This document shows, piece by piece, positions 1-64,000 of a DNA stretch of 64,000 nt. The DNA lies in contig OY987247.1 in assembly GCA_963920765.1 (NCBI GenBank), forward strand, positions 17,146,471 through 17,210,470, written 5' to 3'. The DNA comes from Ulota crispa (Eukaryota; Streptophyta; Bryopsida; Orthotrichales; Orthotrichaceae). How positions within the stretch are numbered: position 1 is the first letter of the stretch; each line of letters starts with the position of its first letter. A program made the translations under genes and the position numbers. Under the pieces are notes generated by a model. The model made no database searches, was not told where the DNA came from, and worked only from the letters and a program-made list of their open reading frames with translations.

Positions 1-669
1 ACTTCTGAATATTGGTTGTGACCGTATTCAACGAGATTTAGCAAGAGCATGGGTCATTGAATACATATTTGTAAGGAAATCCAGTTTCAATTGGTTGAGA
101 ATACTTTTGGGAGAAGGTGCAATAAAGAGCAGCTGAGGAATCCCAATATTAATGTTGTGTTTTCTCTACTTTAGCATTTGTAAAAATTCTTGTTTTCTGA
201 GCTTTACCGGTCTCTATGAATGTTTGTACAAGTGTTTATTGCTTCATGCCAATTTGCCAAATATCAATTAAATTTTCAAGTTCACAGCTAGGAGTTTGTG
301 CAAGTATCGATTAGGTATCAAAATCCAAGATTAGAGTCTATAGGTAGAGTAAATTTCAAATTTGAGATGACAACCTCTGTAAATTGGATTTTAGAGCAGT
401 CGATGTGAGTGAAACCAGCATCAAGCTTCCATTTTCAATTATCCTCAAGCAATGAAGGCAGGGAGTGAGAAGCTGAGAAAGAGTGAAGCATACTGCGCAA
501 AGCAGAACCAAAAGCGCAAGAGAATGACAAATTCCAAATTGAGATCCAAATTAGGGATTCCAAACTTAGAAACCAGATTAGGGATTTCAATCCACAACTA
601 TAGGATAAATCTCATGGTTGTAGTGTCACATTACACGGCCTTTGGGTTTTTGGTCATAGGATCTTATAT

Positions 670-724
<55 letters not shown>

Positions 725-1934
725 GCCATAAGTCCATGAGAATTAATAATCTTTTAAATATTTGAGTATATTATTGTGAGTCATACAACACAGTAGAAGA
801 AATCCTACAATAAACGATTGGTTCACAACGACTCCCAATGTCCTAAATGACTCAATTTGACTGTAATTGAGTCATTGTATAGTTGTTTAGGACATTTGTA
901 GTTGTCATGAACTAGTCGTTCAAGACAGGTTTTTCTTCTAGTGACACAAGGTATTTTTCTTGTGTTTGGAATAGATCCACACCTTTGCTACATTTGAGGT
1001 CAACAAAAGAATTAGCATTTAGATCAATGTGGTTCTTGTGAACTATTCAAAATCTCAAATTAAAGTTGCTTGTTGGTAACAAATGATAGTTATACAACAC
1101 TATTATGCCCTTTGAATGTTTAAGGGTAAAATATAGATTGAGCTCATATTATTAATTGTTTTTATACATTATTTTTAATATAGAATTCTTAAATACACAT
1201 AAAAGAAATTGTTAACCGACTATTGCATGTAGGTGCTAGCGTGTGCAAATTGGAACAATTAACCTAGAAGCAAAAACACATACCACCTTGTAAGAATTCC
1301 AAACCATTTGATTGTGCAAACTGAAATAATTGCCCTACTAAGATTAATTGTCATAAAAGATTGACAAACTAGGCATTTGCATTAGGTAATTAATAATTAA
1401 AAGAAAAAGTTTTGAAAAGAAGCAGTGACTGGACTTATTAACCAAAAACGTAAAAATGAATAGCAAAAGAATTATGTGTACTATGTATATTCAAATATTA
1501 TCTTGCCATTTTGATTAGGTTATAGAGCATGCATACAGACAATTTGACCAGACTTGACTATTTGACCTCCCTTAGAACACCAGAAAAGATTATAACTTCA
1601 TACATTGTATCTAGTGCATAAAAAATGGACTGCAAGTGAATGTAGTTAACTTGTAAGAGTGTTCTCCTTCTATTTAAATCTTTTAAACAAAAGTCTATTT
1701 GGAAATGACTTTAGTCACAAAACAATACTTGTTTTACCATTCCTCTTAAAGAACCCCTATACTAGGGTTTCATGGGTTTTGTGGAAAAGGCAAAACATAG
1801 TTTACACTTGTATAGGTGAGATTTAAGCGAGTTTTTTCAAGTCCAAGTGTCGTCACTCCTTACGTGAAATGAAATAGGAATACTGTCTTGTTAGTCGTTG
1901 AAGAGAAGGTGAACTACTCTTGTTAGTTTGAAGC
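1..1934. other. AT-rich intergenic DNA without a gene
   Basis: No reading frame here looks like a protein; the 95-codon frame near 452-739 ends in codons made by the microsatellite at 662-723. I see no splice-linked exons on either strand. A weak imperfect inverted pair around 820-930 (contcerning the word actcaatt and its partner) may be a decayed foldback element, but its ends are not clear. Confidence 0.6.
662..723. repeat. TTTA then TA microsatellite
   Basis: A run of TTTA tetranucleotides passes directly into a run of TA dinucleotides. It is a simple-sequence repeat with no sign of function. Confidence 0.9.
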
Positions 1935-1938
1935 TTGA

Positions 1939-2854
1939 CCCCTAAAGGACCATTGTCCCTTTGGAGGACAAATGGGATTTTGGGCATGTACCTATGGCTA
2001 AACTACTTTGCGTGATTTTCTGAGACTTTCATGAAAGGTGAGGAATTCAAAAATCTAAATGGGAATGTAATTTTTTCTTCATTCCAACATTTATTGAAGA
2101 AGTTATGCATGAAAATATGGAAAATACTGCTCCTTGGGCAACCAAAAACTTCTTTAAATTTCTTTTGTTTCAAATAAAAATCTGAAATAGGTTCTTTAGA
2201 CTTATATAGACGTGGGGAGCTTTGAATCATTCAATTCTAATACATGACATGAAAGTTATGAGGAGTTTTTGTTTGCGGGCAATTCTAGATTCTCTACTCT
2301 AAAATAAACTTTGAAATCCTTTGCTTTACTCAATTTTCATTATTTAGGAAAAAATACAAAACCTAAGGATGTAGATTGTTTAGCACAACATTACAACCAT
2401 TGGGATTTGCATTTTTCATTTTAATAATTAAATTCTCAACAATTTAGTGTTTTGACTCATTCTCTACTTCTTTTTACTTACTATTTTTTCCCATGTGTTG
2501 AATAGTTCCAATTGATTTGAAAATTCTCCCACACATACCTAACTTGGTCTCCTACATGGGAAAAATAAACCCCAACTTTGTGTAGAGTAATTTTTTTGCT
2601 CTAAGAGTGGTCAAAGCCTTTTGAAATTTTTGGGCAGCAGCAAAAAAACTTTTTTTTTGCAATTCAAATGTAATTGTCTCACTCATTTTTTTGTAAATTG
2701 AGCTGATTTTCCTACCACGTCTACCTCTTGTAGTCTACTATGAGATTTTATGGTTTCTTGTAAAAAACTTTTTTTCTTACCATTGTACTTGCTTCCCCAA
2801 AAGTGGCAGTTTTTTCTGTTTTTCACAGAAAAAATGGCTTGGTCCTTTAGGGGG
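1939..2854. mobile_element. piggyBac-like MITE, family A copy 1
   Basis: The left end reads CCCCTAAAGGACCA and the right end reads TGGTCCTTTAGGGG, a terminal inverted repeat. Flanks are TTGA on the left and TTAA on the right, so the expected TTAA duplication has one change. The first ~350 bases resemble the element at 39700-40419 (shared words such as gggcatgtaccta). No transposase frame is visible, so it is non-autonomous. The TTAA target with a CCC-starting end is the known signature of piggyBac elements; the assignment is inference. Confidence 0.75.
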
Positions 2855-2858
2855 TTAA

Positions 2859-4511
2859 GAGGACTTCTTTGGTTGGTTTGTTTGGTGCTTGGATGTTAGC
2901 TACATGTTGCACTTTGAGTTGAGCGGCAAACTCATGCTCAGCAATAAAAGAGTGCACAAGATCGTCATTATTGTTTGCACTTGCTAGATTGTAGTCCATG
3001 TTGATTGTTCAAACCAATCTCAATCAACCTCCAATCCTTCTAGCAAACATTGAGTTTGGAAAAATGTGGCATGCAAGAAGATTTAGTTTTTGAATATATG
3101 ATATGCAGAAGATTTCAGTTTTTGAAAAATATGACATGTAGAGAACTTCAATTTTGTGCAATGTCACAATAGTACTAGACTTTAAGCTTTGTTTTAAAAA
3201 ATGTGATGCGTGAGCTCTCCATGTAACCGCTTGAAGCTAATAATTTTTGAACTTATTTTCTAAGACAACAAACATGCAGTATAGTGCACATGCATGCTTA
3301 ATGGAAATAAGATACCAAAACTATTGTAAACACACACACATAATCTTCACCAACTAGATTATTTTATAGTAAAGCGCAAAATTGTAGGGAGTTGTCTTGA
3401 GCAGTTGACAATACTGTAAATTGCAGATTACATAGTGATTTTGTTACATTTTGATTGGCAAACTTACGCATAGTAAGTGTAAAGACAAATTAAATAAATA
3501 AATAAAATAATGAATACATTAAAATAAAATTTAAACTAAATTTGTAAATACAACAAAAAGGTTGAATCACAAGAATAAGACTAATAGTATCACAAGATTG
3601 TAAAATAAAATAAAAATAGAAGCTGAAGTTAGAGAATCCAATATGCAACTATTAAACAAATTAAAAGCATAGAGATCATTAAGATCTAGACAAGTTTTTG
3701 CAATATTAGCAAAAGCTAATTTTTTTAATAATTAGATTCTTTTTAGCATTTTTGCGCTTTATGACATTCAATTTTTTTGTAAAATAAAATCCATCTTTCA
3801 AATTATTCATAATAATTGAGATAACCTAAGGAGCTTTAATCTCATTTAACAAAAATATTAATTAATTATTAAATTTTTTACTCTACCTCTTACATACCTA
3901 AGTCTAGATGATGCATGACTGGGACTTGTCTTGTGTGCCAAAAGAGATTTCTGCGTGAGCTTGAATGGATTCTAGTTAGTGAGCACATAGTGAATGGCGT
4001 TAGAATTGCAATCTTGTAGATGGTTGGGTGGCATTAAGGTCATTGGTTAGGATGTTTGCGTTGTTGCATTAGCGAGAGGTTACTAAACAGATTCATAGAT
4101 GATAAGACTTTCGCGTATTTTATATGGAGTGGAGGATTAATGTGCAACTCACTGTGCTTTTTGCTTGTCTATGGCCATTGGTTTTGTTCAAGTAAAGAGC
4201 TTCACTCAGTCTGAGAATTAACATTCTAGTTGCAGCTTTTTTTAGATTTGAGACTGTCTCTTCCAATCCATGAAAAATGTTGCCTTCTAGTTGTGTTTAT
4301 CTTAAAGCTAGCAAAGAACTTGAAGTCAATTTATGCACTCTTTAGTACGCATTCTCATCAAAAGATCAACTTGTGTCTGTTTCACTGCTGAGCTATTTTA
4401 CTTGTTTTTGAACGTGGGCATTTGCACAAAGTTTTGTGTCATAGTTGTTTATCACAAATCAATATTAGCATACAATTTGTAAACATTATTTTAATATTGT
4501 TGTGAGTAATT

Positions 4512-4515
<4 letters not shown>
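2859..4515. other. AT-rich intergenic DNA, nothing recognised
   Basis: No gene, RNA or bounded repeat was recognised. Composition is uniformly AT-rich with scattered homopolymer runs. Confidence 0.55.

Positions 4516-4570
<55 letters not shown>
4516..4570. repeat. TA microsatellite
   Basis: About 25 TA dinucleotides lie directly against the left edge of the C-rich tandem tract that begins near 4575. Confidence 0.9.
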
Positions 4571-4574
4571 TAGT

Positions 4575-4985
4575 ATATTGCTCGTTGTACCGACGGTTTT
4601 ATACCCCCCCACCCCCTATCCCCGTGCTCCACAATCCTTGTGCCCCCATATTCCCATGCTCTCTATCCCCGTGCCTCTATCCCCGTGCCCCTTTATCCTT
4701 ATGCCCTCTTATTCCTATGCCCCCTTATCCCCGTGCCCTTCTTTTGGCCAAGAGAAAGTTGTGGTGCAATTGCCAATGACGATGAAACTGCAAGTGACTT
4801 CTTGTTAATGTCTAGTAAAGCAGATAAAAGAGAGTCATAGGCGATTTTACTTTATCCATTTATACCTTTTCAATCCTAGTCATGCCCAAACCTAACTTAT
4901 GCCCAACCCTAACTGATTGAATGCTATTACATGATAGGCCCTAATTGACTGACCGCTATTCTTTTATTAATATAAATATATATAT
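4575..4985. repeat. Left arm of inverted repeat with C-rich tandem tract
   Basis: The segment starts near CTAGTATATTGCTCG, runs through a degenerate tandem tract built on words like CCCCGTGCTCC and CCTTGTGCCC, and ends in unique sequence. The same material occurs in reverse complement at 6672-7170, including the unique part (agtcatgcc..aacttatgcc against its complement). Frames across the tract are all open because of the base bias and are not genes. The start resembles the conserved ends of some plant Helitrons, but I cannot confirm that. Confidence 0.7.
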
Positions 4986-5893
4986 ATAAAATAATAAAAA
5001 TATACTTTTTTAAGTTTTGGAGTTATTTAAGCTCTATCACCAATCTTCAAAATTTAAACTATCTTTTGCTCATGTTTGAAAAAACATAATCACAATAATT
5101 ATGCATCAATTCAAATTTTTTTTGTATTTAGGTAAGTTGTTAATTTTTCTAAATATAAATTTTATCAGCATTACAATTGTTTAATATAGATAAAATAAGT
5201 AAAATATGTGAAATTAATTTTTAACATAATTGAATTTACAAATTGATAATATAAGTACTTCAGAAGTATTTATATTGATAAAACAGTTATTCAATGAAAC
5301 AATATACACATGAGATTTTATCACAATAATTATATGTAACAAATTCATGAATTTTTTATTGATATCTAATCATAAAACAACTTGATTTCATTAAATCCTA
5401 GTTTGGCTTTTTGCACAATTTAAATGCAATTGTAAACTTTAATAATGTTAGCATTTGATTTTTTGCTCAATCATTATTAAAACAAAGTCAAGTATGGAAA
5501 ATCTGCAAAACAAATCTTTTAAAATCTAATAATTGAAGTCAAACATGAAAAAGAATTAAAAATAATATGCATATTTGCATTCACAAACTTCACTTCTATT
5601 ACCAACGCAACAATGTTAGAAGGCTTGTGATTAGACCATCTAAGCATAGGTTTGCTTCTGTGGAAAAATCAGAGTAGTTTGGTAAAATGGAAATATTTTT
5701 GGTAGAAAGTCAAAGAAGAGATAGTTTTGTGGCCATTTAATTTGAAATTTTTTAAGCTAGTATGAATTAACTACAATTTATCAAAGCAAACGGTGCATAC
5801 GTAGCTATTCTTAATCATAGGTGGTAGCATTCATGATGCAAAGGCAGCTTGTAAATGGAGCACATGAGTCCTAAAAGCAACCACTACAAAGCC
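4985..5893. repeat. Direct duplication, copy 1
   Basis: About 909 bases match 7175-8505 almost base for base, apart from a 409-bp insertion in the second copy. Similarity stops sharply after ccactacaaagcca. Copy 1 runs into the pseudogene fragment, copy 2 does not. Confidence 0.88.
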
Positions 5894-6660
5894 ACTAATG
5901 CCTTTGAGGCGAGGCTTGGCACCCATGCCACCACCACATTTGCTGATCAAATTTCAGAAACTGGAGACAAATTTAGTGAGGTGCCAAAGTCCAATCTTGT
6001 GCTCATTGTGGTGGACGCCAACAAGGAGATTAATATGAACGCATTGGATTGGGCTCTTAGCTATGTGGATTAGAAAGGGGATTATGTCAAGTTGCTGGGC
6101 GTTGTGCAACACATTCTGAATCCAAGTAAGTCAGGCGATGGTTCCAAGGGTTTTGTAGTGAGCTTTGATAAAAAAAATTAGGGTTAAGTTTTTGGTGCTT
6201 TGGCTATGGTTTGACATGGGGATGGCACCATGCAGTGGGTTATAAATTTTGAGCCAATGGGAAGAGCTAGAATGGAGCAAACTGAAAAGTCTTGGATATT
6301 GCAATTGCGGCTCACTTATCCAAGTTTGAAAGCATATCCAATGTCTATGGCAAGGTTGAGAAAATGGGGGTATGGATCAATGCACTAGTTGATTTTTTAG
6401 ATTCAAGCTTGGTACCTAGGATTTTTTATTCAATACCAATCTAGCAAATTGACCTCTGAGGTGTTTGTTAGACGCCTTCCAAAGCATTTGCTTGTCACTC
6501 AAGTAACATAATTTGATACTAGTAATCACATTAATTTTGGTACCTTCAAGGAGATTCTTCAGGATTTGGACTTGAGGATAGGCTTCTAATATGCTCCCAA
6601 TGTAAGAGTTGGTCCGAAGCAAGCACCCCTGCTAGTATTGGATAAGATCCCTCTGGTGGG
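5855..6660 (+). pseudogene. Decayed USP-domain kinase-like fragment
   Basis: The first 72 codons contain LVLIVVDANKEINMNALDWA, which resembles the first strand and helix of the universal-stress-protein-like domain at the N-terminus of some plant receptor-like cytoplasmic kinases. A stop follows, then YVKLLGVVQHILNP continues the same domain in the same frame. Further on, words like DIAIAAHLSKFESISNVYGK appear in another frame. No kinase domain is seen. I read it as a broken, partly duplicated gene copy caught between repeats; the family assignment is from motif memory only. It sits between direct duplication copy 1 and the inverted-repeat right arm. Confidence 0.5.
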
Positions 6661-6671
6661 GTAACACAACT

Positions 6672-7170
6672 TGATATCTATATCTATAAAAGAATAGCGT
6701 TCAGTCAGTTAGGGCCTATCATATAATAGTGTTCAATCAGTTAGGGTTGGGCATAAGTTAGGTTCAGGCATGACTAGGATCAAAAAGGTATAGATGGATA
6801 AAGTAAAACCACCTATGGCTCTCTTTTATCTACTTCACTAGACATTAACTACAAGTCACTGGTAGTTGCACCGTCATTGACAGTTGCACCACAACTTTCT
6901 CTTGGCCAAAAGAGGGCACATGAATAAGGGGGCACGGGGATAGGAGGACACATGGATGAAGGGTCACGGGGATAGAGGATACAAGGATAAAGGGGCAAGG
7001 GGATAAGAGGGCACGGCGATAGAGGGCACAGGGATATGGGGCATAAGGATTGGGGAGCACGGGGATATGGGGCACAAGAATCAGGGAGCACGGGGATATG
7101 GGGCACAAGGATTGGGGAGCACGGGTATAGGGGGTGGAATATAAACCTGTCGATACGATGGGCAGTATAT
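6672..7170. repeat. Right arm of inverted repeat with G-rich tandem tract
   Basis: This is the reverse complement of the 4575-4985 segment, with a longer tandem tract at 6915-7135 (words like GGGGAGCACGGGGATATGGG). Together the arms enclose duplication copy 1 and the pseudogene fragment. The tract differs in copy number between arms, as expected for slippage. Confidence 0.7.
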
Positions 7171-7174
7171 ATAA

Positions 7175-8505
7175 TGATAATAATAATAAAACTAATAATA
7201 TACTTTTTTAAAATTTTGGAGTTATTTAAGCTCTATCACCCATCTTCAAAATTTAACCTATCTTTTGCACATGTTTGAAAAAACATAATCACAATAATTA
7301 TGCATCAATTCAAAATTTTCTTGTATTTAGGTAAGTTATTAATTTTTCTAAATATAAAGTTTATTAGCATTACAATTGTTTAATATAGATAAAATAAGTA
7401 AAATATGTGAAATTAATTTTTAACATAATTGAATTTACAAATTGATAATATAAGTACTTCAGAAGTATTTATATTGATAAAATAGTTATTCAATGAAACT
7501 ATATACACATGAGATTTTATCACAATAATTATAGGGAATTACTACAGCAACACCCTAAATTGCTAACGGGACACTCCCTTTTAGCATGAAAATGTGATTT
7601 TTAATGTTGATTTTGCTAATTTTTTTATTTGGATTAAAAGACTTGTTTCACCTTTATCATTCTAAGGCTATACTAAATAAAAAATAGGTGTGCTTAAATT
7701 TCAAACTAAAAATATAGGACTTTTGAGTTACTTAAAGCAAAAATATATCAAAAAATAGTATTGGTGCAATAATATTTCAATATTTTTTGTCTTTGTCATG
7801 TTTTCTTTCAAGGAGGTGATAATGTTGCGATTGAATGAATAATGGACCACTTAATAAATCAAAAATAGCACTAACTTATCAAATTACATGCTCAAAGGGG
7901 TGTCCTGTTAGTAATTTAGGGTGTTGATTTAGTAATTCCCTAATTATATGTAACAAATTCATGAATTTTTTATTGATATCTAATCGTGAAACATCTTGAT
8001 TTCATTAAATTCTAGTTTGGCTTTTTGCACAATTTAAATGCAATTGTAAACTTTAATAATGTTAGCATTTGATTTTTTGCTCAATCATTATTAAAACAAA
8101 GTCAAGTATGGAAAATCTGCAAAACAAATCTTTTAAAATCTAATAATTGAAGTCAAACATGAAAAAGAATTAAAAATAATATGCATATTTGCATTTACAA
8201 ACTTCACTTCTATTACCAACGCAACAATGTTAGAAGGCTTGTGATTAGACCATCTAAGCATAGGTTTGCTTCTGTGGAAAAATCAGAGTAGCTTGGTAAA
8301 ATGGAAATATTTTTGGTAGAAAGTCAAAGAAGAGATAGTTTTGTGGCCATTTAATTTGAAATTTTTTAAGCTAGTATGAATTAACTACAATTTATCAAAG
8401 CAAACGGTGCATACGTAGCTATTCTTAATCATAGGTGGTAGCATTCATGATGCAAAGGCAGCTTGTAAATGGAGCACATGAGTCCTAAAAGCAACCACTA
8501 CAAAG
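7175..8505. repeat. Direct duplication, copy 2
   Basis: It matches 4985-5893 with few substitutions and carries one extra 409-bp element at 7533-7941. The divergence between copies looks small, so the duplication is probably recent, and the inserted element is younger still. Confidence 0.88.
7533..7941. mobile_element. MITE with AGGGAATTAC ends, dated by empty site
   Basis: The ends are inverted repeats of about 45 bases: AGGGAATTACTACAGCAACA on the left, and a closely similar reverse complement ending GTAATTCCCT on the right. AATTAT is present on both sides (7527-7532 and 7942-7947). The paralogous site near 5330 lacks the element and has AATTAT once. No coding capacity. The superfamily is not clear to me. 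Confidence 0.85.
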
Positions 8506-10702
8506 CCAAGAATTAGAATGCTCCAATAAAGCTCTTAAAGCGTACAAGCACCCATTCCGTATTCTAATGCTCAAATCATGATAGAGATCAAGTTTTCATT
8601 TATTTTAGTATGACATGTATCTATATTTTATTGAAAGACAAATTTGAAAACAATTATGACCAATAAGCACACACAATAGTGGCTCATGTCACTCTCTTAA
8701 ATTCCTAAAATGATGCATACACATATACAATTTTTGAACAAAAAAAAAAAGTGACCCGTAGTTTTTGAGACCCTACACGGTCGGTTCAAAATGCCTAGGT
8801 CAAATTAGAGCCTCCTACCTTGAGAACTTTTGAATCTCCCGTTACAATAGAATTGTAAGCTAATATCTTGTAAACTAATATCTTTTATAAACTAATGTAT
8901 GACACATATCTCAATATCAAACCATATGTCAGCCATAAACCAAAGTAATTAATTCAATAGTAGTAATGCTCCTTGATGCTATCCCGGCACTAACCTCAAG
9001 GTCACTTTATTTACACTTCCACAAAATTAACTAACAAATACTTAAGGGCTGTTCAGACTTGATGTTACAAAAAACCTCATTGTTAAAATAAAACCATAGA
9101 AGAAACAAGAACTGCCTTTGTACAGCTCCCAAGCCTACATGCAATTTGTATTGAGAATAAAGTTTTAATTTTTTTGCTTACAAATAGACAGCAATGTTCA
9201 CACATCATATTTCAGTTTAGGATGTTTGGTAATTGCCCACATTGAATTCCATTTAACTAAATGTGGATTCACACCTGGTGTTACATAAATCCCCGGTTAT
9301 TATGCAACGTGCAGATCTTTTGGAAAACAAACCCTTTCCACACAATTTGATGTTCCAAAGCTACTGTAATATTACCTCAGGGAGGTCACTCCTCATATTT
9401 TTGGCTACACATGTAACCAAAATTTTTGACCCTTATCTTATGTTGTAAAAAATCAATTAAATATTTTGAAAAAATTACAGTGTGTTTCTCTATATTGAAA
9501 GTTTACATTGTGCATTATTGAAACAATTTTTTGTTTTAAAAAAAGAAAATAAATGCATTGTATAGCTAGAATTTCTTTTTGATACCCTATATTATATAGT
9601 AAAAAAAATTAGAAAAATACTTTTAAATTTGTTATAGTTTTTGTATACCAAAGTTAGATGCAATTGTCATTCAAGCGCAATCTTGATAAATATTTGAAGT
9701 GAAAACTTAATTGTTTTAGTGCAATCTTCAATTGCGCATTTGGATATCTTATTTAATTAATTTGAATCCAATTTTTTTCACATAAAAGATATAATTATTT
9801 TGTGACAACTTCCAAAAACTTGGAGCTAAATCAAAATTTATTAAAAAATAAAAAAGGGGTGGAAAATTTACTTGGTCGCACGTGATATCCAAAAGATACA
9901 TTGAATGACCTCCTCGGAAATATTACGTTGCATCTACTAGTTCACATGTGCAACTAGAGGTGCAACTATATAATTTGCTACTTGACCTACACAAATCTAG
10001 GAAATTTGAGGAATCACCGCAACAAACCGGGAGTGATATGCTCAAGGCAGCTGAGGAGTTGGAGTTGCAAGAGTTTTTTGAGCCGTTAAGATAGAAGCAC
10101 CTAAATGAGACACCATTTGTTTATGGACACCTAGAAATGAGCTAGTATTTGATACAACAAACATCCAAATCAGACAAGGAGGTTAGCTTAAGCTGTCACC
10201 ATAATTTAGCAAAGGAACACAAATTGTGTGGATGGCAATTTAATTAGGATTGCATGTTACTATGGTCTTTATGTGGTCGTTTTTTCATTTCAATACAACC
10301 ATTTCAACGAGGGTCTAGTGTTCACAATAGGTGAGTCTAGGGAGTTTTCTTCAACAATTTGTAGTTTATTCATACAATCTCAGAAAATTCCAAAAACAAA
10401 TTTTCAGCACTCTTTGCTAGTTTTCTAACCCTTCTACAATTTTAGAATCTCCATGCACACTTCTAGTGAATTGATTTAACAAAAGTGTCACATTTAGGTG
10501 CTTCTACCATACTGCAATGTGTTGCAATTTAGTGTCCAAATTTTTTATTAAAAAATATTAATTAATTAATGCTAGCCATGTGAAGAATCTTGACTTTTAC
10601 AATTAGCATTTCATTGCTGAGAATGTGGATTGCTTCACCATGTGCTTGAAGGGATTTTGAATTTACACAAATGTCATGAGCTAGTAATAAATTTGTAACA
10701 CT
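8506..10702. other. AT-rich intergenic DNA, nothing recognised
   Basis: No gene-like frame, exon series or bounded repeat is recognised on either strand. Confidence 0.55.
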
Positions 10703-10706
10703 TTAA

Positions 10707-11071
10707 CCCTTAAACGTCGGCAAGGACAAAAATTGTCCTCTAGCCTCCAAAAAACACTTTGTACTGCAAAGAAAAGTACTTTCTCACCTGATTTTTTTGT
10801 AGAAGTGACCATAGATACATGGTGCACCATGGGAAGCAAAAAATAACCTTAGCTAAGGCATTCATATTTTTTGATAACCCAAATTGTGAGAAGATTCAAA
10901 GCCATGGTGTTAGGTCCCTTGCTGTCCTTCTTGCAATTTTCATGAGGGCACCAATCATACCATGCACTATTGACTTTTGTAACTTTAAGAAACAGTATTT
11001 TATTGGTGGGCACATGCCACAATATTGTAGATGCCATTGTAGAGGGCAGGCACAACCACCCAGCCAACGGG
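10707..11071. mobile_element. piggyBac-like MITE, family B copy 1
   Basis: A 365-bp element with TTAA on both sides (10703-10706 and 11072-11075). The left end is CCCTTAAACGTCGG, the right end is CCAACGGG. It is similar throughout to 40424-40779 (shared words around acattttt/tgtcct and attgactttt). The 103-codon frame inside it is probably incidental. Confidence 0.72.
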
Positions 11072-11181
11072 TTAAGCATTGTTTAGAATATACTACAATA
11101 AATTTATTTGTCTTTTTTTTCTACAAATGAATTTCATACAGAATCATGCAAAATGAGAGGTTGATAACTATGATTTAGTAT

Positions 11182-11660
11182 GGGAATTGACATATGCACA
11201 CCTAGTGTTTGATATATGCACACCCAAGGTTTGATATATGCACATCCAAGGTATGATATATGCACATCCAAGGTTTGATATATGCACATCCAGGGTTTGA
11301 TATATGCACACCATGGGGGGCAAATTTTAGATGTTTACCATCAATATGTTGAGTTTGAAAATTTAGAATTCAAATTTGGATTTAGAGATCTTGATTTAGT
11401 CTAGAATCATAAAGGAGGCTACAATTAAACAACATCCATTGAAAAACTTATCTAGGGGACAAATTATTACTTTAACTTTTATTTGGAAAAAAAGCTAAGC
11501 TTTTCCATTGGATGTTGTTCAATTGTAACCTCCTTTATGGTTCTAAACTAACTAAATCAAGATTTCTAAATCCATATGTGAATTCAAACTTTCTAAATTC
11601 AACTTGTGTGGATGGTAAATATCTAAAATTAACCCCCCAAGTGTGCATATATCAATTTCC
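11182..11660. mobile_element. Foldback MITE, family H copy 1
   Basis: The element is a long imperfect palindrome running from GGGAATTGACATATGCACAC to ATATATCAATTTCC. Between 11190 and 11310 the terminal word (tttgatatatgcacatcc) is repeated about six times. Inner arms pair through ggaggctacaatt and its complement. It is related to 20905-22311 and 48454-48864. Non-coding. Confidence 0.8.
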
Positions 11661-12857
11661 TTTAGTATTCTCTAATTTCTAATAAAAACAATTTGTTGCA
11701 TTTTATTGGAAGGACCAAGATGCAAAATCGCAAATGCACAATTGAAAAATCTAGTTTTAGTTTTAAACTTACCATCTACAAGCAAGGATGCAGGTCGAGT
11801 AGGTGCTCCAAACAAATTCGCATCCAAGCAATTCTCCATGATGCATGTTTTACAAAAGTTTTGCATGATTAAACACAACATGTAAAGCCAAGGAAGCAAA
11901 TTTGTAAGGCGCTAAGTGCTAATAGAAGAATGTGAAAAACGTCATGAATGAATTTGTGAATTCAATCTTGCAAGCCAAAACAACTGTCTGAACAATATCA
12001 ATACTTGCTCAACAATACAAAAAATGAGAGCAAAAGCCACTGCAAATCAAAGTTGCACTCTCTATTTTCTTACTATACCAAGGCTCCACTTCTCTATGCA
12101 AGTTGATAACCCTAAGCATTCACGCACAACTACTATGCAAAAGCCTTGCCCAATAGTGGGTGTCAAACTTTTGATTTTTGGTGATTTTTGGATAACTTTA
12201 TTCTGCAATTTACTCAAAGTTATGGGGTGGTTGCTCATTCAACAATCCACAAAGTTGTCATCTTTACAAACTTCACAAACCACTTGATAACTCTAGTTGC
12301 TTCCCTTGCATAACTCCTTCCCTTTTTCCCTAGATGCGCAATGGAGTGAATTGTTAAGGAAAACTTCAAAATTTTCTCATTAAAATTAGCAATTGGCACT
12401 TGCTACGCTACACATTCACTTAGATAAAATGCAAGCTAAAATTTTCAATAAGTCTTCAAATTGTATTTATGAGATAATGTCACAAAGAATGGAGATGTGA
12501 CATTACAAAGGTCAAATGTGGTATTACAAAAGTCACTAAGATTGTATCTATAATATCACAAAAAGTTAAGGTGTGATATTAAAAAGGTTAGGATGTGATA
12601 TTACAAAGGTAACTGTGATTTCAATAGTATGATTAATAGCAACATCATAAAAACTCACAATAATCACGTGCTTCTATATTAGAGAACATAGATTTTGAAA
12701 AGCGTTAGACAACAATTGCAAAGAGAATTGGTTATAAACGAGCTCAATAACAAAATTGCACAAATGAGAATTTGCAGTTTAGTAATGGAACAAGGTTAGC
12801 TTGCTAAAAGAGAGAGCTCGACACGATCACTTGATAACCTTTATAAACAAAGTTCAT
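11661..12857. other. Intergenic DNA, nothing recognised
   Basis: No gene is seen. A short imperfect direct repeat around 12480-12610 (words like gtgatattacaaa and gtgacattacaaa) is the only local structure. Confidence 0.5.
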
Positions 12858-13132
12858 AAAATGTCATATTAGGTAGATTGGGAAAAACAAAGGTACCATT
12901 TTGTACACCTTAAACCCAAAAAGTTACCTCAAACCAGATTCAAAAGTATCAAATTCAGTTCAAGCCACTAACATTTTTTCCCTCACAAATTCCTCCTCTC
13001 AGGTGAGGGCACGTGTACCCAAAAAAATGGTGGAGCTTGATTTGGAGTGATCACCCCAAACCTTCAAAAGTCCCAAAATGGATGTTTTGACCCAATTTAA
13101 TGAATATGGTGTTATAACTAGTTTGAGTTATC
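12858..13132. mobile_element. MITE family G copy 1
   Basis: It shares about 250 bases with the block inserted at 36155-36426 (for example cctcaaaccagattcaaaag and gatcaccccaaac). The ends are short imperfect inverted repeats around attgggaaa and ccaattta. No coding capacity. Confidence 0.6.
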
Positions 13133-14080
13133 ACCCACCTCTAGTGGTGGGAGATAAAGTTATCGGACTTGATAACTTGCAAAAGTGGTTGAGCTATGGG
13201 GTAAGCCAAAGTTATTAGGTTGAAAACACCAAAATTTGACACCCACTAACCCCTAAATGCCCAAAGCACCACATTATGGTAGTGTTGACAATACTTTGAA
13301 CTTCTATAAAACCTAGCTAAGTTGGTATTTTTAGTAGATTTAAATTTTTAACTATTATATTTGAAGTCTATTGTTCAAGCATCAAAAAACCAATTCTATA
13401 AATGATTGATTATGATTTTACTATTCAAGATTTTTCTATTCAAGATTTTCTGCAAGGGTGTCCATTGCAATCTTGACTTTTTTTTAGTGTTGAGAGCTCT
13501 TGGAAATGAGGCTCAAATACACTAAACCTTGGAGAAAAATTTACACTAGAAATTCATTTAAAAAAACTATAGAGGAGATTTTGAGAAACCTTAAATTGAT
13601 TGGAGTTATGTTTGTTATGTCCTTTAAGCTAATATTTTTCATGTGACTCCTTTTTAAGATTTGACGTGTGAAAAGAAGAATGAAAATCTTTAAGTCATTT
13701 TGACATTTTTAACACCCTCTTGATCAAACATTATAATCTTTCAATCCAAAAATGATATTGTTAAGTTTTCCTTTTGTAACGATTTCTATTCTGCAATGGT
13801 TGAGCTTTTCGACGCTTCCTTCGTCAACCAAATTATCTAGATCTACAGATCATTCTACAGAACTATCACGAGGTTAATACTGTTCAGACTCTATGCTGAG
13901 AGAATAACATGAATACACACAATTGTCAAGCACGCAGTGAATCAGGTCGACGAGTGTAAGCATAATCCTGGCATATCAAGGTCATGTTACTAAGAGGTTG
14001 CGTAACCACAGCTGTTGCCCTCAGCATGTTTATACATCTGAGTTCCCCCACTTCCAGGAGGCGACGTGGCAATTTCTATA
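13133..14080. other. Intergenic DNA with a GC-richer unexplained block
   Basis: Most of it is featureless. The last ~300 bases (13770-14070) are clearly GC-richer than the surroundings and do not resemble any other repeat in the window. No frame or element end could be assigned. Confidence 0.45.
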
Positions 14081-14084
14081 CTAA

Positions 14085-14998
14085 CCCCTAAAGGACCAAC
14101 TGTCTGTTCAACGGACAAATAGGATTTTGGGCATGTACCTATGGCCAAACTATCTTGCATGATTTTTTGAAACTTTTATTGAAGATGGGGAATTCAAAAA
14201 TCTGTGTGGGCATCTAATTTTTATTCCAATTGATGCGAAGGAGCAAAAGTTATGCTCAAATAAGCACAAATTTGGGGACTTTGGGCAGCAAAAAAAATTC
14301 TTCTAAAAACTTGAAAAAAAAAAAATTTCATAGATTATATCTTTGTCTACATTTGAAGTTGTGATTCATTCCATTTAGACTAGTTATGAGAAAGTTATGG
14401 ACAATCTTGTTTTTTGGGCAATTCAAGCATCTTCTTGAAAAAATAACTTATAAATTTCATTTTTGAATGCAATTTTAACATTTTTTCAACAAAACTGTTG
14501 GAGAGGGTGAAGTTTGCTTTCTAGAACAATCTCACCATTGAGATCATTGCATTTCAATTCCATTGTAGGGTTATTAACAATTTAAGTTTCTATTGAATCT
14601 CATACCTTCTTTTGCCTAATGTTTTTTTTAAAGAATGAAAATTAACTATTTTTTATTATTTTGTTTTTTTTGAGATTACCAAATCAAATTCCCACCATGA
14701 AAAAATAGAATTCCAAACTCTATGGTGCAAAAATTTTAAGTTAAAAAAGTTCAAAGTTAAATAATGTAGTCATGCAAGGTGCAAAAAAGGCTATTTTTTA
14801 CTTTTTAAATGCCAATATCTTCCAACCTGTACGGTCAAAGTTCTTGAGTTTTGTATGACATATTCTTATAGTAGTCTAGTACAAGATCCTATGGTTAGAT
14901 ATGCAAAAAGACCAATTTTCAAACTTTTTTACTCTTTGCCATAGAGGTGGCAGTTTTGCGTGTCTTTTGACAAAATAAAGGCCATGGTCCTTTAGGGG
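14085..14998. mobile_element. piggyBac-like MITE, family A copy 2
   Basis: A 914-bp element starting CCCCTAAAGGACCAAC and ending GGTCCTTTAGGGG. Both flanks are CTAA (14081-14084 and 14999-15002), a clean four-base target duplication that is a one-base variant of TTAA. The left part resembles copies at 1939 and 39700. No transposase. Confidence 0.82.
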
Positions 14999-15376
14999 CT
15001 AAGTATGAGAACATCCAAGGTACAGCTAGGGTCTTGCTATGGTCCAACCATGATAGCCCACCAAGTCCAAGTGTGTTTGTAACACTTTTCCTATGTGATC
15101 TCTAATATAGTTTGATTTTGTATAGTTTCAATTTAAAAAAAACTAATACAACTTATCAAAATTTTGGCTTTTTGTTCAATTTAGAACAAATTCCTAAAAG
15201 CTCAAAAAGTGCTTTGGGCATTTGGGGGTTAATATATATGCATTGCTCTTTGCTAATGCACGGTAGTAACTGGCAATATGAAACACTGCTTGTAAAACTC
15301 GGACATCTTGGTTTTTGCTTGATTTAGTCTTATGTAGGAGCTAATTTGTCTGCCAAAACTATAGCAAAAACTATAG

Positions 15377-15577
15377 TAAGGTAAGAGGTTCTAATTGCGA
15401 TCAGCTCTAGGAATATTTGACATTTTACAAGAAATATCTATGATTGTTTATTGATGAGTTAGGTAGGCTTAGCAAAATATTGCTAAGCCTACCTAACTCA
15501 TCAATGACAGTCATAGATATTTCTTGTAAAATGTCAAATATTCCTAGAGCTGATCGCAATTAGAACCTCTTACCTTA
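15377..15577. repeat. Near-perfect 200-bp hairpin
   Basis: Two arms of about 98 bases are reverse complements with roughly three differences and a loop of only a few bases near 15477. The arms start with taaggtaagaggttctaatt. There is no coding frame. It could be a MITE, a small-RNA precursor or a cruciform-forming site; it lies about 1.1 kb upstream of the methyltransferase gene. Confidence 0.88.
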
Positions 15578-15706
15578 TGTTGGGGCCAAAGACCACAGTT
15601 AACTTCAGCTTTGGTGTATAATAGCGGTAGCGTGTGTGAACACGCTACACGTATTATCGGTTTTACAAAGCTCTTAACACTAGGTGTGAATCCACCTTTA
15701 AACTAA

Positions 15707-16014
15707 GGCCGGGTTCAAACTAGCGACTGGCCAAAAATTTCTCAAACGTGATTGGTTGAAATTTGACTTTTCTCCGCCGTTGGGTTTAGACTGCGGTTTT
15801 ATACAATACTTTTACATCCAACTTCACCACCCTTGGGACCACCCTATATAGCCACATTAACGACAGTGAAGATTTGGGGCCTGCTCCAAGAGTGGCACCA
15901 AACTTGTACAGTAGAGACACACTCTTAAATGACATACGTAAGTTTCTATTGAGTGAAATACCGGATAGGGTACCAATTTCCGTGTCTTGACCAGTTGCTA
16001 GTCTAAACCGAGCC
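15707..16014. mobile_element. PIF/Harbinger-like MITE
   Basis: A 308-bp element with inverted ends GGCCGGGTTCAAACTAGCGA and, in reverse complement, GGCTCGGTTTAGACTAGCAA. TAA occurs on both sides (15704-15706 and 16015-16017). GG-starting ends with a three-base TAA/TTA duplication are typical of Harbinger/Tourist MITEs. It sits in the upstream region of the methyltransferase gene. Confidence 0.72.
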
Positions 16015-16414
16015 TAATCTAGTCCTTGGAGTCCCAACTGCCCAACTTATCAGTTTAGAGGAGTTCTACTGCAGTAGTTCCAACCCACTTATTGCGATTC
16101 GCGGTAAGAACTAGAGAGTGACACAGAATTAGGGTTCCTGCAGTACTCTTCTCTAGAACTGGAGCCCCTGTTTTTGTGAACTTCGCTTCCATTTTCGGAG
16201 ATCGTCGTTGGTGGTTCTCGTGCACGACACGATCCATGTCGTGAAAAAGGTCTCTGGTCATTTGTCCGCTCACTCAGCCTCGGTCCGTGCAAATGAACAA
16301 TCTGTTCGTGGCGCGATGGAATCACTCACACTCTCCTCTAGGTTCCTGTATAGCACAGTCGTCGCACTGATCGCAGTAGAACAACAGACCAGTGTCACCT
16401 CTTTTTGATCGAGA

Positions 16415-16592
16415 ACGAGCGGGATTGAGCAGGATTGAGCAGGATTGAGCAGGGTTGAGCAGGGTTTGGCAGAATTTGAGCAGGATTGAGTAGGATTTGG
16501 CAGAATTGAGCTGGATTGAGCAGAATTGAGCAGGATTGAGCAGTGTTGAGCAGGATTTAGGAGGATTGAGCAGGATTGAGCAGGATTGAGCA
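16415..16592. repeat. 10-bp minisatellite GATTGAGCAG
   Basis: Some 17 imperfect copies of GATTGAGCAG lie head to tail and end about 40 bases before the likely start codon of the methyltransferase, in its 5' UTR or core promoter. The antisense open frame is a by-product of the repeat. Confidence 0.9.
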
Positions 16593-16629
16593 TTTCGGTG
16601 ACGAAGGAAGAGGCTCGTTTCGTTCAGCT

Positions 16630-19600
16630 ATGGCGGGTGCTGCTTGTCTCTTCCCGAACGCTCACGCATTCCTGCGCTGTCGCTCTGACTCACACATTCA
16701 TCCTTCGCAATGTAATAACATAGCCATCTCCTGCCAACGACGACGTCGGTTTCGATGTGCGGCGGCGAAGGAGAATCAGTCGACCTCACAGCTCCTTCTT
16801 GCCATGGCTCAAGAGCGTGCGGCTCTGCGTGCCGCCGAGAGCTCTCGAGAAGGTACCTGTAGTATCGATTCTTTCGCATTTTCATTTCGATGCCAAATTA
16901 GCCTCTCCTCCAAACTTCCTTAGGGTTACTAAAACGGGGAAATTGATGTCAACTACGTGTGAGTCCAATTGCAGAGCCGCTTTTCCATGATCCCTACGCT
17001 GCTTGCCTTGTGGAGGAGGCAATCAATACTGCGAATGGAGATGACGTAGGTTATTATGAATTAGCTGCAAGCTTCATTGATGACAAGCTGATGGAGGCCG
17101 TGAAGGACCACGGCGATGCTTTAGTTCGTCAGGTACGCATGCTTTCCTCTCCAACTTTGGTAAAGAAAAATGCAGTTTGCTACTGCGAGTTTAGAGTGAT
17201 TTCATGCACGTTATTCTCTATGTTGCTCACTCGTCTTAATATCTTTCAATCGCCGAAATAATAACTGCTGACACTGGTGAAAATTTTAAGTTATAATTCT
17301 CATTTGAGACACGAGAAACTTGAGCTCAGCTCAAACTGCTATATAGTTTCTGGAGATGTTTTGAATTAGTTATGAACTTTTTACAATAGCTATTGTAATG
17401 TCGTTTTCTTTACTGAGTATTGAGCTTTGCTTATAGTGTTCCTTCCTGGTGCTTTAAACAGTTGCATGAATGGCAATGATCAAACAGATCTCCACAAAGC
17501 TGTGGTAGTTTTCATGGATTTGGGGTTAGGGTTGTCAAACCAGCTGTTTACAATTGTGATTTAGATTATACCCCTGAAGTTTGCCATATTTTCATAGATA
17601 CCCCTGCTTTTTCAGAAATATCACAAATACCCTTGGGTCAAAAAATTTAGCCGTTTGTTTTGTTGTGCCACTTCCCTTCTTCCTTTGTGCGCACGCATAA
17701 CAAGAAACAAGAAATGTGCGCACAAAGGGAGAAGGAAGTGACATGCTTAACTAAACAAACGCCTAATTTTTTTTATCCAAGGGTATTTGTGATATTTCTG
17801 AAAAAGCAGGGGTATCTATGAAAATATGGCAAACTTCAGGGGTATCCATGAAATTTTCCTTAGATTGTAATAAGGAGAAACTGGAGGCCATGCTTTAAAA
17901 GCATCAAGCTGAATTTGAGGAGCTACCTTGTTTGCTTGTGCAGGTAGTGTTGTTGACCGATGGGATGGATGCAAGGCCATACCGATTACCCTGGCCACTT
18001 GCAACAAACATCTTCGACATCTCCCCGAGCACTACACACAACATTGCGGCTGAGAGATTGGAAGGTAGACATTTGCCGAGACTGCACCCTTGTTATTCAT
18101 AAGGTAAACTAAACGAGGTTTTACAATTTCAAATCATTGCTGATTAAGATGACAAACACGTGCTGTGTCCCATTTGCAATCCCTTCGACGAGAAAACCCG
18201 ACCTCACGACAGTGTTTGCAATGGCAGCGGTAGGTGCAAGAGTCCGGAGAGGGTGCATGCTCCGGCACATATCAGTGGACCTTTCGGAGGATGGAGGTTG
18301 GAAAGACGACTCCTGGGAGAGAAACCTTGTGAGAGTGGGATATCAAGGCACTCGTCCCAGTGTCTGGGCAATGCAGGTCCGCATTCCCCTGCTTTAGCTC
18401 AATCTTGTGACTACTTTCATTTACATGCTTAAATGTCTCTTCCTATGCCTGCTTCTTGGGGAGGTCTCTTCTTGCAAAAATCTTAAATGACCATAGGGCA
18501 TAGCATATATGCTGTTGTATAATTGGCATTTGCTACCAATAAGAAGTTTTAATTTGGGATCTCAAGTAGCTCGCTAGAACTGCTTTGACGTATTCTCCAA
18601 CTTCTTTGTTGATCTCAAATGTAGTAAAGGTGTGAATCTATTCCAAATACAAGAAAAACACCTCGTATTCTACTGGTCGCAGCGGCACGCTGAGACGTTT
18701 AGGGGTTAAGGTACTCCGTGAGAGAAGAGTATATGGACCATATGTGCTCACTAATTTTTCATTTAAATCCACCCTAAAGTATTTATGTTCCTATTGTGGT
18801 GAGTAAAAAGCATTCTGTAATATTCAAGTTGACTTGAAAAACATCTTTATCTATTCTATCACACATTCACGCAATTTACAATTTGTAGATTTAAAAATCT
18901 ACCTTGTAGTGTCTCCCACGTAGTTTCTAATGATGCGATTGCGTCCTTTTTGTGTGCTTACAGGGGCTGCAAACTTTGTCTGCAGAGGGCTTGGAAGTCA
19001 TTCTCAAGTGTGTTAGCAGTTTGGCTATGAAAGACTCGATCTTTCTTGGGCAGTTGCCGTATGCTGCACTCGGTGACATCCCACAGGTATAAACAAGCTC
19101 TTTAGTATCTGAAGAACCGAGAAGCCCAGATTTGACTTTGTATTAAATTTTTGCTGTTTTATTATGTAAAGGAGCTTTCAGTATTTCAATTTTATCACAA
19201 TATGGTCTTGGAAGTTGGTCGTAATTGATCAATAATTCAAATCGTTCGTTTGGAAAACCCAGTCGTTGGAGTTGAGAAAAGTGCTTGCATTTCTTCTAGG
19301 GTTTTGAAACTTGGTTATGAATTGCTTTTAGGAAAGGATTAGCGCAGAATTATCGAGAGTGTTCGGGAGTAATGGTTTCCATGCGAGTTTGGTGTTGCAC
19401 GAGGAGATTTTGTGTTCGAAAAACAGAACTCTGACGAAGGTGAACGGACAAGACCATGTAGGGGAACTTCTGTTCGTTGCAAAGCAGCTGAGACTCTCTG
19501 ATAACCAGGTAAAGCTTTGGCGATTCTTCTTGGATATAAGGTAGAAGAACCTAAAACCAACACTTACTTCAGATGCGGCGCTTTAGAAGGTCTTTTGAGA

Positions 19601-20255
19601 ATGTAATACCATGTGCTTGATAGGAACTGGATACAGATGCAAGCAAAATTGTTTTCAGAATTTTCTGAGATTGTATGAATAAACCACGAGTTGTTAAAGA
19701 TAACTCTCTAGACTGTCCTATTGTCGACACTAGACCCCCTTTGAAATGCTCATATTGAAATGAAAAGGCGCTGTCAAAAAGACCATGTCACATGCTCAGC
19801 TTTTGCGCCACCTACACAACTTGTGTTCTCTTTACCCAATTATAGTGACAGCTTTCCTTAACCTGGGTGTTGGGATTAGGTCAAGCAACTAGTGCATTTC
19901 CTCAACTTTATAGCTGTTGGAAAACGACTAGTGTCATAATTGGGTGCTCCTTATACAGCTCTTTAATGTTTCATGGAAGTGATAATATTGACTGTAGAGA
20001 GAAGTGCACGGCTTCAATGTTTCTTATTTTTGTGCTTCCTAGAACAGACGTTTAGCGTTCATTGGGTTTTAGTTTCTCTGGTCTCATTTCTTCCGATGAA
20101 GTGTACTTTGTGGATTCAAATTAAGAGTTGCAATTATTTTGGTCTGAAAGATATTTCGATGTTGCATTGAATTTCTTCTCCTGCAGGTTGGTGATTTCAC
20201 GAGGATGATTTCTGACAGAGAGGAGATAGATGAAGAGGGGTTTGAAGACATGTAA
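16630..20255 (+). CDS. LCMT-family SAM-dependent methyltransferase, probably plastid
   Basis: Seven exons join in frame with GT..AG introns: 16630-16852, 16975-17132, 17944-18064, 18228-18376, 18964-19086, 19332-19508, 20187-20255, giving 339 residues. The N-terminal ~65 residues are Ser/Cys/Arg-rich (QRRRRFRCAAA near 50) and look like a plastid transit peptide. PLFHDPYAACLVE near 76 and VVLLTDGMDARPYRLPWP near 128 are the hallmark regions of the leucine carboxyl methyltransferase/Ppm-type fold; the Asp-Gly-Met-Asp turn is where this family binds S-adenosylmethionine. RPSVWAMQGLQTL and SLAMKDSIFLGQLP follow, as in Arabidopsis At5g42760-like proteins, which are about the same length. The methyl acceptor is unknown. 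The start at 16630 was chosen because it opens the transit-like segment; 16576 is in frame but lies in the minisatellite. Introns 2 and 4 carry MITEs. Confidence 0.88.
17568..17845. mobile_element. Foldback MITE, family L, in methyltransferase intron 2
   Basis: Arms of about 125-135 bases are reverse complements (left start ATACCCCTGAAGTTTGCC, right end GGCAAACTTCAGGGGTAT), with a ~20-base loop near 17705 around gtgcgcac. A related half copy lies at 32570-32710. Non-coding. Confidence 0.85.
18481..18705. mobile_element. piggyBac-like MITE, family C copy 1, in intron 4
   Basis: It matches the elements at 22886-23119 and 53338-53556 over ~220 bases (ccatagggcata, ttctttgttgatctcaa). The right end is GACGTTTAGGGG followed by TTAA; the left end is eroded (tcttaaatgacc). 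Confidence 0.72.
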
Positions 20256-20904
20256 ACAAGAAGTTTTGCAGGTAGGAACGAAAACTAAACGGTTATTGTA
20301 CTAGGTATTTTCTGCACATTTTTTTGTGTTACCTTAGGATTCTGACACGCATCAAAGGCGAACTCGCCATTTTTGTTACCTTCCCAGTTGAAGGACGTAC
20401 TGGATGTTGTATTGAGTGCTCTGCATTTTAATGTAAGAGTGTGAATTGATACAATTTTGTATAATGCATTGGCATATTTGGATTGAAAGTGTCCATATTG
20501 GGGTTTATATTGGTGGTTTTTGTATTAGTGGACATTCATTGGTTAAGATCTGTATTGTTGTTGTGCATCTTGGAATGACTCGTGCGTTGTGATCATAGTG
20601 AAGCCAAATTAGGATTGAAAAAGGCAAGAGTAGTTTGCTTGTATTGTCCATAATGGGTAATGGTATGCTTTGGATATCACTACATGTAATATTTATATTT
20701 TTTCATATGACCCAAAAGAATCTTGGTATTCTTGAACTTGTTGTTCTACTAAGCTTTTTTTTTCTGATAGTTTGATAGTTCTTTGTTTTTGTAACAATCA
20801 AAGTGACAACAATGGACTATTGGAAGATTGATAAGTGTTGTATTAATGGTGCTATATTAATGGTGTCATTTACATGTGAAAATGATAAATTTGCCTTCAT
20901 TTTA
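20256..20904. other. 3' flank of the methyltransferase gene
   Basis: T-rich sequence consistent with a 3' UTR and terminator region; several AATAAA-like words but no certain poly(A) signal. No other gene. Confidence 0.4.
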
Positions 20905-21035
20905 GGGGTTTGGTATATGCACACTGGGGGGTAATTTTAGGTATTTATCATCAGCAAGTTGAATTCAAAAAATTTGAATTTAGATTTGGATTTAGAGACC
21001 TTGATTTAGTCTAAAACCATAAAGGAGGTTACAAT

Positions 21036-21174
21036 CAGTGTGTTTTTTGTTGTTTGCCAAAAAACACGTGTCAACAAAGAATTTGAGAATAATTGGAGGG
21101 ACCAATTGGGAGTGGCAGAAATTTGTTAGTTTTTTTGCCAAATTGGCTCGAGTTTGCCAAAAAAAAATGCCTTG
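21036..21174. mobile_element. hAT-like MITE
   Basis: A 139-bp element beginning CAGTGTGTTTTTTG and ending (reverse complement) CAAGGCATTTTTTTTTGG. GTTACAAT is duplicated exactly on both sides (21028-21035, 21175-21182). The eight-base duplication and CA..TG ends are typical of hAT elements. Confidence 0.75.
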
Positions 21175-21185
21175 GTTACAATTAA

Positions 21186-22070
21186 CCCCTAAACTACCAA
21201 GGCCATTTTCTACCAAAAACCACTCAAAACTACCCCTATTTTTGTGTTCATCAAAAATTCCAACAAATGCTTTTCTTGTAGATCTAACCATAGGATCTTG
21301 TGATGCACTTGTAGAAGAAGTGGTAAAAATTTTGTGACATTTGATCACATAGATTGAAAATTATGAGCTTTTGAAGGGAATTTTTTTTTTTCCCATGGTG
21401 CCCGAAAATTTCAGATGGCTTTGACCGCCATTTGATGATTTTTTTTGCACTACAGACCGTGAATTTCTAATTTTATTTTATAGGTAATCAAGTTAGACCT
21501 TTGTACACCAATTTTCAAGGCAATCAAAGACATGGAACACATCCTAAAAAATATTGCAATGCCACTATATGACAAGTTTTGCAAATACATTACAACATTT
21601 TTGAGTGAAGTTTCCCACCACATGTTTTTAGATATGGAAAATCCAAACAATATGTTTGAAGATAAACATGTACTTCAAAAGTTTTAAAAAAAAAAATTTA
21701 AAAAACTCAAAATCTCTAAAATTTAGAAGCTCCCAAAGCCCAATCTGACCTTCTAATTGGAAATGAAAGGGGGCAATTATGAAGTAATGGGGACCACCAG
21801 AGCAACATGTGGCAACCCCTCCTTGCTCCCTCTCCTCCAAAGTCAATATCTTTTCCCTTGCCCAAGCTGCCCCTCGAATTGCTTTTGGCCAAAAAAAGCT
21901 CATAACTTGTGAACCGTGTGACATTATTACATTATTGTTTTTGCATTCACAAACCTTATGTATTCCTACACACCCATAAAAATTTTCAAAAAATCATGTC
22001 AAAAATTGAGGTCACACGAGCCTACCCAAAATCCCAAAAGTCCCTCAAGGGAACTTTGGTCCTTTAGGGG
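21186..22070. mobile_element. piggyBac-like MITE, family A copy 3
   Basis: 885 bp starting CCCCTAAACTACCAAGG and ending TTGGTCCTTTAGGGG, with TTAA on both sides (21182-21185, 22071-22074). In the intact family H copy near 11423 the same place reads acaattaaacaaca with TTAA once, so the duplication is directly shown. No transposase frame. Confidence 0.87.
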
Positions 22071-22737
22071 TTAAACAACATCTAGTGGAAAAACTTATCT
22101 TTTTTTGATAAACAAGTGTAAAGATAATAATTTGCTCCCTAACTAAGCTTTACAAACAGGCGTTTTTCAGTTGCAAAATCTTTTGTGGTTCTAAACTAAA
22201 TCAAGATCTCTAAATCCAAATTTAAAAATTCAAATTTTCCAAATTCAACTTGGTGATAATGTTTATCTTGGTGTGCATATATCAAACCCTGGGTGTGAAT
22301 ATATCCATTCCTTTACTTAATATCTCATTGTTTTTACTAGTAACTCTTCCTCCCCATCAATCCCCCCTCATCCTAGCCTTTAAATTTGTGGCAAATTTTT
22401 GCCCAAATCTTAACTCGGTTTTGAATTCATCATTCCTTTAATTTTGGTGTTACCACCCCTTTGAAAGAAGAAAAGACAAATTCGATTTTTTATGGAAACT
22501 TTTATTGCACCATTACCTTCTTTTTGATGTATTCTTGCTTTACGTAATTCAAAAGTTCTTTATTTTCATTTTTTGATTCAAGCACCTCCAATTATTTTGG
22601 ATATGGTCTTCAATTGATAATGGTGAAACAATTCTAATATTCCAAATCAAAAAATCATTATCAAATTCTCATAGGTCATCTTCAAAGCACACTTTAGGAT
22701 GTGGTGTTTGCAGTTTTGGGTGTGGTGTTCGCAGATT

Positions 22738-22822
22738 TGGATGGATGTATGTATGGATGTATGGATGTATGGATGGCTGGATGGATGCATTCATGCATGC
22801 ATGCATGTATGTATGTATGTTA
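22738..22822. repeat. Tetranucleotide microsatellite (GGAT, TGTA, TGCA)
   Basis: Runs of GGAT, then ATGC and TGTA units. It lies ~60 bases before a family C element. Confidence 0.88.
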
Positions 22823-22885
22823 TTTCTATAATAGTCTTATTTCTATTAGTTGGGTAGTTGGGTGTGAGTGCTACAAGAAGATTCA

Positions 22886-23119
22886 CCCTTAAAGGACCAT
22901 AGGGCATAATATATATGCTGTCGTATAATATTATAATTGGTATTTGCTACCAAAAAGAAATTTTAATTTGAGATCTCAAGTAGCTCACTAAAACGGCTTT
23001 GATCTATTCTCCAACTTCTTTGTTGATCTCAACTATAGTAAAGATGTGGATCTAGTCCAAATACAAGAAAAACACCTCATATTCTATTGGTCGCACCGGC
23101 ACGCTATGTCCTTTAGGGG
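22886..23119. mobile_element. piggyBac-like MITE, family C copy 2
   Basis: 234 bp starting CCCTTAAAGGACCATAGG and ending GTCCTTTAGGGG. Right flank TTAA, left flank TTCA. High similarity to 18481-18705. Confidence 0.78.
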
Positions 23120-23499
23120 TTAAATGGCGGTTATGGTCGGCCTCGGGGATGGGGTATACACGGTACTCTTCATCCACCAATGTAAACCATTACATTCATC
23201 AATAATTTTTCTTTTACCTTTAGTCCACCATTACAAATCACAAAGATCAATGGATGAATGTGTTACCATTTACTTTTCATCTTCCAAGTCAAAAAACAAT
23301 ACTTTGGGATGAAAAAGAGGTGACATTTTACTTTTTCCTACCTAAATTTATATTCTATATAAACCATCAACCATTCCTTTTACTATTCACTTCTCATGTT
23401 TCATGCTTCCTTAAAATTACTACATCTCTTGTGTTTACATCTCTTGTGTTTTACTTAGAGTTGTTTAAGAGTTTTTGTGTATTCACACAATTATTCACT

Positions 23500-24660
23500 A
23501 TGGGGATGCCACCAAAGAAGAGAGCTATTGAAGAGAAGGAGGCAGGTAAGGAAAAGAAGAAGAGAAAGAAAGGTAACACAAATGGGAGGATATTCAAATG
23601 GCCGGAAAGTAAAATGAGAGACCATGTTAAGTCATTGCCAAAATAATGTCCGGATTGCAATTCCGGACTACACAGTTTTTGGATGTTTGCTAATCACAAT
23701 CTATCTCAACCTCGCTATAAATGCTTAAACAAGGCTTGCCCTAGAGAAACCTACACTATTGGGGGCAAGGCCTTTCCTATAAAGAAAAAAGTTAGTGATA
23801 CCTAATTAACTAGAATTTCTTGCCCTTGCAAAACCAAAGGAAAAAATGCTAGAAACACTACAAGCAAAGATTGGCAAAGCACAAGCTTTTACTCATTGGG
23901 TAATAAAGTCCAAGTTACCACAGTAATTGAAATTGAAGCAAGTAATCTTGAAGAACAAGAAGCATTTGATGTTCTAGAAGTCTCTGATTTTGGGGAGAGT
24001 GATGCTCAAGATAGTATGGATGACGAAACAAGTACGGATGACAAAACAAGTACGGATGACAAAACAAGTATGGATGACAAAACAAGTATGGATGACGAAA
24101 CAAGTATGGATGATAAAACAATTACGGATGACAAAACAAGTACGGACGACGAAAGTGGTTCGGATGATGAACGGGATGATGAAGACAATCTAGACGATGA
24201 AAGCAGTTTGAATGAAGACAAACGTTTGGAACATAGAAATGGTGCCGGTGACGAGGCTACCAAAGGCAAATTGTATATGGATGAGAAATGCCATTTGGAT
24301 GACAATTTGGAAGCAGGCACTAACAAAAATGCTGATGTGGATATTGAGGGCATTTTTGATGAGGATGTTGAAGAAAGGTTTTACAACGATGGCGATGTAC
24401 ATATGGAAGGCGACTTGGATGATAAAGGAAAATTGAATGAAAATGGGCTCAAAGTGAGGAGGATGACAAATGAAGAAAAAGAGGCTGCAGATGCAACTTG
24501 TGAAGATTATTGTTATTTAGAGATTCTCATTGATGAAGAGGGTGTAGAAGTAGAACAGTTTGTTTTTGTTGAGTATATGGATGAGTTTATGGATGAAGAT
24601 GAAGGAACAAGCATTGAGAGAGATTCAAAATCTAATCAAAGTTTTCCATTAATTCAATGA
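23500..24660 (+). pseudogene. Dof-like zinc-finger gene interrupted by two in-frame stops
   Basis: One frame runs from ATG 23500 to TGA 24660 with only two stops inside, TAA at 23644 and TAA at 23803; no frameshift is needed. The first 48 codons are Lys/Arg-rich (PPKKRAIEEKEAGKEKKKRK), as in a nuclear signal. Between the stops lies CPDCNSGLHSFWMF then ANHNLSQPRYKCLNKAC. This resembles the plant Dof finger (C-x2-C-x21-C-x2-C with an LSQPRY-type core), with exact x21 spacing but C-x4-C instead of C-x2-C at the second pair. After the second stop come CPCKTKGKNARN, a DNA-less acidic stretch of repeated MDDKTS-type hexapeptides, and a Glu/Asp-rich tail. A TATA-like word tatataaa is at 23356-23363. 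It may be a recently silenced gene, a transposon-carried gene or, less likely, one with stop readthrough. Confidence 0.55.
24011..24175 (+). repeat. 18-bp coding repeat (MDDKTS)
   Basis: Eight or so copies of an 18-base unit (ggatgacaaaacaagtat) stay in frame and encode alternating MDDKTS/TDDKTS/MDDETS. In-frame repeat length suggests it expanded while the frame was under selection. Confidence 0.88.
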
Positions 24661-24964
24661 CAAAAGTTTTGTTATTTGGGCATATTCAAGACGTTTACAA
24701 TCATCATGTCCATTTAGGGATAGATCATGAAAATTCAAATATTTACAAGTTACTAAAGATGAATTTTTGGCAATCAAAAATAGGGAGAGTGAGCTCTTGT
24801 ATATATGTGTATATATGTAAATTATTTTATTTTTGGACCCATTTTTTTTATGTGAATACAATTATTGCAAGAAAAAAATCTGGTGATAAAGTGGATGAAA
24901 TTGCCATGACCCTTTCCATGCAAAATACTCTATTTGCCAAAAACCAAAAATTGAATGAAAAATA

Positions 24965-25078
24965 TTATAATTAGTATACTTATGGATGAATGTGCACAAG
25001 TCTTTGTTTCTATCCATTTCTGTCCAAAATTTTCTTACCTTCTGGCATTATTGGGTGCCTGTTGTGCGACCAACGAAT
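24965..25078 (-). repeat. Dispersed repeat family M copy 1
   Basis: In reverse complement it matches 35745-35960 and 61420-61625 (cacccaataatgc, aaatggatag, cattcatcca). It may be a remnant of a DNA transposon: one frame shows a conserved W-x-E/K-M-D-x4-C-x-F-I-H pattern in all three copies. No ends were identified. Confidence 0.5.
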
Positions 25079-25079
25079 A

Positions 25080-25480
25080 AACGAAATTGAGGGGATGAGG
25101 GGTCATCCCCTTGCAAAGCTTGACCCACGCAACCGGTGCCCCGGTAACTCCTCAACCACGTGGCGCACACCCAAAAACCCTTCGAACCGCGACGCGTCAC
25201 CCGCAACAGCAGCCCCTCCCTCGTCGCCACATTCCTTCGCTTTCCACAGCACCTCCGTCGCAAAACTCTTACACTCTGCCTCATCCAACTCCCTGGATCC
25301 TCGCATTCGGATCGTCATCCCAAGCAACAACTCCCGCCAAAGCACCTCCACATTGCTCTTACTCCCTTCGATTCATTACCTTCATACACCAGCACAATTC
25401 TCCGCCATCTTCCATATCCATCACTCCAGTTTCTCCAACAATCTCCACACATCCAAACTGCAACAACTTAACTTATCATG
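25080..25480 (+). promoter_or_regulatory. C-rich region, probable 5' end of the GH30 transcription unit
   Basis: GC content jumps, and the + strand is strongly C-rich (ctcc/cacc words). All three + frames stay open for 100 codons or more, which reflects base bias rather than a protein. It directly precedes the tandem units at 25480-26380, so a promoter or 5' UTR is more likely than coding sequence. Confidence 0.4.
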
Positions 25481-26380
25481 GAGTCCTCCTGTCATCGCAG
25501 ACGGTGAAGCAAAGTAAGTTAAGCCCGGAGAGTGCCAATTGCAAATCTCAGCTAAGTTACTGTAGTGTAATTGAATTGCAAATGCTTACTCCAGAATTAC
25601 GAGAGAGTCGTCTTCGCAGTTAATTCTACGACGCAGGTCAAAAGTTCGGAATCAAGAACGTGGAGTTCGTGCTGGAGATTTATTTGGAGTTCTTTTTGTT
25701 ACGGATTTTATTGTGCATTCGTGATTAGTGCTGTAATGACTGTTTTTCCACCTTCGCTTTAGCTTGTTTTTACCTTTTTCTTCAAGATAATCTGTGTCCG
25801 AGTCCTGTGAATCACGGATACTCTGTTACCATTTGGACAAATGATGTTGTCGTCGATTGAGTTTTCTTCTGTTATTGCAGCTGACGAAGCGAAAGCACCT
25901 CGCGTTTTTCTTATGACGGTAGAGCGAGCTAAGCGAAATCGCAATTGCTTGTAACCAGAATTGTTATTAGAGAGCGAATTACGAGAGTTCTGTGATTTAG
26001 GTCAGGATTTTTCGAAAGTATTCGAGTTTAATTTTGTGGCTCTTTGTTCTTAATACGGACTTGATTGTTTACATTACTGCTCTAATGGCCGCTTTTCCAC
26101 CTTCGCTTATCCTGTTTTCTTCAAGATAGTGTGTGTCCGAGTGCTGTGAATCACGGATACTCTGTTACAATTGGACAAATGATGTTGTCTTCGATTGAGT
26201 TTATTCTGTTATTGCAGCTGATGAAGCAAATGCACCTCGCGTTTTTGTATGACAGTAGAGCGAGCTAAGCTAAGATCGCATGTGCTTGTAACCGGAATTG
26301 TTATTAGAGAGAGAATTACGACAGTTCTGTGATTTAGGTCAGGATATTTTGAAAGTATCTGAGCTTAATTTTGTGGCAGG
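25480..26380 (+). repeat. ~350-bp tandem repeat in the GH30 5' flank
   Basis: Two well-matched units (about 25730-26080 and 26085-26380) and an older third (about 25490-25650) share ccaccttcgctt, tcacggatactctgtta, attgcagctga.gaagc and gaattacgag. Each unit contains an acceptor-like TTGCAG or TCGCAG before GA.GAAGC, so alternative leader exons may have been multiplied. Confidence 0.8.
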
Positions 26381-26403
26381 TATTGGAGGTTGCGTTAGTC
26401 AGT

Positions 26404-26853
26404 ATGGCAGCGTGTCAGCTTCAAGTTGCTGCTGCAAGGCAAAGTGATCACAGCGCAATGTTGGTGGACCACAGCGGTGTAGGATGCAGTGGCATGGTGT
26501 GCAGGTTACCGACCTCTCTTGCAGCAATTGGAGAGACGAGTTGTACGTACGGAATGGTTCCAAGACAAGGCGGAAGTCAGTGTTTGAAACGAACGGTTGT
26601 GCCGAGGGAAGAGAAGAGGAAGATTGTTAGGGTTTTTGCTTTGAAACCTCCTACACAGCCGGGTCCAATCGAGACAGAGGAGACGGAGGAGGAGACAGAG
26701 GTCGGAGGATCAGAAGAAGAAGGAGAAGGAGAAAAGAATGTGACGAAGAAGGTTGAGGAGGAGAAGATGATCAAAGTGGAGAAGCAGGGAGTGCTCGGTC
26801 GTGTTCAAAGCTTCTTTGCATGGGTTGTTGCGTGGCCAAGCATTCCTTCAAAG
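26404..26853 (+). CDS. Candidate first coding exon, acidic, function unknown
   Basis: A 150-codon frame starts MAACQLQVAAARQ after a possible acceptor (ggcag) and ends at a good donor (tcaaag then gtgcaa). The first ~80 residues are neutral to basic with few acids, then comes a Glu-rich stretch (TEETEEETEVGGSEEEGEGE) and a hydrophobic end (RVQSFFAWVVAWPSIPSK). It ends in phase 0, as the next recognisable exon at 28028 (GH30) requires, so it may be the GH30 N-terminus. Known GH30 enzymes have a short secretion signal instead, so it may also be a separate gene or a transit-like extension. I do not recognise a domain. Confidence 0.45.
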
Positions 26854-27244
26854 GTGCAATACTCAACCCTCTTCTTTTCCATACAGATATCTAAGGTAGG
26901 ACCATTAGAGCAACAATGCGGCGCAAATTTTTCTTTGGTGGCTTCATACGAAATATTGCGACACAAATTTTTCAAAATCTTTCACGCTAAACTGAGTTAT
27001 GTACAAATTTTGAAGTGCATAAAGTGTTCTAAACCCATATCCTGATTACAGCCAAAAAACTTCTTGTTCACTACTTCCTACTTTCTTTTGGGACACATGT
27101 CATGACCTCATTTGTCTTAATCTTAAAAAGGAAAAAATACGCATTCCAAGGCTTGGAAATAGGCTGGTTGGAAACAACACATCCTAGAGGTTGGATTTGG
27201 ATCCCTCGTTGGGAATGGGTGGTCCTACCTTATGTATTCTACTA

Positions 27245-27670
27245 CTCCCTCTGTCTGTCCCTCTAAAATTGTCCAAACCAAACACATTTCTTGTACCACT
27301 GAAAAGCTCCCATTTGCTGATTTCAAATTCTGAAAAAGTGTTTGTCATGTTCAATGATCTCATGGGGGCAAGTTAAGAGATTAGGGAGCATTATTCCTCT
27401 CCTAGCAAGCTTGGCCTTGCCCATATGAGGTACCATTGTTGCTACTAATCTTTAAATCATGAATAACGAGGAGCTAACAACTTGCACAAATATGGTACTT
27501 TTTGCATGGAATTTGGGTCCCCAAACGGCGACATCAAGGCTGGAGATTTTGCATACATTTGGTATATGGTATAATGATTTTAGAATGCATGTCACTAGTA
27601 CAAAAGACTAAAAACACAATTAATCCTTTGCAAGGAAGCCTTTTGGACGTTTTTAGAGGGACAGAGAGAG
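27245..27670. mobile_element. Stowaway-like MITE
   Basis: Ends read CTCCCTCTGTCTGTCCCTCT and, at the other side, AGAGGGACAGAGAGAG, flanked by TA on both sides (27243-27244, 27671-27672). CTCCCTC..-type ends with a TA target are the signature of Stowaway (Tc1/mariner) MITEs. It lies in the long intron between 26853 and 28028, if that intron is real. Confidence 0.8.
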
Positions 27671-28027
27671 TACTTACCATTCTCGAGTCAATGCATTAAT
27701 TAAAATTTCTTTCAAGCACAGTCATGCCTAAACCAGAGCAGTTTAAGCCAAGTTTGTGCAAAGCTTAACTTTACAGAACAAGGAGTTGAGGATTCTATTC
27801 TTGTGCGTTCCTTTTTCAATTCAGTGGGTGCTAAACAAGGATTCTCCAGAACTTGCATACTAATTCTTCGCTTTGAATTCTGTTCGGATGTGAGTACTGG
27901 AAAAACCAAGAGTTGCCACGTCATTCCCTATTTTCTTCACGTGATGGATCTGTAAAATCTGGATTCTGCATTTTGTAACAAAGTTTGATTTGAATGTCTA
28001 GTGTTTGTGTGTGTGGGGTTGTACCAG

Positions 28028-31000
28028 GAGGAGTACATAAAAGTTCCGAAAGATTTTCAAGACGTCTATGTGATATGGGATGGTTGGGGTACTTCACTTT
28101 GCTGGTAAGAGATTTCTCCATTTGCAAAGATTTCTTGTATAGCGTGATATTTCTGCTGTGCTCACAATTGTCAACTTCGTAGGTCCTTCAGGGATTGTTG
28201 ATGTTTGGAGTTCCTTTTTCGCAAGTCTCAAGATATATGCCAAAGAAGGAAGATGTCATATGATTGGAGCATTCTTTATAACCTTCTTAGGACAGAGGCT
28301 CCAAGGTGTTAGGAACTCCTTCCAAGGCTGTCTTGTGTCTTGCTCATTAGGAACACTAAGAAGAACAAAGTACTGTATACATTTTTATATCCCAGACGAG
28401 TCCTGTAAACCCATTTACCAAGGTAAATGCAGGCTTGAGCATAACTTTTACATTTCTTTCTATCCATTCCATTCCCGCCCATGTGCCCATGTCCCCCATG
28501 CGCCCATGTCCCCATGCGCCCATATCCCCCATGTCCCCCATGCGTCCATGTCCCCCATGCATGCGCCCATGTCCCCACAGCCGGTAACACCGGTCAGTTA
28601 ACGACCGAACAGACAGGTCCAACGTGAGTTTTTTTATAAATAGTAGATAATTTATTAAAGTTTTATTGGATTGAGAGGTGCTCTTGAGTGACACAGATTT
28701 TGGTGCAGGTGGGCTAATTTTGTAGGTGGATTACCGAAAGAAGATTTTGACTACGTGGTGGATTTACTCTTTGATGTTCGGAAAGGACTGGGGATGAACA
28801 TTGTACGGTACAACATCGGTGGAGGTGCCGATCTCACATTTGACAAAAACCTGCGACCTTTTGGAGACGTGCCTGGTTTCAAACCTGGCCCCGACCAGCC
28901 GTACGATTGGACGGCAGATAAACGGCAGAGAGCCGTCTTGTTTGCTGCTCGTGACAAGGGTGCCAACATCTTCGAAGCTTTCAATAATTCCCCTCCTCCT
29001 TGGATGACTTTCAGTGGTTCTGTGACAGGTAACAAAAATCTAGCCTTTTAAAAAAGAATTTGGCCTGACTTTGCTTTACGATTTCTACACCAAATAGTGC
29101 ATTTAGGTTGCCTCAACAATTAGGTTGCCTTACCTTGGCAAAGTTACCTCATGACTCACCCTTGACCACTTGGAGGGGCATACAACTCTCTTTATTTTAC
29201 AGTAATTCTTGATTCTATCTGAAACTCCAACTTCCTTGCTCCTTGACTTTGGCACTTGTTGCTACATTTAACCTTTGCTTGCTTCCTCCATGGTTTATCA
29301 CAGTAATTCTTGACAAAAGTTACAGTAATCTTGGTAAATATTTAAATAGTGTGAAATGTCGAGAAATTGATATGGGGCAACCTAAATGTACTATATGGTG
29401 TTGTGTATTAGCTCTGCTTAATGCAATTCATTAAAAGGTATCATTGCTTGTCATTAGAGCCAGTGGCTATCACTCTAGAGGAGCATCAAGATTTTTTTTT
29501 TAGAAGTTCCCTTTTTCAGTTTTTTTTGTTTTTCCATTGGGGCAGGTAACTTGAGAAAGGGTGAAGATAATCTGAACCCGAAATACTACGAGGCCTTCGC
29601 TGACTACCTGACGGAGGTGGTGCTCAAGTTTGAGGAATGGGGGTTGCATTTCGACTCACTAGCGCCGTTTAACGAGCCATGTGAAGGGTGGTGGTATATT
29701 GACCGGAACAAACCTCAACAGGAAGGCTGCAATTTCTCCACCAAGTCTATGGACAAGGTTTTTCATCTACAAATACTTGTTTTAGAAAGCTAGTAGACGT
29801 TCTGCTTGAACCCCTAAAGGACCCTTTATAAATAATCTACTACACTATTAGTAATTTCGAGTAGGGCCTTGGGATTTTTTTGTTCAGTTTTATATATATT
29901 TACAACATTCTTCGCTTGTACTGTTGAGATGCAATATTTAGCCTCACCGAAAGTAATATTTATTTAATGAAATTTGTGATTTTTTGCGTTTCAGGTGATT
30001 CCGATAGTGAAGAAATCCTTGGTCAAGAAAAACCTAACAACAACGCTGAGCGCCTTTGACGCGTGGACGTTCAACACGATCCGAGCCATGCGTGGAATGA
30101 GTGAGGAATCCATTCAAGCTATTGACCAATTCAATGCGCACACGTACATTTTCTTCGTCAACCGAGAAGACGATGCCAAACGCAAGGAAGTACGTGCTTT
30201 CTTAGAATCTTTATCTCCTGAAAATCTTGCAAAAATCTTCATATCTCTAAAATGACACTTTGTTGAGCTATACAGAAAACTCCAGAGCAGTGAATGACTA
30301 CCCAGCTTTATTAAATAAATACCATCCTCTTCGAAGACACACTTTGTAATTGCGCATTGTTTTATCCGTTTGCGTGTACATCCTATTGAACAACTCCACG
30401 TGTCAAGTTGTGAACGTAGAGGAGAATGCGTTTAGAAGCCCATTTTGTCCCTTTGAGGAAATCTTGTGAGAAAAATAACTACAATTTACGCCTTGGAAAA
30501 AATGAATTCAGAAAACTAGAGTATCTTGGTTACCTTTATTGATTACTGCTTTTTGATTTGCAGTCGGGTGTAATATATTTGCAGCACCCTTCAAGAATGT
30601 GTAAAAAATGTGTTTTTTTTCTAATGATTCAGTGGTGCTTGGATAAGGTCAACACTTCTGGCTAAAAAGTGTTGACCTTATGCAAGCATTGATCATAAAC
30701 AGACACTCCATTTGCATTACCTTAGTTCTGGTGGTTGCAATGTTGGAGGTGTTTTTCCAGCCATGTTTTTGGTACACTAATTGAACCCCTTTCTAACTGA
30801 TGAGTCATAATGGGCATTGACGAAAAGCAAATGTTGACAATAAGCAAGTACTTGACCTTAACCAAGCTCATAATACACGCTTTGGGAGAAGGGAAGTGGG
30901 GCTGTGATTTTTATTTAATCGTTTCTGTTACAAAGGTTGACGTTAACGAAGCACCACTGTATTACGATACTGTTGGCACCGTTTCTGCAGGTGAATAGAA

Positions 31001-31809
31001 ATGTTTTGGCAAAAGGGAAGAAGCTGTGGATGTCAGAGTACGGGCCACTTAACTGGAACGGAGACGAGCATGACGTGGCATTAGGAGTAGCTCGCCACAT
31101 CACGCTGGACATCAACGACCTGCACCCGTCAGCGTGGTGCTACTGGCAAGCTCTGGAAGCACCGGGATCCTTTTGGGGCCTCTTGCACACGCCCCTGGAG
31201 TACGGGTCCTCGCCCATCACCGTGGACCTCAAAAAACAGTATTACATGCTGATGCACTTCTCCCGGTGGATTCGACCGGGCTTCAAGGTCTACAGCAACC
31301 AGGGCCTCCGTGACTTCCTCGTCACCGCCGTGGATCCCCTCGGCACCACCGTCGTTGTTGTTCTCACCAACACCTCCGACCGGTATTGCTTACTGCCTTT
31401 TCCTGATTTTGATTTTCTATTTTTCACCGTTTTCGCTTCTGTGGACTTTGATTTTCGTTTTTCTGCTGGATTTGACTCCTGCTGATTTTGGTTTTGTGGA
31501 TTTTTGGTTTTCTTTGGTATTTGTGGCGTGGTTGTAATGTTGTGATGGATCTGGCGAATATGATTTCCCAACAGGTCCAAGGACGTGGAGTACGATCTGT
31601 CGGGGATAGCGCCGCGGTTTCGAGGCGCAAGAATGCAAGTGACGCCCTTCAGAACGTCGAGGAGTGAGAACCACATCGAGCTGCCGGTGTTGAACTTCGA
31701 GGAGCCGGTGTTGGAGATTCGGGCGGTGGCCAAGTCCGTCACCACGCTGGTAATCTCGCTTCTGGAGGGTAACCGTGAAGAGAATTTATTATTTGAGAAA
31801 ATCTCATAA
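28028..31809 (+). CDS. Glycoside hydrolase family 30, endo-beta-1,6-galactanase-like
   Basis: Six exons join in frame: 28028-28104, 28709-29028, 29546-29757, 29995-30189, 30991-31382, 31575-31809 (476 codons before the stop, starting inside the protein). WDGWGTSLCWWANFVGGLP and LGMNIVRYNIGGGAD are hallmark N-terminal motifs of the galactanase branch of GH30; NNSPPPWMTFSG follows. The acid/base Glu is in APFNEP (codon 29674-29676) and the nucleophile Glu in LWMSEYG (codon 31036-31038), 108 residues apart as expected for clan A. A beta-sandwich C-terminus follows (LVTAVDPLGTTVVVVLTN). Such enzymes cut beta-1,6-galactan side chains, for instance of arabinogalactan proteins; wall or apoplast action is inferred. 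The first exon with the start codon lies upstream, perhaps 26404-26853; no secretion signal was found. Confidence 0.85.
28480..28580. repeat. C-rich minisatellite in a GH30 intron
   Basis: Imperfect copies of a 9-18-base word (CCCATGTCCCCATGCG) in the intron between 28104 and 28709. The open frames over it are incidental. Confidence 0.82.
29097..29391. mobile_element. MITE family J copy 1, in a GH30 intron
   Basis: Ends read GTGCATTTAGGTTGCC and GGCAACCTAAATGTAC with TA on both sides, suggesting a Tc1/mariner-type element of 295 bp. Parts of the family recur at 39526-39660 and 56190-56340. Confidence 0.68.
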
Positions 31810-33013
31810 TATACTAGAGCAGTCTCCAGATTGAGAGCTGCTGCTGCTGAGATATGTCAGATTTTTTCAACCCATTTGAGAATTACATCTAAGTCTCAAT
31901 AGGTGTGGGGGATTTTGCACAAATTCTCAGAGAGACATTCTTGCGTTTCTCTTTGGTCTCGGTATTATTGCACCATTTTTCCAGCCTATTTGATACATTT
32001 TGGTAATCAAATTCATTGCTCTGGTCACTTCTCGAAGGGTTAGTGACCCTGTGATTTTCTCTGCTATTTTTGCTCCATCATGTGCATTCCTTTACACATG
32101 CCTCAACTCATGAGAGCATCTCCAGCACTATCATGGTTTGACGCACTTCAAGCACGGATGATAAGTGCTCTGGCCCCTCAAAATTTTCTTATGGCACTCC
32201 AATCCTACTGTGTCAAAGCAATGGCCTTTTCAAAACACTATTTGTTTTAAATTTAGTGAGCTTTATTCTATATACCCCTTGGTGAATGGTCAAATGACTA
32301 TTTATAAGGCATGTTTGAAGTGCAAAGAGTGTGGAACAAGAATTTTGAGACCCTTTCAAATAAAGATGAAATCTCTAGAAGTGTTAAGTTTGAAGCGCAA
32401 TGTTGAAGGTGCTTTGATTTTACATTTTTCGGTTTGAGAACAGGTGACGTCAGATTTCTTTCTATTTGAAAACTCTGTAATCCTCATTCATTGAATAGGC
32501 TCTTGTGATTTGAAACTTCTTGTTATTAGCGATCGTTGTGGGTCTCCCCTCCCCGTGTTATTGTATCGAGAAATTTTGATGAATACCCTTGAAGTTTGCA
32601 ATATTTGTACAAATACTCCTGGTTTTTCAGAAACTGCACAACCATCCTTGGACCATAATTTTGAGGCGTTTGTTTGTTCAGTTGTGCATGCCACATCCTC
32701 CAGAAAAAAGTTTGCAAAAGTTGTGAGGTTTGAGACCCCTAATACGAGCAACACTCACAATCTCGTTAGCTTGGTTTGACAAATTGTTGTCAGCAATTTC
32801 TGGTTTCAAAAGAATGTGGAAGTTTGAAAGCATGGGTACAAACTGAAACCAACAACAATATTAGAGTTGTTACAGTTCAGTCGCATGTTGCATAAAAATT
32901 GGAATTGATCGATTTGGAAAATCAAAATATGATGTTTATAGAATCAAATTTTTTGGGCTCAGCACACTTTGCAGTTTGAGTATTTGTGACAAATCGCTAA
33001 ATTCTAGCAACCC
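31810..33013. other. Intergenic, contains half a family L hairpin
   Basis: At 32570-32710 one arm of the family L foldback element (gaatacccttgaagtttgc, gaggcgtttgtttg) is present without its partner. The 88-90 codon frames on both strands there are incidental. Nothing else was recognised. Confidence 0.5.
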
Positions 33014-33017
33014 TTAA

Positions 33018-33421
33018 CCCATTAACGTCTGGTTAACCATTTCCTGGTCGATTTTGACTCTTTTCAATTTGTAGAGAGAGCATGTTAAGGAATTTGATGA
33101 TGTGGCAAAGGGGAAGAGTTTGGGGAATTGGAAAGTGAAGAGTTTAGGACAATAATTAAGTCAATCTGAGGTGGCATGTGGCTAGAGGGTTGAAAAAACT
33201 AAAAGAGTACTAGCTAAAAATACACCAATAAATGCAAAAAGATGGCCATAACTACTAAAGAGTGAGCATAATTCATGATGCATAACACTAAACCTTGCAA
33301 GATACTTCCATTTGTACAATCAAATATGTGATAGACATTTGTATTCAATAGTTTTAAATTTTGCCCCAGATGGCCATACAAAGGATTGCCCACCCTAAAA
33401 TCAACCATAGACGTTAATGGG
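33018..33421. mobile_element. piggyBac-like MITE, family D
   Basis: 404 bp with ends CCCATTAACGTCTGGTT and, in reverse complement, CCCATTAACGTCTATGGTT; TTAA on both sides (33014-33017, 33422-33425). Non-coding. It lies downstream of both flanking genes, which converge here. Confidence 0.8.
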
Positions 33422-33949
33422 TTAATGCATAGATTCTAATGCCCCTTCAAAATGGAATTCCAAAATTGTTAGTCTAAAATTATCTTTGATAATAGATACA
33501 CAAAATAGAAAACATTGGTATGCTCAAGATTTCTTCAATATGGTCAAAGACTAAATAATCTAATTGTTACCATGAAACTACCATAAGCAAAGTGCCAATT
33601 TCAATGAATAGCATGGACATTTTTGTAAATTAAACCAAGAGCGTGCAATACTTAGAATATGAGGATCCAAATGACAATCTCATCAATTAGGATTGTAAAA
33701 CAATTTACTTACATGCTTGACTTCCATAGACACTCCGATTGCATCTCATAATAATGTTATTTATCAATAAGACTTTGACTCTTCATAGCATTTCAATACT
33801 TTCTTTGTACAATGCCATTTGAAGTACGTTAGAAACGAACCTAACTTACTAACAAGAATGTCCAAGAATTTGACCATGAAAAACAGTATATACAAAAAAC
33901 ACTCAACAACAAAATTTGCAAGATCTAGTGTCCCTACCTTATTCCCAAC

Positions 33950-36900
33950 CTAAGAATCTGGCCAATTTCTATACCAACCAGACCACGCAGAAGCCAAACC
34001 ACTAATCCCTAGTGTCACAGGATGTGACACAAAGGGGTTGTTGGGTTCAACATCTGCCAATGCAATGATCAAGTCGGATACATTTGCAATGATTGACATC
34101 ACAGTCATGATGCGCTCCATTCGAATGGCTGAGATTTGGGCAGTGAGCTCTTGCACTTGTTTGGAAACAGATTTGCCTTGTAATTCCACACCCAAGAGTC
34201 CCAATTCTTGAAGCTCACAAACTTGCTTAGCAAAGCGAGCCTCGGCTTGTAGGCCACGATGGATCACCAACAAGTCAGCAATGATGAAGAAGATATAGCC
34301 AAAACCCTCGCCAAAAGCAGAGATGTAGCCCATGCGGTTGGCAAGAGTGGGGTGTAGCACGCCCACACGAGATAACCATAGGAAGTGGTCAAAGAACCAA
34401 TACACCATCTCTCCACCATAGCCCAAGATAGATAGTACCTGCAACACAATTGTTGTTCGATTCCAATTTCAAAATTTTGCATATTTTTGCATATGTATTT
34501 GTACAAAAGATGTTACATGCCTCAAAGTCCATCAATTTTTCATAAAGAAAGGTTGGTTTAGAGAGGTTGCTTCATAAAGACTAGCATTCATCTGCATAAA
34601 CAAGATGTTCAATGAACTAAAGATCACTCTACAACAGCATTTTAATCCATCATTCAAAATTAAAAACCATATAGTTTTCAAAGATCAAACAAACTATGCT
34701 AAACAAACTAAGCCAAAAGGATAGTGCATAATAAATGGCATTCTACCGTTTTGAAATACTCTTGTTAGCAAATCAAAAGTGGATTCCAAGCCCCAAAAGG
34801 TTACGCTGTTTAAATAAAGTATACAATTTTTTTCACTACAGTTTGGAGTTCAGCTGGTAGATAGTTCAAATCTAATACAAATTCTAATATTGGGTGGTGT
34901 GCAATTACATCCAATAAATAGGTATAACCCACTAATGTAAGAAAATTAGACAAAAATCCCAGAAACAAACAAAACGCTTCCAATACCAACTCTTGGTAAC
35001 TCCTACTCCAACAAAAGGCACCGTGCATTGCCCACCCTACTGCTAGAAACGTTGCTAATGTGTGCCAACCTTTCACATTTAATACTGTGTAAAAATAAAA
35101 TAATTTACAGAGAGGATAAAGAAATGAAACATAAGTTTGCTAAATGTAGCTACATTTGTGAGTATTGTTATGTATTGCACTTTGCGATGTGATCCCAAAT
35201 TTGAAACCTTTTCCAAAAATTAAAATATTCCTCTTTGAAGAATGCATCACATCACATGTAACTTGTTGAAGTTTTAACAAAAGTAAGATTTTTTTTTTAA
35301 TAGAATGCATTCCACAACAATGTCATATAGTGTTTTTCATATATTATATGCGAAATGTTAGAAGATCTATGCAAATCATTGGGAGACCTATGCAACTCAA
35401 CATCAAGAGACCTCTCAATGTTTCCCAACGCGTTTCCAAGACAAAGCCTAGAATTCATTAAACAATCCAAATTTGGTTAATCTTACAAGTCATGGGCTAA
35501 TTGAAATATTTTTTCTTGAGAAGAATACATTGCATGACATATAAGTTTTGTTGGGACGCAAAAAAATGTTGAAAAATTTATGCAAATCATTATAGAAGAC
35601 CTATATGCAACTCAACATCAAGAAATCTTCCAAATATTTCCCAACCCATTTCCAAGACAAAGTCCAGATCTCATTAAATAGTTCAAATTTAGTTGAATTT
35701 GCATGTCATGGCCCACGATATTAAATTTTTTTTTTTTTTTTTTTTGTTGGTTGCACGACAAGCACCCAATAATGCAAGCAGGTAAGAAAAATTTGGATAA
35801 AAATGGATAGAATCCATAACATGTGCATGTTCATCCATAGAATCCACTAATTTTAATAGCTTTCATTCAAAATTTGGCGAACCTCATGTTTGTTGCGAGA
35901 GGGACCTAGCAATCTAATCCATTTTTCCACTTGATTTTTCTAGTATAAGGTAATCTGATCATAAACCGCACAGGCTCTAAAACCACTCACCTCACCAAAT
36001 GTACTCTTTTGGTACATGTTATTTTTCATAGTCTTTATATAATGTTCAAATGATGTACATTTGAGGAGGTGGGCAGTTTTAGAGACTTATGGCCTTTCCA
36101 CTTCAAAATTTCATAACTAATTCCATAAAGCTCCAAAAAATATGAAACAACTTGAACGTCATATTCATTAAACTGGGAAAAACAGAGGTACCATTTTGTA
36201 CTCCACCTCAATCCAAAATAGTCACCTCAAACCAGATTCAAAAGTATCAGATTCAATCTGAGCCACTAAGATTTTTTCCCTCACAAATTCCCCCTCTCAG
36301 GTGAGGACATGTGTACCAAAAAAAACACTAGAGCTCAGTTTGGGGCCTACTTTGGGCTGATCACCCCAAACTTTTAGAAGTTCCAAAATGACCATTTTGG
36401 CCCAATTTAACGAACATCTTGTTCTTGGGTTAGATGTCAATTCTTCTTGTCTTTCAAGGAAAATTTACTGAAAAATAGTTCAAGAAGTTTCACCTCCCCA
36501 AAATTCAGTTTCAGCCGTTAGATGGACGGTTTATGAGCACACTACCTTAACGGTAGCCAGTTCCGAATTGAGGTGAGATTCTGGTGAAAATTTGCCAGCA
36601 ATTTAAAGGCTACTCATGGGGTTATTGAAACATTTGCATAACATGTAAGTTTTGTTGCGGGGTTTTTAACCTAAAATTGGTACTTTTAGGGCAAGGGAGG
36701 AGGTTCGGGCAGCACAGACCTGGAGCGTGGGGTCGGGGAACGAGGTGGAGCGCAGGGCGTTCAATCCCGTCAAAAATCGCCCCGCTCGAAATGCTTTGCG
36801 GCTCAATCCGGCGGCCACTTCGAGATTCTGGCAGCGATCGGCGAGGCCGGGGTGGGAGGCGGCCAGGCGGAAGTAGCCGAGCTTGCCCGCGTACTGCATG

Positions 36901-36995
36901 GTCTTCACGAGCTTGTCAATCCCATCACGCTTCGCCAGAAACACCACCACCTTCTCCAGCGAGTCTCTCTGCTTCTTCTGCTTCTCCATGGCCAT
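33950..36995 (-). CDS. PEX11: Peroxin 11, PEX11B-like
   Basis: Two exons on the minus strand, 36995-36720 and 34438-33950, join in phase 0 for 254 residues; plant PEX11 proteins are about 230-250. After a charged N-terminus come VVVFLAKRDGIDKLVKTMQY and GLSRKAFRAGRFLTGLNALR, the amphipathic region that curves peroxisomal membranes. Exon 2 has GEMVYWFFDHFLWLSRVG and a hydrophobic YIFFIIADLL, a charged middle segment (residues ~160-200), then NPFVSHPVTLGISGLASAW and the terminal GWYRNWPDS. This layout matches Arabidopsis PEX11B better than the C/D/E group, from memory. PEX11 drives peroxisome elongation and division in the peroxisomal membrane. The first ATG at 36995 was used; a GTG at 37019 is in frame but an unlikely plant start. 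The 2.3-kb intron holds several repeats. Confidence 0.92.
35745..35960 (+). repeat. Dispersed repeat family M copy 2, in the PEX11 intron
   Basis: Matches the 61420-61625 copy (gcacgacaagcacc, atgcatgttcatcca-type words, ttggc.aac) and, reversed, 24965-25078. It sits after a T17 run. No clear ends. Confidence 0.5.
35949..36548. mobile_element. MITE family F copy 1 with a nested element, in the PEX11 intron
   Basis: Its outer parts match 43108-43433 and 58355-58672 (ggtggg.agttttagag, ccataaagctccaaaaaata, aaattcagtttcagcc). The right end is CTACCTT; the left end is eroded. A family G element splits it at about 36155-36426. Confidence 0.7.
36155..36426. mobile_element. MITE family G copy 2, nested in family F
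   Basis: About 270 bp are absent from the other two family F copies at this point. Ends are imperfect inverted repeats (AACGTCATATTCATTAAACT against AACAAGATGTTCGTTAAATT), with a CTTG word on both sides. Internal sequence matches 12858-13132. Confidence 0.72.
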
Positions 36996-37176
36996 CGCCC
37001 TTTGTTGCTGCTCTTCCACTCTCTCGATTCAATCTCCGCCACTAATCAACTCCTCGCTTTGATCTTCTTCGCCTGATTCGCCCGATTTGGAGCCGTTGTT
37101 ACTGCCATGGCGACCTGCATTAACAACCATTGAATCGTCAACTCTCACATTCTTCGTCACAAAAACAAATGCCTGC

Positions 37177-37870
37177 GCACAAACCCTAGGGACATTTAAC
37201 AGCAAGAGAGAGAAATTGATCGTTGTGTTGTGCTCTGAAAATGGCGAGGGTTTGAGATATTAGCATTTCTAAGGTGCTGCAGGTCTTAGCTTCGAAGAAC
37301 GGCTGTTGGAAACGATCTCATTCTTTAGCTCGGCGTCCAATTTGAACGCTTACTGCGGACAAACCCTACCTCTAACAGCAAGAGAGAAATCAATAGTCGT
37401 TTTGTTCTATGAAGATGGCGAAATTTCGAGAGATTGGCTTTTGCGAGGTGCCGCAGACCTTAGCGTTGAAGAACGGCTGTCGAAAACAATCTCACTTTCT
37501 ATCTGGGCGTCAAATTGGGCGTCAAATTCGAACTGCGCACAAACCCTAGGAACGTCTAACAGTAGGAGAGAGAAATCGATTGTCGTGTTGTGCTCTGAAA
37601 ATGGCGATATTTTGAGAGAATGGCTTTTCCGAGGTGCTGTAGATCTTAGCTTCGAAGATCAGCTGTTGCAAATGGTCTCACTTTCTAGCTCGGCGTCCAA
37701 TTGGATTGCTTAACAACCAAATTGCGCACAAACCCTAGGAACCTCTAACAGGAGGAGAAATCAATCCTCGTGTTGTGCTCTGAAAACGGCGAAGTCTCAA
37801 GAGAGTGGCATTTCCGAGGCTAATGCTATTGCAAACGATCTCACTTTCTAGCTCGGCGTCAAATTCGAAC
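37177..37870. repeat. ~180-bp tandem array 1 upstream of PEX11
   Basis: Four copies of a ~180-base unit, each with acaaaccctagg, gagagaaatc, ttgtgctctgaaaa and tctcactttctagctcggcg. The frame 37306-37713 stays open for 135 codons and repeats a peptide (REKSIVVLCSENGDILREWL type), probably because the unit length is near a multiple of three. The array begins ~180 bp upstream of the PEX11 start; the AAACCCTA word in each unit is a known plant telo-box promoter element. Confidence 0.85.
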
Positions 37871-38129
37871 GCCTTTTCTAACATTCTCCAAACTCTACAT
37901 CCGAGAGAATGCAGCTGAAGAAAACAGAGATTATTGGAAAAACCAAACCAAAAAACATCTCCAAAACTCACAAAACCTCCAAAATTCACAAAACCTCATA
38001 ACTAGTGAGCTAAAGTGTACTCCGAAACAACACTTGGAATTCGTAAACATTCAAATCGTTCCTCGTAAACTAAAGATTTACACTCACACGCATTCTAAGT
38101 TACTCGTCCAAAAGTTCGAACAACTCGAA

Positions 38130-38940
38130 TGTCACAATTTCGGCGCTCTGGTACACCGTTGTTTAAAACGAGACGCGCCAAATCATGCGCTAATCTATGA
38201 GGTATACAAGACGTAAGAGATCGCATTTCATTGTGAAACTGAAAAAGCTCCGCACTTAAGTAAGATTTGCGATGCCAAGCAATTTTGGTACAGAAAGCCA
38301 CTTACATGATAAATTTGAACAAAACGCTGCAACACGCTTACTTCGAATCGAGCTTCGTCAAGAGCGCCAGATCATGCGATAATCTATCAGAAAGAGGAGA
38401 CAGCAGAGATTGCTTTCGATCGTAAAACTCTAAAAGCTCCACACTTAAGTAAGATTTGCGCTGCGCAGCAATTTTGGTACAGATATCCACTTACATGAGA
38501 AATTTGAACAAAATGCTGCAACACGCTCACGGCGAATTGAGCTTTGTCAAGGGCGCCAGATCATGCGCTAGTCTACGAGAAAGACGAGACGGAAGAGATT
38601 GTTATCGATCGTAAAACTCTAAAAGCTCCGCACACTTAAGTAAGATTTGCGCTGCGAAGCAATTCTGGTACACAGTGCGGCGAAATCCACTTACATGAGA
38701 AATTTGAATAAAATGCTGGAACACGCTTATGGAGAATTGAGCTTCATGAAGGGCGGCAGATCATGCGCTAATCTATGAGGTATACAAGACGGAAGAGATT
38801 GTTATCGATCGTAAAACCGTAAAAGCTCCGCACTTAAGTAAGATTTGCGATGCGAAGCAATTTTGGTACAGAAAGCCACTTACATAAAGAATTTGAAGAA
38901 AAGGCGGCAACACGGTTATGGAGAATTGTGATTTGTCAAG
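38130..38940. repeat. ~190-bp tandem array 2 upstream of PEX11
   Basis: Just over four copies of a 189-199-base unit, each with cgccagatcatgcgc, cgatcgtaaaac, aaagctccgcacttaagtaa and tttgaa.aaaa. Unrelated to array 1. No gene-like frame. Confidence 0.88.
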
Positions 38941-38989
38941 GGGTTGGTGTTTGAGAGGGGGATTAAGCTTAGGAGCAGTGTGAAGGAGG

Positions 38990-39345
38990 AGCTACTCGCC
39001 ATTTGTCTGTGTGGATGGCGATGAGTTGTAGCGATGGTGCCATTGTTGATGTGGTGATCGGGCGGTGAATCGGGGGTTTGGGAGATTTGTTGTTTGCAAG
39101 GGAAGACTTGTGCGGATAACTTTTGGTGGATTCAAAGGCCATGGTGGTTGCGTTATCCGCAGAGTGGAAAAGTGCCGAGGCGCTTCAATTTGAAATCTGC
39201 TGGAGGCTGGAGTCCTGGCCCGTCGTCGATGGGGGGAGCATGCAGGGGTGGTGCTGTTCGGCCCCACTTTTGTAATTTTGTCGTGCTTTGCAAAAGCCCC
39301 GCGCCTGCGGGACGGTATCAAGCAGCTATGCTTCAAGAGCGGGCT
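38990..39345. other. GC-rich island without an identified gene
   Basis: Composition resembles the 5' regions of the other genes. Open frames exist on both strands (114 codons minus, 159 plus), none with a known domain. It could be the 5' end of an unrecognised transcript or the outer promoter of PEX11. Confidence 0.4.
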
Positions 39346-39515
39346 TTGTCCTGCAAGGACTCTGTCCTACGTGGCATTTGTTCTACAAGGCTCTGTTCTA
39401 TGGGGTTCTGTCCTACGTGGCATTTGTCCTACGTGGCATTTGTTCTACGAGGCTCAGTTCTACGGGATCTGTTCTATGGGGCTCTGTCCTACGAGGCTCT
39501 GTCCTTCTACAATAC
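39345..39515. repeat. Imperfect tandem repeat, ~20-bp words
   Basis: Words like ctgtcctacgtggcatttg and gttctacgaggctc alternate about eight times. Confidence 0.75.
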
Positions 39516-39525
39516 ACTGAATAGT

Positions 39526-39665
39526 GCATTTAGGTTGCCCTATACTAATTTCTTGACATTTTACACTATTTGAATAATTTTCCAGATTATAGTAATTTTT
39601 GTCAATGTTTATTGAAATTAAAAAAAATGGAGGAAGCAAGCAAAGGTTGGGCGTAGCAACAAGCA
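39526..39665. repeat. MITE family J fragment
   Basis: One end (agtgcatttaggttgcc) and adjoining ~110 bases match the elements at 29097 and 56190; the tail (ggaggaagcaagcaaagg) is the complement of part of the 29097 copy. Incomplete. Confidence 0.55.
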
Positions 39666-39699
39666 TCAAAGCCAAAGAGCGATGAAGTTGAAACTTTAA

Positions 39700-40419
39700 C
39701 CCCTAAAGGCCTAAGTGGTCTCTCAGGGGCCAAGTGGGGTTTCGGGCATGTACTTACAACTAAACTACTTTGTGTGATTTTTTGAAACTTTTATGGAAGA
39801 TGGAGGATTCAAAGATTTGCGAGGGCATCTAATTTTTTCTTGATTTTGACATTTATTGAAGAAGTTAAAAATGAATATCTAGAAAATAGGGGAGGGCGGG
39901 CAGCCCAAAAACTTCTTTAAAAATTGCACTTTTTTTTAAATAAATATATAAAATAGATTTTTTAGAATTATATATAGGTGGGGAACTTTGAATCATTCAA
40001 TTTTGGTTGATGAGATGAAAATTATGAGAAGTTTTTGTTTGCGGGTAGGTATGGATTCTCTCAAAACCACACCTACTCGCAAACGAAAACTTCCCATAAC
40101 TCTCATTTCATCAATCAAAATTGAATGATTCAAAGCTCCTTGCTTATATATAAGTTTAAAGAGCGTATTTCATATTTTTATTTTTTTAAATGCAAATTTT
40201 AAAGAAGTTTTTAGGCTGCCCGATCTCGCCCATTTTCCAAAACCTCATTTTTAACTTCTTCAATAAATGTCAAAATGAAGAAAAAATTAGATGCCCACAT
40301 AGATTTTTGAATTCCCCATCGTCCATAAACATTTTAGAAAATCATACAAAGTAGTTTAGCCATAGGTACATGCCCAAAATCCCATTTGTTCCCCAAAAGG
40401 GGGCTTGGTCCTTTAGGGG
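39700..40419. mobile_element. piggyBac-like foldback MITE, family A copy 4
   Basis: 720 bp, palindromic over most of its length around a centre near 40058. Left end CCCCTAAAGGCC, right end TTGGTCCTTTAGGGG, TTAA on both sides (39696-39699, 40420-40423). The 1939 copy contains one arm of the same sequence. Confidence 0.87.
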
Positions 40420-40423
40420 TTAA

Positions 40424-40779
40424 CCCCTAAACGCAAAGGAGGACATTTTTTGTCCTCCAACTCTGAAAAAACATTATGTATGACAAAAGAATGTTGTTTT
40501 TCATTTGATTTTTTTCAAAAGTGATCATAAACACATGGTTTTATGATTTATCATGGAAGGCAAAATTTTACCTATCTAGATGCACTCATATTTTTAGATT
40601 CCTCAAATTGTAAGAAAATTCAGAGACATAGTTTTAGGTCCTAGCAAATTTCATGAGGTCATCATGTACTGTTGACTTTTGGAGCTTCTTGGGCACTTTC
40701 TATACAAATGAAAACACTACATAATATTGCAAATTTTTGTAGTCTGGCTAGTCACAATGACCAACCGGACATTGAAGGA
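40424..40779. mobile_element. piggyBac-like MITE, family B copy 2
   Basis: Starts CCCCTAAACGCAAAGGAGG directly after the TTAA that ends the previous element, so both share one TTAA. Matches 10707-11071 over its length. The right end, near accaaccgg, is not clean and abuts the next element. Confidence 0.62.
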
Positions 40780-40783
40780 TCAA

Positions 40784-41728
40784 CCCCTAAAGGACCAAGT
40801 GCCGATTCAACGGCACTTGAAAATTTGGGTAGGGTCATATAAAGTTGATTTTTGTTAAATGTTCTCAAAAGTGTTATAGAAGGTGCAAATATGTATCCCT
40901 TGAGTGAAAATGTGATTTTTTGCCCAATTGAATGCCCAATTCAAAAGTTTTGTTGCCCAAAAGATTTTGGGCAGCTCAAGCAGTTTGAGTATCTTTGGAG
41001 AATTTATGCTAAAACTCTCATCAAACTTTTGAAATTTGGCAAGTATGTAACTAATAAAATATGGTATACAACTGTCAAAAAAAACTGGGCTCTCAAATCA
41101 TATTTTAAGAGGAGTCAAACTTAGGTAACTATGTTTGAGCGGTTTCAAGAAGAATTATTTTCTTCTAGCTTCAAATTGAATTATCTTTCAATGTTTATAT
41201 TCAAAGCTTTTAAAAAAATTCCACATATTTAGAACCTTTGTCTCTAACCTTTCTTTGTTTGGCTTTCAAATAAAACACTTCCTCATTGCACAAGAAATTA
41301 TGAAAAAATGACTAGTGTATTGCCAATTCACTCAACCTCCTTGCATTGCAGGGTGATTTTAAATAAGCTAGACTCTATGTTTGCTTTTGAAAATTTTCAT
41401 GAGTTGATCTAATAACATATACTTATGCATGGTCAAAAAGCTCATTTTTGTATAGAGCAAATAGTTTATTCTATGAGGGCTCAAAGTCTGCTGACTTTGT
41501 TTTGCAAGAATGAAAAAAAGTTGCCTTTTTCACTTCAAATGTTATACTATTACGATCCATGTGGTCAAATGGGCTAAAAGTTTTTGTGTACATCAGTTTA
41601 TTTGCTTAACACAATTTTGTATAATGGAGATTCAAAGAAAAAAGTTTTATTTTCAATTTTGGGCACTGCATTAAAAGTTAGCAATTTCTAAGATTTTTTC
41701 TCAAAAAACACCCTTGGTCCTTTAGGGG
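40784..41728. mobile_element. piggyBac-like MITE, family A copy 5
   Basis: 945 bp from CCCCTAAAGGACCAAGTG to CTTGGTCCTTTAGGGG. Flanks TCAA (left) and TTAA (right). The interior differs from copies 1, 2 and 4, so only the ends are shared. Confidence 0.78.
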
Positions 41729-41732
41729 TTAA

Positions 41733-43107
41733 ACCTAAAGTGGACGTCCTAGTAGACAATATGCTTTGTACAATATTTTTTCCATTTTCATTTGGTAGGA
41801 AAGTGGTATGTCATCATTAATTTTGTCCATTTGGTGGAAGGTTCTAGATTAGGAACTAGACATTTAGTAGAGTTATAGTTTTACTCCCACTTGTCAAAGT
41901 TTTGAATTTACCTCAAATGAAGTGAAAAAAGATTGAAGTAAAAAGAGAGTGTTTTGTCTAATAGACATGATTTGAGATCATATTAGGAGGTGATCCCAAA
42001 TTTTATTCACTACAAGTGAACTCCTCTTCAATGTTGACAAAAATGGGTGATGAGATGGCATTAACACTTACTGGCCGTTTGCTTCATTGTGAAAACTCCA
42101 CTAAACAAAACCTCCTCACCTACCAATGAGACATTTTTAAACCTTATCCACTTCCCAATCTGAACCAACCCTTACAATCATGGAGGACGCACAAGTAACT
42201 AGACTTCATGTGAATGTACCCTTAGAATATGTTCACACTTGGTGTTAGGAGGTCTATTAACAATATGAATGCATTATAAAGATCTTTTTACTTTGGACAT
42301 TGAACTTATAATTTTCACTTTGATTAAACTTGTACTCTACTTTATTTTTAAGTGGACATCAAACTCAAAAATGGATTCATTAAACTAAAAAATGGGTTCA
42401 TCAAACCAACACACACTCTGTTTTTTTTTAAACTAGTTTGTTGCTCCATTTAGCAAAACTAAATGAACAATGGTGATTCCATTTAGCATAGGTTAGGGTT
42501 TATATAAATAAATCCCATTTGCATGACATTTGCACTTTTACTTTTGCAATGTACTCTATTTTTAAGTGGACATTGAACCATACTTTTAATGCTTTGATTA
42601 AACTGTACTCTACTCTATTTTGAAGTGGACATCAAACTAAAAATGAATTCATCAAATTGACACACACAATTTTTTTATTTAGTGGTAGTAGTATATTTAG
42701 AAGATGTCCAAATACATCTAGTTATCCTTAGCTACTACCACTCTTAACACCAAGTATAAACATACCCCAACTAAGGTAGCAACACCCATAACCATCACTG
42801 TACCCATGACCATCACTTCTAAAATTTTGGAAAATTTGTGGAAGTGAATAGATGTAATTACAAGGATGTACAACATGTGAATATAAAACCTTATAAGTGT
42901 TGGTATTAGGTGCAATTGTAGCCGGCTCTTTAAAAATTCACAATTTATTCTCACAGTATCCAAATAATATATCTAAAAGTGCAAGTTCATCATTCTCCTC
43001 TTGCTAATAGGATCCTATAATTTTCTAGATGTTTTTTAAATAATCATCATGTTCCAAACCCTTAAGTTGATGGTTATGGGTGCTGCTACCTTACCCTAAC
43101 CACGGTT
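41733..43107. other. Intergenic DNA with a loose ~230-bp duplication
   Basis: Between 42300 and 42680 the words tgtactctact.tatttt, aagtggacat.aaact and tcatcaaa.t recur two to three times. No gene. Confidence 0.5.
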
Positions 43108-43433
43108 AAGGTAGGAGGCTCAACCCCTTTAGGGCACTAAAATTGCTCACCTCCCCCAATGAACTCCACCGGTACATGTTCTTATTCACAGCCTTTTAGA
43201 AATGTACATTGGATGTACATTTGAGGAGATGGGTGGTTTTAGAGCCCTATGGCCTTTCCACTTCAAAATTTCAAAACTAATTCCATAGAGCTCCAAAAAA
43301 TATGAAAAACTTGGATTACATGCCAATTCCTCTTGTCTTTCAGGTAAAACTTACTAAAAACTATTTCAAGAAGTTCCACCTCCCAAAATTCAGTTTCAGC
43401 CCTTAGATGGTCTGTTTATGAGCCTCTTACTTT
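43108..43433. mobile_element. MITE family F copy 2
   Basis: Starts AAGGTAGGAGGCTC and ends GAGCCTCTTACTTT; interior matches 58355-58672. No certain target duplication. Confidence 0.72.
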
Positions 43434-43562
43434 AGTTACATAACCCCCGAGCCTAACCAACAACGTACAAATGATGAGAGGGAAAGCCTCGGTCAGCTGA
43501 CACGCCACGGTCACCGACAGCCGCGTGCGAAGGCCCGGCAGTTTTCCCGCCCTTGCCCGCTG

Positions 43563-43795
43563 ATGAGCGTCCGTCGTCATCCTCGCCATCCTCGTCATCC
43601 TCGTCGCCGTCCTCGTCGTCCTCGTCGCCGTCCTCGTCGCCGTCCTCGTCGCCGTCCTCGTCGTCCTCGTCGCCGTCCTCGTCGTCCTCGTCGCCGTCCT
43701 CGTTATCCTCGCCATCCTTGTCCTCCTCGTCGCCATCCTCGTCGTCGTCCGTCGTCACCCTCGTCGTCCTCGTCGCCGTTACCGTCGCCGTCTCC
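43563..43795. repeat. GTCCTCGTCGCC-type minisatellite upstream of XBAT35
   Basis: About 230 bases of a 3-base-periodic repeat built from CGTCGCCGTCCTCGTCGTCC. It keeps all frames open on both strands (Ser/Pro-rich, Arg/Pro-rich, or Asp/Glu/Gly-rich on the minus strand). It ends ~680 bp before the XBAT35 start. It could be 5' UTR or promoter; a small coding gene on the minus strand (196 codons, 44043-43453) cannot be excluded. Confidence 0.85.
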
Positions 43796-44475
43796 GCGGG
43801 ACAAAACCGATGTCGGACTGCCCCTGAATCAACTGTCGCAGAAACAAGCACTGCTGCTGCTCCCGCATCATTTCCGCACGCTTCGTCCTGTCCAATTCCG
43901 CCTCCAAATCTGCGCTCCCCTGCCAACGTCCAATTCCAACCAAACCGATCCTCAATTTTATTCAAGTTTTCCCTTTCCAGAATTGGAACGCCACTCAGCA
44001 TCCTCGCAATTCCCCCGTCTTTTTCCTCGCTTTTTCGATGCATGCAGTGCGCATCAATCCACGCGTCTTTTTCTCCATCTCGAGTTTACTCAGAAAGAGA
44101 ACCTAATTGAAAGAATTATTGTTGCCGGGAAGGGGATGAGGGATAAATAGAGCTGAACTTCCTTTTTTTTCTTTTTTTTTTCTGTTTTTTTGGTAGGAAT
44201 TCTTGATTAAAGTTTGGAAGGGGAAGAATTTTGGAGCCCGATCGACGTTACCGAGGTAGGCTTGCTGGTGAATTCGGTTTGACGAGAGGGGCGGAGTTGC
44301 GTGGCGTTGAGGGAAATTTAGGGTTTACGAAAATCTTGAAAAGAAAGCAAAAAAAAAGGACGATATTGATAGTTGTTCTAATGGAAGGGAAGTTTTGTGT
44401 GCTAAAATTAGGTGTTGGTTAAATTGCGGCAGTGTTTCGATCTTGGCGGAGGTGAAAGGAGAAGAAGAAGGTGGA

Positions 44476-47400
44476 ATGGGCAATGGGACAAGCAAAGAGG
44501 AGCAGCTGTATCAGGCTGTGCAGAATTCCAACTTCAACGTTGTCAAAGCCCTTCGCCGTGATGGAGCCTCCTTGGAGGTCAGGTTTTTTCAAAGATTTTC
44601 TCGAAACCTCAGTTTCTGGCAAAAGTTGGCAAATTTCAGAGTTCTTAGGTGCTTTTCTTTGTGCTCCAACAAAATTGCTAAGGACTTAACCCCCGAATTA
44701 TGAACACCAGAATTAGTAAGGAGAATTACATGCATTGTCAATAATTGAACAGAAATGATCAAAAGGAAAGTCTCCATATGACCAAGAAAAAGAGGTGATT
44801 TTGTTAGGGTTTCTTTTTGGTCCTTTTAGGGTTTAAAACTTAGCTCAAGAAACTTTGCTTATGTTGCAGTTTGTGGACAAAGAAGGACGCACACCGCTCA
44901 TTCTAGCGTGCACACGTGGTGACTTGTTTGAAATGGTCTTGACGCTTCTTAATCTTGGAGCCAATTTAAACGCCTATCGCTCTGGTAGGTATTTGCAATT
45001 TTTTTTGTTGAGCAGTTGTGAAGACTCACCCGTCTTCTTCGTTGTTAATGGCAGCTTTAAAAAAAGGGTTGATGTTTACTATAGAAAGCATGTATGCATG
45101 ACGTTTGGTTTAGTTTTCAAAAGAGGTAAAATATATATATTTACCTGCAAAAGCACTGGATTATATGTTTCTCAATGCAGGAGCATTTGGAGGGTATCCT
45201 CTTCACCATGCAGCCAAGCGTGGTCTTGACAAGACAGCACTGCTCCTTTTATCCCGTGGTGGTACGTTTGTCACTTCCTGCCATTGTTCAGTTGTCACAA
45301 AGGAATCTGTACTGATCCTTTAACCTTCCAACCCCTCTGGAAAATCATGTTGATTCCATGAAACTTCATATTTTTGAAAGGAAATGCACGTTACAATGAG
45401 GTGTCATACAACATATTTTTTTAAACAAAACTTTAGGTCTAAAATTGGAAATCCGCTACAAGAGCATTTTACGTAACGTAGTTTGAGTCTTGACCTATGG
45501 AGCTTGCAAATGCAGTCACATCTTGAATATTTGAAAATTTCCAGATTTGAAGAGTGAGGTTTAAATTAGAGTTGATAGACTTCGTTTTCTTCGTCGGGCT
45601 TGTAAGAAAGAGAACGCATTTGTAGTGTTGAATTTGAACTTGACGAGAGAGCATTTACTTGGATTGTTGGTGGTAAAATGGGTTAACATGTCAGTTTTTG
45701 TCCCTCACGGAGGTTATTTTTGTGGCGCAGCTGATCCGTTGGCTGTGAATGACGACCTTATCACGCCATTAAGCATGGCTCGCAGTCGAGGTCATGTGTC
45801 TGTGGTCCGGATAATAGAGGTACGCTTCAGTTACATACTCTCTTTCAGTTGTAGATTTTTGTTAAAGTTCATTTATAAATATATATTAAAATTGTGAGCA
45901 CCAATATACTATCTAGGTACTTTTTTACGTGTTAGTAATTATGCAGGAACTTATTTTCCGTTGATTTTGTGGTTTAGTCCTGTGGTTTTAAATTTATATT
46001 AGTCCTATGGTATTCTAGCTAGAGAGTTTTTCAAAAAGGTTACGGTGATGTTTGTTTCGTAGTGTGTGGGTTGTAGCATGCGATGGAACTTGTAAACCAT
46101 GAGTTCAGTTTAGTAATTGACAGGGAGAATGACGGATTGGCAGGATCGAATTTGTATATTCAACGGCATGCTGCGGGAGTTGTCTGGACCTGGGTTTTTG
46201 GAAGCTATTGCATCGCAGTGGCTGACAAAGAAGATGTAAAGCCAATCCTTCACTCATGAAGTTAATGTCAACATAATTGGATGTTAGATCAATGTTACAA
46301 CAATGTTAAATTTATGTTTGGTTAAAGTTGACTTTGAATCTTTTGGTTTATTTAGCTTGACAGCCGCCAATGTGGTATGAAGATAATGTTGTTGACTCTT
46401 CCATCACACTACCGTTAAATTGAACACCAGTTTATATAATACTAACTCAACAGGAGAACTGTATAAATTTCATGGGTGAACGTTAAACACTTTGTCAATA
46501 TGATGGGGGTGTTTTGTGACGATGCTTTTTAATGAGCTCTTCTGAGTAGAAGATTATTTGGACTGATAGTGAGCTCGTGGGTTTGCTAGCTGGGCTGTAG
46601 TTTTGCCAACCGAGAGTGATCCTAGACGAACTCCAAAATTTGAACTTGTTATCTACCAGTCACCCAAGGTGAGTTCAAAAGGCTATAAACCCTTACTGTC
46701 TATGGGTGCCAAAAGCTAAAATTAGAAGTTCCACTTTCAAAGCTAATTTTCTCTTATAATTGACTTACAAATATTATGTTTTTTTAATTTTCAAGTGTAA
46801 GGTTGTGGTTTCTAATTGTTCTCGGTACACTTCTTTACTTCTTGCAAGCTTCCTAAACAAAATATTTCAACTCCTATACACATGAAAGTAACCACTTTTG
46901 CCATTTTGAGCACTCTAGAGTCAACGGTAATTTTGAATAAAAATGATCGGAAACCTTTTTCTATATGAAATTTCATTTTATGAAGTTTTGTTGCATGAAT
47001 TTTGTTATTGAAAGTATTGCTCTATGAAGTTTTGTTAGAGGAGTTTTTTTTTTGGATTTTTTCTTATATGTTACTCCTTCATCCAAAGGTAAAGTCTGAG
47101 CTATAATGCTCTGGTGAGTACCTCAAACATTCGTTGCATGACAGGTGAGCCTTTGGAATGGGGGAATTACGTCACCTTCAAGTCATGCTGCGAGGTTCTC
47201 CAATGTTCGTAAGCTGTTTAGGACTGAGGAGATGATCTCTTCAGCTTTTTTGGCCAGAAATCATTAAAAAGTCTCAGATATTGAACAGTCAAAAGTGAGG
47301 TGTACAGGAACTATAACAAATTTTCCACTTTATCATGTCTGCAGGTTTCCACACCACGCACTATTTCTCTAGCGAAGACTGAAGTGGAGGAACTTAATTT

Positions 47401-49476
47401 GAACTCGCCAGATCCCGTTGTAATCATCTCGGATAAAAGCTCAAGTAAGATTTATGTACATTTATTGCGTACTCCCACGTGGATGTAGAGTTTAAATGCT
47501 TAGTTTGTAATGATTATTGGTACCCTGACACGTCCTGACACTTCCTGCGTTTCAATAGAAACGAAATACAAGTTTCTGGCCGAATCAGTTGGAGACAAGG
47601 TTCAACTGGAACGGTTCTACAAAGCCTGCAAAGGCGCCCAGGTACCTAGTTACATATTCCAGCTGCAAAGCATAAACTAGCATCTTGTTATATCAACCCT
47701 GCTGTGCTTGAAATAGATAATTAGAAATTCCACTTTAGAAGCTCCTAGCAAACAACATAAACAAATTTCTATCCAGGGTATCATTTCGTTTCTTGAAAGT
47801 TATCAAGGGCATCACTTCAACTCCTCTTGATATGAAAGCAATTACTTGAAGCATATATTTGCGCTTTAATATTTAGCGCGGTGTTGGCAAGGGTCTTAGC
47901 AATGAATTTTTCGGTAATGCTTTTGAACTAGATTCCCTTTACCAACACCACTACGAACACCACGTGCAAACAAACTTTTCGTCACTTCGAAGCTATCCCC
48001 CGAGTGCGCAAATGGCCAAAACCGGTTGCACTTCCATAGGTCATTTTCAAAGTTTCAAGGTAGGTAGCAATGTTATACCAATAAAAAAGAAGAAACCATG
48101 CCCTACATGCTTGAATGATAAAAAAATTGTTGGAAGTTACTCTTACTTGCTAGCAGCTTTCAAAGTAGACTTTTTATTTCAACCTTGGCCACTTACATGT
48201 CAACGCGTTTCTATTCTCTATTTTTTTTCCGCATATATTTTTCGTTTCTTTCCACTTGCCTTCCTGCTGTTGCAGTAAGCTTAACCAAGGCTCGTAAGGT
48301 CCAGGTCGCTCCTGCACCAAGTGTTACCCCACAAGCTGTGTTTCGACCTTACATGCCTGAATGATATAAATATTTGTTAGAAGCTACTCTTAATTACTAG
48401 CAGCTTCCAAAGTAGACTTATATACCAACGTTGGCCACTTAGATATTAAATAAGGGAAATGAAATATGCACACCCGGGGTTTGATACATGCACACCGGGG
48501 GGGGTAACTTTTAGATACTTATCATCAAGAAGCTGAATTTGGAAAGTTCAAATTCAGATTTGGATTTAGAGACCTTGATTTAGTTTCGAACCACAAAGGA
48601 GGTTACAATTGAACAACACCCAATGGAAAAGCTTAGCGGTGGGGCAAATGATTACTTTTACCCTTGTTTGTAAAAAAAAGGCTAAGCTCTTCCACTGGGT
48701 GTTGTTCAATTGTATCCTCCTTTGTGGTTCTAAACTAAATCAAGGTCTCTAAATCCAAATCTGAATTCAAACTTCCCAAATTCAGGAGGTTGATGGTAAA
48801 CATCTAAAATCTACCCCCCAGGGTGTGCATATATCAAACCCGGAGTGTGCATATATCAATTCCCTTAAAAAGGTTCGTTTTCTTTTCTTTCCTGTTTGTA
48901 TGTTATTGATTTTCGATTGTTGGAGTGAGCTCAACCAAAGTTCTGATGTAATTTTTGGTTCCCCAGGTCGGGCCTGCACCAAGTGCTACCCCAGAAGCGG
49001 TGTCACAAGGGCTGTTAGCACTGACGCGGCCAGCGTTGTCAGAAGAGGCAGCGCTGAGGATGGCTATCGACGCCTCCCTCCGGACGGCGTCTGCCGAGGG
49101 GCTGCTCCGGCCAACGTACGCCGGTGATGAGGCAGGGCCGAGCCGCGTCTCAGAAAGCCTTCCGTCCGAAGCAACAACAGCAGCTCCTGCACAACTGCCG
49201 GCTGCAGCAACAGCGCCGCCGTCTGCCCCGCCGCTTCCCATCCACTACCCAGCCATTGACACTTCTACCGTGTTGCCGCCAGGAGACGCCAAGGCGGAGG
49301 ACAACAAAGGAAGCCAGTGTGTGGTGTGCTGGGACGCCCCGGCGGAAGGTGTGTGCATTCCTTGCGGTCATTTGGCAGGTTGCATGGATTGCTTGTCTCA
49401 GATCAAGGACAAGAATTGGGGCTGCCCCGTTTGCCGAGCTCCTATTGAGCAAGTCATTAGAGTCTACTCCGTGTAG
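44476..49476 (+). CDS. XBAT35: XBAT34/35-type ankyrin-repeat RING E3 ubiquitin ligase
   Basis: Nine exons join in frame: 44476-44577, 44870-44984, 45181-45261, 45731-45819, 46144-46235, 46590-46668, 47345-47444, 47559-47641, 48967-49476, giving 416 residues (Arabidopsis XBAT35 is somewhat longer). MGNGTSKEEQLYQAVQ starts with Gly-2, a possible myristoylation site. Ankyrin repeats cover ~10-130 (GRTPLILACTRGD, GGYPLHHAAKRG, ITPLSMARSRGH). A plant-specific middle part follows (WAVVLPTESDPR; FLAESVGDKVQLERFYKACK). EEAALRMAIDASLRTA near 268-283 fits a ubiquitin-interacting motif. The C-terminal RING-HC has Cys365, Cys368, Cys380, His382, Cys386, Cys389, Cys400, Cys403 and ends ...QVIRVYSV. It should transfer ubiquitin from an E2 to substrates held by the ankyrin part. 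Intron 8 carries duplications and a MITE. Confidence 0.9.
48097..48453. repeat. Intronic duplication with a partial copy of exon 9
   Basis: Bases 48296-48345 (ccaggtcgctcctgcaccaa) copy the acceptor and first ~45 bases of XBAT35 exon 9 at 48962-49010. Around it, 48097-48200 and 48347-48450 are copies of each other (atgcttgaatgata, actagcagctt, ttggccactt). The partial exon keeps its CAG acceptor but lacks a clear donor. Confidence 0.78.
48454..48864. mobile_element. Foldback MITE, family H copy 3, in XBAT35 intron 8
   Basis: 411 bp, palindromic almost throughout (arms ~180 bases pairing via ggaggttacaattgaacaac and its partner near 48705). Ends GGGAAATGAAATATGCACAC and ATATATCAATTCCC. It lies ~100 bp before exon 9. 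Confidence 0.87.
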
Positions 49477-49855
49477 TCTCTCAAAAACATTCCATCTTGC
49501 AAAAAACCAGCCAGATTGCTTGATCGATCTCTACCATTCTGGTGCAACTATAAAAACCCCCCTTGCAATAGCCTTTTATTTGTTTAGTGTTGTAGAGTTC
49601 TTTTCTTTTTCTTTAGTTTGTTGGAGCATTCACAATAGCGTCTCTCCAAACTCTACTTCGTGTAGTCGCCCTAGTTCTCTCAAAAAATTCCATGGTGCAA
49701 AAACAAGCCAAATTGCTTGATCAACATCCAACAATCTGGTGCAACTATAAAAATCCCCCTTGCAATAGATTTTTTGTTTATTTAGTGTAGAGTTCTTTTC
49801 TTTTTCTTTAGTTTGTTGGAGCATTCAAAATGGCGCCTCTCCAAACTATCAGGGT
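49463..49855 (+). repeat. Tandem duplication of the XBAT35 3' UTR
   Basis: A ~190-base unit starting at the stop codon context (tactccgtgtag) recurs at 49656 (tacttcgtgtag), including ctctcaaaaa.attcca, ctggtgcaactataaaaa and gagttcttttctttttcttt. The second copy carries a full stop-codon context beyond the real stop. Confidence 0.85.
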
Positions 49856-49859
49856 GTAG

Positions 49860-50585
49860 AAGTTTGTTGAGGCTCTGGTTGCAAACTACGGCATGTTGTC
49901 TGTTTGAGTTCCCTGAGGGGAATTTGAAATGCATTTCTTTCTGCGAGTCTCACATTTCCCTTCAAATCTCAACGTTTGTTACCTGCTTAAGCTTTTTTGT
50001 TTGAGCAGGGGATGCGTCAAGATTGGGTGGGAAAAAGTGAGAGTCTTATAGAGAGTTGCATATGAGACGCTTGTGCCTGTTGCTAGTTTTTGGTAGCTCT
50101 TGAAGGAGTGTGTTTATACACGTGATGTCGCCATTTCGTTTGGAGATAGCTGTTCTCTTTGTACATACGGTATCAAGGAATCATATTTGGAGTGAGATTT
50201 GTTTGCCGGAAGGTTTATCTGAGTTTGAGGTATTAGAGTGGGAGGTGAGTTTGTTGTGATGGTAGGTAAGGTGGAAGAGATGAATTTTATTCAAAATATG
50301 GATTTTGAAGTCAGATTTCATGTTTTTGTGGTACTAGTTCTGAATTTCTGAAGTTTGGAAATTTTGATCTATGCAAGTGCTGTAGAAGCGTCCTCGCCTT
50401 AAAACTTTTCAGTGTAAGTAATTCAGTATCATAATATTTTGATAAAGGCTGTCAGCCCTATCTTTTAGTTTGATTCATTACCATTCGTATGTTGCTTCTT
50501 GAGGTTTTGACAATATTTACCTTTGGTTCGCAAATTGGAATCGTAGTGTTTTCAGTGGTAAATGCCATTTTTTTAAGATTGAGAA
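49860..50585. other. Intergenic, nothing recognised
   Basis: Downstream of XBAT35; no gene-like frame or bounded repeat. Confidence 0.5.
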
Positions 50586-50609
50586 ACATAGATCACACTC
50601 TGTCTGTCC

Positions 50610-51510
50610 CACAGCTCAATTGTACTGTACAGTACCAGTTTGTATTGATAGGTAGAACTTGTTTTTGGCATTCCAAAGAAGTTTGTATAACAAAAAATGT
50701 AAAGGTCATTTCAATCTCATATTTTTGGTATCTGATTCTCATGCAATCCCAATCAACCATACCAAATCTTGGTTACTAAAAATCAAAATCTTATTTTTTG
50801 GTACGTTGTTTTGTGTCAAAATCATGGGTTTACAAGAAAGTTGGTCAAAACACATTGGTGATGAATTTTTAAGATTTGATTGCATGGATAGGTAGGAGAC
50901 ATCCATACGCACATGTATCCTTCTAACAAACATCTACAAAAAGTTCAAAATTTTGTCAATAGAGGTTCAAATGCTGGAGTGATCATGACCAAATTTAGTA
51001 AAATAGATAATTCTTTATGGTAATTAAATTGTGCCATTTGACTCATACATTATGATTATGTCTATACCTTTGAACATGATGATATATTTATTTCGTCAAA
51101 AGCTAGTTAAAAATGGAGATATTTATTTTACTAAATTTGGTCATGATCACTCCAACATTTGAACCTCTATTGACAAAATTTTGAACTTTTTGTAAATGTT
51201 TGTTAGAAGGATACATGTGCGTATGGATGTCTCCTACCTATCCATGCAATCAAATCTTAAAAATTCATCACCAATGTGTTTTGACCAACTTTCTTGTAAA
51301 ACCATGATTTTGACACAAAACAACGTACCAAAAATAAGATTTTGATTTTTAGTAACCAAGATTTGGTATGGTTGATTGGAATTGCATGAGAATCAGATAC
51401 CAAAAATATGAGATTGAAATGACCTTTACATTTTTTGTTATACAAACTTCTTTGGAATGCCAAAACAAGTTCTACCTATCAATACTAACTGGTATTGTAC
51501 AATGGGGGGG
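50610..51510. repeat. Very long hairpin, ~390-bp arms
   Basis: Left arm ~50610-51006 and right arm ~51118-51510 are near-identical reverse complements (for example ggtagaacttgtttttggca against its partner near 51470), separated by a ~110-base loop. Arms differ at only a few percent of positions by eye. Frames inside are mirror images of one another, not genes. It is probably a foldback MITE. Confidence 0.9.
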
Positions 51511-51721
51511 ACACAAAGATTGGGAAAGCTCTACCTAATACCTCACAAATCCATTCTTGTGAGACTCTGAAGGCTCCAATCAAACTTGAAGATGTTAGGT
51601 TGTTTAAAGATATACATCTTTTAGTTTGATTGTAGCCTTTGGGGTCTCAAATGAATGGATTTGTGGAGAGTTGTGTACTTAGATGTTGTGCTGAAATTTC
51701 CTAGTCTTTTTGTCCCCCCCA
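51504..51721. repeat. Second hairpin, GGGGGGGACA ends
   Basis: Outer ends GGGGGGGACACAAAGA and (reverse complement) GGGGGGGACAAAAAGA. Inner arms pair (cacaaatccattc, aggctccaatcaaact) around a loop near 51603. It touches the right arm of the larger hairpin. Confidence 0.78.
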
Positions 51722-53028
51722 CTATACACAACCTATCAATGGCAGATAGGGTTTGTGAAGGGTAAAAATATGCTTGAATATTTTACAAGAAAGATTTGTC
51801 AAGATTGAATTCTAAAGTACGGTTTCCCTTCTTGCCAAGATCCAAGTCCTTGTAACAAAGTCCCACTTTCTCGGAACTAAAACTTGTAATTTTGTTTTGT
51901 TGTAATGTAGATATTTTGTATTAATTTGGATTTTGGACATAGTGTGAAAAATCTTATATTTAGAATTTGTGGGTTACTTGCCTCTAAAGTAGAATGATTG
52001 CACGCAATCAAAAGATGCACTACACAACTTATTTCAGTTATACTAATAACACCAATTTGCACTATTCCAAGATATTAGTGAATTAGACAAGAAGCAAGGT
52101 TAGTCTACTCTAGTGTGACTCAAGTTTCTAAGGAGATACACAATCACATATCTCAATTAGAGAACAAGAGTGTGTGAAGGTTGCCATATTATGGAGGTTG
52201 TGCTACCAATTTGCTTACATACAATGGAAGCTGTGCCGCCAAGTCGCTACTTACAGCCCTTAGTATGTTCTAATTGCAACGCTTTCATGTAAAGCGTGTC
52301 ATAGGTAACTCAAGAATGGACATGAAGTGGTCTTTGAATGGACCTCTTCAAGTCATAGAAAAAATGGTGTATTTTATTGCAAGAGCCAATCACACTCCTT
52401 GGTTTCTCCACATCTCTTTACAAGTTACACATAACATTGTTAAACCCAGCCTCACTCCTCCCCCATTGTGGAGGGATTTTCCCCCTGGGATACTTGGGGG
52501 GAGAGTTTCGTTATAAATCCTCCCATTTGATTGGTGCAGTCTACAGGGATATAATGGCATTCGCTGGGGGGTTCCTCATATTGGGGGAGCAAAAGAAGAC
52601 CCCCCAGTGAAGGTTAACAATGTTATGCAAGGGGATGGTTTATGAAAGGTCTAGAGTCACAAATATGTGTCTACTATAGAAAACTTTGAAAAATTATCAA
52701 CAATTCAATAATGCTTCAAAAAATATGAAAAAAAGTGTCTCACAATTGCCATCCAATTCTTTTTGCCTGAAAATTAGACAAAAAAACCTTCATGCCTTGG
52801 AAGCCCATGAAAAGGCAGATCAGCCCTTAAAGTGGTGGTTTTCAAGCATACTACCTTCCTTAAAGAACAAAGACAAGATGCATTCTACACCTTTGCTCTG
52901 ACCTTTGCTCTAATAAGGCAAAACTCTCCCAAATTAGAGTGAAGAAGTCTGGTGCTATTCATAATCTTGCACTATTTAAAACAATTTGTGTAATCATGTT
53001 GCACATTGAATCCTAATCATAGAACTAA
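51722..53028. other. Intergenic, nothing recognised
   Basis: No gene on either strand. The last bases are the 3' flank of the PsbP-domain gene. Confidence 0.5.
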
Positions 53029-56000
53029 TCATAGAACTACTGTTTGCTTGAAATTCTGAACAACGGACTTCATACAACTTGCGTTGCTCAGCCACAGCTC
53101 CTCTGGAACTTGTATTGTCAAAGAAAGCACCTGAAATACCCCCCAAAACAAAACAAAAAAAACTAGAGTCAGCTCCAATAAGGGCTACTTTGTACACAGA
53201 CTAATTTAAACGCCAGCTATTTCAACAAACTTCAAAGAAAACCTAACCATCCACATACCTCAGAAGAGGTGAAGAAATTTCAGTCACTGAGATTTTCATG
53301 CTTCTTCTAGGTATTCTAAAATTTTAACCCTTAAACAACCAAGCAACCATAGGACGTAGTATGTACGCTGCTGTATAACTGGCATTTGTTACCAACAAAA
53401 AGTTTCAATTTGGGATCTTGACTACTTCACTAGAACATCATTGATCTATATTCTGACTTCTTTGTTGATCTCAAATGTAGTAAAGGTGTGGATACATTCT
53501 AAGTACATGAAAAATACATCATACTGCTCATTACGGGCTGCTCAGACGTTTAAGGGTTAATCAAACGCTTTGGTTAAAAAACAAGCCTTCCAAAAGCTTA
53601 CAAAAGCTGGGGAATTGTTATTGTCTTGCATTTGGTACCCAGAAAATAACAAGAAAAAAGAAAAAAAAAAAAAAGAAGTCAATATCTTTCAGTCTCCAAA
53701 CTTTTAACGAGACTCTTAGGTTTTACGTCAATGGCTCAATAATACACGGTTTTGGTCAAAAACATTTAGGAGAACTTATCAAGTATATACGTACCACTCA
53801 GCGTATGACTAAATTTAGAAAAAAATTATATCTGGTTTTTTCGTGTTGCTGCTTCAAAAAAACACTTAAAAACCAGTGTTATATTTAAATGTTGGTAATT
53901 TTAGAGCCATTTGAGAGCTAATAATAAAACTAACATTTTTTCTTTGGGAAGATCTGTAGACGATTCTAACCTTTTTGTCTGTTCGAATTAGTTTCGTCAA
54001 GAAGTGCCGTTGTTTACCACCGGCTTCAACGAACAATTCGATGGAGTAGCTTCTGCAAACAAGCTCCACAAAAAACTTTAGAATTCAAACTCTAAAAACA
54101 GCATTGATTCTAACTTTGTAAAACATTTTCCAAGTCCCCCTTTTTTGGAACTGAATGGAAAAGTCATGGTTGTTGTTAGACATAAAGTACCTGTTAACGC
54201 TCCCATCTTGCTTCAAATCAACTCCAAGCAGCTCTGCCTGCATTGCAAACGCACAAGAAAACTTTTAGTGGAAATTGAAGACTCTAAACACAGAATTACC
54301 CCCGAAAATCCAATGAAACTGCATTATCCAGGATGAGTTTTTTGTTCAGAAAATACAGTGAGAAATAATTCACAGAAATACAAGGAAGGTCCACAGTTCT
54401 TCAATTCTCTGCAGTATCATAGTTTCGAAGCTATCAACCCCTGAGCGCCCAGAGTTATTTTAGGATTAGGAGAAAATGGGGGTTTAATGGCCACTAGAGC
54501 TTGGAAAATTACATCAAGAAAAAGTGACCGCTGCAATTTGAAAAAGGATTATCTTCTTTGCTGTTGGGGACCAGCCATGACTGTTTTCACAATACAAATC
54601 AAGAGAAAGTGAGATAAAGTTGTGGGTCCCAATGACAGGATCTAGTCACTGGGGCGCTTAAGGGTTAAGGGATTTGACTGATAAAAACCTTGTCTATTGT
54701 TGGAGATTTCTGATATTGAGTAATAATTGCTTTGCCAACCTGTGCAAAAAAAGAAAAAAAATTGGTGAACTCATCCTCTCCCAAACGTCTCCTGCAAGCA
54801 TATAATGCATGACACTTATAACCAACAACTTCCAAATTTGAGTGGCCAATCTAATGCTTTGTCAAAAAAAAAGCTATCAAAAATCCAAGACCACCGAGAT
54901 GAAGCCTAGGTTTTGTTCTTCTTATTATTGGTGAAATTGCTTGAGCTAATGGGTGTATGTATTGTGCTTTAGTGCTTCTTGTTGCAACAATTTAATCGGT
55001 TGGATTTCGAATGCTTTTGAGCTAAAACAAAAGACCTGCACATTCCAATATTTAATGTTTTGAGAATTTCATTGCCACTTTGAATAGTGCAAAAATGACC
55101 AATATCAAGTGAGATATGAGTGTTTCTGCTTCAAACTTTGAGTGAAGTCAACAAAATGCGACTATTCGAAAGTTTTACATATCAATTACGATAATACGTT
55201 TGTTTTGAGTGTTACAAACGACATATTTCCACACGTGTGATCCAGTGCTTTACTCTTGATATCATTTCCTTATTCAAAAACCAAGAAAAAATAAAATAAA
55301 GTTTGGACATCCTTTTAATTTTGACCTACTTTGAATTAATGGAAAAATTTCAAAAAACTACTCAATCGAGGACGTTGAATTTGAGCTTCATTTTGGTGCA
55401 AACATACCATGTCCAACAGGAAGAAATCAAATCGGTGAAATGACCTTCAGAAATAAGAAAAAACATCTTGAAGACTGGGAACCATACAAAGTATCCAAGC
55501 TAAAGCTACCAAAGAATAAGAGACTTTCAGTATTGCCATTTTTACAAGCATTTAAGCTGCCATTTTACAAATGTTTTATGTTGCTATTTTTTACAAGTGC
55601 TTAGGTTTAAATTGCAAGATGCACATGTTCCAAACTTACAAGAACACTGTGGTTTTCCTCACGGGGTTTACCTCAGCCGCTGAGCCAGACAACGTTCCAG
55701 GTTGAGTAGGACCTGTGAAAATACTCATATTCAATCCTGCAACTTCAGGATCGTGAACCAAAACCTGTAACAGAGTTACACAGAGTTGCTGATCAAACTC
55801 AAACAGCCACCCCTGATCACAATTTCAGTAGCATTTCTACACCACACCCTCCTCTAGAAACACTATAAACCAAATATTAGACATGCATCAGGCCCTAAAC
55901 CCTAAAAACCCTAAAAAAATTACATCCTAAACTTGAAACCTAAAACCCAAAACCTTTGACAAAGAAAACATTCAGAAGCTCAGAATTCATTAAATAACAG

Positions 56001-57360
56001 TTCGAAATCTTCCTTAGAACAACCAAAAACAAAACAGATCAGACAACAAAGCATTTGACGCTCTAATTGACCACAGAAGTAGTTTTTAACCAAAAGTATA
56101 TCATTTGTTTTCGCTCGCAGCAGTAATTGCAAGCATGTCGGATGATCTAGTCCTAACGAAACCGTCTAAATATAAATGATATACTCTACACAAAACAGTG
56201 CATTAAGGTTGCCCGAGGCTAATTTCTTGACACTTTACACTACATAAATACTTACTGATACTACATTAATTTTCATCAATAATCACTGCAATAACCAATT
56301 TTTGAAGGGCCTGGCAACAACAACAAAAATTCGGTGCAATATTTAGTGTAGAAAAAGTCTAGAAGAAGTCTAGAAATAGTCTATAAGTTGTTAAATTCGC
56401 CAATCTGTCAATACTTCGAGGCATTTTTGTAACCTTGATTTGAGGTTATAGAGGAGTGATGGTGAAGGGTTTAGTGGTAGAAGAACCTCGATTCCGCGAA
56501 TCCGGTCACGAATCCATGATTTCGGGTAAGCGTACTCGTATCCATTCGCCTGCACCCCCGTCAATGAACACCTGTCAAACAGCAAACCTAACGTGATTCT
56601 CATAATTAGCTCAAGTGGCTAGAAACACTGATAAACGAGCCAGAAACACTGCTAAATGTGCTAAAAACACTGCAAAATGTGCTAGAAACACTGCGAAATG
56701 TGCCAGAAGCTCAAAACTTAACTCTGTGACTATTCACGTTTTTCTTAGGAACATAGTTTTTTGGGAAGAAAAAGTGCAAAATTTAGCCATGGTTCTCAGC
56801 ACTGCTGTCAAAACCTTCGTGCACTTTCAGAATACGAACACACTCGACATAGAATGAAGACCTTAAGAGAGGGTAGAGAGTTGAGGGAAAAGGAGACAAA
56901 GCAAGTGTTGAAAATCCACCTTTCTCCGAATCTAAGTATACGAAGCTTGCTAAGAAATCCGAAGCAAAAAAACACAAAATCTAAGCTACTTCGGCCATTA
57001 CTTTGCACTGGCCGAGTTCAAGCTCTCGAAGTCGGCACTCGAAGCAGATGGACAAGAGGTGATGAAAACCGCTGCTAACAACGACACCGCCAAATTAGCA
57101 CCAGAAACTTTGAAGACATCATTCCTGTTGTTGTTGTTGTTGCTCTGTTTTTCCAGTTTCGCAATTCTGGCGACCACGCCACGTCGTCCAGAAACTCCAG
57201 CCACACAACTAGACGGGCAATGTCTCTGATTCACTCTCCCTAGAACCGAGATTCGTCGCCGGTGTGATGCTTCTACAACAGACCGCGTCACCGCATTACA
57301 ACTCCAGAGAATTCCACAATGGAAAACCTGAAAAATGCAACAAAAGGCTGAGCCAGCCAA
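53029..57360 (-). CDS. PsbP-domain protein, probably thylakoid lumen
   Basis: Six minus-strand exons join with matching phases: 57360-57002, 56571-56487, 55764-55672, 54237-54191, 54052-53971, 53130-53029 (255 residues). The first ~115 residues look like a two-part plastid-to-lumen presequence: basic start, RRGVVARIAKLEK, then hydrophobic NLAVSLLAAVFITSCPSAS ending in Ser-Ser-Ala. The mature part has GYEYAYPKSWIRD, the Tyr-Pro-x-x-Trp start seen in PsbP-like proteins, then VLVHDPEVAGLNMSIF, AELLGVDLKQDGSVN, RSYSIELFVEAGGKQRHFLT and VLSLTIQVPEELW, the beta-strand series of the PsbP fold. PsbP-like proteins assist photosystem II or NDH assembly. Which paralogue it is I cannot say. The donor after exon 2 (GAG|GTTCTT) is weak, so a short exon may be missing. 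Introns carry MITEs. Confidence 0.7.
53338..53556. mobile_element. piggyBac-like MITE, family C copy 3, in a PsbP-gene intron
   Basis: 219 bp with ends CCCTTAAACAACC and GACGTTTAAGGG, TTAA on both sides (53334-53337, 53557-53560). Matches 18481-18705 and 22886-23119. Confidence 0.82.
54438..54664. mobile_element. piggyBac-like MITE, family E, in a PsbP-gene intron
   Basis: 227 bp starting CCCCTGAGCGCCCAG and ending (reverse complement) CCCTTAAGCGCCCCAG. Flanks TCAA (left) and TTAA (right). No other copy in the window. Confidence 0.72.
55885..55960. repeat. Telomere-like CCCTAAA words in an intron
   Basis: Several CCCTAAA words in a row with degenerate ones after. It is an interstitial telomere-type tract or telo-box cluster in the intron between PsbP-gene exons 2 and 3. 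Confidence 0.65.
56190..56340. repeat. MITE family J fragment, in a PsbP-gene intron
   Basis: Starts agtgcattaaggttgcc and shares tttcttgaca.tttacacta with 39526-39665. Only one end is present. Confidence 0.6.
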
Positions 57361-57532
57361 ATTTGCAAGAAACGAAGAAACAGAACTAACGCCGCACGGT
57401 TTTCTCGTTTTTGCATTCCCGGCAGCAATGAGTGATTGAAAGCTCTCTTACGGATGCACGAAGAGGCAAACGTAAAGCGCATTCCGGACAAATTAACGTG
57501 TTGTGCGTAGACTTGTTTCGCAAGCAAATGAG

Positions 57533-57787
57533 TGCGAATCACAGCAAATGCGTGCAAATCAAAGCAGATGCGTGCAAATCGAAGCAGATGCGTGCAAATC
57601 GAAGCAGATGCGTGCAAATCGAAGCAAATGCGTGCAAATCAGAGCAAATGCATGCAAATCGAAGCATATGCGTGCATAATTGAAGCAAATGCGTGCAAAT
57701 CACAACAAATGCGTGCAAATCACAACAAATGCGTGCAAATCGCAGCAAATGTGTGCAAACCGAAGCAAATGCGTGCAAATCACAGCA
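57533..57787. repeat. 20-bp minisatellite upstream of the PsbP-domain gene
   Basis: Almost 13 copies of GAAGCAGATGCGTGCAAATC, exactly 20 bases apart for most of the tract. It starts ~170 bp upstream of the PsbP-gene start codon, in its promoter. Each unit contains TGCAAAT, half of an octamer-like site. Confidence 0.92.
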
Positions 57788-58354
57788 ATTCAAGTTCAAA
57801 AAATTGGAACAGAAGCATGCGTGACATGAATCTACGGAGATTAAGCTTTACCTGATGCGAAGTCATGGCGTAGTTGAAGCAGGCTACCGCCCCGAAGTCC
57901 TGATCCTTGAAACCTTAGCCATGGCTCGTTTGCGATTCACCGAAAAGACGAAGTTCCCATGTTCCCTACACGTTCCCTTCACGTTCCCCGTCTCGCCGAA
58001 AGTCAATCTCGAGCATTCAGTAAGTTACGGAGTTACTAAACAGCCCGCTAAACAGAACAGACTTGGAACTGCATAACATTCAGTAGCCTGAAGAGGCCTT
58101 TCCCTCTCTTCAGGTATCATACATGAACTTCACCTTGACAAAAAAAAAAAGTGTTTTTTTCTTAATAGTTTTTTAATTTTCTGACACTTTTGACTCTTCG
58201 ACATGTGTGCACTAAATTAAGCCTTCTTTTCATAAACTATGACAAATTCAGTCAAGTGTCCCCATAGCTAAAGAAGTGTGTGGAATATTTCACACCATTC
58301 CATCCAAGTGGATGGAATGGTGTGTTCCATTTTCTTGGAGGGAGGGCAACCTTT

Positions 58355-58672
58355 AAGGTAGAAGGCTCAAAAACCGTCCAGGCTCTAAAATCGCTCACCC
58401 TCCATAATGTTCTCTTTGTACATGTGTTTTTTCTTAGATTTCTAAAATGTACAGGTGATGTACACTTGAGGAGGTGAGTGGTTATAGAGCCCTATGCCAC
58501 TTCAGCTTCAAATTTTCATAACTAATTCTATAAAACTTCAAAAAATATAAAACAACTTAGGTTAGATGTCAATTCATCTTGTCTTTCAAGGAAATTTTAC
58601 TGATATTTCAAATTCTACCTCCCAAAATTCAGTTTTAGCCCTCAGATGGTCGGTTTTCGAGCCTTCTACCTT
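58355..58672. mobile_element. MITE family F copy 3
   Basis: 318 bp with the best-kept ends: AAGGTAGAAGGCTCAAAAAC and, reversed, AAGGTAGAAGGCTCGAAAAC. No certain target duplication. It lies between the divergent PsbP and GONST3 genes. Confidence 0.8.
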
Positions 58673-58971
58673 ACTAGTGCTACTGAATGTTATGTGTAAC
58701 CGGTTGTCATGAATCCAATAGCAAATTAGCAAATCACTAATCTTAAGATTAGAACTAATCACGATCGTGGCCCGTGATTCGCAACGTGTTTTCAGGAGCT
58801 TGTCAGAATTCCTCGCAACTCGCAAGTCGCAACCGAGAAATATTTAGGAGAGCTTTAATTCTTCCGAACGCAGCCACGACTTTGAGCAGGAGCCACGTCT
58901 GAATCTGCAATCGCTCGTGCTCAGATTCACGCGACTAACTTATTTGCAACTGATTGAGTGCTGCTGCATTC

Positions 58972-59307
58972 GTATGTAGATTAGTTCGTCTCGCACCACG
59001 TCTTGCATTTTAAAATTCGTTTCCCCGGCTATTGTGCTCGCCACAGATTTGCGTGAGTAGTAGTAAGTTAGTTGCTCCATCGTTTCTGTTGAGTTTGTTG
59101 ATGTTTGCGCGGAGATTTAGTGAAAAAAATCGATAGGTGGATCGTAGATTAGTTCGTCTCGCACTTCTTGCATTTTAAATTTCGTTTCTCGGCTATTGTG
59201 CTCGCAACAGATTTAGATTTGAAGTGCGTGAGTAGTAGTAGTAAGTTAGTGGCTCCATTGTTTCTGTTGAGTTTGTTGTCGTTTGCGCGGAGATTAGTAA
59301 GAAAATC
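58972..59307 (+). repeat. ~168-bp tandem duplication in the GONST3 5' flank
   Basis: Two units share gattagttcgtctcgcac, ttgcattttaaa, tcggctattgtgctcgc, gtgagtagtagta and gtttgcgcggagatt. They end ~320 bp upstream of the start codon, so they probably lie in the promoter or 5' UTR. Confidence 0.88.
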
Positions 59308-59623
59308 AAAATCTGGATCGGAGCCTCGTTCGTGTGATCCGTGCATCGTCTTCCTTGGAGGAGTGTTTCTTGCCGTGTTGCAGTTTGAGCGCAAAAAATG
59401 CAACGTAACTGCAGAAATCTGAGCGCTTCTCGGGATCCAGAGGTTTTTGAGATTCAGGCGGTCGTTTACGCGAGGCAGGGGCAATAGCAGCACGAGGAGG
59501 TTCGCTCAACAGAAGCATTGTTGCGGTGTTTTGCAGCAAACAGAGGTGGCCGAGAGGTGGACGGATCTGTAGCGTTGAGCATTTTGTTTTGGTGATTTTG
59601 GAATTAGTATTGTTGCGCGCGAG

Positions 59624-60649
59624 ATGAAGGAAGTGAAGACGATAGCAGGGGTGAGCACGAGCACAGTAGCAGTAGTAGCAGGCTACGCGCTCTGCTCGTC
59701 GTTACTCGCGGTGGTGAACAAGTACGCCATCACGTACTTCCCTTACCCGGCGCTGCTCACGGCGCTTCAATATCTCACCTCCGTCGTCGTCGTCAAGGTC
59801 GCAAGCTGGACGGGCGTTATCTCGCACGACAGATTCCTGTACGACACGGCGAAGAAGTTCTTCCCAGCCGCGTTCGTCTTCTACCTGGCCATCTTCGCCA
59901 ACACGAACCTCCTCAAGCACGCGAACGTCGACACGTTCATCGTCTTCCGCTCCACGACGCCATTACTCGTCGCGATCGCCGACACGGTCTTCCGGAACCA
60001 ACCGTTCCCGTCCAAATGGACACTCACTTCCCTCTTCGTCATCCTCGGCGGCGCTGTGGCGTACGTCGCGACCGACTCGCAATTCTCCGTCACCGCGTAC
60101 TCCTGGGCCGTCGCGTACCTCGTCGTGATCTGCACGGAAATGGTGTACGTGAAGAAGATGGTGACGGACATCGCGCTCAACACTTGGGGATTCGTGTTCT
60201 ACAACAACCTGATCTCGCTTCTGCTGTCGCCGTTGTTCTGTGTCCTCATGGGCGACTACAAGGTGCTCCTCGTCGGCGCGCCTGCGTTCGAGAACCGGTA
60301 CGTGAGCTTTGTATCTGTTGGATTGAGCTGCTTGTTCGGCGTGGCGATTAGCTTCTTCGGCTTCGCGGCCAGGAAGGCGGTCTCTGCCACGGCGTTCACC
60401 GTCACCGGCGTGGTGAACAAGCTGCTTACCGTTGTCGTGAACGTGCTGATCTGGGACAAGCACGCGTCGAATCTCGGCCTCGCTTCGCTCCTCGTCACCA
60501 TTGTCGGCGGAGTTTTCTACCAGCAATCCACTACCACAACTACTGCTCCGAGCTCCACCATCTCCACCGAGGTCGTGGCGCGGAACTCGGACGAGGAGAA
60601 AGGCTTGCTCCTTGAGAAAGACGCCGATCCATATTCCAACACGAAGTAA
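59624..60649 (+). CDS. GONST3: Golgi GDP-sugar transporter, GONST3/GONST4-like
   Basis: A single exon encodes 341 residues, the usual length for plant nucleotide-sugar transporters of the drug/metabolite transporter superfamily. About ten hydrophobic segments are visible. NKYAITYFPYPALLTALQY (32-), HANVDTFIVFRSTTPL (~109-), YSWAVAYLVVICTEMVYVKK, LNTWGFVFYNNL, GLSCLFGVAISFFGF and the pair GVVNKLLTVVVNVLIWDKHA match Arabidopsis GONST3 (GDP-L-galactose) and its paralogue GONST4 (GDP-fucose) closely. GVVNK (262-266) is at the place of the GALNK sugar-nucleotide motif of GDP-mannose carriers. The acidic tail with DEEKGLLLEKD also fits. It exchanges a GDP-sugar for GMP across the Golgi membrane to feed wall-polysaccharide or glycan synthesis. 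Whether the substrate is GDP-galactose or GDP-fucose cannot be read from the sequence. Codon use is strikingly GC-rich. Confidence 0.9.
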   Translation: MKEVKTIAGVSTSTVAVVAGYALCSSLLAVVNKYAITYFPYPALLTALQYLTSVVVVKVASWTGVISHDRFLYDTAKKFFPAAFVFYLAIFANTNLLKHANVDTFIVFRSTTPLLVAIADTVFRNQPFPSKWTLTSLFVILGGAVAYVATDSQFSVTAYSWAVAYLVVICTEMVYVKKMVTDIALNTWGFVFYNNLISLLLSPLFCVLMGDYKVLLVGAPAFENRYVSFVSVGLSCLFGVAISFFGFAARKAVSATAFTVTGVVNKLLTVVVNVLIWDKHASNLGLASLLVTIVGGVFYQQSTTTTTAPSSTISTEVVARNSDEEKGLLLEKDADPYSNTK

Positions 60650-61880
60650 GTTAGCGTAAAATTTTCTACCAAGCTTTGATTCAAATTTTTTCTTTCTACA
60701 ATAAACACTTCACGGATTCCGGTGGCATAGAAATCTATCTAGTCTTGGCCGATTCAAAACCTTGCCATTTTGTAGATTTTTTGAGCTTAAGATTACTCAC
60801 CAGTGATTGATGCAGAGTATTAGTGATAAAAATCACGTTCTAGATTATTGTTACCCTAGAAAATTAACAACTAAGGACCGACTTTGTAAAGCTCGAAAGT
60901 CGAGGCGCCATGCCCGCTTTTTTATTTTTCCTTGCACAACTTTTTTTTGCTCTCATCATGCTTGCTCTTGCTGTGGTCTCGATTTCCTTTTTGTCTTCCC
61001 CCCCTGTGAACTCCACTACTGTTTCAATATAAACCTTTTCTCAGGCTGAAACCCTAAAACAACATTCGTTTTAATTTGAGAGACATTGGTAGTAGCTAGG
61101 GGGCGCTCTCTCCTTGATTTTTGGAGACTTCATTCTCTGAAGATTGAAGATTGAGAAATTTTTCTCTATCACTTCCAAAGGAGAAGAATGGGATGAAAAA
61201 ATCTTTGCACGCAAATTGTTTTTTTTCACCCACACTTATCTTGTTTTCACCCTTGTTGGTTATTATTTACCATAACATTTTTGTTTTTGGGAGTCAGTTT
61301 TCCGTTTTTACAAATTTCTCTTGCTTTTACAGTAGCTCCTCGTGTTTTGATCATTCTCCATTCTTCACCATCCACAATGGAGGAGTCACACCAGCCTTTA
61401 AAATTGGCTTTTTCATCGATTGCGCAACAAGCACCTATCAATGCAAAGCATGTAAGGAATTATTGGATAGAAATGGACAAGGTCAACAAAGTATGCATGT
61501 TCATCCATCAAATCTACTAACATTAGTAGTTTTCATCCAGAAATTGGCAAACTTGGTACTAGCTTGGAAAGGATTTTGACGATTTCATCCATTTTTTCAC
61601 CGAATTTTCCTAGTGTCATGGTAGCTTGCTACAAATTGAGGTAATATTTTGGCAAAAATTTGCCAACCTTTCAAACACTGAGTCACATCTTCTCCATGTG
61701 GAGAATTGCTCCCATTGACTCCTATTTTCACTCCTAAATTTCTCATTCTTCACATAAGTTTCAGTCTTGCAAAAGGTGTGCAAAAGCTCTGCTTGCAGCA
61801 AATATGTTTGCGCTATCCAAATTCATAGGTTTAGGGTTTCGTATGAGGCTCAGAATATACGTAACCGTATCGAAAACGCC
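60650..61880. other. 3' flank and intergenic DNA
   Basis: 3' UTR-like T-rich sequence, then the family M repeat, then AT-rich DNA. The 142-codon frame at 61151-61579 overlaps the repeat and shows CKACKELLDRNG, at best a remnant. Confidence 0.5.
61420..61625 (+). repeat. Dispersed repeat family M copy 3
   Basis: Matches 35745-35960 and, reversed, 24965-25078 (acaagcacc, atgcaagca-type words, gaattttcctagt). Confidence 0.5.
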
Positions 61881-61884
61881 GTAT

Positions 61885-62135
61885 GTCTCGACGACACCTC
61901 ACTTGGCACGACAACACCTCACATAGCAGGATGGGACCTCACATGGCAGGACGAGACCTCGCATGGGCAGGAGACCTCGCATGGGCAGGACTGGACGAGA
62001 CCTTTGCATGGGCATGAAGAAAGAGAAACGGGTGCTGGTATATGAAAGGCCATGCTCGCAATGCTCGCAATGCTCTTCCATGGCTAAAGCAAAGCGAGTT
62101 TTAGAGATGTCGGAGATGTCGGAGATGTCGGAGAC
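61885..62135. repeat. Short tandem repeats just upstream of the CNNM-like gene
   Basis: Three small arrays: ~19-base words like gacctcacatggcaggac (61905-61995), catgctcgcaatgctcgcaa (62050-62075) and three GGAGATGTC units (62105-62130). They end ~25 bp before the upstream start codon. Confidence 0.75.
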
Positions 62136-62156
62136 GACGAAGACGAGCGTTTCGAA

Positions 62157-64000
62157 ATGCGTGTAGATGACGATGAGGTCGCGGCGTTGACGGGGGAGAC
62201 GGACGGAGTGACTGACGTCGGACGTCGGACGTCGGACATGGTGGCAGAGCTGTCGTGCTGCGGGACGCTGTTCTGGGTCTATGTCGTGGTCTGCGTCGGG
62301 CTGGTCATCTTCGCGGGCATGATGTCGGGGCTGACGTTGGGGCTCATGTCGCTGGGCATCATGGACCTCGAAGTTCTCATCAAATCTGGAAACCCCAAAG
62401 ACAAGCACCATGCAGGTGCACAAAATCCAGCCATCCCATCCAAACCCTAAAACCTTGACAAACTCACCACAACGATTCCCGAGCGCAACGATTCCCGAGT
62501 GTAATGGTTCTCGAGCGCAACGATTCTCGAGTGCAGCGATTCTTGAGTGCAAGGGTTCGCGAGCGTAACGATTTTCGAGAGCAATGATTCACGAGTGCAA
62601 CGATTCTCGAGCACTCTTCTTTGTCTTCTCCGAAAGAGCAAAGTAAAGCCAAGCAAAAGAAAACCCTGAATGCACATTCCCTCGCAGATTTATAACCCTA
62701 AAACCCCCTTCGAAGCTTTCCAACGAGACAGTCACGTGATTTCTTCGCGAGAGTTTTGTCTGTCTGGAAACTGTTGTTGAGAGAATTCCTTTTGCTTAAC
62801 CCTTTTAATCATTCATACTCTTGCATGTACGAATGGCAACATTTTTAGCTTGCCATTTTCAGCTTGCCATTTTGCCATTATGCCATTTTTAGCTTCTTTT
62901 TTGATGGACAACTTTTTCAAGGCTGTGTCAAGCAAATTTTAGTTTTAGAACAGTGTTTTGCGCATCTAAATTTTGAGACTGATCTGTCGTCTGCTTTTGG
63001 AGATTTTGCTAAGCGAACTTTCTGTAGTTAAGCTGTGGGGTATATGAACCGTTGAAAGGGTTAACGAGCAGTCGTTTTTCACAAAAACTTAATACGAAAA
63101 CAGGGCTCTCAGCTGGAACAGCATAACATTTTAGCAAACCCTTATTATCAGAAAAAAATGGAATTCACCCCCTTTTTCAAATATTCTTACACTTGGAGTG
63201 TTTTTCGCCAATATTTTCTACCTTTGAAAGTGTACTTACAGTTTAAGAACGGATTCTTTGAAAAAGAAATGATCGAAAATAATGCAAATCATTTGAAAAT
63301 TAGGGTTTCTGGTAGCCCAGATTTGTTGAACAGCCTTCTAACTCCTGGATGGAGAGTCAGTGGCTTTTCACATGTCAGAGCTTTACTTTTTTTCCTTCAT
63401 TTGCTGCGATTCTGTTTTTAAATGATTTCTAAACTGGTACTGTTTTTCAGAAGGTGTGTCATGTCGTGCCATTACATAAGCTTTATATTTTGTTTGTTTT
63501 TTCATGTGAATTTTTGCATGTCGTGGTGTGCAGAAAAGATACTGCCGGTGGTGAAGAACCAGCACTTGCTGCTCTGCACGTTACTGATCGGCAACTCAAT
63601 GGCTATGGAGGTATGTGTCCAAACATTTGGTTTTTTTGTCGTTTTGTGGAAGGTCAAGTGTAAAATTTTCTTTTGTCTAGTTTTTTTGTGTATGTTTTGA
63701 CAAAGACTTGCAATGGTTTTAATTGATTCTAGTAATATAAAATTTGAACTCATCGAAGCTTTCCTCCCAAGAATGTGATGAATGCAAATGGCGTCAAATG
63801 TTTTTTACAACCTTTGTGGTCAAATTTTTTGGACTAGAAGCTTGAGTTTGTGAGTGTAGCTTCTAATTTTTGGTTATGGATATTATCTAATGGTGAACCT
63901 GGAAATGGATTTTTGATCCATTTTGGGTGTTGTGATGTGCAGGCACTGCCTATTTTCCTGGATTCCATGGTGTCCGCATGGGGTGCAATCCTGATTTCCG
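62157..64000 (+). CDS. CNNM/DUF21 transmembrane protein, 5' part only
   Basis: Three exons are in the window: 62157-62415, 63534-63610 and 63943 onward, which runs off the edge. After an acidic start comes a hydrophobic helix ([14 protein letters not shown]), then [20 protein letters not shown] and [10 protein letters not shown], the hallmark of the DUF21/CNNM domain found in plant CBSDUF proteins and yeast Mam3. Exon 2 gives [20 protein letters not shown], exon 3 [19 protein letters not shown], continuing the same domain without gaps. The family is linked to magnesium or other divalent-metal transport in vacuolar, plastid or plasma membranes; a CBS pair should follow beyond the window. A second in-frame ATG at 62238 ([13 protein letters not shown]) is closer to the usual start of the family and may be the real one. 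The 1.1-kb first intron holds a minisatellite. Confidence 0.88.
62462..62620. repeat. 16-bp minisatellite in intron 1 of the CNNM-like gene
   Basis: About nine imperfect copies of CGATTCTCGAGTGCAA, starting ~45 bp after the exon 1 donor. The minus-strand open frames (ENRCTRESL-type peptides) come from the repeat. Confidence 0.88.

Follow-up and report, generated by a model that had tools for sequence, protein, structure and literature searches.

Short TTAA-flanked elements in a moss genome as probable derivatives of larger piggyBac transposons

Here we have analyzed a group of short, repeated elements in a 64,000-nucleotide stretch of the genome of the moss Ulota crispa (contig OY987247.1, positions 17,146,471 to 17,210,470; hereafter the window), which are very probably non-autonomous piggyBac transposons (MITEs) derived from larger piggyBac elements. 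This reading is based on genome-wide end counts, transposases lying between ends of matching type, homology of three window elements (A1, A3 and D) to transposase-bearing loci, a single TTAA at most uninterrupted copies of one insertion site, and the co-variation of ends and transposases. The larger elements, which measure about 5.0-7.2 kb between their outer ends, would have belonged to several divergent clades, each marked by a distinct form of the CCC-type inverted end, and would have encoded a transposase built on a DDD core, with a cysteine cluster towards its C terminus. The short derivatives would have retained these ends together with varying lengths of terminal sequence and would have been mobilised, presumably in trans, to TTAA targets that were duplicated in the process; by analogy with other piggyBac elements, the chemistry was probably cut-and-paste, with precise repair of TTAA.

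Elements of the window and their ends

An earlier note on this DNA spoke of about eleven such elements, while its own list held twelve; with one newly added element, F, the count comes to 13 (Table 1). Most of the listed starts stand, the exceptions being C3, in which TTAA lies at 53324 and CCC at 53328 rather than at 53338, and C1, placed near 18481, where the left end is eroded. F excepted, the elements are 235-953 bp long. An exact TTAA forms the right flank in 11 of the 13 elements and the left flank in six, all others being one base off except the left side of C1.

Table 1. Elements of the window; positions include the flanking 4-mers, and L numbers denote loci elsewhere in the genome
Element	Position	Type	Flanks and structure	Similarity
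A1	1935-2858	group A MITE, 924 bp, flanks included	TTGA / TTAA, right TTAA preceded by an additional G	
A2	14081-15002	group A MITE inside F	CTAA both sides, direct orientation	
A3	21182-22074	group A MITE	TTAA both sides	
A4	39696-40423	group A MITE	complementary arms span most of the element; right TTAA common to B2	
A5	40780-41732	group A MITE	TCAA / TTAA	77.5% over 970 columns to a MITE in L035
B1	10703-11075	group B MITE	TTAA both sides; right end from end scan	82% over 337 bp to the B element of L028
B2	40420-40783	group B MITE	TTAA common to A4, TCAA common to A5	
C1	about 18484-18709	group C MITE	left end eroded, without TTAA	
C2	22882-23123	group C MITE	TTCA / TTAA; TTAA at B-insertion point	86% identity to C1 over 236 bp
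C3	53324-53560	group C MITE	TTAA both sides; TCAA at B-insertion point	
Partial group C relative	946-1122		single TTAA at B-insertion point	
D	33014-33425	group D MITE	TTAA both sides, ends CCCATTAACGTC	
E	54434-54668	group E MITE	TCAA / TTAA, end CCCCTGAGCGCCCAGAG	87% identical copy in L036
F	13246-15232	newly added element	ends CCCCTAAATGCCCAAAGCAC, CTAA / TTAA, interrupted by A2	

A loose end scan of the window (up to 5 mismatches) gave 18 + 18 = 36 matches, whereas 20 first-order Markov simulations produced 8 to 20. Being two to four times the simulated counts, these matches are weak evidence and are not used as proof; the reality of the ends is decided by exact counts across the genome. 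In the 274.8 Mb searched, the group A end CCCCTAAAGGACC occurs in 4,753 + 4,844 = 9,597 exact copies, against 2 + 1 = 3 for its reversed control, and the same end preceded by TTAA (TTAACCCCTAAAGGACC) in 4,072 + 4,082 = 8,154, against 0 + 0 for the reversed pattern, figures that establish high copy number for the group A ends only. Apart from the small corrections above, the earlier description of CCC-type ends flanked by TTAA or a one-base variant of it holds. When the window and the fetched loci were scanned for paired ends at a looser setting, 40 end pairs resulted, chance pairs included, 22 of them with TTAA on both sides; an identical 4-mer other than TTAA stood on both sides in two pairs, namely A2 (CTAA) and a TTTA pair at 48657-50832, apparently a product of chance.

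Transposases and shared terminal sequence

A profile search of the genome with PF13843 (DDE_Tnp_1_7) returned 120 matches (best E 1.3e-73) falling in several clades, and the same profile found none in 14 control genomes. Seventeen transposase loci were each read at 10 kb, a non-random sample made up of the 13 best matches and four picked for few or no stops. Aspartate stands at the three positions of the DDD triad, which by the PDB alignments probably correspond to the known catalytic ones, in 15, 11 and 14 of the 17 loci, and the 11 exceptional cells hold nine N, one E and one gap. In 12 of 17, a C-terminal cysteine cluster of CxxC type begins 59-72 residues beyond the domain, a count that allows any of three frames and is without a shuffled control. 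In the PDB, the transposases match 6x67 (E 4.1e-20) and piggyBat 9c0f (E 5.8e-17); entries 8htu and 6l35 are presumably from Physcomitrium. The elements share with the piggyBac superfamily (Trichoplusia ni piggyBac, 6x67; piggyBat, 9c0f) the PF13843 core, the aligned aspartates, the C-terminal cysteine cluster, the TTAA target and the short CCC-type inverted ends, whereas they differ from both in their length of about 5.0-7.2 kb, their plant host and, in L023, the 539 open codons that immediately precede the domain and share its frame, a single stop standing between the two. A Pfam search of the upstream open frames in L022, L023, L024, L032 and L035 found no family.

Inverted TTAA-CCC ends, spaced 4.5-6.5 kb apart, bracket nine of the 17 loci, against one of the 17 for outward-facing pairs; eight loci have no qualifying pair. 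Such ends mostly start with CCC, a few with CTC or CCT (e.g., L020 and L026). Three further loci, L036, L037 and L038, were fetched solely for their widely spaced exact group A ends, and one of these, L038, encloses a transposase: between the CCCCTAAAGGACC pair at 674 and 7852 (7.2 kb), tblastn places a piggyBac-type transposase at about 5085-6217, which is what the earlier note had proposed to look for between such inverted ends. The enclosed gene is broken, with two stops in one piece and matches in separate pieces, and L038 may contain a further insertion. Its best match among the 17 loci is L021, which itself has an A-like right end. At E 1e-5 there was no transposase in L036 (5.1 kb between A ends) or in L037 (3.4 kb), the latter a composite of several ends, nor did tblastn of the 17 transposase domains find any in the window at that threshold. 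The note's proposal that an autonomous piggyBac relative exists or existed is accordingly kept in the past tense, because the transposase copies read are mostly broken and none is demonstrably intact.

Its further proposal of unrelated interiors needs partial correction, as A1, A3 and D have 179 to 360 bp of terminal sequence in common with transposase-bearing loci. Specifically, the first 179 bp of A1 are 91% identical to the left end of L038 and its last 352 bp match the right end at 74% over 362 columns, with no alignment between its middle and L038; the first 360 bp of A3 have 67% aligned identity to the right end of L021; and the first 232 bp of D are 69% identical to the left end of L035, a locus that is not among the four nearest transposase-locus ends when the terminal 14 bases of D are compared. 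Shorter matches link E, in which 25 bp show 96% identity to an end lying 2.0 kb from the L033 transposase domain, and F, whose 24 terminal bp are 95.8% identical to an end of the transposase-bearing L022. Across 14 loci, furthermore, similarity of ends follows similarity of transposases (Mantel r 0.52, p 0.0001). The window elements are short, free of transposase, high-copy for the group A ends, and share ends with a transposase-bearing element in the case of A1 and L038. They resemble usual MITEs in being short, high-copy and non-coding with inverted ends, and differ in their TTAA target and piggyBac transposase.

Target sites and alternative explanations

Evidence for duplication of the target comes from nested insertions. 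In L028, a B element flanked by TGAA and TTAA interrupts a C element, and the six uninterrupted C copies that align across this point, at paralogous rather than orthologous sites, read TTAA in four, TCAA in one and T-AG (in a short alignment) in one. Three of the four TTAA-reading copies sit in the window, where the empty site in C1 is the internal TTAA at 18549-18552. The earlier note had named a flanking TTAA that is not duplicated at orthologous empty sites as a refutation; at this paralogous site its expectation of duplication held. At the group A insertion in L002, all seven uninterrupted copies, again paralogous, have a single 4-mer that reads CCAA, not TTAA. Queried with its joined flanks, the A2 empty site gave no spanning copy among the 40 best matches, and the other F copies seen are without the part that holds the insertion point. 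A stretch of L028 matched by the joined flanks of L038 was rejected as an empty site, since the match was only 72% and lacked TTAA.

No transposase partner locus was found for groups B and C, which are assigned through their ends and TTAA only and were probably moved by the same piggyBac machinery. It is conceivable, if unlikely, that they are MITEs of a different superfamily whose CCC-type ends are alike by chance: over the 14 terminal bases, the nearest transposase-locus end differs at 3-4 positions from B1, B2 and C3. However, C2 differs at two from the ends of L021, L023 and L035, and the B insertion replaced a TTAA in C. The lack of a transposase locus for B and C would also suit a broader alternative, in which the ends come from some other superfamily that duplicates TTAA, while the piggyBac transposases merely inhabit the same genome without being related to them. 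TTAA duplication is indeed not exclusive to piggyBac, being found also in Kolobok and Sola3. We nevertheless consider this very improbable, as PF13843 transposases lie between ends of A, F and L035 type and near an E-type end; the loci L038, L035, L033 and L022 count against it for A, D, E and F, as does the agreement between end and transposase similarity. Finally, a Tc1/mariner (Stowaway-like) origin with a true duplication of 2 bp, TA, and a target preference accounting for the outer T and A would suit TTAA flanks by themselves, TA being central in TTAA, but is scarcely credible given that the enclosed transposases are PF13843 (L038 and the nine bracketed loci) and that the flanks TCAA and TGAA, possibly mutated TTAA, contain no TA.

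piggyBac in a plant genome

The window elements probably belong to a superfamily described mainly from animals. Beetle piggyBac elements (PMC12732532) likewise have TTAA flanks, with end motifs that include CCCT, CCCTTT and CCCATT and also CACGTT. They differ in their animal host and in length, intact copies measuring 2,074-3,465 bp and encoding a single transposase of about 500-725 aa; the same 2025 paper describes piggyBac as occurring only occasionally in plants and as little studied there. A possible parallel, again in an animal host, is a group of MITEs in two coral genomes, the subject of a paper (PMC2872659) in which piggyBac occurs 57 times and TTAA 13 times. For MITEs at large, a survey of 207 genomes (PMC12550479) names five superfamilies plus Micron, and in its main text neither piggyBac nor TTAA appears. 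An apparent mention in a moss genome paper (PMC10619864) proved to be the word piggybacking.

We tentatively suggest, as a possibility somewhat short of probable, that land plants, or at least mosses, are home to several piggyBac clades that are ancient, have been maintained by vertical descent and combine enlarged transposases with ends particular to each clade, and that their MITEs, which account for a substantial share of the genome, have been overlooked or wrongly classified for want of a TTAA class in plant MITE surveys. In the single plant genome studied here, the transposase matches number 120 in several clades and the exact ends of one MITE type about 9,600, and we offer the combination of TTAA, CCC-type ends and PF13843 as an annotation rule for testing. 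The pairs of transposase clade and end type form a natural data set on the joint change of transposases and their ends, and the history of piggyBac in plants becomes testable through the comparison of moss genomes.

Transposases and the ends around them

A profile search of the genome with PF13843, the piggyBac transposase domain (DDE_Tnp_1_7), returned at least 120 matches (best E of 1.3e-73), and no match to this domain was found in 14 control genomes; 10 of the 120 matches listed are free of internal stops. Seventeen transposase loci (L019-L035), comprising the 13 best matches and four chosen for few or no stops, were examined over 10 kb. Of the 17 transposases, 15, 11 and 14 have aspartate at the first, second and third catalytic column, respectively, and a CxxC-type cluster begins 59-72 residues beyond the domain in 12 of 17, as scored with any frame allowed and no control. 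Furthermore, the L032 domain matches the structures of T. ni piggyBac (6x67, E of 4.1e-20) and piggyBat (9c0f, E of 5.8e-17). At the second catalytic aspartate, five of the 17 transposases read N (L020, L025, L026, L030, L031); D to N is compatible with a single G to A change, and our guess is decay by deamination. Immediately upstream of the L023 domain lie 539 open codons (L023:2794-4410), in frame and with one stop between, for which a Pfam search gave no match. Two copies of the motif KPKRKYTRK occur in an upstream frame of L032, and a similar one, KPKRKYVHK, in L023; such a frame is possibly an enlarged N-terminus.

Under a rule of at most one mismatch in the end motif, at least 14/18 bases matched between ends and 4.5-6.5 kb spacing, an inward end pair brackets the transposase in nine of the 17 loci (L019, L020, L022, L023, L024, L026, L027, L028, L035), and an outward pair under the identical rule in one (L025). 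Three further loci, L036, L037 and L038, were chosen solely for exact group A ends 3.4-7.2 kb apart. The transposase that the earlier note had proposed seeking between matching A ends is present in one of the three: in L038 a frame-broken transposase occupies ~5085-6217, inside A ends located at 674 and 7852, and in L036 and L037 no transposase was detected at E 1e-5. Among the 17 transposases, that of L038 is closest to L021 (407 bits, pieces summed), with L022 second (304). In L021 an A-like right end lies 1.94 kb past the domain, and its last 59 bp share 83% identity with the right end of L038; under the pairing rule L021 showed no left end to match.

Short elements of the window

The window (G000:C6:17146471-17210470) belongs to a genome of 274.8 Mb in 157 contigs. 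Among PDB entries, the plastid PsaA protein of this genome matches 8htu (1733 bits) and 6l35 (1712.8) best, followed by 9lut (1697.7) and 7wfd (1650.6); the two best are from Physcomitrium patens, which points to a plant host, probably a moss. The short CCC-ended elements of groups A to E listed previously are present in it, with corrections to two group C elements (C1 and C3) and the addition of element F.

Additional features of the window
Feature	Coordinates	Strand	Observation
Element F	13246-15232		Group A element A2 sits inside, interrupting F
Possible further element	62796-63064		TTAA both sides; CCCTTT ends, 14/18 bases matched
CCCTAAA x3	55893-55915		Closely spaced
A4-B2-A5 chain	39696-41732		Flanking 4-mers in common
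Foldback element	50626-51501		Large; arms 95-99% complementary in longest pairs
Minisatellite	4515-7137		G+C-rich; inverted blocks of GGGGCACGGGGATA-like units; A+T microsatellite alongside
PEX11 (host gene piece)	33950-34468	-	
RING finger protein (host gene piece)	48952-49476	+	
Triose-phosphate-transporter family protein (host gene piece)	59579-60649	+	

Genome-wide end counts, which cover group A ends only, gave 4,072 + 4,082 exact occurrences of TTAACCCCTAAAGGACC (reversed control, 0 + 0) and 4,753 + 4,844 of CCCCTAAAGGACC (reversed control, 2 + 1). From these two counts, TTAA precedes 8,154 of 9,597 exact group A ends (85.0%); for the remainder, we infer mutation as the cause. CCCTAAA is the plant telomere unit, and its single occurrence within the group A end is probably a coincidence.

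The window and eleven fetched loci were compared for likeness between elements and transposase-locus ends. A1 aligns with L038 at both ends (91% over 179 bp at one, and 74% over 362 columns, covering 352 bp, at the other), with no alignment of its middle, and A3 resembles the right end of L021 (67% over 360 bp). Group A is tied to the transposase lying between exact A ends. Sequence likeness likewise ties D to the left end of L035 (69% over 232 bp), E to an end of L033 (96% over 25 bp) and F to an end of L022 (96% over 24 bp), although D, judged by its final 14 bases, does not fall near L035, which counts against that tie. In 14 transposase loci for which one or more ends were identified, end distance correlates with protein distance (Mantel r of 0.52, p of 0.0001, 9,999 permutations), which is support rather than proof because the ends were hand-chosen and some loci contribute one end only. 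The earlier piggyBac reading was right, in that A ends enclose a transposase and D, E and F match transposase-locus ends.

Sequence related to the foldback element adjoins the right end of L038 and recurs in L004, L032 and L036. Elsewhere in the genome, 46 of 48 PsaA/PsaB matches, mostly short, lie outside contig C157 (on C1-C11), as would be expected of nuclear copies of plastid DNA.

Target duplication and nesting

In L028, a C element is interrupted by a B element of 369 bp flanked by TGAA and TTAA. Six uninterrupted C copies align across the insertion point, where four have TTAA (C1, C2, window 946-1122, L036), C3 has TCAA and L027, in a short alignment, T-AG. In L002, a group A element lies within another repeat with TTAA on both sides of the filled copy. 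Its joined flanks gave 40 listed matches, two being the filled copy and 38 spanning the insertion point; the uninterrupted copies are 16-18% diverged, and all seven aligned of the 38 read CCAA. This comparison shows one 4-mer added on insertion, but demonstrates no TTAA target. A2 has CTAA on both sides as a direct repeat, as would be expected of a duplicated off-consensus target. Elements also stand end to end with one common 4-mer (A4, B2 and A5 in the window; E beside an A end in L036), the window chain appearing as if each had inserted using its neighbour's flank as target.

Mechanism, age and occurrence in plants

Most likely, a transposase from the larger elements bound CCC-type ends, and any DNA bearing such ends was moved into TTAA, leaving a TTAA duplicate; the short elements would have retained their ends together with some of the adjoining terminal sequence. 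Both the chemistry and the seamlessness of excision are carried over by analogy from known piggyBac, for which PMC8086355 describes a TTAA target and footprint-free excision. Most of the activity looks old, because copies in the element-to-locus comparison are mostly 67-91% alike and most listed PF13843 matches contain stops; L019 and L028 are 90% identical across 5.0 kb.

Several papers mention piggyBac in plants in passing (PMC10140906, PMC8086355, PMC10813416) or list it among plant superfamilies (PMC10794571); a review counts it as one of seven superfamilies of angiosperm MITEs, the short non-autonomous elements (PMC10004981), and for a fern genome 1,230 annotations are tabulated as PiggyBac (PMC6890710). 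A 2025 beetle paper describes piggyBac as occasional in plants, naming red algae as an instance, and considers the work on plants limited (PMC12732532). A 2025 MITE survey of 207 plant genomes, including four bryophytes, reports five superfamilies plus Micron, with neither piggyBac nor TTAA in its main text (PMC12550479); both are likewise absent by term count from a 2025 plant MITE review (PMC12595863). In a search-level survey of literature combining piggyBac with mosses, bryophytes, liverworts or hornworts, covering few subscription journals, no account of elements of this kind from a moss came up. The category of element is already known; the novelty lies in the host, in how abundant group A is, in how many clades reside together and in how large the elements are.
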